Part shown: piece by piece, positions 1 to 64,000 of the stretch
Numbering within the stretch: position 1 is the first letter of the stretch
Layout of the letters: each line of letters opens with the position of its first letter
Origin: Owenia fusiformis
Lineage: Eukaryota > Annelida > Polychaeta > Sabellida > Oweniidae
Reading direction: 5' to 3'
Length of the DNA: 64,000 nucleotides
NCBI GenBank assembly: GCA_903813345.2
Contig: CAIIXF020000012.1
Span: forward strand, 6,139,001-6,203,000
Notes under the pieces: model-generated
What the model was told of the DNA's origin: nothing
The model's database searches: none
The model's input: the letters and a program-made list of their open reading frames with translations, nothing else
Made by a program: the position numbers and the translations under genes

Positions 1-552
1 GGGTAAGTAATTTTCTTTGATACAACGAAACATATGAGTTAAAAAATAAATTGTATGGTTTTCTTATTGTTTTTATGAAACATAACATGCTCCATCACAG
101 CCGACAAATCTATACCAGCCTGTATAAATAATGAAATTTAAGCTTGTGGAATCAGTGAAATTTAAAATTTGCGTAGCCTAATTGTGATTTCTCAAAATTG
201 GCGAAATTAAAACTCAGGAAATATACAAGGAGTGCAGTAGTTCTTTTAGTACTTTTAACTGCAGATTATCATACTTATTAATATTCCAATGTTCATTTAG
301 CCCCCAAATTATCTCTCAATTAAAAATTACTTACCTCGTTACGAGTAGGTAGTTAACGGATTCACCAATAGGGGGCCATATCAGGTCACATACATATAGA
401 TGTTTTCAGTAAACACAATCATATTTTCTCCTGTACAAAAAAGACCTTCATAACAAGGCCTGAATGGAAAATGAGTATCTAATCCAAGAGAGTTCTATTA
501 ATCGCACATAATATCTACATTGTTTGTTTAATGAGCCTATTTTCTTTTGCAG

Positions 553-585
553 GATGCAGTTAGGGAAAAACAAGAGACTGAATGA
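553..585 (+). CDS. possible last coding exon of a gene entering from the left
   Basis: The window opens with GG|GTAAGTAA, which reads as the end of an exon followed by a strong donor site at position 3. The next good acceptor is a polypyrimidine run ending TTTTGCAG at 552. From 553 one frame reads DAVREKQETE and then a stop at 583-585, a charged tail typical of a protein C-terminus. The phase of the upstream exon cannot be known because it lies outside the window. A different frame stays open to 706, so the reading frame is a guess. No function can be assigned. Confidence 0.35.
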   Translation, partial: DAVREKQETE

Positions 586-1852
586 AGAGAAAACTATTAT
601 TTTATATTTATGGATATTTTTATACAAACATTATCTCATTTGTGATTTGTCTCAATTCGAGTTGCAACATCTTAGCGAACAGACTGTAAATATCTACTGT
701 ATATAACTATATGTACTGAACTGTGGGCTAAGACGACCAAAACTAGATATGGTGAGCAATGACAATATCAGTTCTAGTGCCCATGTGGAATGACTGTAAG
801 CTGGTTCGATGGGTTTGAGTGATTTTGGCCATTTTTGGCCCAAAATCATCAAAAGTGAACCCCCACTGGGATTTTTCAAAAGGTGAACCCCCCTTGGCAA
901 ATCCTGTCTACAGGCCTGAGTTCTCTAGTGTCCATGTGGAATGTATATATCTACTCAAGTATGGGCTAATACGCTACACACAAGATCAGATGAACCCCAT
1001 CAATAATGTTCCTGTTTGGATTGACTGAATATATCTACTTACAATGCAATTCCATACAGAGCCAACAGTTTTACTAAAAAACCAGTACAAACTACAGCCA
1101 TTTGTTGATTAGCATAAAATAAACACCTTAATGGTGGAGACATACTGAAATTGGACTGAAATATGTCTCCAACTTTTTTGTGGATGGTGTTTTGCTTTGG
1201 CCGTTGGCAGTTGGTGTCTGCATTTGGCATCTTTAACGAATGGGTGGTGGTTACTTTTGCGTGTTAATGCCTTGTAAAGGTTCACTCCCCTGGCCGAAAG
1301 TTCTTTCAAACTTTCTTTAAATGTGTAGACATATATTATATATAACATGTACAACATCTACAAGTAATATCTACACTTGAGTACATATTAAGTATAGGGA
1401 TTTCACAATTAAAGTTGCAGAACTTAGGGTCAGAGTGAGACAAGCCGACAAAGGGTCGCATATCGGTCAATGTTCAAGACACTATCAAGTTATAATAAAG
1501 TCCTGTTGTGGCAAATGATATTTTTTTCCTTAATAAACGCCCAACCCCTTCTAGAATTACTTCCTACTTTGAAAAGGCGCATGTGCGATTATTAGGATTT
1601 TCAAATAAACGCTCATACGAAATGAACCCAAGGGGGTATTCGTGAGAAACTCCTATACAGGTTATGACTGTACTGCATTGCTCTTTATTAGTTTGTTGAA
1701 CTCCAGAGTAAAGTTCATCCTAGGGTCAACTACTACAACATATATTCTATATATGACTATAAATAGCCTGGTATCGAAGATTGTTGTTTCACATTGCGGC
1801 TAAGCTGTCATCGCATAAGGGCCATGGGAAATAGAAATATACTGTAGTCAGG
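586..1852. other. intergenic stretch, no gene seen
   Basis: AT-rich sequence with only short chance reading frames on both strands. Nothing recognisable as a domain, RNA gene or well-bounded repeat was found here. Confidence 0.5.
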
Positions 1853-2157
1853 CAAGGAGGATTGGCTCCCAGAGTGCAACATCATATTCTGTCCCATATG
1901 TGGGCATGTGATACAAAATTCGAATTCAAACAGCCGCCATTTTGTTCACTTCAACATTTAAATCGTAAATTTTGGTCTTATTTTCTAACGAAAAATTACA
2001 AAACTCACAAGAAATGATCGAGATACTGTAATGGTTCAAATCTTTTGAAATGTTTATTTTTAATTTATAGTCGGTTTTAATTTTAGAAAATAATGACATT
2101 TCGACGTTTTAATTGTTGGAAAATATGAGTTTCGATCCTGGGAGCCAATCCTCCTTG
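1853..2157. mobile_element. MITE with 9-bp target-site duplication (Mutator-like size)
   Basis: The element is 305 bp with perfect 19-bp terminal inverted repeats starting CAAGGAGGATTGGCTCCCA. It is flanked on both sides by the direct repeat GTAGTCAGG (1844-1852 and 2158-2166). A 9-bp target duplication is the usual size for Mutator-like transposases. It has no coding capacity, so it would depend on a transposase elsewhere. Superfamily assignment rests on the duplication length alone. Confidence 0.75.
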
Positions 2158-2597
2158 GTAGTCAGGTATGCAGGAAATTAATGTTGTTGTTGAAATATAA
2201 AACTGCTTATCAAAAGTTCGTGACCCCTGGGCTTCATTCCAATACTAGATCAATGGGTTCCTAAAGGAGGGCACGTTCGTCCCACTGAACAAACTTTGTA
2301 GGAGGAATGTGAGACGCACTTTCCGCCTGACTAAATAAAATGATGACGATAGAATCATCGAATACCTCTCCTTTGTTACGTAAACGGAACTTCAAAAAGG
2401 GTTAAGCTATTTTATTTTAACAGCTTCCGTTTTAAGCTTCCGTTTTAAGCTTCCGTTTACGTGTCCGGCGTTTTCTGCCAACAAATTACAAGAGGGGTCC
2501 GTCATATGGAAAAGTTATTACTTTTATCACATTTTAGCAATATCATATTTACCATAGTAACGTAGTTCCGATTCGGGACAAAGCGCCATGTTACATC

Positions 2598-3240
2598 GGT
2601 AAAGATTAAAAGGTGGATTGGATCGAGTGGATTGGATTCATGTAAAAGGTGGATTGGATTGGCTATCTTCAAAATATGGATTTTCCTTTAAAAAATTCTA
2701 TTGATCTCCCTCTAGGAAGATTGGTGCTCTCTTCACTTGCACAATGTCAAATAATAGATGTAATATTATTTTGCTTGGGTGGGCTAGAAGGATGACCTGG
2801 TACCCGCTTTCTGATATACGATCTTATTCATTCCAAGTGTAATTTGAGACATTTCATAAATCATAAGGCAGACTGGTTTGAAGATCCATATCATCCGTTT
2901 TCAATCCAAACTGAACGTGCCAGAAATGCTTTGTGAACATTCACACATCAATTTGAATGACAGGTTTTCTTTTTCTAAAGATCTATGTCTTACAAAAGTT
3001 GATTTACAAGGAAAGCAGTTAAATACTTAAGAGTGCCCATGAACTAATTGGAGTATGTATTTGTCATTGCTTTGTTCTGATTTCTCAAAAGGGACCTGTA
3101 ATACTGTAGAGGGAAATTGTTAAGAGGGAGATCAACAGAATTATTTTTATAAGAAATTCGACATTTTGAAGATTCCCGATCCAATCCACCTTTTACATGA
3201 ATCCAATCCACTCGATCCAATCCACCTTTTAATCTCTACC
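2598..3240. mobile_element. foldback MITE with 8-bp target-site duplication (hAT-like size)
   Basis: The element is 643 bp. Its long inverted arms begin GGTAAAGATTAAAAGG on the left and GGTAGAGATTAAAAGG on the right (reverse complement), and both contain short repeats of the type GGTGGATTGGAT. The flanks carry a perfect 8-bp direct repeat, GTTACATC, at 2590-2597 and 3241-3248. An 8-bp duplication suggests hAT, P or a similar superfamily. No transposase is encoded. Confidence 0.75.
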
Positions 3241-3926
3241 GTTACATCTTACTTTGTAACAAAGTACCAATCCAAGGAGTACTGAGCAATGAATGAAGTT
3301 ACGCTTAGGTCAAGATGAATTTTATGTAATGTTACAAGTGTTCTTATTTTTGGCAATATTTTTTACCTTAAAAGACTCAGTCACATTTGCTTTACGGTGG
3401 CTGTAGCTTCACAAAATTGAAACTGAGAAAATTCACGTGATACTGCTTATTCCTATATTTCATGCTGCATTTTTTCGATTTGGGGAGCTACGGCCGCCCT
3501 ACGGTTGCCGTAGGATGTGACTGAGATTTTACTCCATCGTTTTCGGAGGGAAGGAACTGAGTGCATGATGTCTAGAACTATGAACTAGTTTTAATAACCT
3601 TTCGGTGCCCCAAAAACCGGATACGTTCCAATCACGCCACTAATTGTTTATAAGCAAACGAAATAAACATTTGATCATCTTTCAATCTAGCGGGTACTAT
3701 GACATTGTAAGAAAATAATGGGTCAGGGCTAAGATTTCAATGCCAGATCAAATTGAACTAAAAACAACACGTGACGTACGAACAGCCAATCTGGTGCTAT
3801 GATAGGTTTTTAATTGGACACACACGATTATTTGTAGCAGAGATTTGGGGAACGATATTTCATATTAGGATAGCATTTTCACAAGGATTAGGAATTAAAC
3901 AGAATTTAATTGTCAGCAACTGAAAA

Positions 3927-6900
3927 ATGCGTTCCTTATTCTTTGTTTTCGCTTTAATAGCTGCATGGTAAGTATTTCATTATTGTTATTTAGCTAGTAT
4001 AATTGAGTATAAAATACAATTTATTGTCATTGTTACTTACTAAAAAATAGTGAGAAAACTGGAAATTTAATCAGGCTACATTTACATGCAAATGCGATTT
4101 TATAATTTTGAAGAGTGAAGATTTGAAAGCGCATCATAAATAGAAAAATTATAGCCAGGAGATATTTTCAAGACGGAATTTATAAGATATTATTCCATAG
4201 TTAGCATGATATTCATTGGATAACATGTGAAAATAAAAACGGTATTTTTGTGATCAGTGGTAAAATATGATATTTTTGACAAATTTTCACTTAACCATAG
4301 CATACGGTTTTTTAACCATGACATACGACGTCGTATGCGATGGTTAATGGATTTTTGCTACTTCAGACTCAAAACGAGGCTAAGTGTCAACATCGCCGGA
4401 TCGTTTGGAAAATTCGAATAACCCAGATGCGAGTAGAAATAATCTTGATTTACGTCATTAAAAATTCAAAATTCAGTCAAAGTGATGTCATATTTGAAAT
4501 CTGCATGTAAAAGTACATCTAAAAATATGGTTTCAAAAATTGTTTATCAACTTTGAAAATTTAATTTTTTTTGAAAATGTGACTTCTTGTTCGGGTTGAT
4601 TCCCCATAGACCCCATGATACAAAATCACAAAAAGTGAAATGTCTTTTCTTGTATTGGATAGATAACATTATCTTTTACTGGACATATTTCAGTTTGCAT
4701 AACTATTAGATACATAAGGGTTATATGAAAATTGAATCATTAAAACAGATGTGATTTGAGTTTAAGGGAACTTTCTCCTATACCCGCCATGCTATCTGAC
4801 CCGAACGAGCCACCTGGTGGTGAATCTGGTAACTACCTACTCGCATCTGCGTTATTAAATGACTTAATTTCCGACAATTCTGATGATGACTTTAACTATG
4901 GAATAAAAAGAACATCCTATGATTTACTCGTGATATGATTTTAATCCACTCATGGATATTAATATCTGCACTCTCTCGCTACGCTCGCTCGTGCAGATAT
5001 CATATCCATTCGTGGATAAAAATCATATCACTCATAAATCATAGGATATCCTCTATTTATGACATGTTTCAGCGATGGACGAGCTCAAAATGCGCCTGAG
5101 GATTACACCATGGCGTTGTTCGAGTTGTATTCACTTGTCCCTACTGGCCTAGACTTCGATGTTGACGTAAGTACTATAACCAACTGAAACTCAGTAAAAA
5201 CGCTTTTAACGTTACTAAAACAAAAAATTTAACGTCGTTGATGTATTTTCCAATTCTTAATATTTGGAGGGTATTTGGCGGATTAGAACTCTATCTAGGA
5301 TCCAGGGGGTGCCAAAAGTGTCGGAACATATATTGAGTACAGACGATGTACAACTCTTTCTTGAACAATTAAAATCAAAAATAACCAGGGATGTAGTTAG
5401 GATTTTAATGGTCAAGGCGTATTATAAATTGGCGAGGCGAAGAAACTACGCGTACAAAAAGAACAAATTACCGATGCTTATATGCAAATAAGCGAATTTT
5501 TCAAATCGCCAAAATTCGCCGAAATAAAGCTGGCGTCAAATTAAATCAAACTATAAAATATATATTTCATTGATGGGCATGATAATTCTTTTATACGTTT
5601 CAACAATTTTTGAATTTATATCATAACTGCATAATGATCCTTGGAGTAAACACTCCTGCGCAAAGGATCAGTGACTGTGATACCTTTAAATATATAAGAT
5701 CCCTTGACACCATATTTACTTATCTGGTGCCGTATACCAAAGTTGTAGACGCAGCGATGTAGGTCTGAAATGGACTTCTTTTCGGAAAATATGGACGAGA
5801 ATGATGAAAAAGACGTACAGTATTGAATCTCTGTATTATAAAGTAATGTACCGACAGAAAGCATATTTTTTGTTTTCAATGCACCTTTGAAGAAAAACTG
5901 TGCAGTATATAGTGACTGGTAGGTGTAAACTTTAAACTAACGATTTTTGCGAGTTGACCGCGACCCGTGTGAATCTGAAAAAGATAAATAGACAAGTTTC
6001 ACTGGGGGGTATCGTGATGCAACAACACCGTGTTGTTGCATCAAGATGGCCAGACTTCCGGTGATAGATTTTCGTACGATGTTTTGTTTTCCCAATTTAC
6101 ACCCATTTCTAGGACGAGTTGCTCAATAATCATACACATGCAGTTAGCACATGATCTATATTTTAAAAAACTGTCATTGGTATACACGTAGCATCATCAA
6201 GAAGCGATAAATTCGTGGTTTTAATTCCTCACTATTGATGCAACAACACCACTCTGTTTCTTATCGATGATGCAACAACACCAATGTGCTGATGCAAAAA
6301 CGCCAATATAATGTATCATTGAACAACAAGAGAAACTGTTTTATGTTCTGTTTACAGGTGTAGGTTGGGACATGAATAAAACGCGTGGGTCAGTGGTCCA
6401 TGAACGAAACGTATTTTGTTTGGTTTCTTTGTCTATATCAAAGTTAAAAGGATATACAAGGCAAACTAAATAAAGTACAGAATCCCCGGGAGGCAATCTC
6501 ATTGATATTGTATCTGTCTGAAAAATAAAGATTATACATTTTCTAAATTAAATGCCCTTGATTTACTGTATGGAAATTGCTTACAAATAACTAATATAAT
6601 TTTGGAAAGACAACAGATATCAGTCATTTTGTGTTGTTAGTACCTCAATTGAAATACTCAATTCTGATTGGTTGATGAGCGGGCAACAAAATGTATTGCT
6701 AGTACCTCAACTGAAATACTCGATTCTGATTGGGTGATTAGCGGTCAAAATTATGTACTGTTGACCGCTACTAGGTACTGTTGACCGCTACTTCTGAAAA
6801 AAAGTTTCATGACGTCACAAAAAAAACATGGAAGACGGACATTTTGTAAATGTTGAGGAAAATGACTTTACTAGGCGACAAGAATAGCAAAAATACAAAT

Positions 6901-9900
6901 AGAAACTTAAAATTAACATTAATTCACTAACGAGTACGCCGTGATGTGCCAAATACAGAGTTAAGCTTCTTGCACTGTCTCCATATTTTCTAAAAAATAT
7001 TGCTAACGTGGTTCGGAGAAAAGGTTGTGAAATGAAGCCATGCCGATTGATGATCGTCGTCTATATGTGTATTATTAGTTTACTCGGACTAACAAAACAA
7101 TTGTAGATCTCTCCATTCGATCAACCGTCAAAATCATATACCTCGACTGTAAACCTTGAAACTACTGTTGACCTCGACCTTCGGTCTCTGTCAACAGTAT
7201 TTTTTGGGTTTACAGTCTCGGTATACAATTTTGCCGGTTGGCCTCTGGGGAGGTCAACAATTGTAAACAGTTGACCACTACTAGGTACTGTTGACCCCTA
7301 TTTTTTAAAAATTGTTTTTTTAATGTTGAAATTTTTTTAATTTTGAAAAAATAAGTTGTGTAAAAAATTACAAGTATTCGACGGTTTGGGGATTTTTTGC
7401 TAAAATATGATACCTTTACTTATCAAATATGTTCACGTGATATTCGATTATATATTCGTCCAATTATTATATTATTTGGACTAACAGAACAATTGTTAAC
7501 CTCTCTTTTCGGTCAACTGGCAAAAGTGTCCTCGACCTCTGGTCTTGATCAACAGTACTTTCAAGGTTTACAGTATCGGTATACAATTTTGCCAGTTGAC
7601 CTCAAGAGGGGTCTACAATTGTTTATTGTATATCCTTTGTTATCCCACCCAAAGTTTGATGTCATATATCAAGTTGAAGAGTTGTATACGCTGCTCGGGA
7701 GTTTACGCTATCCAGGAGTTGTACATCGTTCTCAAGAGTTGTATAGGATGAGTGTTGGTTTAATGATATTGCAGTTATACAATGCTATTATATAAAAGTT
7801 ATTTACTGAGAGGGATTCAATATTGGTTTTATTTCGAGAGACAATATGATATTTCCCGAGGGCCCGGGATATCTGGGATAACTGTACCCCTATCAATTTA
7901 CCTTTTTGGGCCCTAAATCTTATCACTTTTGTTTACCTTTTTACTCAGTCGGAGAGAAGGAATCCAAAGAGAGCAATAATTCTACATGTGCGTCGTGCAA
8001 GATTTCCATTAAACGTGTAACTAAACGGCCTCTCTAATAAAGTCAATTAGACGTTTTTACACGTTGGCTCTCCAAATTGTAGGAAATAAAGAATCATGTC
8101 ATATTATATCATAGATGAAGCAATCATCCCATCAACATATCAGCTCACGAATGTCACAGTTAAACTGTTTTAGTTATAATTTGATAAACAGTGGTAACGT
8201 ACATCTACTAGTTTATCACTGTTCCACAGAAGGATGACAGATAATATCATGATAATATCCAATAGCTCATCATGTTTACCGAGAACGAAAGATATTTGTC
8301 CACCATTTTGAATGATACTAACTGGAGTCAGGGTCATCAAGCTATGGAACAGTGGTTTATGAAAATAGATTGGGTTACTAAAGCTTGCCATGTTAAAGGC
8401 GATTGAACTATGTTATAGAATAACGTCCAGTACATTATAATATGTAAAAGTATAAATTTTTGAAAATACATATAAAGATCTTCGCCCGCAGGACGTGTAT
8501 TTTGAATGCCTTGAGAAGAACGCAAATATGGGTAGGCTAATTGGTAACGGTATTGCAATAGTAGCATTTAAAAATCTGTTCCTCTCGAGATAGTCTTCTG
8601 AAATTATAGTATTAATTGGTGTTGCTGCATCATTGCTCAAATCTAGAGGAGTGTTGTTGCATCTTCGGTTTGGTGTTGTTGCATCAATAGTGAGGAACTA
8701 AAACCGTGAACTTATTGCTTCTTGGTGATGGTATATGTATACTAATGACAGTTTCTTTAAATATAGATCGTGCGCTAACTGTACGTGTATGGTTATTGAG
8801 CAACTCGTCCTAGAAATGGGTTTAATTGGGGAAACAAAATATCGTACGAAAATCTATCACCGGAAGTCTGGCCATCTTGATGCAACAACACGGTGTTGTT
8901 GCATCACGATACTCCCCAGTGAAGTTTGTTATGGGTTCTTGCAAGGTTAGATAAGCATTATTAAAACGTGGCATTATCTTATGAAAATAACTATGGCATA
9001 AATGATCGTTCTCTTCTTTTGAATCACTCTACCAAGGCCATGAATATCTAACGTAATTTTCTTAATATTTGCTTATAGCAACAGCAATTGCTGAAAACTG
9101 TAATTTAAGTCCTTTTTAGCAGTTTCTGTTACGTCTAAGTGCCCTTTCTATCGGTCAAATCGGAGATGCCAATTTTTTGCATTATGCCCAGATTTTTGGG
9201 ATATTCTGTTGTTATGGCATCTGTCCCCGTGTTTGAGATATACTCCAAAGGTGCTGAACCAATGTTAACAAATTCCTGTCGACCGACTACCACCACTCGC
9301 CAGCACTGTGCAAAATGTGCGATATCTCTTGCTTTATTTCAGGAGATTTGCATAAATAGTCTGCAGACACTGTTTATTCGACACGATCCCTACAGTTCTA
9401 ACACAAATGCATATTTATGTTTACCAATTAATTGATCTGATTTAGCGGCGGACATATTATTTAAAAATGCCACAACCGACTTTCCAAACTAACAATGTAC
9501 TTTATCATCACAGAAATGTTTATTATTAAAATACCATAACCATATTACCCTAGATATCCAGACGCAAAAATAAACAAAAGCGATTATTAATAGTTTAAAT
9601 GTACCATCTTGGCAAACTAAGAATAACTATAGGGTGATCCAAATTTTATGTTTTTTCTTACAAATAAAGATGGAAACATGTATCATTTTTAGAAATACGT
9701 GAATAGTTAACAATTTGAAAAAATGCTTGGAGGATTCGAACTTCTCAAAATCATGAATTGGCTATTTTGATCTTTAAAATGTACTAAAAAACGATATTGT
9801 CGTTGAATGAAACAATTTAAACTTACACAAATCATACTAATTGCTTGTTCATTTTAGATGCTACTTGCTGAGCCAAACACACGCACCAGACGAGCCATAG

Positions 9901-12162
9901 TAAGTAATATCAAAGGATTTAAAGGCGCACTTTGGGAATTTTTTGGGCAAAATAATGACTTCCATTTAAATTTCATAGTATGTCCAATGTGTTGATAAGA
10001 ACCTTATCTTTCATTTGACACCAACAACAGCTCAAATAGACCACATCAAAGCTTACATTAAATTATCAAAAAATATTTCGATCTGTCAAGATTTATATAT
10101 CAAGTTTTTATCAATGTCATTGAAAGATGGCAGAGTTGTTTGTATTACATGATACATTCATTTTTATAGAAGTGTCGCCATCTTTTAAATCAATAGTAAT
10201 TTAAAACATGCACTTTCAGACTTTGTTTAACATGTGCATGCATGTCTAATGATCTCTGAACTACAAATGCTTTTTTCTTTGTGAGTTACTTTTTTCTTGA
10301 TTCAATATCAAAGCAAATCAAACTTTGTGTCATATTTGAGCTAGTGTGTGAGTAACATGTTTCAATGATTACTTTTTTTTATTTTTTCTTCTAAATTAAG
10401 TATAGTGCAGCTTTAAGCCTTTGACTCAGTGCAATGTTGAATGACCATTTCTTGAAGCTATTGCTTTCCAAAATTTGCACGAGATGCTGTGTATCGAGTG
10501 TTAATTTTAGGAAACAACGCCAGAAAGGAATGGTCAAATTTTATCATTTTCCTGATTTTAATTTTCGTAATGACAAGAAACTTCCCATTGGATAACATTA
10601 TGAAGATAAAATTTCCGACATTTAATTTTCCGAAACAGACAAAAAATTAGGCAATAGGCAAATTAAATGATTGGGCAAAATTACCACTTCTACAGTATTC
10701 GTAAGGCAAAAGCTGACTACTGGTCCTGCTTTAACAATAGTCTGGCGGTCGTACAATTAACATCTGAGGCCCGGGTATACTGTCATCTATTTAAAAAAAC
10801 AGTCTTATTCTTATCCATTAAGCTTATAAAAATCAGTCTTATAGTAATCTCTAGTAAAAGATAAAGTATAATATGCACGTATACACCACGCATTAACAAC
10901 TCAGTACACTAGCGGACATTTTAAACATTTTAATTTAACGTATTCCTGATTAACATGTTATATCATGTACTTCCAGTCATACAACTTTATATCATGTTAT
11001 ATCATGTACTTCCAGTCATACAACTTTATATCATGTTATATCATGTACTTCCAGTCATACAACTTTATATCATGTTATATCATGTACTTCCAGTCATACA
11101 ACTTTATAACATGTTATATCATGTACTTCCAGTCATACAACTTTATTGATGTGATGTTCAGCCACACAGATGATGATGGCGACAATTTGATCTCTGTTGA
11201 TGAATTCAATAATATGTTTAAACATTTCGACGATGACGGTGAGTTAAACAAGTCTCGCGAGAGAGCCACGTGATCAACCGAAACTCTCTAGATTAAAATC
11301 GTTGTTCACGATGCTTGTATATTAAAATTTTTTTTTTGAAAAACTCTAGAATATTCCAGAATAACAAATCTCCCGAAAGCACATAATTCAAAACTTAGTG
11401 AGAACACGTTTATTTTACTCTCTACCATCTATGATGTATGAAAGACCATTGGGTATTGATTATGTTGCAGACGATGACTCCATCAGTGCCCAAGAATACG
11501 TCCGCGGTTTCAAGAAACGCGGTTACGGTAGTCCGCACATGGGAAGAATGTTGTTCCACGCTGGAGACTTGAACAAGAATGGGCGCATCGAGACTGACGA
11601 TCTGGCGACTGTTCGTTTGCGATTTGACATTAATGGAGATCATATTGTTACTAAACAGGAATACACGCAAAAATGGCAGATGGTTTGTATTTTGCTTCAT
11701 TCAATTGAAATATATGCAATATGAGACATCTTGGGTAGAATAAACTTGAACTTCGTAGTGAAAAGTATAGTCTTGCTTCAATCCCTCCATACTTACACGA
11801 CCCTGTTGTTGATGTAGATAGGGGAGGGGTTGGGTCCAGGGTCTTGAAGCAAGACTATGAAAAGGATACTATGTATCGGATTCATAAAACAGTATCAGGT
11901 CCTTCTCACATTTGATTAAAGGGGAAATGATGCTATCATTGAATTTCGAAGAATACTTTGGTCAAGTCAGAATACTTCGGCAAGAGTCAGATTAGTTAGG
12001 TAGTCAGGAACACTTTGGCGACGCCCATAAACTGTGATCTGAAGAAATAATTTTTAAATGCAACTTTTGTAATTGATCTGCCCTGTACATTGACCTTGTC
12101 TTTGATCATGGTCTTGCTTTTCGCTTTTACAGATTCTTCGTGCTGTGCAGATGTTTGGCTAA
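3927..12162 (+). CDS. secreted four-EF-hand calcium-binding protein, 5 exons
   Basis: Exons are 3927-3967, 5073-5166, 11133-11238, 11471-11682 and 12133-12162. Every junction is GT-AG and phases match (2, 0, 1, 0), giving 160 residues. Residues 1-19 form a hydrophobic signal peptide (MRSLFFVFALIAAC...). Loops with Ca2+-ligand spacing lie at 58-69 (DDDGDNLISVDE), 78-89 (a run of six Asp, then SISAQE), 113-124 (DLNKNGRIETDD) and 133-144 (DINGDHIVTKQE). Loop starts are only 20 residues apart within each pair, against about 36 in calmodulin, so a single helix must serve both loops. The product probably binds calcium outside the cell or in the secretory pathway; secreted EF-hand proteins are common in invertebrate biomineral matrices and haemolymph, but a role here is inference. 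Intron 2 carries a large foldback transposon, and exon 3 starts inside a minisatellite. Confidence 0.85.
4911..5051. repeat. long hairpin just upstream of EF-hand exon 2
   Basis: Arms of about 60 bp (CCTATGATTTACTCGTGATA... and its near reverse complement ending ...AAATCATAGG) surround a short loop rich in CGCTACGCTCGCTCG. It ends about 20 bp before the acceptor of exon 2 at 5073. It looks like a small foldback MITE in intron 1. Another imperfect palindrome, CATACGACGTCGTATG, lies at 4322-4337. Confidence 0.6.
6000..8921. mobile_element. 2.9 kb foldback DNA transposon, TIR CACTGGGG, 6-bp TSD
   Basis: Terminal inverted repeats of about 280 bp start CACTGGGGGGTATCGTGATG and end with the near reverse complement. 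The flanks carry the 6-bp direct repeat AAGTTT (5994-5999, 8922-8927). Each arm holds a perfect 13-bp-arm palindrome built from GATGCAACAACAC and two or three further copies of that motif (around 6236, 6267, 6290 and 8618, 8650, 8672), which look like transposase-binding sites. The interior has nested palindromes and a duplicated block (7087-7267 and 7478-7624). No transposase frame was recognised, so it is probably nonautonomous. It sits in intron 2 of the EF-hand gene. Confidence 0.75.
10530..10700. repeat. dispersed repeat, copy 1 (copy 2 at 60814-60985)
   Basis: About 170 bp closely match 60814-60985 in the same orientation, sharing blocks such as CATTGGATAACATTATGAAG and GGCAAATTAAATGATT. 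Related fragments with the motif GCCAAATTAA occur near 42870 and 43130. It is an interspersed repeat of unknown class; no ends or target duplication could be defined. Confidence 0.65.
10955..11149 (+). repeat. 39-bp minisatellite, about 5 copies, containing the exon 3 acceptor
   Basis: The unit starts ATGTTATATCATGTACTTCC and repeats at 10955, 10994, 11033, 11072 and 11111. Each copy carries TTCCAG|TCATAC, and the last of these is the acceptor that opens EF-hand exon 3 at 11133. The unit is 13 codons and has no stop in the frame of exon 3. Use of an upstream copy would therefore add 13, 26, 39 or 52 residues in frame. Confidence 0.8.
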
Positions 12163-12446
12163 CACTGTTTATAGATGGCGTAGAGGAGAAATATTCTCAA
12201 GCCCAACAAAACTGAAGAAAGATCCATTTTATACGCCTCATTCACATCATTGCAAAAAGGTGCAATGGACAATACGGACAATAAGACATTATTGATATCA
12301 CAGATTCATAGTAACAGTGATTTAAAATAATTCATTTTATAAAGCTATACTTTTAACTCTACAATAGGTTTATATCCCTTTTCATCTTGCAAATATTAAA
12401 TGATATTTATAATACGCCTCTTTTGTTTATGTTTCTCAGTTTTATA

Positions 12447-12480
12447 AATAAATCAGATAAACGTCAAATCTTAAAATAAA
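12447..12480 (+). terminator. poly(A) signals of the EF-hand gene
   Basis: AATAAA occurs at 12447-12452 and again at 12475-12480, 285-315 bp after the stop codon at 12160-12162. Either could direct cleavage; no other gene ends nearby on this strand. Confidence 0.55.
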
Positions 12481-13922
12481 CTTTTCTGTTATTTTGACTG
12501 GTTCCATACTGTAGTAGTGTCACTTAGGTGCACTCCCCTTCATAAGTATGGCAGCCTAACTCCCCCATTGGATTCAGCATTTATCTATTTTCAAGCATTT
12601 ATCTATTATTTTTACTAAATCACTGATTGGTATTTGTTGTACATCTTGAAATATGAATGCTAAAGACAAAAACAAGTTGAACATAAAATTGTTGATTATT
12701 CAGTTTCGCGTTACGGTTTCAATGGGGAATTCGCAACACCTGCTATCTTTGAAAGTGCATAAGTTCAGTTATAAAAAAGCATTTACCTTGATTTTAGTTT
12801 TATTTGAAAAATAATAGGTTATTCTTTTAGTAAGCGTAGCATTTTTGACACTAAAACAATTTATCTTAGAAGAAAATTGATTTTTTATCACAAAATTTCA
12901 AATTGTGTAAACTGTACACATTCCTTAAACCAAAACAACCCAATAAGGTGTGTATTAAAGATTTATTTTACTGTTATCTCATCCGATTCATTCTACAAAC
13001 AACTCCCCCTCCTTTGAATATTTGAGAGATTGTTTAGAAAAAAAACTTTTATGGGGCCTTTAAAACTAGCTATTTGTTTAAATGAAATACAAAAGTCAAT
13101 TCAAGTCTATGTCATCCAAAGTCAGCTTTCAAGATAGCCGCCATTTATCAAAACATGTTTTGTTCGGTGGGATTTGCTACTCCGAGGATTTCCTTCTTTC
13201 TAGTTTTGATATTTGTTCAGGTCCTTTACCGTATCCCTATGGTTTCCCTCCGCTCACTTCGTGTAGTGTTCCAATAGTGGACTGGAAGGGGTCTCCACAT
13301 ACCAATGAAGTGAGATGTTATCTTCAGGTAAGGATACCTATCACCTACATTACAGGGACATGGCATTTGTTCTTTACGAAGTGGATCTTCACTACAAATT
13401 CAGTATTAGCAGTTTATTACCTATAAATCACGTTACAACCATAACGCTAGTAAAGTTGTCGATGATGGCCCGGAGGTCATTTGTCCCTGTACACAATGTA
13501 TGGTGTTCCTACGTTGAAATACTGTATCGCAGTGATCACCATTGTTCTCTACGCTGTCATAAACTGAAGAGAAGAGGACATAGAATTCGCCAATCAATTA
13601 AAGAACATGGCCGACATCTACATGTAACAGTAATGGTAGAAAGTCTAGAGACGGATACATCGTATGTCTTAAGATGAAAAGGAATAACAAGACTATATTC
13701 AATGGCTTAGTTTGCAACGATCAATTAGTTTAAAATGATTCTGGCTGATTAACCTGTTACACGTTTACTTGAATTCTGCCGTAACGCGTCCGTGAAGCGC
13801 ACATAACTTCAAACTCATCTCACTAGCTTTAGTAAATCCGAAATAATATTTCTTTTGAAATTACTTACAATTTATAATGCTAACACTTCGATAGACGCCG
13901 AAACAGATTACATAATCAGAGG
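12481..13922. other. intergenic stretch, no gene supported
   Basis: AT-rich spacer between the EF-hand gene and the next gene. Two overlapping open frames of about 115-120 codons (13082-13426 and 13315-13677) have no recognisable domain and no splice or homology support, so they are not called. Confidence 0.5.
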
Positions 13923-15053
13923 ATGAGGGTGATAGAGCTCTATAGTGTTATCATATTTATATTTGTCGTAACGCTTGTTTGGACGCTTGTACACATAGGA
14001 CTCAACGAAAAGCCGGATGACAGAGTTACTAGAGAGACGCGCTACCAGCGTGAGGGGAATGTAAATGAAAAGCCGCTATTCGAAACCACAACAGAAACGT
14101 CAACGGTGGGAACTACAACGCGTAAACCACTTCACCCATCGTTTATAACGTTATTCACGTCATTTGCTGAACGGGAACGAAAACGTGATCATATCCAGAA
14201 CAATACATTGATGAACTGGCACCACTTGAGGCAATTCAACATTACTCCAGTCCTCTTCTCCAACAACCACATCCACCAGAAACAAAGCGAGCAGTTTGGT
14301 TGGACTCACATACCCCAATCGAAAGATATAACGATATTACGCCGTCCAGTCTTAAAAGACATGTTTCTCAAAGCTCAAGAACTATCATCAAGTGATTATT
14401 ATGGTTTCACAAATGGCGATATTTTGTTCTACGGTGAGCAGTTGAACGAGACAATACATGCAGTTGACAAATTTCTTAAAGCAAGACAATTTAGTGCATA
14501 TATAATCGTGGGAATGAGAACAAATATTCCGTACGATAACGGCGAGGGAAATATCCTATCTTTGGTTTCTGGGAATGACCAAGAAATATTAGAACTGTCG
14601 GAGGTCGGTACACCTCAAGAAAACAACGGTGCATACGACTTCATTCTCACGTCAAAGTATGCGTTTCCATGGGAACACTTTCCTGATTTTGTCATAAGCC
14701 AATACGGGTTTGATTCTTGGTTCATGGTGTACGGTAATAAATTTGGGGTCCCAATAATTGACATTACTGGTACAACGCTTATGCTACACCAAAATGAACC
14801 TGATCTGAAATTAATGGATCCAAACTGGTTAAAACTAAATTCTCATAACGAAGATTTATTCAAATCATCGATTCCCTACTCCGGTATAGAACAATGGAAA
14901 CGGGATTGCGCGTTCTATAATACATTCTTCAATGACGATGGAGAGGTTGAGGTCAGGTATAACAATAGATGGCGCAGTGAAGTGTGTACGTATGAACAGC
15001 CTTTGATTGTTTCAAAAGGACTCAAACCACTTTTCGAAAGGGATTCGAATTGA
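13923..15053 (+). CDS. putative type II membrane glycosyltransferase-like protein, intronless
   Basis: A single 376-residue frame runs without introns, unlike its spliced neighbours. The first residues are MRVIELYS followed by a hydrophobic span (about 8-27), then a Ser/Thr-rich stem (residues 54-67), then a globular domain from about 72. This is the layout of a Golgi type II enzyme. The domain opens with PSFITLFTSF and contains GFTNGDILF at 161-169, where Asp166 resembles the metal/nucleotide-binding acid of GT-A glycosyltransferases. A second conserved-looking block, YGFDSWFMVYG, is at 261-271. N-glycosylation sequons lie at Asn93, Asn106 and Asn175. I recognise the general layout but not a characterised family, so donor and acceptor are unknown. 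The lack of introns could reflect an old retrocopy. Confidence 0.7.
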   Translation: MRVIELYSVIIFIFVVTLVWTLVHIGLNEKPDDRVTRETRYQREGNVNEKPLFETTTETSTVGTTTRKPLHPSFITLFTSFAERERKRDHIQNNTLMNWHHLRQFNITPVLFSNNHIHQKQSEQFGWTHIPQSKDITILRRPVLKDMFLKAQELSSSDYYGFTNGDILFYGEQLNETIHAVDKFLKARQFSAYIIVGMRTNIPYDNGEGNILSLVSGNDQEILELSEVGTPQENNGAYDFILTSKYAFPWEHFPDFVISQYGFDSWFMVYGNKFGVPIIDITGTTLMLHQNEPDLKLMDPNWLKLNSHNEDLFKSSIPYSGIEQWKRDCAFYNTFFNDDGEVEVRYNNRWRSEVCTYEQPLIVSKGLKPLFERDSN

Positions 15054-17085
15054 GGACAATTATATGAAGTTTCATGAAATAATATTGCAGATTTTCGTTA
15101 ACTAGCAATACATGTACAATTGAATATCTAGAAAACTTAGAGTGAACATTATAGTGATAGCAGCTTGAACCAGAAAACCCTCGGAAGAAAACTATTTATT
15201 TTCGATGGAAAAATATTTATTAGATCGATAAAAGATACATATACAGATCATATGATATGAGTTATTTTTGTGAAACGCAAAATTTCATTTCACTCAATAT
15301 TCATCGAGCGAAATGTCTCTCTTCTAAATTATTACAAAGCTCTCAACGGTGACTCGAGTTATTCAAGATTCGAAGTGTAGAATATGGGGAACAGGTTTTA
15401 CTCTCACAAATGATAAATGTTGTAACCACATTTATAGAATATACCTAATGAACACATAATTGTAAAAAGTTTAAGTTTTTCTATAAACAAGATATGACAA
15501 GTAATGACATGAGCCAGAAATGGCTTATTTTAGTTGAAAAGAAGTGTTCATCATGCTTATCCCATCTCATCATCCCTCCTTTTAATCTCTAATTTTAATC
15601 CTTGCAAAATATTCGATATAGATCAGTGTGGCAACAAGGATTTAACTTTTACGAAATTTACAATTTTTATAACAAAAAGTATTTCAAAACAACTTTTTGA
15701 AAAAGATCTCAAGATTACATTGTCTAGGACTACGATAATAGTCAAACTGGCTTAAACTTTACATGGGGCCTTTAACAATGCTGTAAAAAGGAGCTAGATC
15801 CGACAGTTTCATTTGTCCTGCATGGCAATTAGGTCCCAAATTCCATACCTTATATTTTCGTTTAAACAATTCTGGACCTAAATATCACTAGCCCAATTTA
15901 CACTACGCGCAGCATTCCAAGACGTTTTGGCTAGGAAATAAGATCGGGTTTACACCTGTTTTCCCAAAACGTCTTAGAGATATGTAGGTATACATGTAAA
16001 ATGAAAAAAGCAGTTCAGTATTGGTTGAAGGACGGTTCAGTCAATAAAGCTATTCCTTTCCCGCTTCTATACTTTGTACCCGACTTTGTACTAAAGAATT
16101 CATCGGTTTCAGAAAAATATGTCCGAAAGACAGCATTGTTAAAAGCATGAAAGAGAGCAGGAAGATTTTATGCATGAATTAGGATTATGATAAATCGCCA
16201 GGCAAATAAGTTCTTCTCAATAATTTTGGGATGATATTGGGAACAAGGGATAAGACAAAATAAAGGACCATGCGACATATGTAAATGGAAAGTCTCAAAT
16301 GTTTCGTTCGGCGCAACGCAAAAAACCGGGCTCTTAAGAGCTCTTTACTAAAACCGATGGATTTACACTCGCTTGTAAAACGTTTTAACGCCAAGACGTC
16401 TTGGCTAAGACTAGGGTCCTAAAACGTTTTAGCTAAGCGCTCTTATTAGCCGAGAGCTCTTGAGTAAATCTGGATTTGCATTACATTTGTAAAACGTTTT
16501 AACGCTAAAACGTTTTAGCTAAGACGTCTTAGCTCGCTAGTGTAAATCTAACAATTATCCTTTTGTTACACAAAAGATTGCACATCTGATTGTTTTGCAT
16601 CCTGAAAAAATAATATCTGACGGGGTAAAATACGTTGGTCGAGGGTTAGCTCAGTAGAAAGTCATTCTAAGGGTTAACGTTCGTTTTTTCAGGTTCTGAC
16701 ATTTTTGAAGAATAAAATCTTGGGTCAACAAACGAGATTAGTTAACCGTCTGTAAATTGTTCGAGTAAGGGCCTCATATCAAAAGTACAGCATATGTCAT
16801 TGAAAATCGTGTGTAGCACATATTTACAAATAAATATGCGATATCAGGTTACTTGAAAAATACATGTACAAATACATTAACCATTATCTAAAGAGTACAG
16901 ACTACTAACATGACCTGCTTATTATGTACATGATCAACGTGTACTGCGGCGGGGTCCACCAAGGTGAGACTTAAGGATTAAAACTATAACCATTTTCCGA
17001 ACTCAATCTCTAGATAGGATCTAGTCTATTAGGCATGAGACTCGTAATCGAAACTTGATTCAGCGTGCTTCAGATACATGCTATA
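15054..17085. other. intergenic, with a palindrome-rich patch near 16380-16550
   Basis: No gene is visible. From about 16380 to 16550 short palindromes recur: AAAACGTTTT several times, AAGACGTCTT, AGAGCTCT and AAGCGCTC. Matching fragments (CAAGACGTTTTGG, CAAAACGTCTTAG) occur near 15918 and 15965. This may be a decayed inverted-repeat element; clean ends could not be set. Confidence 0.45.
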
Positions 17086-17087
17086 TA

Positions 17088-17707
17088 CAGGGTTGGCCAA
17101 AAAACGCCACTTTTTTAAAATACACTACAACTTTTTTATTTTCCAACCTACATACCCCAAATTTTGCAGTTATATTGTGCCAGGGGTTCTTAGCAATAAT
17201 ATAATGTAACAAGTTCTTCAACGTGGATTATATTTGATCTAAAAGAGGAGTTCAATTGGTCCGCCACCCTATTTGATGATCGATTTTAGTTTTAGTCGCC
17301 TTGCTGATATAGCAATATCAATAAAATGTTAGCTAAGTTTTTTTCAACCTGTCCTAATTGCCAGCTTGAGTTGAGCATTTTTTTAGATTGGCGCCTTAAT
17401 ACAATCTCCTGGAGACATTCCCATACCCTATACTCACTGGGGTTTGCATCAGGCCTATTAGCTTGGCTGTCATCAGGCCGTATCAGTTCAGGAGCATTTT
17501 GCAAATTATGCTTATTTCTCATGGCACACCACATGTTTAAGTGAGACGCTGGTGACATATTTTATTCAAGTAAAACTGGGCAATTCATGATCCATGGCTA
17601 GATAACAACTTCAAGTTTCATTTGGTATGCAAATTACTGTATGATTTTGTATCAAAAAATTAAAAAAAAATTATTGCATTTTGAAAAAAAGTTTTTGGCC
17701 CACGCTG
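17088..17707 (-). mobile_element. decayed Tc1/mariner element with transposase C-terminal remnant
   Basis: The ends are CAGGGTTGGCCAAAAA on the left and CAGCGTGGGCCAAAAA (reverse complement) on the right, each flanked by the TA target duplication. On the minus strand, within 17292-17558, a fragment reads ...RPDANPSEYRVWECLQ..., resembling the PDLNPxEYxxW block near the catalytic C-terminus of mariner transposases. At 620 bp it is about half a full element and cannot make a working enzyme. Confidence 0.65.
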
Positions 17708-18063
17708 TATTTACAATTAGATACAGATACAGCCATTATGTTTTTCTAGCTTAGCCCAGAATTTAGTTTTAAACTGACGAAAGGTATCTTGTCTTTAAGG
17801 AGTTAAGTCAAACGAATGCTTTTCAATAAAATGATCATAACTTCCCTGGTGACCCTTGTGGACATTTGGTACTGTGAATACCGTGATGAAATGAAGGCCA
17901 ACATAATTAGAGATATACGCTTAAAAATATAAGCTAAAAAAATAAGATATGTGAAAACCTACATCAAATGGACGCCCCCTCAATTTGGACCTACATTAGA
18001 TCAAGGTCTCAAGTACACTAACACTCATTTTTTACTATATCAAGTTATCAACGCTTCAGCAGA

Positions 18064-21000
18064 ATGTCTTCGTTTCAAATTGCATTCATAGTTGCTGCTG
18101 CAGCGATTGTGTATCTACTCTGGACGAAAGAAAATATTCCGATTGATCATTCTAAGATAAATGATGTATTGGATAAAGAATACGATTATATAGTTGGTAA
18201 GTAGGTTAAATTTGTCTGAAGAGTAATGGCTCTATAAATGGAGAATCGAAGTATTTAGGACCATGGTTGTTTCTTATGATTATTGGCTCAAGTATTAAGG
18301 TCAGACTGTACTTTGGATTTTTACAATATTGAAAGGTAGACCACTTGATATTCTAGTAATTCATATATTCTAAAGAACTTTCAACCCTCAATTAATTATC
18401 TTGGTACACGAATGCACATTTTGCGCAAAAATTAGTAATGCACATGAATGTAGTCGGATCTAGTTGTGGCATGGCTATGGTTAATTTAATTTTCCGTTGT
18501 AGTTGGTGGAGGGTCCGCTGGAGCCGTAGTAGCCGCTAGATTATCAGAGAACGAGGACGTCAGCGTCCTTCTGTTAGAGGCTGGTATAGAATGGCACCAC
18601 ACTATGCCTGTTCCCTCAGAGGCTGCATTGCCTCAGCGGACCAAAATAGATTGGGAGTACAGAACAGTTCCACAAGAGCATTGTTGTAGTGGTTTAAAAG
18701 ATAGGGTACGAAATATCATAAAATATTGTTAGTAATATTTTAAAGTAACCATTTGCCCGGTCTCATCCGGGCAATTTGCGAGACTTCACCACTATCGACC
18801 AATCAGAACGTTCGATCAATTAACAAATGCGATTAGCATGATTCTGTAATCTCGCCACATACTTTTTTATGTACCGTGATTACTAATGATGTATTTCCAC
18901 CGAGTATTATTGTTATATAGCACACGACATATTTTTATCATTACACTATTACACTATCTATTAATGTTATAGAGCAACCTCATTATAGTTTTTGAAAAGT
19001 TTTGATCATTAGTCTCCTTCTCATGCACTTCATAAAAGTCAAAGTATATTAAATGCATTTTATGAAGTTTGAGTAAAACACGATATGACACGATTTTCAC
19101 GTAGGTGTCTGGGCTACTGCTTTCCCTATTGATAAATTATAATTTGTTGAAATATGACAAATCATACTTAAGCTTATATAACAGTTATATGGCTATAGGC
19201 GAGTAGATGGACGCGGGGCAAGGTGTTAGGAGGCTGTAGCTCACATAACTACAACCAATATTGTCGAGGCAACAAGAATGACTACAACATGTGGGCAGAC
19301 ATGGGTAACACTGGTTGGAGCTACGATGATGTCCTTCCCTACTTCAAGAAATCTCTAACACATCTCGACCCAAGCCTAGCTAAGTCAGGTATATCAATTT
19401 ATGAGTTTGTTTTCGTATTATACATCTGAGAACACATTAAGAAAGCATACACATACACCACGCAGATTCTTATAACGTAATAAAACTTGTTTGCACTATT
19501 TAGTGTTAGGATAACATAAAGGTTAATGTTCCAGCGTTACATGTGAAAAAGGTAAATGTATATCATATTTTGCGATGACCAAAAATTATTTCAAGAGTGA
19601 AAAGGGACAGGTGTGATTTATTATCCTGAAATTTTCTTTATTTCGAAGCTTCGTAGGATGCTGTGAGAATGCACTATAGCCTTTTTGGTACGATCGTAAC
19701 TCACGATCCGAGAAAACCATTGTCTACCTTTTGACGAACAATGGCTTGCGACCATATCCTAAATTACGACGGTTCTAAAAACAGACCCTTTGGTCTCATA
19801 ATCATAATCGATCCTCGAATCGTTTTGTGTTGCAGAGTACCATAGTACAACTGGGCCTCTCCAAGTGTCGTTTGTCGATAAAGTAGAATGCATCCAGAGT
19901 GTATATGATGCCGCTGTGGAGGCGGGTCTACCAACAACCAAAGATATAAATGGAGACAATCAGTTGGGTAAGTAATACGCACGTTGTATGTAACGTAACG
20001 TAACGAAACGTATCGTAACGTAACGAAACGTATCGTAACGTAACGTAACGTGACGTAATGCACAAAACACACAAAGTCAAAATTAGATCTCAAACCTTGA
20101 ATTATGAATGGTTTATTGTAGTTGATCGGGTTATATGAATGAATACACACATGTTAATGTCTTAAAACTATTTCAGGCTTTTCCTATTCTCAAGTCACGG
20201 TAGACAGTAATGGAATCCGTTCAAGTACAGCTGATGCGTTCCTCTACCCAGCAATGGAAAGAAAGAATCTTCATGTTGCCACGAAAGCACACGTGACAAA
20301 AGTAATGTAGAAATCACTAATTAAGCTTCAGTAACGGCGGTGTGAAATATAAATTATGGTTCCCCAGGGATAACGGTCCCCTTTCTTAACGGCCCTTACT
20401 TGCCATGTTTGTGTATAAGATGTATAAGCCTAATCATGGAAAGAAGTCACCATATAAATCAATTGTCTTGTCATTGAACACTTTTAACGTGAATTGAACT
20501 GTTCGCGAAGACAAAAGGGCGAAATCTGGTGGAAGAATTTAAGAGAATACTTACTACACTCTATTTCCTACTTCAGGTTTTATTAGAGGGTAAGAAGGCA
20601 GTCGGTGTATCCTATGTGAAGGATCTGGTAAAAAGAGAGGTCAGGGCAAGGAAGGAAGTGATTTTGTCTGGTGGGACAATAGGCTCACCGCATATCTTAC
20701 TACTGTCGGGTATAGGACCAAAGAGACATTTAGAGGAGCTTGGAGTGAGTATGACATTCAGTGTAACACATCTACTTTCAAATTAGACATGGAATATAGT
20801 CCGGAGTAGGGATACTAGCGGTTACCGTTGGTTATTTGGTTTTCTGTATAAAAAAGCTTTTTCTCCTTTTCTGTCCCGTCGCAGCGCCATCCAGTGTTTG
20901 ATAAATGAATCAAGGTTTATTCTCGATAGGGTAAGTACTAATCTATCAGGAAACATTTACAAGTTTGGTTAGAAACAGAATTTTTATAGATGGCGGAGTG

Positions 21001-24000
21001 ATTTTTGAGACTATGTAGAGCAGAATAATTTTCTGAAACAGGTAGCTTTACGGTGGTAGCTCTCTCCAGATTCAGTTATCTCAAAAACGGTGTGGTCACC
21101 GTATGCTTATTTTGTAACGGCAAGCTAGACAAGACTCCAATGAACACTGAGCACTGTTTCGCTGAGCTAGATCTGTGCCCATGAATATATTATGAAATGA
21201 AACGTTATAATGGTCGTCAATGGGATTTTTTACTGCAATCTTGACCCATGTATTCCGTTTGTTGTATTCTATATTCTGAATATTGAAAAAGAGCACATGA
21301 GTACAGATATGTTATATTCAATCTCTAGATACCAGTTGTTGCAGACTTACCAGTAGGCGAAAACATGCAGGACCATCCGACTGCAGACCAAGTCAGGTTC
21401 AAAACAAATGCACACTCAATTACGGAAAAAGAACTTCTTTCGTTCAAAGAAACACTCAAGTACAAGTTATTTGGAACAGGTGGGGTCAGCGTCTCTTATA
21501 AACGTCACTAAATGTGTCACATTAGAGAGGTTTCGCATGTAACGTTTTTTAAATGAACTATTACGTAACGCATTCACCAGATTTATGCATAATAGTTCAA
21601 CTATTCGGTTGCGGATAAATAGCTGTAACTAGTTGTGCGAAACCCCTCTATTGTTTATTAACTTATACATATATACTATATAAAGCAAGGAAGTATTCCA
21701 GTTTTAGAGAAGAAAGTTCTGATTTTGTGTTTTTGTCACTGTCATATATTTTGGTTTAGATTGAATAGTCATTTAAAAATCCTTTACAATAAGATTCAGC
21801 CGGACTCTCACATAGCATTCTGATACTCAGACCATCTCTGCAATGCACACGAAAGGAAACTGAGAGAAGGCTGTGATATCTCACGATGCTCACATAGTAT
21901 CAACCCATTAATGTATGTATCTTTACATCTACCGGGTCGTTTAATAAGTACATAAGAGAATTGCTCGAATTTCAAAGGTTTTTGATTTTTTTCATGAAAT
22001 CTTCATATAAAATCCCAAAAATATCTGTTACCATAGAAACTATTACTTTTGACCAATTAAATTAAAGACGCTGATATTCTATGAAACAATAAACAGATAT
22101 TTTTGGATGTTACGTCAAAATTTTGAAATGAGAGCATTATTCCGTGAACTTATTGAACGAGCTGGTATGTCGTTTAACATACAAGGCTTAAAAAAGAATA
22201 CACTAAACAACCTGCAGTACTTCATGAAGACCCCATATCAGCCGAAGCACCACGATTTCCCATACATACAGTTCAGTATTTTATCTCTCCTATGGGGCAA
22301 TGATAAGGGCACCGACTACATAAAGGACAACATGGGCTATACTGACGAGGTGAGCTTACATGTCTTGGCTTTACATGGCCTTTCCCTAATTGCAAATGAT
22401 TTTGACTACTTGTATACATACATTCAAATATATATGACCCTTTTCACAAAGTCCGAGAATTTCTAAACAAGTTCCTATTCTTTACTCAAGTACATAGTTT
22501 ATATCTACATGAACAGTAAATCTGACTTATCAGAACACTATCGGAACCTTCCAAAAGTGTTCAAATTTGCAGGTGGACATTTTTTAACATTTCAGTGTAT
22601 GACATATAAACAAGGCATTCACAAAATGTCACCACCTGTCATTTGTTACATTCGCCAAACTCCGAACATTAACCACCGCCACTAAATGTCACCACTTGTA
22701 AAACATACAGAAAATTCCCGAGGTGTTCAGATTAGAAAGGTGTTCGGATAAACATATTTCACTCAGTATACAAAATTACCTCTTAGAGAATAAGCATATA
22801 AAATAACTAGTGATAAATTGAACACGCAGGTATGGGAGGCCTTGTATTCGGACAAGGATAATGACGACAAATACGGTGTTTCATTTCTGGTCACTCTCCT
22901 ACACCCAGCTACAAATGGAACGATAAGACTACGAACAAGAGATCCATTTGACCATCCATTGATTCAACCTAATTACTTTAAGGACCCAATTGATGTCAAA
23001 CATATAGTAGCAGGTAAGGTCGCCTTTTAAAGGGTAACATATAACGTTTAGTAAATGAAACGTTCGTTTTTTGTATTGCTCTCTGTTAAACATCAGTCAC
23101 CATGAGCCATACTTCCAGAGGCTTTCCCACTTAATCCTCATTTTATGCTGTTATGATTTATAGGAATCCGTGTCATTGTTGACCAATTAGCCAAGACGGA
23201 AGCATTCAAAAAGGGAGGATTTGAACTTGTCAAATCGCACCATCCAAACTGTAAACAACATGAGTTTAACAGCGACGAATATTGGGCGTGCTTCACCCGG
23301 GCTAACATGTGGACTTTATATCACCCTACCTCAACCTGTAGAATGGGCCCTGCCAATGACAAGAACTCCGTAGTTGATCCTCAACTGAGGTAGTACATAA
23401 TTTTCTTATGGAGTGCATTATTGTTCTTATATTGTTTATAAGTAAAGGTATCAACAGATTAGTATTGATTTGCGAGTGTCTCAATCAGTTTTTCACATCT
23501 CATCTATAGTTATTAATGAAATAGTAGGGAGGTTAGGATACACGTTTTTGAGTTTTGATGGAGTATAAAGGTAAACGGAATGGGAAAATAATTGTAATTA
23601 GGTCCCTGGAAAAGTGAATTGAGAGCAGGAAAGTGATCTCCGCGGGCCGACATATTACACGCTCATATACAGGTTCTCTTAAAAACGTGTAACTTAACCT
23701 CCCTGATATGGATATAACCACACGCTTTTAAGAGAACTTGTAACGTGTAATATAGTATGCCCCACAAAGGATTACTATTCCAGGGACCTAATTACAACCC
23801 TTTTCCAATGTTTTCCACGCAAGACTGATTCAAAGCGTTTATGTTCAATTTATTTTATAAACGTGTATCTTAACCTCCCAATAGACGCATTTTTTATCTT
23901 ATATTCCTAGGGTGAAGGGTATCAAGAACCTTAGGGTAGTGGACGCCTCTATTATGCCGTTTGTTGTGTCTGGTAACACTAACGCTCCTGCCATCATGAT

Positions 24001-24046
24001 TGCTGAGAAAGCAGCAGATATGATTCTTGGTAGAAAGACTGTCTAA
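18064..24046 (+). CDS. GMC-family FAD oxidoreductase (choline/glucose dehydrogenase-like), 11 exons
   Basis: Exons: 18064-18196, 18503-18705, 19199-19388, 19836-19967, 20177-20301, 20577-20744, 21329-21479, about 22162-22349, 22830-23013, 23164-23389, 23911-24046. Phases agree throughout, giving about 611 residues. The N-terminus has a hydrophobic anchor ([15 protein letters not shown]) before the FAD-binding motif [18 protein letters not shown]. The GMC substrate/flavin region reads [10 protein letters not shown]...NYNQYCRGN and [14 protein letters not shown]. The catalytic end holds [10 protein letters not shown], whose His is the usual base, and [23 protein letters not shown] enzymes oxidise alcohols such as choline, glucose or sterol-like substrates using FAD; the substrate here is unknown. 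The 5' edge of exon 8 is uncertain: a stretch of about 8-10 residues expected after FGTG is missing and an insertion may have altered the junction. Confidence 0.9.
19988..20055. repeat. CGTAA-type microsatellite
   Basis: Imperfect pentamer array of GTAAC/GAAAC/GTATC units in intron 4 of the GMC oxidoreductase gene. Confidence 0.8.
23525..23880. repeat. inverted-repeat element in GMC intron 10
   Basis: The left end GGGAGGTTAGGATACACGTT is matched by the inverted right end AAACGTGTATCTTAACCTCC. An inner inverted pair is AATTAGGTCCCTGGA / TCCAGGGACCTAATT. This is a MITE-like foldback of about 350 bp between exons 10 and 11. No clean target duplication was seen. Confidence 0.6.
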
Positions 24047-24466
24047 ATAAGCACCTTTACCATCACTACCCGAGGCCTAAGAATGCAATTGTAATCTTTT
24101 AAGGACGTGATATAACGAGAACAAGAGTCCACCTTATTTTCATCACACATAATCCATTACAGATTAGGGTAACTGCATGTAGCTGAGTTGTGATATAGAG
24201 GACATAATATCAGTTTTATTGCACATAATCTTCTGTAAGACGTGATTTAACATGAACGAGAGACTACCTTATCTTCATACCACTTAATGAATGGGGAACA
24301 GGTTAGAGATATCTCGGGGGTCATTAGCAAAAGTGTCGAATAATTTAACCTGAATTCCTTAAAGCCCATTCTGTCATTCAAACATAGACGTAGAAGTAGG
24401 TAAGGAATATTATTGTACATATTGTAATATTGTATTGTACTCCGCCAATCTCATGTAGTTTAAAAG

Positions 24467-24472
24467 AATAAA
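24467..24472 (+). terminator. poly(A) signal of the GMC oxidoreductase gene
   Basis: AATAAA lies 420 bp after the stop codon at 24044-24046 and is the first good signal in that stretch. Confidence 0.55.
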
Positions 24473-24551
24473 GGAACCCGGTAGTCAAAAGGTTAAATGG
24501 CAGTAAATTGTACATGTATGTAACAAACAGAACACTAATTCACGAAACGTA

Positions 24552-24565
24552 TTTATTAATTTATT
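24552..24565 (-). terminator. paired poly(A) signals of the minus-strand TSP1 gene
   Basis: Two AATAAA hexamers on the minus strand (TTTATTAATTTATTT on plus) lie at 24552-24557 and 24560-24565. A similar block, ATTTATTAATTTGTTTCA on plus, follows the paralogous terminal exon at 63212. This conservation supports it as the 3' UTR end. The 3' UTR here is about 1.07 kb because a 464-bp foldback element and other sequence lie between stop and signal. Confidence 0.6.
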
Positions 24566-24943
24566 TCACTTGATAAAGAGTTATTTCGAGATCAGTTTAA
24601 ATGAATCTTGAAGCACAGATGTTCACCAATGACAAAGGTCCATGTGTGTTATGCTTAAAACGCATTGGGTAATAGTTTTTAATCATCATAAATTAGAATA
24701 TCTAAAATAAAGTAAAGCAAAGCAAAGTACAACAGGAAAAAGCACTATTAGCATTGGAGAAGATTTTTGTAAAATTCTAAACTTAAATTAATTCTAAACT
24801 ATAGATTATCCCAAAATTTAGAAGTATTGATTTAACATGCAATCGAATATGAGGAAAATACCATTATATATTGATAAGGCCATGGTAAATTAATATCTTG
24901 GTTAACATGAGTTTGTATGACGTCCTCGGAAGTAATTAGAGAT

Positions 24944-25407
24944 CACTGGTCTCCGACTGGTTATAAAGACGCTACGTAACAAAATGGATGAATTTCCGCC
25001 AGAGGAAATTTTTATTTTCATCATTTTCACAAGGAATGAGGTCGGTTTGTATCCAAATATTTAACCCGTATGTGTAAATAGTAACATTCGGTTACTGAAA
25101 AGCAAATCAGTCACGAGTATATACATTCAAGGGCTCCAAAAATTGAGTGAGAAATCCTTTGCTTTAGCAACCAGGATGCTACCAAGACGCGACCAAGACG
25201 TTATGAAATTCACCTGGTTGCTGAAGTGAGGGAATTCTCACTCGATTATTTGAGCTGCTGGATTTATTTGTTCGTGACTGACAAGCTTTTCAGTAAACGG
25301 ATCAACACACTGGTAAAATATTTGGGTAGAAATGACTCTTTGCTGGGGAAATTGGTGAAACAGAAGGAAGTTCATCCATTTTGTTATAAAGACGATGCGG
25401 ACCAGTG
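24944..25407. mobile_element. foldback transposon, TIR CACTGGTC, 6-bp TSD AGAGAT
   Basis: Inverted arms of about 150 bp share TTATAAAGAC and ACAAAATGGATGAA. The ends are CACTGGTC and GACCAGTG, and the flanks carry AGAGAT at 24938-24943 and 25408-25413. TIR start and target-duplication length match the 6000-8921 element, so both may use the same kind of transposase. It lies in the 3' UTR of the TSP1 gene. A partial copy of one arm is at about 54330-54460. Confidence 0.75.
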
Positions 25408-25620
25408 AGAGATAGATTAAGTTCATCATTTGCTAGAATTCTAGGATACTAGGATAAATGAATAGAGGGACATTATGCTAACACAATACCAGAAAATCTG
25501 AATATAGATGCAACGGAAGCAATTACCCATAACCCATTTAAAACTTAACATGTCAGTCCACAATGCGTTTAATGTTTTCTAGGTATTGCAATATGTGCTC
25601 CGAATTGTTAATCACGATAG

Positions 25621-25850
25621 TTATCTGACACAGCATTCCGAACTTTCCTGTATTGATACCCCATCGCACGGATAGCGACCGTGTCTCTTTCGACGGTGAA
25701 CACGTTCCTCATCAACACTTCGGCCTACGGGACATATTGGACAGATCCTTGTTCGCACTTGTCTCCCTGGTATCCTGCATCCGTTAGTACGATACACTCC
25801 CGAGACTTGTTGGCATTTCCAGGGTCCCCACGATTCCCATATGCCACAAC
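25621..25850 (-). CDS. exon 19 of the TSP1 gene: terminal TSP1-like domain with stop
   Basis: Starts in phase 1 after CCTATATTC (acceptor on minus) and ends with TAA at 25621-25623. The domain begins CGIWESWGPWKC and ends SSECCVR. It contains RRKR followed by His, a furin-type dibasic consensus, between two Cys clusters. Exons 9 and 13 share its CDGVSIQ/ECC-like ending. A 230-bp copy about 97% identical lies at 63332-63561. Confidence 0.8.
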
Positions 25851-28800
25851 CTATATTCGAAAGATTATATAATATTTTACATCTTTTAGAGCCAAAACAA
25901 TAAACAAAGAAATGCTATAGACAGTTGGCAATAGTAGGAAACAGTGAACACAGGAATCTAAAGACTAAGAGCTACATTTGTAATGTATAGATTGTTGAGG
26001 TATTTGACCTAGGATTAACTGTAGATGGGGGCGGGGGCGGTCATTACGAACCAATCTATAAATGCCCTCTATTATTGCGTCGTTTGCTACTTTTGTTTTA
26101 CAGTTACATTGGTCTGGTTAACATTAGGGTCTTACTTGGACAATCTCTTATCCTGCACATTTGGGTTCGTGTTTCCTTAGATTCGCCTCTACAACGTAGC
26201 GCTCCATCCCTTCCGAATATCCTAACTCGAGTACGGGTTTGACTCTCCATGCCATTCCCACACGTATTGGAACATCCAGCACCTATCCACCTAGTCCAAT
26301 CACTCCAATTACAGCCTGTGGTTACATATGTATCATTAGTGAGGATATACTCACGCCCGGTGATCGTACAAAATGGATGGAGGGGGGGGGGATTAGGCGA
26401 TTTCTGCAAGAAAACTCAACAAATTTGGAAGATTTATTTTTTCAAGAGAAAATTTACAACTGAATTGCCAAATGAATAGGTGCAGTGCATGGTGAAATAT
26501 GTTAGGTCATTTAATTTTTTTTAACTGATACCCTTCTAAGATATGAGATCTATTAAAAAAGGCGCATCATCACCAACGTGCAAAAGTCAATGTTTTTGCT
26601 ATAAATTGGGCAACAATGGTCTACACGACCTGTAATAAATAGGTATAAGCGACGTTATTATCACAATACTAATGACATTGCTCACGTTCCAGTTTCCATG
26701 CGTCAAACAAAAAATAATCGAAATAAATTAATATTGGATGGAGGGGGGGGGGGGATAATGTGTATATAAGACATGATAAGACATGCTACTTGAATTTATT
26801 CTTATGACTCCAAATTTTCCCATTTTTAATTCCCCAGAGATATAATATCCAGTTTCTTACTGGGGTACTGAGCTTAGTTTTTTTTCTAATACACGAGTTC
26901 TTGTGAATTTGTTCCATCGTAAAGACATATAAATCCCCCCTCCATTCGACCCCCCCTCCATCCAATATTAATTTATTTCGATTATTTTTTGCATAACGCA
27001 TGGAAGCTAACTTTAAAAAGTGAGCAATGTCATTAGTATTGTGATAATAACGTCCCTTATACCTATTTATTACAGGTCGTGTAGACCATTGTTGCCCGAT
27101 TTACAGCAAATTTTTAACTTTATTTTTCAATTATTCTAGTAATTTATCTCACTTAAAAATATATTGTGAAGTTTTAAGCACTTATTTAACACAAATAAAC
27201 CTCTTCAGAACTAAACAGATGCATACAATTATGTCTTAATTAATTCATTTCATCGACTGCGTCATCACTGTTTTGATCAACTGCTATAACTGCCCTTCTA
27301 ATTTGCTCATTGTAGCGGGTTATTTTGGCTTTACAATTCCAAGCTGCATGGTGAATTTAACCTGTGGCGTGTGCATCTACATGACGTACAGTCATTTTCT
27401 CCCGAAGAGCATCCAGCCATCCACATTTAATTGCTGCAAGACTTCTGATGGGACACACTGTAGATCTTCTGGTAAAACTCTTGCAGTAATAATTTCCAAA
27501 GATTTAACTTTTTTCCAACTAAATTCAATTGATTCAAAGGCGGATTGATTGGGACGATCTGTATATTTTTATATTTCCCATAACATTCAAAGTGTGGTTT
27601 AATTCTAAAACCATTAACGTTTTCAACTTTCCAACTCAATATAACTGACCCATTGTATCACTTTGCTTTATGTTTCAGTCAGTGTCACATTCTGTGGATT
27701 CTGATAATCATAACATATTTATGTTTCACCTGTAACATGGTCTCAGACTAATGATGAATCTGAAAATCATAATAACTTTGTTCATTCCACCTAGTTGGTT
27801 GAATATGCTCAAGGCACACCTAATGCTATTGCTATTTTTTAGAGTTGCTGATCTATGATTAAAATTGTATATTCCATGCCTCATTCATTTGTAAGATGTT
27901 TAGCTTAAATGATCATGGTCATCATTGTGCTAGGATCGGATGGTTTCATGTCAGCCAATGGCTAGTACTTTGTTCAGGTGGCAGGCTTCACTGATTCCCT
28001 TTCATTCTAGCGATCTGGTTTAGTAACCTTCATACTTGGGGATTTAATGGCTTAATGTCCTTTTTAGTTGCACTGCCAATATCCCCAATGCATGGGTTGA
28101 CTTTTGTCCATTCCAAAAGGAGATATTTGCATCAAAATTGTCTAAGATTATCTGTATCATCCTAGATACAACAGCAGCAGCCTAGAACTCCAACAGTATA
28201 ACCCCAAGCAATATTTGTAGAGGTAAATTAATGTTGATAACTTAGTTGGTGATTAAGTTCTCTTAGAGGGGAAAGATCACTGGTTTTGTTGTTCAATTGT
28301 TGTACAACTTTTTCACACCTCTATTGAAATGGAATGTTAGTATGGTCAGATTTTCATTCGAATGACATTTCTCGACACATTACACTGTAGTTTAAAAAGC
28401 ATCAGTTTTCTCTGGACATTTTACTCCTAATTCCAGGTTAGGATACAGAGTAATGTTATATAATAACTGTTGTTATAATAACAAAATGTTATTTTGATTT
28501 TGTGATCTATTCATCTATTGTATCACATGATGACTTTATAAATTGAGGTTCATTGAATATATAATTGCACGTGCTTCTATTAAAAATATGTAGTACAGGT
28601 ATTATCTTTTTTACAATTTATTTTCTATTGAAATATTATATAATCAATCACAAACTAGAAATCAGAGCAACTCCACAGATATTGAGACATACATACAGTA
28701 GAGATATATCAGAATTTCCACCGATTTAAGCATCATATGTGTGACCATTCAAGGGTTTGAAAGGCACAGATCATTAAGACAATACTATATTTGAAATCTA

Positions 28801-31800
28801 ATATAGTATCGTGTAACAATACTTTTAAAGGATCTCTAAGTAATACAGAATTCCTGCTCTATGCAGCCATTTTGACTTTTTAAGGCATGACTCAGAAACA
28901 ACAATTAATACCATGACAGTGACCTGCTCTCACATTCCTTCTATTTGAGTATAAAATAGGCATACTTGAAGATCACAAAATAATTGCGAAATTCCAAACT
29001 AGGCAGCCATTTTATATTTAGGAGGCCCGAATCAGAAAAACGATACAATGTTTGCAATCTACTATTAATTGCCTTTCATTTGAGTGTAATAAAGCTATAC
29101 TTAAAAAGATCTGAAAATTCCTGTTTTCCCGACCCCCCCCCTCATACACGCCCCCTTGGGGTCAGGCTGAAAACATAGAATGCATGTCAAATCAAACATT
29201 TGTACTCTCTATCTCTCCAAAACACATATTTCTCAGTTGTCTTGGACCAATCGATTTATCTCCTCTTTGGTTGTATTGGACTAAGGCATTAACTCTTAAC
29301 GCCATGGTGCATGTTCGAAATTTTTCTGCATTCCCCAATTGAGTCACATGTTATTTTTCAAACAGGAATCACTCCTTCCACACATTGTCTAAATCTTCCA
29401 GTTTTGCACAAAGAGTGCATTTATGTGCCTAGGAAAAGACTGGTGAGAAGATTTGTTTTGTAAATTGATATGTTTCTTCAGGTTCAACAAAGTTATAGGG
29501 CTTTAAAGTCAAAATTGGTTTTCAAAAAACCTCTCCCATTGAAATAACACAGGAGGCGAAAAATTCTTTTCAAAAATGACTTTGAAGCGCTGTAACTTTA
29601 ATATTCATCAAATAAACTAAACACTTAGTGTTCGAAAAAGTTAGACAATTCAATTTTCTAAATGAAAATATTTTTTGCTGAATCTTTTACTGAAAACATA
29701 TCCTGATTTCTGATTTGCCCCGAACCCTCCATTTCCCATTGGATTACATGGGAATGACGATTTTCAAAAATTCATCAAATTTATCATCAATTTTCGACCT
29801 ATTGTAATTGAGGAAAAAAATTAAGAACATTTGGAGGTATTGGAAATAAAGTCAAGTTACGTTTCCATCAATATTATAAGTTATTTCATCGCCGGTTAAG
29901 TAAATAAAAATTCAAACGTAAAGAGGCTTTAACACGTAGTTCAATGGAGAAAAAAGGTTGCCAAACTTATGGAGGGGAGTGTATCATCCCATTAATGCAA
30001 AGAGGGAGCGAAAGTATCGCAACAGATTTCGGACAGTCATATGTTGGATTTTGGCTATTTTCTAAGGATTTAAACAGGTGCATGTTAGACCAATGCATTA
30101 CCTCCAGGAAAAGCACTCCTAGAGATGATAAAATAATTTCGACTTTGAGAAAGTGAAGATGCAAACAATTCACCAACATGTTTTTTCTGAAATGTAATAA
30201 TAAGTGATTCCTTTTAGATAAAGTGGAAAACAATATTTTCCATGTTATCTTCCCATAGGGAAAACTCATTCAATCCATTGCTTTCAGCTAATTTTGGTCA
30301 CCCATAATGGATATCTTTAAAAACCCCAATGGAATCACATATTCCTTTAAAGGGGTTAACTGTGTGTCGAAACGCAACATATTAATGCAAAAAATTAAAA
30401 AGCAGGGGTGGAAGGGGTTGAAAATTAGGAAAACATTTCAGAAAGAACATGTGGGTGAGTTGTTTGCATCTTCCCTGTCTCAGAATCGAAATTATTTTAT
30501 CATCACTATGAGTGCTTTTCCTGGAGGTAATGCTTTGATCTAATATATGCACCTGCTTAAATCCTCAGAGAATAGCCAAAATCCAACATGTGACTGTCCC
30601 AAATCTGTTGCGATACTTTCCCTCCTCCTTTATTGTTGAGAAGAGTATTCTTAAAGGTAAAGGAACAGTGACAGTGACTACCAAAATGACTTCCAGTGCT
30701 ATTTTTATTTTTGTTCCAATGTTATTTCTCATTGTTTGTTTTTTGGTACATATTGCTTTTGACCATAGTAAAGTGTCGTTATTCATCTATTAGGATGTCG
30801 GGGTGATATGAGTAATACTTGGATGATATGAATATCATCCTTGTGATATTCCCTGTCTCAAATCCCTACTACATGCGTAAATAACTACTGACCCCCACCC
30901 CCTTCATCAATTTTATTTTTGTACTAAAATGTGTCTTGTGGCTATTGAAAAAAATGGTGTGGTATTGTTTCTTGTAAAATTGGGAAAACACACATTTAAC
31001 TCCCTGCTAGGTTTAGGGTTAATATTTGAATTTAATTATAAAAGAGCTAAATACACGAATAATGACTAAAAGGCTCTTATTCAATCACAATTCACTAGAT
31101 GTTTTTGATATATATTTTAAAAAGGAATGAATGACAAGTATACAGATGATACTTTAATCATTAAGATCCGATAGAAAATAACAATTCTATACCTTTTAAC
31201 ATAAATGAGATAGATTTGACTACTCTGACATTTTTGTGTCAATTATGTCAGTAATGACGTCACAATTGAAACGCTGATGAGCTATTTTGCATAAATTATA
31301 CTTCATCAAAAAGGAAAAGCATTACCTTTCATTTGATACCAAACATTAAATTATCTGACGAAAAACGAAAGCGATACACCAAGATAAAACATACCGTGAG
31401 CCTTCTTTTTGATATTTCTTTCAAAGAGGATCAGTTTCAAAACAATGTTTTGATTGTGCATGTTACCCTTTTGGAGCTCAATAAAAAATTTATAAGACCG
31501 AAATGGCATATTTTATACATTATTTTAAAGCTGGTGTCATGCTCTTTCAAATGGATATGAAAAACGGAAAAAATACATCGTAATTTTAAATAACGGGACC
31601 TTTATATAGGTACACAGCTAAGTTTTATGTTAAAATCTTTTAAAAATTGTCAGTTATGACGTCACAATGGTTATGTAAATCAGCTAATTTGCATAATTCA
31701 TACCTCATTGTAAAGATGCCATCACAAGCTTTCATTTGATACCCATATTATAATTATCTGATAGAAAATAAAAAAGATATATGAGAATACATATTTTATC

Positions 31801-34800
31801 GTATTAACACTCGTTAAAAGTGGGAGTTATTTATAGCGTCCGTTTCCATGGTAACGGCCCGAGTCAAAATTCTATTAAAGCTCAAATTTGCAATGCATGA
31901 TATCAGAGCTTTCTGATGGTACCAATATTTTGCTGGGGGTCAGTAAAATATTAAACTCCCTTATTTTAAGGCTTTGGAGGATTTTCCTACTCGTCTAATA
32001 GTTTTTAATGACTGTTAACATGTTAAAACTTTCAAAAAATGCTCAACATATATGATTTTGCAGATTATTTCACTTTGAAGAGTACATATGTAGCAATAGA
32101 AAAATTCAAGGAAAACTTTATACCTTAAAACGACCCTTAGCCTGTCAGAGGTATTTGGCCACCGGACTATGACAACGGTGAGTTATAGAGGCAAATGTGA
32201 TACCTGGCTTTAACTATGTAGACAGATTTTGAAGTAAACCGGATCAGTAAGTCAACTTACATTGCACCTCACATGGTACTCTCCTACTGCCGGTAGCACT
32301 ACCAGAACAATCGTCTAAAGACCCTTCAGGGTCTGTACCCCATACTTTGCTCCTTGATCGTGTTTGACTCTCCAATCCAGACCCACATGTTACAGAACAT
32401 GAACCAGGGCCCCACTGTCCCCAGTTCGACCACAAACAGGCTATAATATAATAGTATCTTGACAATGGTGTATCTGGGCAAGCTACTGAAAACATGGATA
32501 TATAAGCACAAATGCCAAAGGGAAGGGTGACTAAAAACCTTAAAGAAACCCAACAAGAAAAGCAAACTGTAAGTGTAAATCTTTCATAAGAAAAGTAGAC
32601 CCTATATATCCCAAAACCATGATCTAACGTGAAAAGAAACAATGTCTAACATCCCCCTCCCCCTCTAATCGAGAACCAATATCACAATCCAGGACCAGAA
32701 CACCAAGGGACATTTCATTCATACTGAAGTCATTACAATACATGTTGAAGAAAAATTGAAAAAATTGATAGCCAATACTCATAACATCAAAAATAGTTGT
32801 AGATACTAGTAATCATAAAGTCTCAAATGATGTGGGATAGATAAAATCCAGTCTCGAAGTCCATAGGCAATTCAAAAGGTCAACATCCGTTCACAAAGCC
32901 GTCATCATAATCCATAAAACACAACAATTCACAATGGTCATCAGGGGAAATCTATGGCTGGTTTCGATCCCTATTTGTCAACCATTAATGCCATAGCGGG
33001 ATCCACCTCAAAAGGTGCCAAGTGAAAATATTGTGAGTTCATTGCCAATTTATTATACCATTCCTACATCCTTCAGCATCTCAAGTGGTAAAACTTGAAA
33101 TTTCGAAATTAATGACTTGTACTTTTCAGCAAAGCATAAACCCCATATGCTGGGTTAAGTGGAATATTGCTATCCAAATGTGGAAAGTTAACAATGTCAA
33201 AATTAAAGTCATTAATTTCATGTTCTTCTATATTTATTCATCATTACGTGTATCATTTGTGTGTCACTGTGCATCGATTGATTGAACCCATTTGACATTC
33301 AGCATAACATCTAAGTGCTACATTTTTAATGTATAGATTATTGAGGTATTTGACCTGGGATTAACTTGGGGAGAGGGGCGGTCATTACGAAACAATCTGT
33401 ACATGCCTTCTATTATTGCGTCGTTTGCTACTTTTGTTTTACAGTTGCATTGGTCAAATAAACATTTAGGCCATTTTAGGGTCTTACTTGGGCAATCCCT
33501 TATCTTGCACATTTGGGTTCTTGTTTGTTTGGATTCGCCTCTACAGCGCTGCTCTCCATCTCTTCCGAATATCTTAACTCGAGTTCGGGTTTGACTCTCC
33601 ATGCCATTCCCGCACGTGTTGGAACATTCAGCACCTTTCCACCTGGTCCAATCACTCCAACTACAGCCTGTGGTAACATATGTATCATTAGTGACGATAT
33701 ATGAATCCCAAACCAGTATTATCCAATAAATACCCTTACTAACAGATTCAAAGTATTTGCAAGAGGAGATGCATGTTACAATTATAATCAAATAGAAAAG
33801 AAAAAATTGCTGGGTATCTATTTTTGCTCGATTTTACTTTTGATAACAATCGAAAATCACGCTTTATGGCTACATGTAAACGTTTCTCACTTACATTGTG
33901 GCTCACAAGCTTCTTCCTTGGTTTCCTTCAGGATTTTAAGCACTTCTTTACAAATTTCATCATTTTTTGTTTTTGGCTCATATTTCCGCAGTACTTGTGT
34001 CCGTGTACAAGTTCGTTCACCAATCCCGCATCTACACGTTCCGCATGACCATTCGGACCATTGCTCTTCGGGGCAGTCTAATTAAAGATAATTCGAAAAG
34101 AATTAACACACTCTACTATACCCTGCATTTGGATTATTAGTATTGATTATGTATTTGTTTTTATTTGTCTGTTCCTTATTAATGGTTTATTGGTTGAATG
34201 TTAGATGTTACTAAGGCAGTTTCAAAAATATACTAAACAATACAATTAGACAAACAAAGTATCTTATGCATTTCTAGGTGTTTTGAATAGTAGCGTGTAA
34301 CATTTTCTTGTTGTATACATTCGAGTTTGGGTTGAAACAAGAGCAACCCAAACCGTGAAACTATTTCTCTGAGTAATGTAGCCAACATGCATTATAGAGT
34401 CAGGAACTTTTCGATGCAACGTCATAGAGTGTACATCGCGGCATTAATGCAAATAATACCGAAAGGCGGTCTAGGGAGACATACCACCTTGTGTCCATAC
34501 AGCAAGCTGTTGGAGGGTCTCTCCAATAAATAGGGTCAATATTATTTGAGTCATGACTAACTTATATCGAAACAAAATTCACTGGTGATCCGTTCGATTA
34601 CGCCGGTTACCGAAAAGGTTCGTTTCGGTAACAACGTCGATTTAATTCCTCACTTAAGTTACATAAACGTTAAGTGAGGAATTAATAAACGATTATGTTG
34701 TCTTCTGAACTATTTGTTCGCAAACATGAACATTTTCTTAACATTATGATACTCACACATGTCTAGATACGGCTCTTGACACGCCGCGTGTATAGGCGTT

Positions 34801-37800
34801 CCTAGTTTTGACACCTCTTGGCACGCAACGAATTCAACTCTTGACACGCCTTTACACCTCTTGGTACACAGTGTATAGACGTGTAAAGACTGTAACAAAA
34901 CTCTTTGCATGCGTTGTGACTAATTATTGAAATCTCTTTGCACGCTCTTCGCACAACAGTACAATTTGCGATAACATACACTATGTAGAAACTTAATACA
35001 TAACCAATGTACATTTATATCTTAGTTAAAATCCGCCATGACAGACCAACATATTCATGAGTGTTTAATTGAAATACTTTAATAATTCCTCTGATTCGTG
35101 AACATACAGTATACCTGATCCCGGATACCTAATACACTTTAAACAGATGCACATTTTAATTCATCAAGTAAGCAAATTCATTCATCAACAAGATAACCGG
35201 GAGACAACCGTGGTTGACAGACTTGTTGTTTTTATAATGCACGACATTGTTTTTGTACTTCTAATGTCACTGAGCTTTTGTGATTTAATTTCTAGATAAC
35301 AAAACTAACTAGTATTACCATTGCTATTGTTAAATAGATTTCTCTCTCGGACAAACTTTAAAGGATTGATACTTGTATTTCGTCCCACTGGTATAAAACT
35401 ATATTTAGCGAGTTAATTAAGTACCACCCCATCATCAAACCCTGGACTTTTCAAGGAAATTTCGATTTTCGAGCAAGCATTTACGAAGATAATGTCAGAT
35501 TACCAGGTCCGATGTAGGCATGTGTAAGGGACCTATAAAAGTCGTACTTCTGGCGCACTGTGAGAAATGATAAGGTACATTTCAGATAAACAAAACTAAC
35601 TTTAGATTTTAAATGAGACTCAGGGTGAAAATAAGAAGGGTTTTCTTGTTAAAAATAATGTATAATTGCAATAAGAACGTATTTGCAATAAAAACAAAAT
35701 AAAATCTTCATCAGGTAGACTGTTTTTCATACATTAACACACATCACAATATACAGGTAAAGGTAAAATCATAATTAATTCTTTTAATTCAAAGTTTACC
35801 CGTACAATGTACCTGTATATTGTGATGTCATAATTGTATGAAAAACAGTTTATTCTATATATAATATACCTACATGTATGTAATCTGGACAACTAAGAAA
35901 GGCAAGAACATAATGCAACATTACATCTGTAAATCATATTTATTGTATTTATCTGAATATTAAACATGTCAAATATAGAAACAATATTATTAGAATTATA
36001 CATGATGTAACACAGTATAGTACATGTTATCCATATGAACTGTTAATAGTTAATTTTAGTTCATAATAATGCTTTGTATTTTCAAATGTAAAGAACATAC
36101 AATAAAGGTCTCTAATCTGAAATCTGAAATCTATTTTCTGTTAGTAAAAGAACACATACTGTACTGGAATTAATTTTTAACACTTATTTCACGTTTTGCG
36201 AATTTGATTTTGAAAACTATAATGAAAACTCATATATAGTGTTGTAAGCAAAAATTCACAACTACAAGGCGATATTCTCAAACCACAAGGCGGCACTTGC
36301 AAACTATAATGCAACTCAAATATAATGTTCTACGCATAAATTGAAACCTCAAGGCAGAGTATTACAGTACAATGCAACATTTTCAAACTACAATGGGATA
36401 TTCTCAAACCACAAGGCGGCACTATAATGTAACTCATATATAGTGTTCTAAGCATAATTAAAACCACAAGGCAGCATTCCCAAACTACAAGGCAGCATTC
36501 TCAAACTACAAGGCGGCACTTGCAAACTATAATATAACTCATATATAGTGTTCAAAGCATAATTAAAACCACAAGGCAGAGTAGTATAACCACAAGGCAG
36601 CATTCTCAACTACAAGGCAGCATTCTCAAACCACAAGGCGGCACTTGCAAACTATAATATAACTCATATATAGTGTTCTAAGCATAATTAAAACCACAAG
36701 GCAGAGTAGTATAACCACAAGGCGGTACTTCCAAACTATAATGTAACTCATATATAGTGTTCTAACCACAAGGCAGCATTCTCGAACTACAAGGCAGCAT
36801 TCTCAAACTACAAGGCGGCATTTGCAAACTATAATGCAACTCATGTATAATGTTCTGAGCATGAATTGAAACCTCAAGGCAGAGTAGTATAACTACAAGG
36901 CAGCATCCTCAAACCACAAGGCGGCACTTGCAAAGTATAATATAACTCATATATATATTGTTCCAAGCATAATTAAAACCACAAGGCAGAGTAGTATAAC
37001 CACAAGGCAGCATTCTCAAACTACAAGGCAGCATTCTCAAACTACAAGGCAGTATTCTCAAACCACAAGGCGGCACTTGCAAACTATAATGTAACTCATA
37101 TATAGTGTTCTAAGCATAAATTGAAACCTCAAGGCAGAGTTGTATAACCACAAGGCAGCATTCTCAAACTACAAGGCAGCATTCTCAAACTACATGGCAG
37201 TATTTTCAAACCACAAGCAGCACTTGCAAAATATAATGTAACTCATATATAGTGTTCTAAGCATGAATTGAAACCTCAAGGCAGCATTCTCAAACTACAA
37301 GGCAGCATTCTCAAACTACAAGGCGGCACTTACAAACTATAATATAACTCATAGGCAGAGTTGTATAACCACAAGGCAGCATTCTCAAACTACAAGGCAG
37401 CATTCTCAAACCACAAGGCGGCACTTGCAAACTATAATATAACTCATATATCGGGTGTCCCAAAAAAAACGTCCCGCTTTTTGAGCTCTTATAACTCTGC
37501 AAGATATGAACCAATTTATTTGAAATAAGATAGGAGTAAGATAAGGATGTTATCTATAAGTTATTAAAGCATTAAATTAATCGGATGTACATTATGTGAG
37601 TATCGCCAAATACAAGATAGCATAGCAAGAAATGTAATATTGGAGGACAACTCACTTATTTCACCTTATAATGTAGATTGATGAGCATCGCCAAATACAA
37701 AAGATCGACAACTCACTTATATGTTAAAGGAAAAAGAAAAACAAGATGTCGCAATTTATATGATCGTTATTCAGCTGCAGATGTCAAGAAGATCATTTTC

Positions 37801-40800
37801 ACTGATGAGAAGGACTTTTCTCATGAAGTGCCCAAAAATCGTCAAGATGATCGGGTGTATGGAAAGCGTAAACGTCAAATTCAGCCATCACGTCTTTACC
37901 ATGAAACTTCGCGTTTTCCAAAAAGATAGTGGTATGGAAGAAACGACTCTATTTAGTTGTGAAGGAAGATGGAGGCTACATTGAGCACAAGTTATTAGAT
38001 AAGTGAGTTGTCCATCTTTTGCTGTACCAACTTTTGATCTTATGCTGTTTATCTTTTGTATTTGGTGATGCTCATCAATCTGCATTATAAGGTGAAATAA
38101 TTGAGTTGTCCTCCGATATTACATTTCTTGCTATGTTATCTTGTATTTGGCGAAACTCACATAATGTACATCCGATTAATTTAATATTTTAATAGCTTAT
38201 AGATGATATCCTTATCTTACTTCCTGATAAATTTCAAAGAAATTGGTTTATATCTTGCAGAGTTATAAGAGCTCAAAAAGCGGGACGTTTTTTTTGGGAC
38301 ACCCGATATAGTGTTCCAAGCATAATTAAAACCACAAGGCAGAGTAGTATAACCACAAGGCAGCATTCTCAAACTACAAGGCAGCATTCTCAATCTACAA
38401 GGCAGTATTCTCAAACCACAAGGCGGCACTTGCAAACTATAATGTAACTCATATATAGTGTTCTAAGCATAAATTGAAACCTCAAGGCAGAGTTGTATAA
38501 CCACAAGGCAGCATTCTCAAACTACAAGGCAGCATTCTCAAACTACATGGCAGCATTTTCAAACCACAAGGCGGCACTTGCAAACTATAATGTAACTCAT
38601 ATATAGTGTTCTAAGCATGAATTGAAACCTCAAGGCAGCATTCTCAAACTACAAGGCAGCATTCTCAAACTACAAGGCAGCATTCTCAAACCACAAGGCA
38701 GTACTTGCAAACTATAATGTAACTCATATATAGTGTTCTAAGCATAAATTGAAACCTCAAGGCAGAGTAGTATAACCACAAGGTGGCACTTGCAAACTAT
38801 AATGTAACTCATATATAGTGTTCTAAGCATAAATTGAAACCTCAAGGCAGAGTTGTATAACCACAAGGCAGCATTCTCAAACTACAAGGCAGCATTCTCA
38901 AACCACAAGGCGGCACTTGCAAAGTATAATATAACTCATATATACATTGTTCCAAGCATAATTAAAACCACAAGGCAGAGTAGTATAACCACAAGGCAGC
39001 ATTCTCAAACTACAAGGCAGCATTCTCAAACTACAAGGCAGTATTCTCAAACCACAAGGCGGTACTTGCAAACTATAATGTAACTCATATATAGTGTTCT
39101 AAGCATAAATTGAAACCTCAAGGCAGAGTTGTATAAACACAAGGCAGCATTCTCAAACTACAAGGCAGCATTCTCAAACTACATGGCAGCATTCTCAAAC
39201 TACAAGGCAGCATTCTTAAACTACAAGGCAGTATTCTCAAACCACAAGGCGGCACTTGCAAACTATAATGTAACTCATATATAGTGTTCTAAGCATAAAT
39301 TGAAACCTCAAGGCAGAGTTGTATAACCACAAGGCAGCATTCTCAAACTACAAGGCGGCATTCTCAAACTACATGGCAGCATTTTCAAACCACAAGGCGG
39401 CACTTGCAAACTATAATGTAACTCATATATAGTGTTCTAAGCATGAATTGAAACTTCAAGGCAGAGTTGTATAATCACAAGGCAGCATTCTCAAACTACA
39501 AGGCAGCATTCTCAAACCACAAGGCGGCACTTGCAAACTATAATGTAACTCATATATAGTGTTCTAAGCATAAATTGAAACCTCAAGGCAGAGTTGTGTA
39601 ACCACAAGGCAGCATTCTCAAACTACAAGGCAGCATTCTCAAACTACATGGCAGCATTTTCAAACCAAACAGCGGCACTTGCAAACTATAATGTAACTCA
39701 TGTATAGTGTTCTAAGCATGAATTGAAGCCTCAAGGCAGCATTCTCAAACTACAAGGCAGCATTCTCAAACTACAAGGCAGCATTCTCAAACCACAAGGC
39801 AGCACTTGCAAACTATATATTAAGTAGCTTGATCATTTGATTTCACTTGCTGTTGGATAGGATATGAAATGATTCAAAATACTAGTCCATGTCCGTGCGA
39901 TTAGTATCAATTCATATAGTTTTGATTACAATCAGAATTCTCAATTTTGAGAATTCACTTTCAAGTCACCTTTCCTTTAATCTATCTGTAATCACTAATT
40001 AACTAGATCAATACATACTCGATTTCCTCTTCCCACCAACAACACTGTTATGTAAGGGCGGAAATTTGAACCGGGAGATAGTCTTCGGGCTGACATCTCG
40101 AAGCTGTTGTTTATGACTTCAATACGGTACATCAATATTGATTTCCTCGCAAAGTATTCAAAAAACAATTCGTCTTTTGATAGGCTTTTTTCAAAAAGTT
40201 TACGCTTAGCTTACGTCATTTTAATTCATTCAAACCTAAGACTCGTGCAAATTATGTATGATTCAAATGATTTGATATGGTGATCAGAAGTGTGCATTAA
40301 ACAAAATAGAAGTTCAAACAATACAAACCTGAAATTGCTAGAAGGCATCGTGTGCCTCCCCAAGGCCAGTAACATATCTATGCAAATAAATAAACAGTGT
40401 CGACCCACATGATAAATGGCTATAGGTCCTAAGCTTGAAAAACTATTTCTAGACTACTCCACGGTATATCTTCTGTAATCAAGGTGGTTCAGCAGTTATA
40501 AAAACAAGGAAGTATTTGGATTATAAGGAATTAATATTTTGTTTTCATTTGATAATATTCATAATTGGTTCATGGGCATTCCATGCTTTGTTTAACAAAT
40601 TTGAGACCTTTGTCTCTGATTGTCAAAAGTGAGACCCCCCAAATTGTTTTTTTTAAATGAACCCCCTCACACCCCAGACCGCATATATAATGTACATTTT
40701 GTATATTTTACAGATATCACATCCACCAGGATTCATTATTCACCTTTCCCCAAAGTCAGCTCATGAATATTATAATTAGCAAATCTGAAATCTCTGACGT

Positions 40801-43800
40801 CAGAGTAGGGCAGATTTTCGCGGGAAAATCTAAACACATTAGGAGTCAATGTGAATCGTGACGGAAACGGGTTACTTTTATTGTCAAATTATGTTGAATA
40901 GTAATAATATTTATGATAAATGTCATGGAATTGAATTAATTATACTCACGTCTATATTCCCCCTTCTTTATATTGTTCTGGGAAATCAAATAGAGAAATA
41001 TAAATGTGAAGAGTCCAATGTTTCCTATTTTCAAATTACGCCGACTGTACAAAACCCCATGTTTAGTTCTTGACTGTCAAAATGTCAACATCTCATGGTA
41101 ATCTTAAGTTCGTGTAATATTTTCTCATGTGGTGAAGAAGGGGATACGGCTTAACCTTGAAGAAAAAGTATTCGACTCTCAAATCTGGGCCAACGGTGCG
41201 TTATTATCGCTTACGTTCAGCCAGCTATTGTACCACATGACAATGTTACTTTTATGTCTGCCAAAGAATTTGACAATGGTTACATGAGTGATGACTAATT
41301 TCACTGAACAATGTTAAAGTCGTTCATGTATGCTTTGAGACAATGTACCAGAGTTGCTTGTTTTACCCACGATTGTCTATTTCAAGAGATTTATCTCTTG
41401 AAAAGCCCATGGGCGTTCTTATAAATATCGATCTTTAAGAGAACTATCAGGATATTTTTGGACGTAGACCTACAAGAGAGAAACTCCGGCAATTCAAGCC
41501 CGTAGTCAGGATTTACTTTGGGGAGCGGTTTTACTAAGGGGTAACTTTTTGACTACGGCCCTGTAATTAAGCTTTGAATTGCAATTAAAATGCAAACTAC
41601 TACAGTATGATGAATATTAGTTACTTCAATATATAATTTGACCATGAGCAATCGCAAATTATTGGGTCAACCCGATGAGAAAAATTCAAGTGGACTCTGA
41701 CATTTAAAACTGTTCCTCATACTTTTTATTAGAAACATAATGAACTATTTAATTGAATAATCATGATAAATGTATATTATTGTTTGAATGATTGTCAATC
41801 TGGTTTGCGTAGTTGGATTCACTTTGTTCAAAGATGAGCACTCGTATCACAATTATTTCTATGGTTTGATTTACCGGATGGTGTATTTAAGACCCAGCTT
41901 AAGACAAAATAGTCAGAAAAATATATTTCACTTAGTTTTGTTATCATTTGTAATGAGATCTATTTCACTCAATCGGCGATCTAATACTAATTGAAGTTTT
42001 GGCGCGAAATGTGCCCTGCTTTGACGTCATTGATTTTCATTGTCCAATCAGCGCAGCGGTCAAATGAGTACACTTTGGACTTTGGGGAAAGGTGAATAGC
42101 AAAATAATAGTTCACAAATGAATTCAGCAGTGGGGAACAGCAAAAGTACGGCTTGAAAGGGAGGGGGGGGGGTATGTATGTACCAGGCAAATATAAGGGC
42201 TTTAACATGGGATTTAGGGGTAGGTACCCTGTACAAGTAGGGTTTTGAAGGGAGGTTGAAGGGGTATGTTACCTTCAAAAGTAGGATTTTAACGAGGGTC
42301 AAGGGGGTAGGCCCCGGTGTAGACACCCTGTAAAATGGGTCTTTAACAGGGGTTGAGGATTGATTGAAGATATCCTGGAAAAGCTTGGCTTTAACATGGG
42401 TTAGGATGTTACCGGGGGATGTTAGTTAAAGTCGGGGCTTAATGTGGTCTTAAAAAGCTCCAACGTTCCTCTTAGGGTGGTTAGTCACACTTTTTTCTCT
42501 AAGACTCAATTGTATTGTTGTAGCCAGAATGTTTCGGGTCAAGAGACCAACTGCGAAAGAAAGTTATCAAAAGGATTAATGCAAATGCCTTTTATATGAA
42601 CAAAATGTCAACTACGGGGGAGTTTCCTGCCCCTGCGATCTTATTTGTCCATTTAGAATAAGATAAACCATGTAACCAGGTCCATGTATTCCATTCTGAC
42701 AGAATTTCAGAATCAATTTCAAATTAAGTTTATTATGTTCGAAATCCCGAATGCCCCCGGGAGAATCTCTCTTCGAAATTATAATGTCAGATAGATACAA
42801 AATAATATTGATATAACTGAAGATACTTACTTTGGCTCCCGTTTTAATTAGACGGATTGACGGAGTCAGAAAATCCGCCAAATTAAAATCGGTCAAATTT
42901 CAGTTTGGAATTTTTGTCAAATGCACTTCAGAAATTAAACTTCTGGGGCCCCCTTTCCTGTCAACTGAGCATGTCATCAACATGTCATACATTATCCCAA
43001 AAGAAATACAGAAAATATCTTAGTAAATACCCGTCCTAATGACATAAACCATGGGCTTTCAAGAGAATCTTTTGATAGCCCATGTCTAAACATAGACAAA
43101 GATTAAACTTCAGTCCTGATTCCGCCAAATTAAATTGCCGCCAATATTTGAAATTGAGCAAATTCGTCAAATTAAGTAGCGTGAAAATAAGTGTATCTAG
43201 AGTATCCGTAAGGGGGGGGGGGGGGTGGCTCAAGGCATAAAGATTACCGGGAGATACAAACCGGAGAAATAGATGAGATGATGAATATGTATTGTATGTT
43301 TTCCAGTTTTAATTATGTTGTTTGTTATTGGTCCTAATATGATTAGGGACCACCAATATGTATGTGACAGTTTTGAAGTTCAAAAAACGGGTAAAATTGG
43401 TTAAAGTAAATTGTATATGATAATCAGAGCCGGGATTCAGAGATACACAACTAAAATAACGAGGAATTAAAAATAGCCTATAGACTATGTAGACTGCAAT
43501 CATGGACTCACTTGAAAGCCCATGCTGTAATCAAGGTAATTTAGGGATATCCCGTCTTTGAAGAAGCAAAACGCAATCAAACAGTTAATTAGTTATTGTG
43601 TGATCTAGATTACAGATCAAAGAAATCAATTCCAAGATCATTATTACTATGTATTTAGTTCGTTGTATTTTTGAAAAGGGGTACAAGAAAACTATGTATT
43701 AATATATCAAGGGCAGGGTGCTCCTGAATCTGATAGTTAAAGTGTATGCTAGTATGAGGGGCGACGTTTAAAGTAAAGCATTGTTTTAAATCCTGGGAAA

Positions 43801-46800
43801 ATGCACTCCTCCATTTTGCAAATATTGTGTGATGCCAATGAACCCTGAAATTTGTTTTTGTTTTCGCGAGCAATCAACAAATATGTTTATGAAAATCTTG
43901 CGAGTCCATCCATATGATTCTCATTCTGTCTCAGCTTAGTGTTGATTAGATTTTATCCCCACTCTTCCGACGTCTGTGTCTCCCTCATTTTTACCCTATA
44001 TTCAGTTTCTTTTTAAACCAAATTTACAAATATCCGTTCACATATATAAATCAGTAGTTGTTTATGACAAGATTATTTTTATAGATTATCAAAAATTAAG
44101 GTAGCGTATTCTGTAATTTCAACTATATGTTAGCCCCCTCCCTCCCCTTCGCCGACAGTAATGTATTGTTTAAAATAATACTGCATCCACCGGCCAATTA
44201 TTCTTTCATCATTTTGAGCAGTTTTCGTGTGATTTTGAACAAATATCAAATGTGACCCCACCCCTGGAATAAGTTAGCCCCCCCTCGCCGACAGAGATGT
44301 CTAGTTTAAAATAATACTGTATCCCCTGGCCAATAATTCTTTCACCATTTTGAGCAGTTTTCGTGTAATTTTTGAGCAAATATCAAATGTGACCTCACCC
44401 CTGGAATAATTCAAAAGTCATCCCCTTAGCAAATGCTGGATTTGGCCCTGGTACTTGTCAATGCGAAATAATGGGTGTTGATTAGTGGAAATACCCATTT
44501 AAACAGACCTTCTTAATTTATAACAAGTTAACAATTAAGAAGCCATGTTGCGATGTACTTTTCGTGACTCAAGTCGGATATAAAGTGAAAACATACTCTT
44601 TTTGATTTGATATCCCGTATCTAGCTAAAGCATACCCTGCGTGCAGAGTCTAGTTAAACTACAAGACGAAGCTCTCTTTTAAGAAGTGAAGTCAAACGAA
44701 TGCAAAGGGTAGCTAAAGCAAAACTTTAACACGTGCGGTAAATTATAATTTAAATGTTTCCATATATAGCGCAAAATCTCACATGGCAATTTAATAACGA
44801 CTAATTTTGTCTTGTGTCTAATGGCCTAGTCACATAGCCCGGCCGATGTCCGGCATCGGTAGAGCTCGGTGGATTTTTTTGGTGCCACCGAGCTCTCCTC
44901 ATCGGAAGCAGAGCTCGGTGACGTGAACGGACTCCGTCCGGACATCTTCAGGTACTATACTTTCCAAGGCTCTGTCCCACATCGGCCGGAGCTCGGTCGG
45001 AGCTCGGCCGGTGTCCGTTAAAAAAACCTCGTCCTCTGGTTGTCTCAGATGCGCGGGACACCGACCGATACTCGGCCGTGCACCGGCCGACGTGTGTTCT
45101 GATGTGGTTACGATGGGGCTGCGATGAGGGAGCTCGGTGAGAGCCCGGTGAAATTTAACTCCGAAGTTAAAATTTCACCGAGCTGCCACCGATGCGGTTT
45201 TAAGCAACAAACGCCACGGATGTCCGGCCGGTGTCCGGCCGGTGTTCGGCCGAGTTCGGTGAAAATTGCATCGCTGGCTCATCGGAACCTCATCGGCCGG
45301 GCTATGTGACTAGGCCATAACCACGGTGTGCTTAGAGATTTCTAGACTCTAGTCACGCTCTGTCCACGCCAGCTCTAAGCACGTCTAAGTACGCCTAGAA
45401 ATCTCTAGATACACGGAGTTCCTAGACCGACTAAGCACGTCTAGAAATTACTAGAAATTCCACATTTGATGCAGTGTTTGTGATAAAAATGTCATGGGGA
45501 TTCCTGCCTACAACGCGTGAATTAAGGAAAAAAAATCGTACCTTCGTTCTGGTAACCAGCGTAATCGAGCGGATCACAAGTGAAATTGTTGCATCGAATA
45601 TTATCCTGCCAAATGGATATTTAAAATTATGCATTATTAAAAAAAGTTATCACCAATTGTAAATACGATTTTAGCCCACCTTGTAAACCAATACAAAAAA
45701 TTTCATATGGGATAATGTAACTATGATAAACCATAGAACTATGTGTACCGTCATCTACGCCAACCATACAACGGCATTTGTCTATTTTAAAAACAAAGGT
45801 TGGATCACATTTCATTAATACTGTCTTGTCGTCAGAAATTCCTCTCACGGTGTACTCTCTTCCCCCCAGAGGGACGTACCACTTTCCGCCCAAACAGCAT
45901 GCTGTTGGTGGGGTCCCTCCATATTGTGGGTCACCTTTAGGTGGACATCCTTGTAATATGTAAAATATGGTTAAATGTACGTTAAGATTTTATTAGACAG
46001 AGTGCTTAAAACTGCTTGAAAATCGAAACGGCAACGTATGAAGTGCCCATGGATACACAAATGCAAGTAGTTTTCGCACTTAAATAATCGTTCGGTTACA
46101 GTGCTTCAGATCATATACTACACTACGCGTGTAATTTCCCACTGAAAGTTCTACAGTATGTCTCAAAAAGAACGCAACAAGCACAAACATTGGAAAATAA
46201 CACAATCAGTGATACTACATCAATTCCATTTGATTTACCATGAAGCCACATGTCTCCTCTTTCCAATGATATGTCATTTATTCATATGTGACCAGGGACC
46301 ACAGAATGATGATTCATTGTACACAACGACATTGTACACTACGACAGAAAATCACCAATGAGGTCGCTGCCCTCTGCCAGAACCCACAAATGATTCAAAA
46401 AGCTGTGCGTAACATTGAGAGACGAGTCAATATCTATTTGCAGAGAAATGATGGGCATGGAATGTAATATTTCATGAGTAATCATTCAAAAGATAAAAGA
46501 AAAATGACTTTAACTGACTTGTACTGTTTTAATAATGAGACTTCTTTTTTCATACGCGTGATGTACTGTTAACTAAACCATCATGGATATTGGATACTGA
46601 TAAACACACTACGCGAAATCATTTTTTCTTGGTAAAACTAAGTCTGAAGTATGTTATGTAAGTTCTGTGACCAAAAGTTGATCATCAGCCCCAATTACAC
46701 AATGATTACATACATTACACACCTTATTGTACAATAAGGATCAGTTGATTTAGGATATTTCATAACTTGGCACCAAGGCATTTTCACCCATGTGCGAAAA

Positions 46801-49800
46801 AACAATGATTATTCAGTGGTCCATGATCGCATATTAACAATTGATATATTATTGGAAAGAAGACACACGTGGCTTTATGGTAAATTGAATGTAGTAACAC
46901 ATAGCTGGTTTTCAATGATACGTATTTTAAACAAGCTCGTTGCGTACATGTAAGATCTTTGAAGCTAAAGCATGTATGACATATCGGAATCAATATTGCC
47001 GGCATAGTATTCCCGTTGACACCAACGTGAAAATGCAAATTTCCCGTTCTAAACACGGAACTCTAAGGCTGAACAGGTATCTTAAGTTGACTAATAAGCG
47101 CTTGTTTTGTATGCGCGCTTTACACATTATACTAAAATGATTCATGTACTTTCCATTCATGGTTACTTTGTGAACAAACATTGCAAACTTAAAGCCTCTT
47201 TTGAGTAAAATACCGGGAAACGGTAAAGCAAAAGATGCCTAGATCTTTAAAAACTCACGCTCTTTATCCACATGTGTAATAAGGTCTACACTAAGCCATG
47301 GATGCCGTTTCGTTTCGTTCGGTACGGATACTAAGCCCTAGGTATTAAATAAACCCTTTGTCTATTCCGTAGACTTTTAAGATAACATAGAAAATAAATG
47401 TTATGTATGCACAAAATCAGAACTTTACTAGTGAATCTCACCTGCTACTCTGCAGCATTGTTCAGATTTATGTTGAATAGATACACCGTCACATTCAGTA
47501 CGATCAATAATCTCTCGTTTGCCGACGACGCAAGAGCAGTCAGTGCAAGTCCTTGTTCGATTGCACGTCCTTTTTCCATACTCAGCACAGGGTTCGGTAA
47601 CGTCACCTCTATTTGTTTGATCATCAGACTCCATACATGAGCTATAGACCCATTCGCTCCATTCAGTCCATTTACACTCTAATGTATCGAATTAATTTTT
47701 ATGACTGAAGATTACTTGAGGGCAGTATCAGATTTAGAAACTTTTGACAATTTAGAAACTCAACAATTTTTATTTGACGTTATTTGACATATCTATTTTA
47801 TATATGGTTCCTAAGAGCGTCGAAGGTCAATGTTAATGTAATTTGTCAAAACTAAATAATATAATGAACTGAGAAGGAATCCCCGATTATGAGTGATGCC
47901 ATCACAAAAATGCGCGAGGTTTATCATCAAAATTGACAATTTTACGTTGATTCACCAGACTGTGGGATATAGCCTACCTTCTAAGAAAGATAATCCAAAT
48001 CTCTTGGCCCCCTAATTCAGGAATTGTGTTAAAAACCCACCCGACTCTTTAATTTCAGAAAGATAAAGATTTTTAAGCGCATTTGGTTCTGTATCTCTAA
48101 ATTTGGATGTATAGAGCTCACTAAAAAATTTCAAAAGGCCTTAGTTAAGGCTTTATGTCCAGTTTCAGAACCCATATTCTTACTTTTGAAAATGGATTCT
48201 ACAAATACGCTCCCACATGAATCTACTTGTTGACTCGATCATTAGTCAATGGTGTATATCCCCATGTAAGTCAATGTGCCCTTGCAGAAAATCTCAAGTT
48301 GATAGAGTCTCAACAAGTAGATTTACGTGGGATCGTATTGTAGAATCCTTCTTCAATAGTAAGAATAGGGGTTCTTAAACCAAATATTGGGGTTGCTTTT
48401 TAAACATTTTTGTTGGCTCTAATATGAACATTTCTTATTTGGGAGAACTTACATTTTACTCTTTGAATCAAAAATAACACCACCATTTAGTAAGATAACA
48501 GGAATCACAATGTATCGAAATATGTTGGAGCTGGGTTCGGGCAATGTTATAATATAGCAAAATTAGATGATTCCATACTTACTTAGGCAGCATTGAGTAT
48601 TGCAAATTTCAATTCTGCTTTGTTCCGAATTTCCTGGACACACGCTTGAACTCCCAATGTTGCTGAATGTTTTAGTTCTTGTCCTGTAGTTAGTAATGTT
48701 GCCACCGCCACAAGTATGGGAACATCCGTCATCACTTCTTGTTGTCCAAGAAGTCCACTGGGACCAATCACAACCTAAAAATCATATAAAAATGAATTAC
48801 TTTTAATATTTCTTGGCTGGAATCTAAGGACAATATCACCGGGAAATCATTAAAAGGTACGTGAGCATTTTTTCTGTCGATGTTTAATGGTTTCGGGAGA
48901 AGATTCCCGGGGATTTAGGATGATTAATGATTGTGAATATCGGCAGAAATTAGGTAAGTTCGGGGGTTTTATTTGTAGCTAATGAAAATAGATGTTAGCC
49001 TTGATGAAATATCCAAACTTCGATATATTCTGACGACAGGTCCATGATCATTGGATACATATCTGCACTATTTACTCAACCTTTAAAAGTCTTCAGCGTT
49101 GTTTTTGAATGAAGGAACAATGTGGAGCTCTACTATTCCGTTATTTTTAAATACATCCCAATAGATCTTTCAAGATGGATAGGCACAGAAGGCTTAATGT
49201 CTAATATTTTTCTGTGAACATTTTTATGATGGATGATGAAGAATAAACGTTTTATTATAAAATTAGGCCTTGCTTTAAATTATTGGCTGACCTGTAGTAT
49301 GCGATCCAGCCTGACATATTGACAAGCCACTGGCCTCAACTATTTATGTCAACACGGATTGTATTCATTGAACTAGTTTAGGGATGAGGAGTATTCTTTT
49401 AATTAATAAGAGCCTTTTGACACCTCGTTCACCATGTTAAATCTCCCAAATATTTTACTTTATATAGAGGAGTAATTTGATAGAGGTCTCCTATCTTCTC
49501 ACTTAAATATAAATTTCACTTTCTATAGAATTTGAACACTAGGGGAAAACAGAGGTTGTCCATTTACATATGATGAATATCCATTTAGCAGATGTTATAA
49601 TAAATAACTGGAAATAAAGTTAAGAGAGGAAAACTTGAATCCCATTGCGGCCAGTCAAAGTAAAAAATCTAAATGTAATGTTTCGTCCAATCATTTGTGT
49701 TAGAACTGTACCGTGCAAAATACAACTTTTGTCTTTCACACTGTAACTGCACTCTGCAATTTTTTTTTATCACAAACGTGTATCAGTATCATATGTTTAA

Positions 49801-52800
49801 CACATATACAAATAACGAATGGCTATAGACACCCCTGGGGTCACTTAACATTTTTTGAAAAATGCAATGTCGTTAATATCCTAGATATGTAGGATCAAAT
49901 TGTAGATAAATATGTATATGTTCAAGAAATAGCAATAAAAAGCATTTAAGATTACTGATATAAGTATATTTTGGTTGATTTGGGAGGTATGTATCACTTC
50001 CTGTGAAAATGTGAATTTTTTATCAGTCTCAGAAAATGTCTTCAGAATGTAAAAACCCAACTTGGCAGATGTCCCGTGTCACTCTATACACTCATTGGAT
50101 TAATATTTTGTACATATAAATAGTCATATTTCAATAGTCATTGAGTAGGGATTAGTTATGTTTGCAATTTTGTTGACCTACTTCTTTTTAGATAGAGGAA
50201 GGTCATGATAAACTCTTGTTTTGTTCATATAACGCTTGGTTCTTACCTAGAAAGTTATATGTATTGAGGGAATAGTGTACTTCTAAGGTACTTCCTGAGA
50301 TATGTAAAAATCTAGGTAAGGACCAAGCGTTGTTCAAAAATGGAACTTTTCTGCAATTTTCAGCATGAAATAAAACGATGTCAGCCATTTTGTACCCCCT
50401 GTATGGAGACAAGAGGGTTACATCTAAATCATAGTACACTTTCTTGAGATCAAGCCAACCAATTTAAACGATGAACAGATGACCATCTTCAAGTAGATGG
50501 GAAATATACCATCATTGTTAAAAAAGATACATTTGGCCTAATTTGTGTAAAAGTCCAGTAATCGGTTTGTGTCCTCTAAAGCTCATTAAACATGGGTGGA
50601 GTATAACCCAGGTCCAGATGTATGTAATAGTATTGATGCAATCACTGGATGATGTTGTACATGCCTTGTTGGGAGTAGGGTTACCGAATTTTCCAACCGG
50701 AACCGTAGCCATCTTGTTACCGAAACGGAAATAGCGTAATCGAATGCAGTACCAGTGTTTCAAGAAGACAGTAATACATGAATATATGATCAAATACCCA
50801 TTTCATACACTCGAGACTTACATTGTTGCGTATTACAATCCGTTCTTCTATCCTCAACAGAGACACCTGGACATTCTTTATTTCGGAACATTTCACTGAA
50901 CTGTTCTTCTCGTGTCCGCTTTTCGGCTCTACTTCCAGTCCCACATAACTTAGAGCAAGGTCCACCCGACCAGGAACTCCATTTTGACCACATACAGCCT
51001 AGGCCTACATTTGTAAAAATGAAAAATTTCACTTCGAAATTCTCAAAACGATATTTCTTATGACAATTTTGGTATATTATATTTTCTTGTCGATGACTCT
51101 CCTGAATTGTGACTTTCCTGAAATAATACTTTGATTTTCATTCAGGCTTTATAGCAGTCGATTGTGAAATCAAATTATTGTGTATAAATAAACCGTATGG
51201 ATACTGCAAATTTTAAAGACAAATAATTTAAAGCTGAACGCAGCAGTATAAAATGTCAGAGTATTCTTATTCCAAAGTAATTTGAATTTTTGATTACTTA
51301 GCTGTCCCCCAAAAATGAACTGTTTTAACACCAAATAACTATTTAAAACTCTAAGGTATTTTAATTCATGTACAATATTGAAGACTATCCATATTATTGT
51401 TTTGAAATTATAAACTAATGGTACTCCAAGGGGAGATAATCCCCTAACAGGAAGTTTTATAACCCAAAAATTGTTGCATACCATCAACACAAATCATTTT
51501 TGCATTTTTCTGCTCAATCCATTTCGTATCTCCCATTAATTCTCCGCTTGATGCAGAAGAAGGACTGCTTTGAGCTCCATTTTTAATGGCGATGATATTT
51601 GAACGAGCAGAATAAAAATCCGAATCAATCACCCATCTGCCCGTTCTTGCAGTAGACATTACAAAGTATAAGTTGTAGTCTGAGACACCCTGTTTCGTAT
51701 AACTAGGCATATTGGCAACGGTCTTGTTATTGTTCTGATATATGCCATTCATTGAGGACACCTCAATACCAGATACTTGTATACGTCTACAACCTTTAAT
51801 AAAATATCATGCAAGGGGGATTTATGAAATACAGAAAATATTTTTTCCAGGAAAGATGTTTCAAGATGCAAGGACAAAATATTTTCAATACTTCACCAGA
51901 ACTCATTGCATATCTAACTCATTATTCTAAGATATCTGATACGTATATAAATAATTGGCCAAAAATATGATCAAGATCCGAAGTTACTTTTCATATCATG
52001 ATATCATTAACAGGGTGTCCAAAAGTTGTGTATATATAAGCGCAAATGCCAAAGGGAAGGGTGACTAAAAAACTTTTAAGAAACCCAACAAGAAAAGCAA
52101 ACTGTAAGTGTAAATCTGTCATTAGAAAAGTAGACCCTATATATTCCAAAACCATGATCTAACGTGAAAATAGATTGTAAATTGTAAATAGAGTGATAAG
52201 TGTCAACTATTTTTATATTTACATAATATCATATCGTAAGTAAATATAACGATTTTTGACACTTGATTACTCTACACAATCGTTTGATTATTTATTGCAA
52301 AATGATTTGTGATACTCCCTAGATCTGCTTGTTGTGAATCAATAGACAAATAACGATACGTTTTGGATGTATATAATATTATAATATATTTATTAAATTC
52401 ACAAGTTTGGTGTATGGGTGGTACTTTTAATCGTCCAAAGTGTTATTAATAATTCTAGTACAAATAATAAATATAATGTTCATGTGTACTATTAAATCAA
52501 TAAAAACTTAAGTAATACGTAATTTTATACTGGCAATTGTAGAAGGACATGCGTTCTACCGAAGCATCAGTTGAAAACTGAGGTATGCATGTACACTGTA
52601 TAACCCCGGTGAATAGGAGTGTCTACCGGGAACTGTCAATCAAACATTACATATTCATACAATATGTCACAGACGGTCGCCCCACAAAACTTTTAGATAA
52701 TTTAGTTTGCATTGTTTCGAATTATTATTTAAATCCAGACCCAGAGTTCAATACATCCGTACATGTTAGTGTTAAAAAAGCAATATGACCTGTAATATAT

Positions 52801-55800
52801 TTTTGATTGTTTAGAGAATTTTCGTCAAGAAACGTTTGGAAACAACAATTAAAACGAAGTTTGTCCGCATTTGTTTTGGTTGTTCTGCCGTGAAAGCAAT
52901 GGGATTCTCTCATCTGCATATCACTTGACCTTGTGCCATGCCATAGACTGTTGTGGGGATTTTCGAAGCAGTGTGACACTGAGTAGCCGAAAACACACCG
53001 CCACTCCAATTACATTTTCCTGTTTATTCTCTTTGGCTGCGTTTTTGAACTGCCCGCGGTGCAAGTATATTGCATAACTTTTAATAAGTTTTCCCCCGAA
53101 GTATCATGAAAAAGAACAATGAACAGTGTTGCAAATTACATGCTCACACGTTTTCAACAAAAACAGCTAATCCAAGCGCACTTAGACCGCTAATTACGCC
53201 GTGGCTACCTTGTCAACTAACCCCGTGTGTCAACCGCTTCGCCTTGTTGCTAGTGCACCACAGGAGTTCCAATGCAATGAACCGTAATGCTTTTCTAAAG
53301 AATTGTGTGAGTGTAGGTGCGCTTGGATGAACTGTTTTTGTTGAAAACGTGCGACCATATTAATCGCACCGCAGTGCCTATTGATCTTTTTTGTAATACT
53401 CGGGGAGATAATTCATTTAAATATTACGCAATTGACTTGCGCCGCGGACATTCAAAAACGCAGTCTCAGTATAAACCCTTATTTACATACCACACATTAA
53501 GTTAATCTATTATGTCGCCGGGTTATGTAGCTAATGACGTGGACCGATTGCAATGATATTGAGGAAAATAACAAAAAAACGGTGAGGAAAAAGGTGCCTA
53601 AATCTTTGAAAACCCACCCCCCTTTGTCCACAAATGTAATAAGGTCTATACTAAGCCCCGAATTTCGTTTCATTTCGTTCAGTACATATTCTAAGCCCTA
53701 GGTATTAAGTAAACCCTATCTATTCAATAGACTCTTCAGATAACATAAACCAATGTTGTAGAGTTGAATGAACAGTCGTACCATCATTCTTAGTCCTGAT
53801 AGAAAAATAAATGTTATGTAAGCACAAAATCAGAACTTTACTTGTGAATCTCACCTGCTACTCTGCAGCATTGTTCAGATTTATGTTGAATAGATGCACC
53901 GATACATTCAGTACGGTCAATTATCTCTCGTTTGTTGACGCAAGAGCAGTCAGTACAAGTCCTTGTTCGATTGCACGTCCTAATACCATACTCAGCACAG
54001 GGCTCGGTAACGTTACCTCTATCTGTTTGATCATCAGACTCCATACATGAGCTATAGACCCATTCGCTCCATTCAGTCCATTTACACTCTAATGTATCGA
54101 ATTAATTTATATGACTGAAGATCACTTGAGGGCAGTATCAGATTTGGAAACTTTTGACAATTTAGAAACTTGACAATTTTCATTTGACATTCTTTGTTAT
54201 ATCTGTTTTATATAAATTTCAAGGTTCCTAAGTGTGTCAAAGGTCAATGAGAGTTGCAATTCTAGGATTCAATAGCTGTTTTTCTTGCACTTGCGAGCAA
54301 CTGGAAGTTTGTCTTCGTTTCAACATGGAATTAATAACAAAATGGATGAATTTCCGTTGGAGGAAGTATTCATTTTCATCATTTTCACAAAGAAGGAAGT
54401 CAATTCGCATCCAAATATTTTACCCGTATGTTGATAGTAGCATCCAGTTACTGAAAAACTAGTCAGTCATATCTCAAAACTTACGCAAGTGATAAAATCA
54501 AGAACACATTTTTTATCAAATTTTTCATGGACTCTCCATCCTCCTTTCTAGCCCTTTCTTTGGATTGCATTGCTATGTCCCGTGATCCTAATATGTGAAT
54601 ATTACATTATTGTAATTTGCCAAAACGAAAAATGAATTGAACTGTGAAGGAATCCCAGATTTTGTGTGATGTCATTACAAAAATGCACGAGGTTTATCAT
54701 CTTAAAATAAATTCCCAACTCAAATTGACAATTCTACGTTGATTCAACGGACTAGGGGATATATCCCACCTTCCCAGAAAGGTAACCAAAATCTTCTCGA
54801 CCCCCCTAATTCAGGAATTGTGTAAGAAACCTATCCTACTCTTGCTAAGTGGCTTTAATTCCAGAAATATAACTGATTTTTAAGCATATTTGGTTCTTTA
54901 TCTTTAAATGTGGATATAGAGCTAACCCCAAAAATCAAAAAGGCCTTAGTTAAGCTTTAATGTCCTGTTTCAATAGTAAGAATAGGGGTCCTTGAACAAT
55001 ATATTGGGCTTGCTTTTTAGAACTTTTTTGTTGGCTCTCATTTAAATATTTCTTATTTTGGAGAACTTGAACTTTGCTCTTTGAACTCAAAATAACGTCA
55101 CCATTTAGTAAGATAGCATGAATCACAATGGATCGAAATATGTCGGAGCTGGGTTCGGGCAATGTAATAAAATAGCAAAAATTAGATAATTCCATACTTA
55201 CTTAGGCAGCATTGAGTATTGCAATTTTCTGTTCTGCTTTGTTCCGAATTTCCCGGACACACGCTTGAACTCCCGATGTTGCTGAATGTTTTAATTCTTG
55301 TTCTGTAATTAGTAATTTTACCACCGCCACAAGTATGGGAACATTTGTCACCACTTCTTGTTGTCCAAGAAGTCCATTGGGACCACTCACAACCTAAAAA
55401 GCGTATAAAAATGAATAACTTTATCATATTTCTTGATCAGGTCTATTACAGGGTGTCAAATAAGTCCCGTCCCCCCTGCTACAGCTAAAACCTTAATAGA
55501 TGGTACCTAGTGTGATATACCATTGGAAAGATTATCCAAAGTTACGTTAACTCACCAACTCTCAAGTATTTTGGATGAAATTTACCTATATTTTTATGAT
55601 GTGCTTTATGGCTAACGTACCCTCCTTTAGGCAGCTTTTTGCGTCAAAATTACAAGGATATGACCTCGGAAATACATAAAAAAGTTAATCTTTTTCGCAT
55701 TCCAATTGTTACAAAAAGGTTTTCACCACTTTCCTTGCACCTCTATTTTCTACATATCTAACCTTATCCAGAAATTGGTTAAATTCATTGTCATATACAT

Positions 55801-58800
55801 GTTTAATCAACTTTTGGTCCTTTGACCTTTCTTATATCTGATTCTTAAAATCCTGCCAAATACGCCAAATTGCCATGTTTCTAGGCATATGGTCTCCTCA
55901 ATTGATACAATGTAAAAATTTGTGAGATTGATTAACAGGTGTCAGATATATGCCAATCAACGTTACTTTGGAAGACCTTTCCAATGGTATATTACACTTG
56001 GTACTAAATATCTTGGTTTTGGCTGTAGAGGGGGGACGGGACTTATTTGACACCGTGTATATCATTTTCTGGTACAGGCGATCAAATTCATATTGCACCA
56101 ATAATAATGACTCAACTTCTGACCCAAATATAGCGTCTGTGTGCGTTACAACATATTCTATTTAATTAGATGAAACTTACATAGACCAGTATTACAGGTC
56201 TCCGGTCGTTTTTGTTCCGATTTTCCTGGGCACGATGCTGAATTTCCCACAGCGCCATATATCATTGTTCTTGTCCTGTACTTATCTATGGAACCAACAC
56301 CACAGTTTGCAGAGCATTGTTCCCCAAATCCACCATTTCTTGGCCTCCATCTACTCCATTGGGACCACTCACAGCCTAAAACAATAGATAACCAATCATT
56401 TCCTTCGATAGATATTTGCATTAATACAAAACTATATCAGCTTTAATAACAAAATGATCCAAAGAGCTACATACTAGGACAATTAAGACAAAGCCATCAT
56501 TGTCATACAATTCTCACGATCCAATATATTACCGTCTAAAAGATTTTGTTACATTTGACTACAGACTTCTTATGATAATGCAACTGAGCTTAATTTATTG
56601 CTATCAGAATGCTCAATACAATAAACACTTCCTTGATCATTAATACCTAACATCGAATTTTATATATGGCATTATACCATGCGGGTAGTATAGTCTTGAC
56701 CAAACTGAGCGTTGAGCTTTTCTAAATAACTAAAAACTTACATGGCCCAGCATCACAGGTCTCTGTTTGTTGTTGTTCTGAATCTCCTGGACATGTTGCT
56801 GAATTTCCCCCAGAACCAAATATTTTTGTTCTTGTCCGATACTTATCTATGGAACCAACTCCACAGTTTCCTAAGCACTGACTCCCTGAACCACCATTTC
56901 TAGTCAACCACAGACTCCACTGGGACCACTGACAACCTAAGAAAAAGGTAACAGGATTGCATGTTTTCTGATACAGACTGCCAACCATGATTCGCACCAG
57001 TTATATCAATTACATATATCCAAATATACGACATTATTTGGAATCGAATTAAAAATTTAAAAAGCTTATATATGAACTCTTTTATGATATTTGTGTCCCT
57101 TTGCAATATCGATTAAAATTCATCACTGGATTTTGTGTAAAAGATAAATTTTAAAATGTCCCGCAGGATACGATATAAACTGTATGACTCGTAAGATGAA
57201 CGAAGTAGCGATGTTACTGCTTCATAACCTTATGTTATGTTTCCGATAGGGGCCTCTTAATAACTGGCCATTTATATCGACAAAGAACTACACAATAGCA
57301 AGTTACAATTACTACAATTTATTGTTCAGTATTAAACTCAAATAACCTACAAAAAAATGTTTGGCACAGGGAATACATCCACCACGGCATTAGCTATACG
57401 AAACCGTTTGCGAGGTGAAGACAATATAATTTCTCCTTGTGATAGGCCAAAGTATACACTATAAGTTATATAATGAATATATAAGATATAATGAACAATA
57501 TAAAAGGTTAACGTATACTCCAGAACTTATATATACTACAAGGAGAACTTATACAGTACTATAAGGAGAACTTATATATACTATAAGGAAAACTTATGTA
57601 TAATATAAGAATATGTATTATACAATAAAACATCAGCTCTCAAACTATATGAAGTTATGTTAAAAATCTTTGGGGTAAGCACAAAAATAAAATGCCTTAT
57701 AGGTATTTATATTCCCCCATATAATGAATAACAGGGGTAAATGTGGATGTCATTGCGGCCATTCAAAAATTAAAAATCTAAATACAGAATGATCTAATTC
57801 AATCGACTTACATTGTTGTATGATACAAGCCGTTCTTCTATCCTCAACAGAGACACCTAGGCATTTTTCATTGGGGTACGTGTTATTGTATTCTTCCTTT
57901 CGTGTCCGCTGCTCGGCCCTACTTCCAGTCCCACATAACTTCGAGCAAGGTCCACCCGACCAGGAACTCCATTCTGACCATTCACAGCCTACATTTGTGC
58001 AAAGCAATACAGTATTTTGGTAAATTCAACCTGCAGATATCTAAGTTGGTGCACGTACATAGGCAGCAACGATCGCGGCTTTTAATACCCTTTTATCAAA
58101 ATATTATTGATTATTGATTTATTTGCCTGTCATATTTTTGTTTTTTATTAAGACTTTTCAGATTTGGACATGAACCTTCTTTCTGATTCTATTTTTCTAG
58201 TGAATCAAAGTTTCACTGAATCATCTTGTAATTCATGAAATGGTACTTTCACAATCAATTCAGACTCGGACACGAACCTTCTACTGATCCTAGTTTGAAA
58301 AATCCATATTCTAGTAAACGGTACAACTACGTACCCTTTCCAATTTTAAAAGGTCATCCTTATAAAATTTCTTGAGGAGTATGTGATGTCCCCGAAATGT
58401 ATGTACTGTGTGTAATATGCATATGTAAGGAGTGATGAGGTGATAAAACGGTGTATAATTTTTGACCTCCATGTATATTTCCATTCGTTAAACTCAACCT
58501 CCTAGTCGTGAAACACATCTGTGAAACGCAACCGAATAACTTTGGATAAACCCATAATCTCGTTATATATGTGTACCAAGTATCAATTATGCTTCCTTAA
58601 AAGATACTAACCTAGAGGGTCGGGTCTTATGGTTCTTGGAATACATCTGCAAGCTTGAAGTGAAAATTCTTCTCTCTTTTTACATTCTTTAAGGAGTTCA
58701 ACTTTGCCATTGACATGCTGGCACAGAAACGTTCTGCCCTCCCTAGGCACATGCCATATAGCATTTATACAGCATTTAGTAGGCGGATCGCCATATTCAG

Positions 58801-60402
58801 GATCATCCAGAGGGGGACACACAGCTACAATGAATGCATTGGGATGCATATGCTATCTAAATGACATTATTTTGAGAAACATTCACACCATACCATGTTA
58901 TGAAGCAATGGGATAGTGTCTCCATAGGCTATATGATATATACAAAGAATTCACATTGACTTTATATCATGCAGGACCAGGGAGATCATTTTTAAGATTA
59001 AAAATCCAAAACGTTATCAAATAATATTATATATTTACCCGGTTTTATTTGACACCTTTTAAAGCAAGGGAAAAGTTCAAACTTCTTCAACCCCAGTGGA
59101 CTATCATCTAAACATACTTTCCAGCAGACTTCATCAACAACATATCCCTGTTTATCAAATTATCAAAGCAGTAAAAACAGTAAATATACTATGTTTTATG
59201 AATACGTACACAGTAAGTAGAGCATTATTCATCACACTGGGGAAAATCATGGTATTTTGTTCTCAAAACATAACGCATACAAATGGGATGAGCCATTGGT
59301 ATGAATTAAAGTCTCTGTCAATGCATTAGATATGAGCATTTGGTATAATTTGCAATAAAAAATTTTTATCCCCAAAACAGCAATATGTTGCAAACGAAAT
59401 GCCTCTGTCCCAAATGAATTTGTGATTCAATAATTTTTTCATCGGTTCATTTAATTTTCAAGCTAGAAAACAAAATTCCAATGAGAATTTAACATTAATT
59501 TCTCATTGGAATTTTATATTCTAGCTTTAAATATTAAATCAACTGAAGAAAAAATTATTGAATCACAAATTTATTTGGGACAGAGGCATTCTGTTTGCAA
59601 CATATTGCTGTTTTGTGGATACATTTTTAAATAAATTTTTTATTGCAAATTATAGCAAAAATGCTCATTTCTAATGCATTGACATAGACTTGATTTTTTG
59701 GGGGATTTTACGATTCACTACTTGCTGCAATCAACCTCACTATAAGCATATCAGCCAGGACCCGTTTTCAATCAAACTTGAACTAACTATCACTCTGCTG
59801 ATATCCTTCAAAAATCAAATTGTCCCGATTTCCAAGACCTTATTGTTACCATGGCAACCATGAAAATGAAAGCAAATATGAGGGTAAAATAACCAAATCT
59901 ACCATGAAAGCGCATTTTTAAACATTTTTAAACATCAAACGTTGATATCATCTATTTAAAAGCTCCTTGACAACAAAAAATTAAAAGAAATTATGGCAGG
60001 TTAATCAATGTGATTTTTGCTAGGCCTATAGCCAAAGTGAAACTGTGAAAAGGGTTTCCAACTGAACTTCTCGCCTACCTTCTTGATTCTACAGTTATTT
60101 GCACAGTTGACCAAAGAAAATTGTTGACATAGTTTCATGCATGGCGCGTATGTTGCTCCTTTATTTTTTCCTTTTTTGCCACACGATACTGAAATATAAT
60201 AGATTATGTATCTCAAACATTTCCAAGTATGGGATTAACTTTCTTGGTTATTGCAATATTTCTAACTATTAACATATATCATATCGATATGTTTATCCAA
60301 AAAGTTATACATGAACAAGTATTGGAATCCACATTATAAAACTTACTTACCCGTAAGTATCACGGCAAAGAAGATCAACACGAAGTAGCCGTCTGGTCGC
60401 AT
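25621..60402 (-). CDS. large secreted multi-TSP1 protein with novel Cys-rich modules, at least 19 exons
   Basis: Minus-strand gene assembled from 19 exons listed individually below; the summed coding length divides by three and gives about 1182 or 1205 residues, depending on the end of exon 14. Order: signal peptide, two Cys-rich modules, CPP module, TSP1 x4, TSP1-like, NGxY module, TSP1 x2, TSP1-like, CPP module, TSP1 x4, terminal TSP1-like exon with stop. Exons 4-18 begin and end in phase 1, so each is a self-contained module. TSP1 domains bind glycans and extracellular partners and carry Trp C-mannosylation (WxxW) and Ser/Thr fucosylation (CxxTCG) sites, several of which are visible. No membrane segment is seen, so the product is probably secreted. 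I recognise no orthologue. It could be two merged tandem genes, but no second start or signal peptide was found. Confidence 0.75.
26136..26315 (-). CDS. exon 18 of the TSP1 gene: TSP1 domain
   Basis: 180 bp, phase 1-1. Reads CNWSDWTRW, then CSNTCGNGMESQTRTRV, ending CRIRDCP. WSDW fits C-mannosylation and CSNTCG fits the fucosylation consensus CxxTCG. It is a near copy of exon 16 (33488-33667), including flanking intron sequence. Confidence 0.85.
26592..27115. mobile_element. foldback element in the intron between exons 17 and 18
   Basis: Arms of about 160 bp share GGGCAACAATGGTCTACACG, CAATGTCATTAGTATTGTGA and ATTAATTTATTTCGATTATT in inverted orientation. The inner edges are G-rich (GGATGGAGGGGGGG). 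No coding region; outer ends are blurred, so no target duplication is claimed. Confidence 0.65.
27116..29940. other. intron sequence, no exon seen
   Basis: Part of the 5.8 kb intron between exons 17 and 18 of the TSP1 gene. Short diffuse AT-rich repeats only (for example CAGCCATTTT near 28863 and 29003). No TSP1-like frame or strong splice pair was found on either strand. Confidence 0.5.
29950..30650. mobile_element. foldback element of about 700 bp
   Basis: The left arm (about 29960-30200) and right arm (about 30425-30640) are inverted copies sharing GGATTTTGGCTATT, AAGTGAAGATGCAAACAA and CCTCCAGGAAAAGCACTC-type blocks. Open frames inside it are chance results of the inverted arms. It lies in the exon 17/18 intron. 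Confidence 0.65.
31220..31770. repeat. two diverged direct repeats of about 150 bp
   Basis: The blocks at about 31230-31390 and 31645-31790 share ATGACGTCACAAT, AGCTAATTTGCATAA-type and CTTTCATTTGATACC motifs in the same orientation and order. They are diverged copies of an interspersed repeat in an intron. Confidence 0.55.
32261..32440 (-). CDS. exon 17 of the TSP1 gene: TSP1 domain
   Basis: 180 bp, phase 1-1. Begins CLWSNWGQWGPGSC, then SVTCGSGLESQTRSR, ending PCEVQC across the next splice. Has the fucosylation consensus CSVTCG and WSNW. The donor is CAAT|GTAAGT on the minus strand. Confidence 0.85.
33488..33667 (-). CDS. exon 16 of the TSP1 gene: TSP1 domain
   Basis: 180 bp, phase 1-1. 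Reads CSWSDWTRWKGAECSNTCG, then QTRTRVKIFGRDG and CKIRDCP. It is nearly identical in layout and sequence to exon 18, and the similarity continues into the flanking intron (TTATTGCGTCGTTTGCTACT in both), so the pair arose by duplication of a whole segment. Confidence 0.85.
33895..34077 (-). CDS. exon 15 of the TSP1 gene: divergent TSP1 domain
   Basis: 183 bp, phase 1-1. Begins DCPEEQWSEWSCGTCRCG, then ERTCTRTQV and a charged middle region rich in Lys/Glu, ending ACEPQC across the splice. The Trp pair is kept but the central CSxTCG is replaced by a CxxCxCG arrangement, so it is a separate subtype. Confidence 0.8.
34423..34550 (-). pseudogene. decayed CPP-module exon in the exon 14/15 intron
   Basis: One minus-strand frame reads DPIYWRDPPTACCMDTRWYV and, further on, LMPRC. 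These match the core of exon 14 (DPQYGGTPPTACC, WYVPL, VLMKC) and exon 4 (DPEYGDPPTKCC, WHVP). The leading Cys-Pro-Pro is missing, about eight residues are lost in the middle, and the frame meets a TGA before any CRC end. No good splice sites flank it. It is best read as a dead copy of the module. Confidence 0.65.
34600..36221. other. intron sequence with small palindromes
   Basis: No exon found. It contains a palindrome TAATTCCTCACTTAA...TAAGTGAGGAATTA at about 34643-34684, degenerate GACACGCC/GACACCTC repeats at 34775-34870, and an inverted repeat (CACAATATACAGGTA and its complement) at about 35720-35855. Confidence 0.5.
36222..39820. repeat. higher-order satellite array, about 2.7 kb of repeats split by a mariner
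   Basis: The basic unit is 21 bp, CAAGGCAGCATTCTCAAACTA, repeated one to four times. These runs are set in a larger unit of about 85-185 bp that also carries CAAGGCGGCACTTGCAAACTA, TAATGTAACTCATATATAG, TGTTCTAAGCATAAATTGAA and CAAGGCAGAGTTGTATAACC. About 22 larger units are visible. The array lies in the 11.6 kb intron between exons 14 and 15 of the TSP1 gene. It is a satellite, not a CRISPR array: there are no unique spacers. Confidence 0.9.
37451..38306 (+). mobile_element. decayed Tc1/mariner element inserted in the satellite
   Basis: The ends are TCGGGTGTCCCAAAAAAAAC and the inverted copy ending GGGACACCCGA, flanked by TA, which interrupts the satellite word ACTCATATATAGTG. Inverted arms reach about 240 bp. 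Between them, 37678-37929 holds a transposase fragment with KKIIFTDEKDFSHE, the IFTDE block around the second catalytic Asp of mariner enzymes. A frameshift follows, then VVWKKRLYLV and an early stop. The enzyme core is far too short to work. Confidence 0.8.
39821..40736. other. intron sequence, nothing recognised
   Basis: AT-rich spacer between the satellite and the next inverted-repeat element, in the exon 14/15 intron. No exon or bounded repeat found. Confidence 0.45.
40737..42097. mobile_element. 1.36 kb element with inverted ends
   Basis: The left end ATTCACCTTTCCCCAAAGTC is mirrored by GACTTTGGGGAAAGGTGAAT on the right. An inner inverted pair is GACGTCAGAGTAGGGCA... against ...TGCCCTGCTTTGACGTCA. 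Open frames inside are short and unrecognised, so it is probably nonautonomous. No clear target duplication was identified. Confidence 0.55.
42150..42430. repeat. degenerate G-rich tandem repeat
   Basis: Loose repeats of about 55 bp contain TTTAACATGGG / TTTTAACGAGGG and GGGGTAGG(T/C)(A/C)CC(C/T)-type words. Strand-biased G-rich sequence in the exon 14/15 intron. Confidence 0.45.
44132..44411. repeat. tandem dimer of about 140 bp
   Basis: Two adjacent copies (about 44132-44273 and 44274-44411) share TTTAAAATAATACTG, CATTTTGAGCAGTTTTCGTG and CAAATATCAAATGTGACC, starting at TTAGCCCCC and ending CACCCCTGGAATAA. Confidence 0.75.
44822..45317. mobile_element. GC-rich Harbinger-like MITE with TAA duplication
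   Basis: Perfect terminal inverted repeats of 27 bp begin TGGCCTAGTCACATAGCCCG and are flanked by TAA on both sides (44819-44821, 45318-45320). A 3-bp TWA duplication is the usual mark of PIF/Harbinger elements. The interior is unusually GC-rich for this window, with many overlapping GCTCGGTG / GGCCGGTGTCCGGCC palindromes. No coding capacity. Confidence 0.8.
45749..45949 (-). CDS. exon 14 of the TSP1 gene: second CPP Cys-rich module
   Basis: Begins in phase 1 with CPPKGDPQYGGTPPTACC, then GGKWYVPLGGREY, VLMKC and KCRCMVG. It matches exon 4 in Cys order (C, CC, C, CxC) and in the DPxYG, PPT and W(Y/H)VP blocks. Two donors keep phase 1: one after 45749 (GACG|GTACAC), which gives a domain end like that of exon 4, and one after 45680 (CAAG|GTGGGC), which adds 23 residues. 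I prefer the first. Confidence 0.75.
46154..46950. mobile_element. diverged inverted-repeat element (mariner-like end)
   Basis: Arms at about 46154-46320 and 46785-46950 are inverted copies sharing TTTACCAT(G/A)AAGCCAC and GTGGTCC(A/C)-type blocks. The left end CAGTATGTCTCAAAAAGAAC resembles mariner-type termini. No transposase was found; ends are approximate. It lies in the intron between exons 13 and 14. Confidence 0.5.
47442..47678 (-). CDS. exon 13 of the TSP1 gene: TSP1-like domain
   Basis: 237 bp, phase 1-1. Begins KCKWTEWSEWVYSSC, then TCNRTRTCTDCSC and ends ECDGVSIQHKSEQCCRVA. It is a near copy of exon 9. Its Cys-rich end matches the terminal exon. Reading past the donor meets a stop after four codons (47428-47430), so intron retention would make a shortened protein. 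Confidence 0.85.
48583..48774 (-). CDS. exon 12 of the TSP1 gene: TSP1 domain
   Basis: 192 bp, phase 1-1. Reads CDWSQWTSWTTRS, CSHTCGGGNITNYRTRT, CPGNSEQSR and ends CNTQCCL. CSHTCG fits the fucosylation consensus. It is a near copy of exon 8, and the copy extends into introns on both sides. Confidence 0.85.
   Translation of the reverse strand, partial: VVIGPSGLLGQQEVMTDVPILVAVATLLTTGQELKHSATLGVQACVQEIRNKAELKFAILNAA
48775..50821. other. intron between exons 11 and 12
   Basis: No exon seen. A hairpin built from ATAACGCTTGGTTCTTACCTAG and its inverted copy lies at about 50225-50340. The rest is AT-rich. Confidence 0.5.
50822..50998 (-). CDS. exon 11 of the TSP1 gene: TSP1 domain
   Basis: 177 bp, phase 1-1. 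Reads CMWSKWSSWSGGPCSKLCG, then GSRAEKRTREEQ and ends DCNTQQC across the splice. It is a near copy of exon 5. The acceptor is doubled: TAG occurs 6 bp apart, so the exon may start at 50998 or 51004, the longer form adding Gly-Leu. CSKLCG lacks the Ser/Thr needed for fucosylation. Confidence 0.85.
51482..51793 (-). CDS. exon 10 of the TSP1 gene: NGxY/W module, not TSP1
   Basis: 312 bp, phase 1-1, about 104 residues. It begins CRRIQVSGIEVSSMNGIY, then MPSYTKQGVSDYNLYFV, TGRWVIDSDF, SSPSSAS and GDTKWIEQ, ending ICVD. The spacing (VSG, NGxY, PxY, LYF, GRWVI, P, W) recalls a domain of unknown function found in many invertebrate and protist proteins, usually written NGxY...P.Y...L.Y...W.I. It is the only module of its kind here and splits the first TSP1 block from the second. 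Ligand unknown. Confidence 0.7.
53030..53470. mobile_element. foldback MITE in the exon 9/10 intron
   Basis: Arms are inverted copies: GCGTTTTTGAACTGCCCGCG and CACGTTTTCAACAAAAACAG on the left match the reverse complements GCGTTTTTGAATGTCCGCGG and CACGTTTTCAACAAAAACAG on the right. About 440 bp in all. No coding frame is meaningful here. Confidence 0.65.
53855..54088 (-). CDS. exon 9 of the TSP1 gene: TSP1-like domain
   Basis: 234 bp, phase 1-1, one codon shorter than exon 13. Reads KCKWTEWSEWVYSSC, TCNRTRTCTDCSC and EQCCRVA. The extracellular Cys pattern with a CC near the end differs from ordinary TSP1 and links it to exons 13 and 19. Retention of the next intron would stop translation after five codons (53838-53840). 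Confidence 0.85.
55202..55393 (-). CDS. exon 8 of the TSP1 gene: TSP1 domain
   Basis: 192 bp, phase 1-1. Reads CEWSQWTSWTTRSGDKC, SHTCGGGKITNYRTR and ends CNTQCCL. It has WSQW and CSHTCG modification sites. It is duplicated as exon 12. Confidence 0.85.
   Translation of the reverse strand, partial: VVSGPNGLLGQQEVVTNVPILVAVVKLLITEQELKHSATSGVQACVREIRNKAEQKIAILNAA
55449..56057. mobile_element. mariner-like MITE with TA duplication
   Basis: The left end CAGGGTGTCAAATAAGTCCC and the right end GGGACTTATTTGACACCGTG are inverted copies about 30 bp long, flanked by TA. It is 609 bp, with no transposase, in the intron between exons 7 and 8. Confidence 0.75.
56181..56375 (-). CDS. exon 7 of the TSP1 gene: TSP1 domain
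   Basis: 195 bp, phase 1-1. Reads CEWSQWSRWRPRNGG, QCSANCGVGSIDKYRTRT, CPGKSEQ and ends CNTGLC. It pairs with exon 6, which has the same length and the same CGVGSIDKYRTRT block. CSANCG lacks the fucosylation Ser/Thr. Confidence 0.85.
56742..56936 (-). CDS. exon 6 of the TSP1 gene: TSP1 domain
   Basis: 195 bp, phase 1-1. Reads CQWSQWSLWLTRNGG, QCLGNCGVGSIDKYRTRT, CPGDSEQQQ and ends CDAGPC. It is a sister of exon 7 by tandem exon duplication. Confidence 0.85.
57520..57615. repeat. short tandem repeat of ATATAAGGAGAACTT type
   Basis: Three to four imperfect copies of a 24-30 bp unit (ACTATAAGGAGAACTTATAT) lie in the intron between exons 5 and 6. Confidence 0.6.
57812..57988 (-). CDS. exon 5 of the TSP1 gene: first TSP1 domain
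   Basis: 177 bp, phase 1-1. Reads CEWSEWSSWSGGPCSKLCG, GSRAEQRTRKEE, GVSVEDRRTAC and ends QQC across the splice. It was duplicated to give exon 11. The acceptor is TGTAG directly before GCTGTGAATGG. Confidence 0.85.
58612..58824 (-). CDS. exon 4 of the TSP1 gene: first CPP Cys-rich module
   Basis: 213 bp, phase 1-1. Reads VCPPLDDPEYGDPPTKCC, then AIWHVPREGRTFLC, LLKEC and ACRCIPRTIRPDP. Cys pattern: C, CC, C, C, CxC. No known domain is recognised. The same module returns as exon 14 and as a dead copy at 34423-34550, so it is a true unit of exon duplication. Confidence 0.8.
59039..59147 (-). CDS. exon 3 of the TSP1 gene: small Cys-rich segment
   Basis: 109 bp, phase 0 to 1. Reads GYVVDEVCWKVCLDD...FPCFKRCQIKP with four Cys in a CxxxC / CxxxC layout. 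With exon 2 it forms a Cys-rich N-terminal region of unknown fold. Confidence 0.7.
59305..59695. mobile_element. near-perfect 390-bp hairpin in intron 2 of the TSP1 gene
   Basis: Arms of about 180 bp begin AAGTCTCTGTCAATGCATTA and share ACAGCAATATGTTGCAAACG and TTGTGATTCAATAATTTTTTC with their inverted copies; the loop is under 20 bp. It is a foldback element and would form a long stem in the pre-mRNA. Confidence 0.8.
60079..60188 (-). CDS. exon 2 of the TSP1 gene: small Cys-rich segment
   Basis: 110 bp, phase 1 to 0. Reads SCGKKGKNKGATYAPC, then MKLCQQFSLVNCANNCRIKK, with five Cys. The donor is AAG|GTAGGC on the minus strand. It follows the signal peptide directly, so it is the mature N-terminus. 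Confidence 0.75.
60351..60402 (-). CDS. exon 1 of the TSP1 gene: start codon and signal peptide
   Basis: Start codon at 60402-60400. MRPDGYFVLIFFAVILT is a short charged start plus a hydrophobic core, a typical signal peptide. It ends in phase 1 at a perfect donor, G|GTAAGTAAG. No earlier in-frame start with a better leader was seen. Confidence 0.8.
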
Positions 60403-60813
60403 CCTCGTTGGAGTGACGAAACCTTACCTAACATCAGATCATATATGGAAAATGTCCTTTCGACTCCATAAATCCAATAAAACATTTGATAAATTAATAA
60501 TTGCATATACGACCTGTGTGTGCACATATAACGACCCATTATGTCACATGTTGTTTTCAAAAAAAAAATAAACACATGAAGTATGATTTCAATGTTCTTT
60601 GTGATGCATGTAATAAAAATATGAATGTTTAGGCTTAATGGTTTTGGTAGATCATTTTTCAAACGTAATGGGCTGAAACGAAGGAGGTGATATCCAAAGG
60701 TTCCTAAAACTTAGATGGTGTACGTGTAATTTTTCGAGTATTTAATTACACCTACGCGCAAGCAACAACAATACTGTATAAGTGGTACTTAATCCGAGTG
60801 GTTAATTTGCCGA

Positions 60814-60985
60814 ATGGTCAAAATTTTATCATTCTCCTAATTTTAATTATCATAATTGCAAGAAACTTTCCATTGGATAACATTATGAAGATAATATTTC
60901 CAAGATTTAATTCACCGAACCTGGCAAAAATTAGGGAATAGGCAAATTAAATGATTAGGCAAAATTACCACTTATACAGTATACG
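60814..60985. repeat. dispersed repeat, copy 2 (copy 1 at 10530-10700)
   Basis: Same orientation and block order as 10530-10700, including CATTGGATAACATTATGAAG and AATTACCACTT(A/C)TACAGTAT. It lies just upstream of the TSP1 gene start. Confidence 0.65.
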
Positions 60986-61328
60986 TGCACATTGACAACG
61001 TAGCTTACTTAATCATAATGGATTTAAGCCGGTATGACATTCTGTTCATGATGTTTTGCAAAATTATATTATACATAACTTTCCAAGTCTCATAAAGATT
61101 TAGCCAACGGAATTAACAATTAACAGCTAGATATTGTACAAAGTACTATTTCAATCCAGTCTCAAACAGATATAATAATACAGAGAACAGGAGAAACAGT
61201 TGAAGCATATAGAGTGAAGTATCAGATTATATTGTATGTAATTATCTTAGTGTCATACAGATAAGTAGCTGAAATTGTTGGACCTAATTAGATTTAATTG
61301 CAATTGTTATAAGTCGTCACATATCATA

Positions 61329-63118
61329 GTACCCCGGACAGGTTGAATGATGCAGTCGTGTCTTTACTCTATATTTGCAATAGAACAAGCATTCTTATTG
61401 AAAGGACGGGTGTCATTAAGGGCCCTTTTTAGCCCCCAAAGTTATCTGATAATAATGCATATCATATTGAAGAAACTCATTTGTGCTTTATAAAAATACA
61501 ATTTCAGCGAATTTTGACCTTTGATGTTCACACAACAGTCATTTAAAGATCATATACCATTTTGGTGTTTTTACAAAAATGTCTTTATTTATTGTTGTCT
61601 AAGTTAATAATATATATTTCGGACATGACTGTATTCACGCCTTCTATAAACTGTGAACAAAGTCAATGCTTCAGCTGGGTTATATTCGAGACCAATTCCC
61701 CGGCTCTGTACTAAGTATTTCGTTCAGTGCACTCATTGGTTAGTTTAGGCAGTTCCGTTCTTTTGGCATCCCCCTCTCGTCTGCAAAATTCAAAATGGCA
61801 GGGAGAAATTGTCCGGAGCCAAAATTTTCTTTCGGAGCATTTGTAAACTGTAATCGCAAGCATCCCGACGATCAATGTAGTAGATATGCGTAAAACCAAT
61901 AAAATAGGCCGAAATGTCAATAAAAAACTTTAATCGGGGTCAGGAGGTTGGTAAACAAATTGGAACAGCCAAAAGCTCAACCGGAAGTAGAAATGAAAAA
62001 AGTGGCAATGAACATCGAAATTGACAATTTTGCAATATTCTGGTGAGTTTTCATGTTTGAATCGTAATATAGACCTCAGATCATTCTGCTCATAATTAGC
62101 ATTTTATATATAAAGACTTTTGTCTGCATACTTTTACAGAGCAACCTGATTTTGGTCAGTTTGGCAATCTTAGGTAAGTTTGACGTCACAAACTTGGAAA
62201 AAGTCACATTGGTGTTTTTGGTATATGCTATGTTCTATATGTGATATTTTGAGTAAAAATCAATCAATTGTCTTCAAAATTTCACAGAGGGTGTATTATA
62301 TGCCTCAAATTATGCGTGGAAAGTTTCATTAAGTTTACTTGCCTTATACAAAAGTTATTTAAGGGTTTTCTCAATTGGAAAAGACTTTTGATACAGAGGG
62401 TATATACTTTCATCTATATTGTTTTAGAAAACACATCAAACAGTTGTTTTGTTCTTGGTATCATGTTTCCAGAGTGAAATGAAACATCTTTCCGAACCTC
62501 ATTGGAACAAAACATGTTTAGGTCTCTCAATATTGTTATTGTACAAAAGACATTTTGGTTGATTTTAAAAAAGTATCTTGTTTATGAAATAAAAGGTTCA
62601 CCTTGATTTTCATCTATTTTTGGGAGGATTTTGTTTAATTTTTTGAATACTTTTTTAAAATCAACCAAAAATTCCTTTGAATAACTATAATATTGAGAGG
62701 TCTAAAAACATGTTGTATATGCTATCTTGTTCCAACAAGTTTCGGAAAGACATTTTATTTCATTCTCAAGAATTGGTAGAAAGGAGCAAAAACAATTGCA
62801 CTAAAAAAAACAAAAACAATGTTAACAAAAACAGTTATATGAAATATTTCTAAAAAATATTGGCTTTAAATTGTTGTCAATCAGTCAACATTACATAAAA
62901 TACCGTGTTTTTTACAGAATGTTTTCAATGATTGGTTTAAGAGAAAAACATTGTTGAATTCAGTTCTCCATATCGATACCACTCCTTTTGATAAAATATT
63001 TATTTTTCATGTTAGAAACTGTCTCTTGAATAAAATTTGAAAATGTCAATAAGAATGGTTGTTCCATTGCAATTATAGAGAAAAAACATGACTGCATCAT
63101 TCAACCTGTCCGGGGTAC
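61329..63118. mobile_element. 1.8 kb nonautonomous transposon with 30-bp inverted ends
   Basis: The ends GTACCCCGGACAGGTTGAAT and the inverted ATTCAACCTGTCCGGGGTAC are about 30 bp and near perfect, flanked by TA. A second inverted pair lies inside (about 62472-62585 and 62643-62775). No transposase frame was recognised. It separates the TSP1 gene start from the 3' end of the next paralogue. Confidence 0.75.
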
Positions 63119-63211
63119 TAGAGTCTTTAATATTTAGAGGTTTAATTAGTGATCTCACATTGTGCATATTAAAGAAAGTAACATCAAACATCGTATTCAT
63201 ATCTCAAACGA

Positions 63212-63217
63212 TTTATT
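63212..63217 (-). terminator. poly(A) signal of the neighbouring TSP1 paralogue
   Basis: AATAAA on the minus strand, 115 bp past the stop at 63332-63334, in a block similar to the one at 24552. Confidence 0.55.
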
Positions 63218-63331
63218 AATTTGTTTCAATTGACAGAGAAACCAAAATGTATCTTTAAATTAGAGTAGCACACTGATTCATGCTATTTTGATATTTAAGA
63301 TGAGGTATTTGATATTTCATAATCGAGTTAG

Positions 63332-63561
63332 TTATCTGACACAGCATTCCGAACTTTCCTCAATTGATACCCCACTGCACGGATAGCGACCGTGTCTCTT
63401 TCGACGGTAAACACGTTCATCATCAACACTTCGGCCTACAGGGCATATTGGACAGATCCTTGTTCGCACTTGTCTCCCTGGTATCCTGCATCCGTTAGTA
63501 CGATACACTCCCGAGACTTGTTGGCATTTCCAGGGTCCCCACGATTCCCATATGCCACAAC
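63332..63561 (-). CDS. terminal exon of a second, tandem TSP1 gene (5' part off the window)
   Basis: 230 bp, about 97% identical to exon 19 (25621-25850), with the same acceptor, phase and stop. I count eight base changes giving four amino-acid changes (Glu to Asp, His to Tyr, Asp to Ser, Gln to Glu). All Cys, both Trp and the RRKR site are kept. No further exon was found between 63562 and 64000, so the rest of this gene lies to the right. Confidence 0.75.
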
Positions 63562-64000
63562 CTATATTCGAAAGATTATATTTTACGTTTTTGCTCCAAG
63601 TGAGGTAACTGTTAAAATACTTTATCTATAAAAGGTCAGATACTCATCACGCGATCTAAAAATGTGTTGTCATCAAAATAAATTCACGACGTTTGCAGAA
63701 ATCTTGCATTGCATCAAAGCAAACGCGTACCCACACATGTGAACTGTCTGTATTAACAATTTTAAAGCGTGACCAAATTACAAGAGGAACGTCATTCAAA
63801 TACTGCTCAGCGTGCGTGTACACGTTCTCATGGCGTGCATGTAAGGTGATTTGGTTTGTTTTCCATTGCTTTTATAAGTCGATGAAACTTATACATGTAG
63901 AACAAACTGTTTACTAAAGAAATGTGTATAAAGTCAAAGCGTGAGCACCGAGTTTCACATATCCTTTTTACCGCAATTTAACGATCTAACCCCCCTATCA

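Follow-up and report, generated by a model that had tools for sequence, protein, structure and literature searches.

A tandem family of TSP1-type modular genes in Owenia fusiformis: whole-exon copying, loss and exchange, with split-cysteine junctions

Gene structure at the locus

The window is the whole stretch of 64,000 nucleotides that was analyzed (C12:6139001-6203000, C12 being contig CAIIXF020000012.1 of the Owenia fusiformis assembly GCA_903813345.2). The genome searched comprises 498.26 Mb in 525 contigs. The window contains a gene, g1, on the minus strand from 60402 to 25621, with 19 exons (Table 1). Upon splicing, these give 3,549 bases in one open frame, coding for 1,182 residues, with a single stop at the end. 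The product has an N-terminal signal peptide, 116 cysteines and 25 WxxW motifs, and no membrane stretch was seen by eye after the signal peptide. The modules are, in order, the signal peptide, N1, N2, CPP1, Ta, Te, Tf, Tg, Th, NGxY, Tj, Tk, Tl, CPP2, Tn, To, Tp, Tq and Tr.

GT donors and AG acceptors are present at all 18 introns of the joined model. Seventeen are phase 1, and the remaining one, at the N1/N2 junction, is phase 0. With equal chances for the three phases, at least 17 phase-1 introns among 18 would have a probability of about 1e-7. Fifteen consecutive internal exons, from CPP1 (58824) to Tq (26136), are phase 1-1 and hold one module each (two CPP, twelve TSP1-like and one NGxY). 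Class 1-1 is the usual phase of shuffled extracellular modules, as described in the excerpted text of PMC8001218, so the run in g1 is not special in itself.

Splice sites were chosen by consensus scores (from a generic matrix) together with alignment with the paralogs described below. By this matrix, 14 of the 18 acceptors of g1 are weak, scoring below zero. The automatic splice scorer assigns phase 1 to both ends of 14 of the 15 run exons. The exception is CPP2, for which the donor at 45749 was set by hand, aligned to that of the paralog g2; the other good donor is also phase 1. For Tj, an alternative acceptor is possible at 51004, 6 nt upstream. An upstream acceptor for Tp, at 32485, is disfavored because the added stretch contains a stop in a g2 copy.

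The original prediction, made from the sequence of the window, had described a single modular gene with these outer limits, and both are correct: the ATG of the signal peptide is at 60402, and the stop-bearing terminal exon ends at 25621. Its fifteen one-domain exons of phase 1-1 are borne out, and the limits that it gave for CPP1 and NGxY are exact. Its exon list included all fifteen exons of the run and overlooked the two exons of the N-module.

Table 1. Exons of g1 and associated features (positions in the window)
Feature	Position	Strand	Remark
Exon 1, signal peptide MRPDGYFVLIFFAVILT, phase-1 donor	60351..60402	-	similar start exon in all five genes
Exon 2, N-module part 1 (N1), Cys-rich, phase 1-0	60079..60188	-	not in original prediction
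Exon 3, N-module part 2 (N2), phase 0-1	59039..59147	-	not in original prediction
Exon 4, CPP module 1 (CPP1), phase 1-1	58612..58824	-	
Exon 5, TSP1 Ta, phase 1-1, Cys codon split	57812..57988	-	
Exon 6, TSP1-like Te, phase 1-1, Cys codon split	56742..56936	-	type with 22 copies in g2
Exon 7, TSP1-like Tf, phase 1-1, Cys codon split	56181..56375	-	sister of Te
Exon 8, TSP1-like Tg, phase 1-1	55202..55393	-	
Exon 9, divergent TSP1-like Th, phase 1-1	53855..54088	-	first bases AG
Exon 10, NGxY module, phase 1-1	51482..51793	-	
Exon 11, TSP1 Tj, phase 1-1, Cys codon split	50822..50998	-	Ta duplicate
Exon 12, TSP1-like Tk, phase 1-1	48583..48774	-	Tg duplicate
Exon 13, TSP1-like Tl, phase 1-1	47442..47678	-	Th duplicate
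Exon 14, CPP module 2 (CPP2), phase 1-1	45749..45949	-	donor by homology to g2; alternative 45680
CPP fragment in 11.7-kb intron	34469..34540	-	recognizable in its first half only; stops close its short frame
Exon 15, divergent TSP1-like Tn, phase 1-1, Cys codon split	33895..34077	-	
Exon 16, TSP1 To, phase 1-1	33488..33667	-	
Exon 17, TSP1 Tp, phase 1-1, Cys codon split	32261..32440	-	
Exon 18, TSP1 Tq, phase 1-1	26136..26315	-	To duplicate
Exon 19, terminal TSP1-like Tr and stop codon	25621..25850	-	
Last exon of neighboring paralog g2, outside g1	63335..63561	-	

Elsewhere in the window, a GMC oxidoreductase gene (glucose dehydrogenase-like) has exons on the plus strand at 18022-23393. A 389-residue single open frame at 13884-15050 is without a significant Pfam match and carries a hydrophobic stretch at its N-terminus. 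At 10954-11724, a 39-bp tandem repeat lies in an open frame, just ahead of an EF-hand coding region.

Modules

The whole g1 protein was scanned against Pfam-A. TSP_1 matches in five stretches (E 8.4e-8, 32.7 bits vs a curated cut-off of 21.6) and is the sole match over a curated cut-off; at E<=0.1, the only other match is TSP1_spondin, which is sub-threshold. The N-module has no match at E<=0.1. When scanned singly, Th, Tn and Tr (the latter as the g2 copy) have no TSP_1 match at E<=1. That g1 is simply an ortholog of one of the named TSR proteins (properdin, thrombospondin, an ADAMTS-like protein, SCO-spondin, hemicentin or rhamnospondin) is very improbable. That TSP_1 is the one family above its cut-off fits such an assignment, but nothing else beyond the sub-threshold TSP1_spondin is found at E<=0.1, and three module types of the protein are not TSRs.

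Close-set TSP_1 matches also occur elsewhere in the genome (for example at C1:22.90, C1:24.25 and C11:2.24 Mb), and the general kind of gene is therefore ordinary. In this search, the best 150 of 1,008 candidates were scored; all 150 were over the cut-off, and none of them lies in the C12 cluster. What makes the locus worth following are the unplaced modules, the contrast between paralogs and the junction rule described below.

Genome-wide, at least 27 NGxY and at least 38 CPP matches were found at E<=0.01, those of the window included. Alignments were built from 17 NGxY and 18 CPP members, in each case from 16 of 20 further places plus the one NGxY and the two CPP of the window; four near copies were left out of each. 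Nine columns of NGxY are invariant (C1, S7, G16, Y31, Y42, W53, A62, P77 and C101), and seven of CPP are conserved (C2, P13, C17, C18, C47, C58 and C60). Among the 17 NGxY and 18 CPP members, Pfam-A gave no significant match; the best E values, each from one member, are 0.061 for NGxY and 0.054 for CPP. A profile search of the PDB gave a best E of 1.2 for NGxY and nothing up to E 10 for CPP. That neither module could be placed in a family, as originally stated, thus agrees with the profile searches, which found no relative by sequence in Pfam-A or the PDB. Structure prediction gave a mean pLDDT of 35.9 for NGxY folded alone. For the two CPP copies of the window, the mean pLDDT is 58.7, and the best Foldseek match in the PDB has an E of 1.6. 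From its cysteine pattern, CPP had been considered by eye as a Peritrophin-A-like (CBM14) chitin-binding module; this candidate was rejected, being without Pfam or PDB support. NG-Y-like modules are probably present in other animals. For prokaryotes, one scan of genome contigs with a single protein, which detects close relatives only, gave 36 pattern matches to NGxY and no relatives among them. Together with their in-genome relatives, CPP, NGxY and the N-module are described here as three types of extracellular module that have no significant match in Pfam-A, each of them present in multiple copies in this genome.

Two other arrangements of these modules were observed. At C7:17439500-17443500, a copy of NGxY is followed, within a single open frame, by a Thr-rich mucin-like stretch, and another, divergent frame of the NG type lies upstream; this copy speaks for the interpretation preferred below. 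At C3:9273500-9277500, CPP is arranged differently, as three tandem short CPP-type frames.

The tandem cluster

The gene is one of at least five paralogs on C12 between 6.16 and 6.50 Mb. It is followed by the tandem paralogs g2 to g4, with g5 about 180 kb further on. On the minus strand, start exons are located at about 6199.4, 6243.3, 6276.0 and 6303.0 kb, and terminal exons at 6164.6, 6202.3, 6246.1 and 6280.7 kb. On the plus strand, there is a start exon at about 6480.2 kb and a terminal exon at 6502.2 kb. The five terminal exons are all the matches of the genome search at E<=0.001. The N-module matches fall between start and terminal exons along C12. Each of the five genes is preceded by a similar signal exon (MRPDGYF..., MRPDAYF..., MRPGGYF..., MRPGGSF... 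and MRSQDKL...). The genes g2 to g5 were annotated by homology, with profiles of the window modules, on C12:6203001-6305000 and C12:6479501-6503500. In the five genes, the scorer finds both ends in phase 1 for 95 of 103 module exons, four fragment rows having been removed beforehand. Further CPP and TSP-like matches occur between 6.34 and 6.48 Mb, and more genes of the cluster are therefore likely.

The longest intron of g1 (11,671 nt, from CPP2 at 45749 to Tn at 34077) could be taken as the boundary between two genes. It is nearly twice as long as the next (5,945 nt) and contains a minisatellite. This model is rejected and is, in our estimate, extremely improbable, since along C12 heads and tails occur in one-to-one alternation, and CPP2 and Tn are continuous in the paralogs, within about 0.1-0.6 kb of each other in g2 to g5 vs 11.7 kb in g1. 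Frame and phase also match across the intron in g1. The view of the locus as one modular gene, with one open frame and a signal peptide, is thus retained.

The minisatellite of this intron (window 36260-39880) has a 21-bp unit and higher-order repeats of about 85-212 bp. A transposase had been suspected by eye at 37.7-38.0 kb and was dismissed, as there is no Pfam match at E<=0.01. About 2.1 kb of the same intron (window 42481-44632) are 94% identical to intron DNA of g3 (C12, about 6.258 Mb), perhaps as a dispersed repeat. A separate segment of 2.4 kb is 97.6% identical between introns of g2 and g4.

Exon copying, loss and exchange

The original prediction that exons are copied and lost is confirmed, most strikingly for the Te type, which has 22 copies in g2 and two in g1, and for a TSPh-CPP repeat in g5. 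Within g1, four pairs are duplicates by nucleotide identity (Ta/Tj 0.83, Tg/Tk 0.92, Th/Tl 0.94 and To/Tq 0.89). The 22 Te copies of g2 are consecutive, separated by introns of about 113-164 nt, and all are open and flanked by AG and GT. The copy number is as assembled and could reflect assembly error. A genome search with Te, in which the best 150 of 227 candidates were scored, gave 49 matches at E<=1e-6. Those with an identity of at least 72% number 24 and belong to g1 (2) and g2 (22); the next is at 60%, and no copy above 60% is found in g3 or g4. In g5, TSPh and CPP alternate, six of each, and another TSP exon is repeated three times. By profile annotation, no NGxY is seen in g3 and g4, which have two CPP in the head. 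Compared with the CPP fragment in the long intron of g1, those that precede the CPP2 position in g3 (E 0.0035) and g4 (E 0.0065) are shorter and weaker.

Mean identity in the Te array is 0.852 for exons vs 0.675 for introns. For array exons 10-19, the means are 0.958 for exons and 0.909 for introns, with seven distinct proteins among the ten. Units 2-4 resemble units 7-9 by eye, as though units had been copied in blocks. There is some diversity in the array, since 19 of the 22 modules are distinct at the protein level, and invariant columns make up only 27 out of 65.

Eleven modules were compared between g1 and g2, and their dS values form a mosaic. Three are low (Tr 0.06, Th 0.09 and NGxY 0.13), while the other eight range from 0.49 to 1.26. 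For Tr, the similarity stops no more than about 20 bases beyond the exon on either side. For Th, it stops 8 bases from the 5' side but on the 3' side continues in the intron for about 580 bases. A longer stretch around NGxY aligns at 75% between g1 and g2. The low dS of these exons and the similarity ending near the edges of Tr and the 5' edge of Th point to recent exchange or conversion between neighbors. In this family, entire exons of phase 1-1 are copied, lost and exchanged again between a head and a tail that the genes have in common, and this takes place under purifying selection.

Split-cysteine junctions

In six exons of g1 (Ta, Te, Tf, Tj, Tn and Tp), the intron splits a Cys codon after its T. 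Because the donor is placed inside the last Cys codon, the exon that follows a T-ended exon must start with GT or GC if the Cys is to be kept. This is the case for all T-ended exons called in four of the genes (6/6 in g1, 26/26 in g2, 3/3 in g3 and 4/4 in g4), a total of 39 of 39, which takes in the 22 related Te exons of g2 and one weak donor of g4. In g5, four T-ended exons were called automatically, and only one of them fits the rule; in the remaining three, the donor is more likely a G-ended phase-1 site lying 6 nt downstream.

Split-Cys junctions restrict which exons can adjoin. Th and Tl start with AG and CPP2 starts with GA, so that any of them placed after a T-ended exon would create TAG or TGA. 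When g1 is treated as 18 units (N1 and N2 joined), there are 136 contiguous skips. Eleven of these give an in-frame stop, among them the single skips of Tg and of Tk; another 9 lose a split Cys, and the remaining 116 have neither effect. The original statement that exons can be copied, lost or skipped in any combination thus fails for 20 of the 136 contiguous skips. The split-Cys junction is a simple and testable limit on phase-symmetric shuffling and skipping.

Selection and interpretation

Averaged over sites, selection on the repeated modules is purifying. The 22 Te exons of g2 have a mean dN of 0.089 and a mean dS of 0.587 (dN/dS 0.15), and dN exceeds dS in none of the 230 usable pairs (231 in total). 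Between g1 and g2, dN/dS is 0.34 over the eleven modules (682 codons). NGxY has the highest value among these, 0.63, and its nearly invariant Trp is lost in the g1 copy. Taken together, this could mean a relaxed or changed function of NGxY.

The lost Trp and the CPP fragment in the long intron might be read as signs that g1 is a decaying copy that is no longer translated. We regard this as most improbable: the 19 exons are without a stop or frame break, AG and GT are in place at 18 of 18 introns, and the dN/dS vs g2 is that of a gene under constraint (0.34).

The original prediction had further suggested, as an inference, that such a gene could give rise to numerous isoforms, in the manner of variable recognition proteins. 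On this reading, alternative splicing of the symmetric exons would supply isoforms for the variable recognition of microbes, as in Dscam or other diversified immune proteins. Phase symmetry preserves the frame in every skip, and 116 of 136 contiguous skips are free of a stop or Cys loss. The family is expanded and swaps exons, and the 22 array modules include 19 that are distinct as proteins. In cnidarians, a role of TSR proteins in recognition or defense has been proposed, according to the excerpts of PMC5446238 and PMC4820225. We nevertheless consider this role unlikely. Variable recognition is not favored because selection is purifying (dN/dS 0.15 and 0.34), array exons 10-19 of g2 average 95.8% identity with seven distinct proteins of ten, and a single skip of Tg or Tk leads to a stop.

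We think it probable that g1 is a single gene for a secreted-type, disulfide-rich modular animal protein, which would be spliced constitutively and would serve as a long multivalent extracellular scaffold rather than as a source of variable recognition isoforms. A signal peptide and a Cys-rich N-module are followed by CPP, four TSP1-like modules, one divergent TSP1-like module and NGxY, then by a partial repeat of the TSP block, CPP and a TSP1-like tail. All modules of g1 would be spliced in constitutively. The product may be a scaffold of matrix, mucus, tube or surface coat, and its length and avidity may vary with exon copy number.

A further reading, which we offer tentatively and would not yet favor, is that the cluster is a live exon-shuffling system. 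Genes would build differing runaway arrays and trade exons by conversion or unequal exchange, subject to the grammar of split-Cys junctions. Individuals might then differ in exon number and, as a result, in the length of a secreted multivalent protein.

Comparison with known systems

In a literature search, the gene family was not named among the matches listed, which does not show that it is unpublished. Several TSR proteins are defined by extra domains: EGF and TSP3/TSP-C in thrombospondins, a metalloprotease or spacer in ADAMTS(L), VWD/TIL/CTCK in SCO-spondin and Ig/VWA in hemicentin. These are absent from g1 (Pfam-A, E<=0.1). As a member of the TSP1 (TSR) superfamily (PF00090), g1 is typical in its five TSP_1 stretches above the cut-off and its 25 WxxW motifs, but it differs in modules of the Th, Tn and Tr type, which are without a TSP_1 match on their own (E<=1).

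Properdin-like TSR-only proteins are numerous in cnidarians, according to the excerpted part of PMC5446238. The g1 product shares with them the signal peptide and the many TSRs but is not TSR-only, as it also has the N-module, CPP and NGxY. Rhamnospondin of Hydractinia and Hydra is described, in the excerpt of PMC4820225, as a secreted multi-TSR protein from a gene family, with a proposed immune role. While g1 likewise belongs to a family of secreted-type multi-TSR proteins, it is without a rhamnose-binding lectin domain (no match at E<=0.1, Pfam-A).

The tandem exon arrays of Dscam, as far as the excerpt of PMC1397879 describes them, resemble the long run of similar exons in g2. The exons of the g2 array differ in being under purifying selection (dN/dS 0.15) and self-compatible. 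As to their diversification, the picture is mixed: 19 of the 22 are distinct as proteins and 27 of 65 columns invariant, but exons 10-19 average 95.8% identity.

In organization, g1 resembles the class 1-1 exon-shuffled proteins of PMC8001218, with one module per exon, phase 1-1 and exon duplication. To this it adds the split-Cys junction rule, which the excerpted text of that paper does not mention. As a rule, the shuffling of class 1-1 modules is deduced from ancient events. In the present cluster, single-exon copying, loss and exchange, some of it recent, can be seen among five close paralogs, so that the process is datable and its constraints can be measured.
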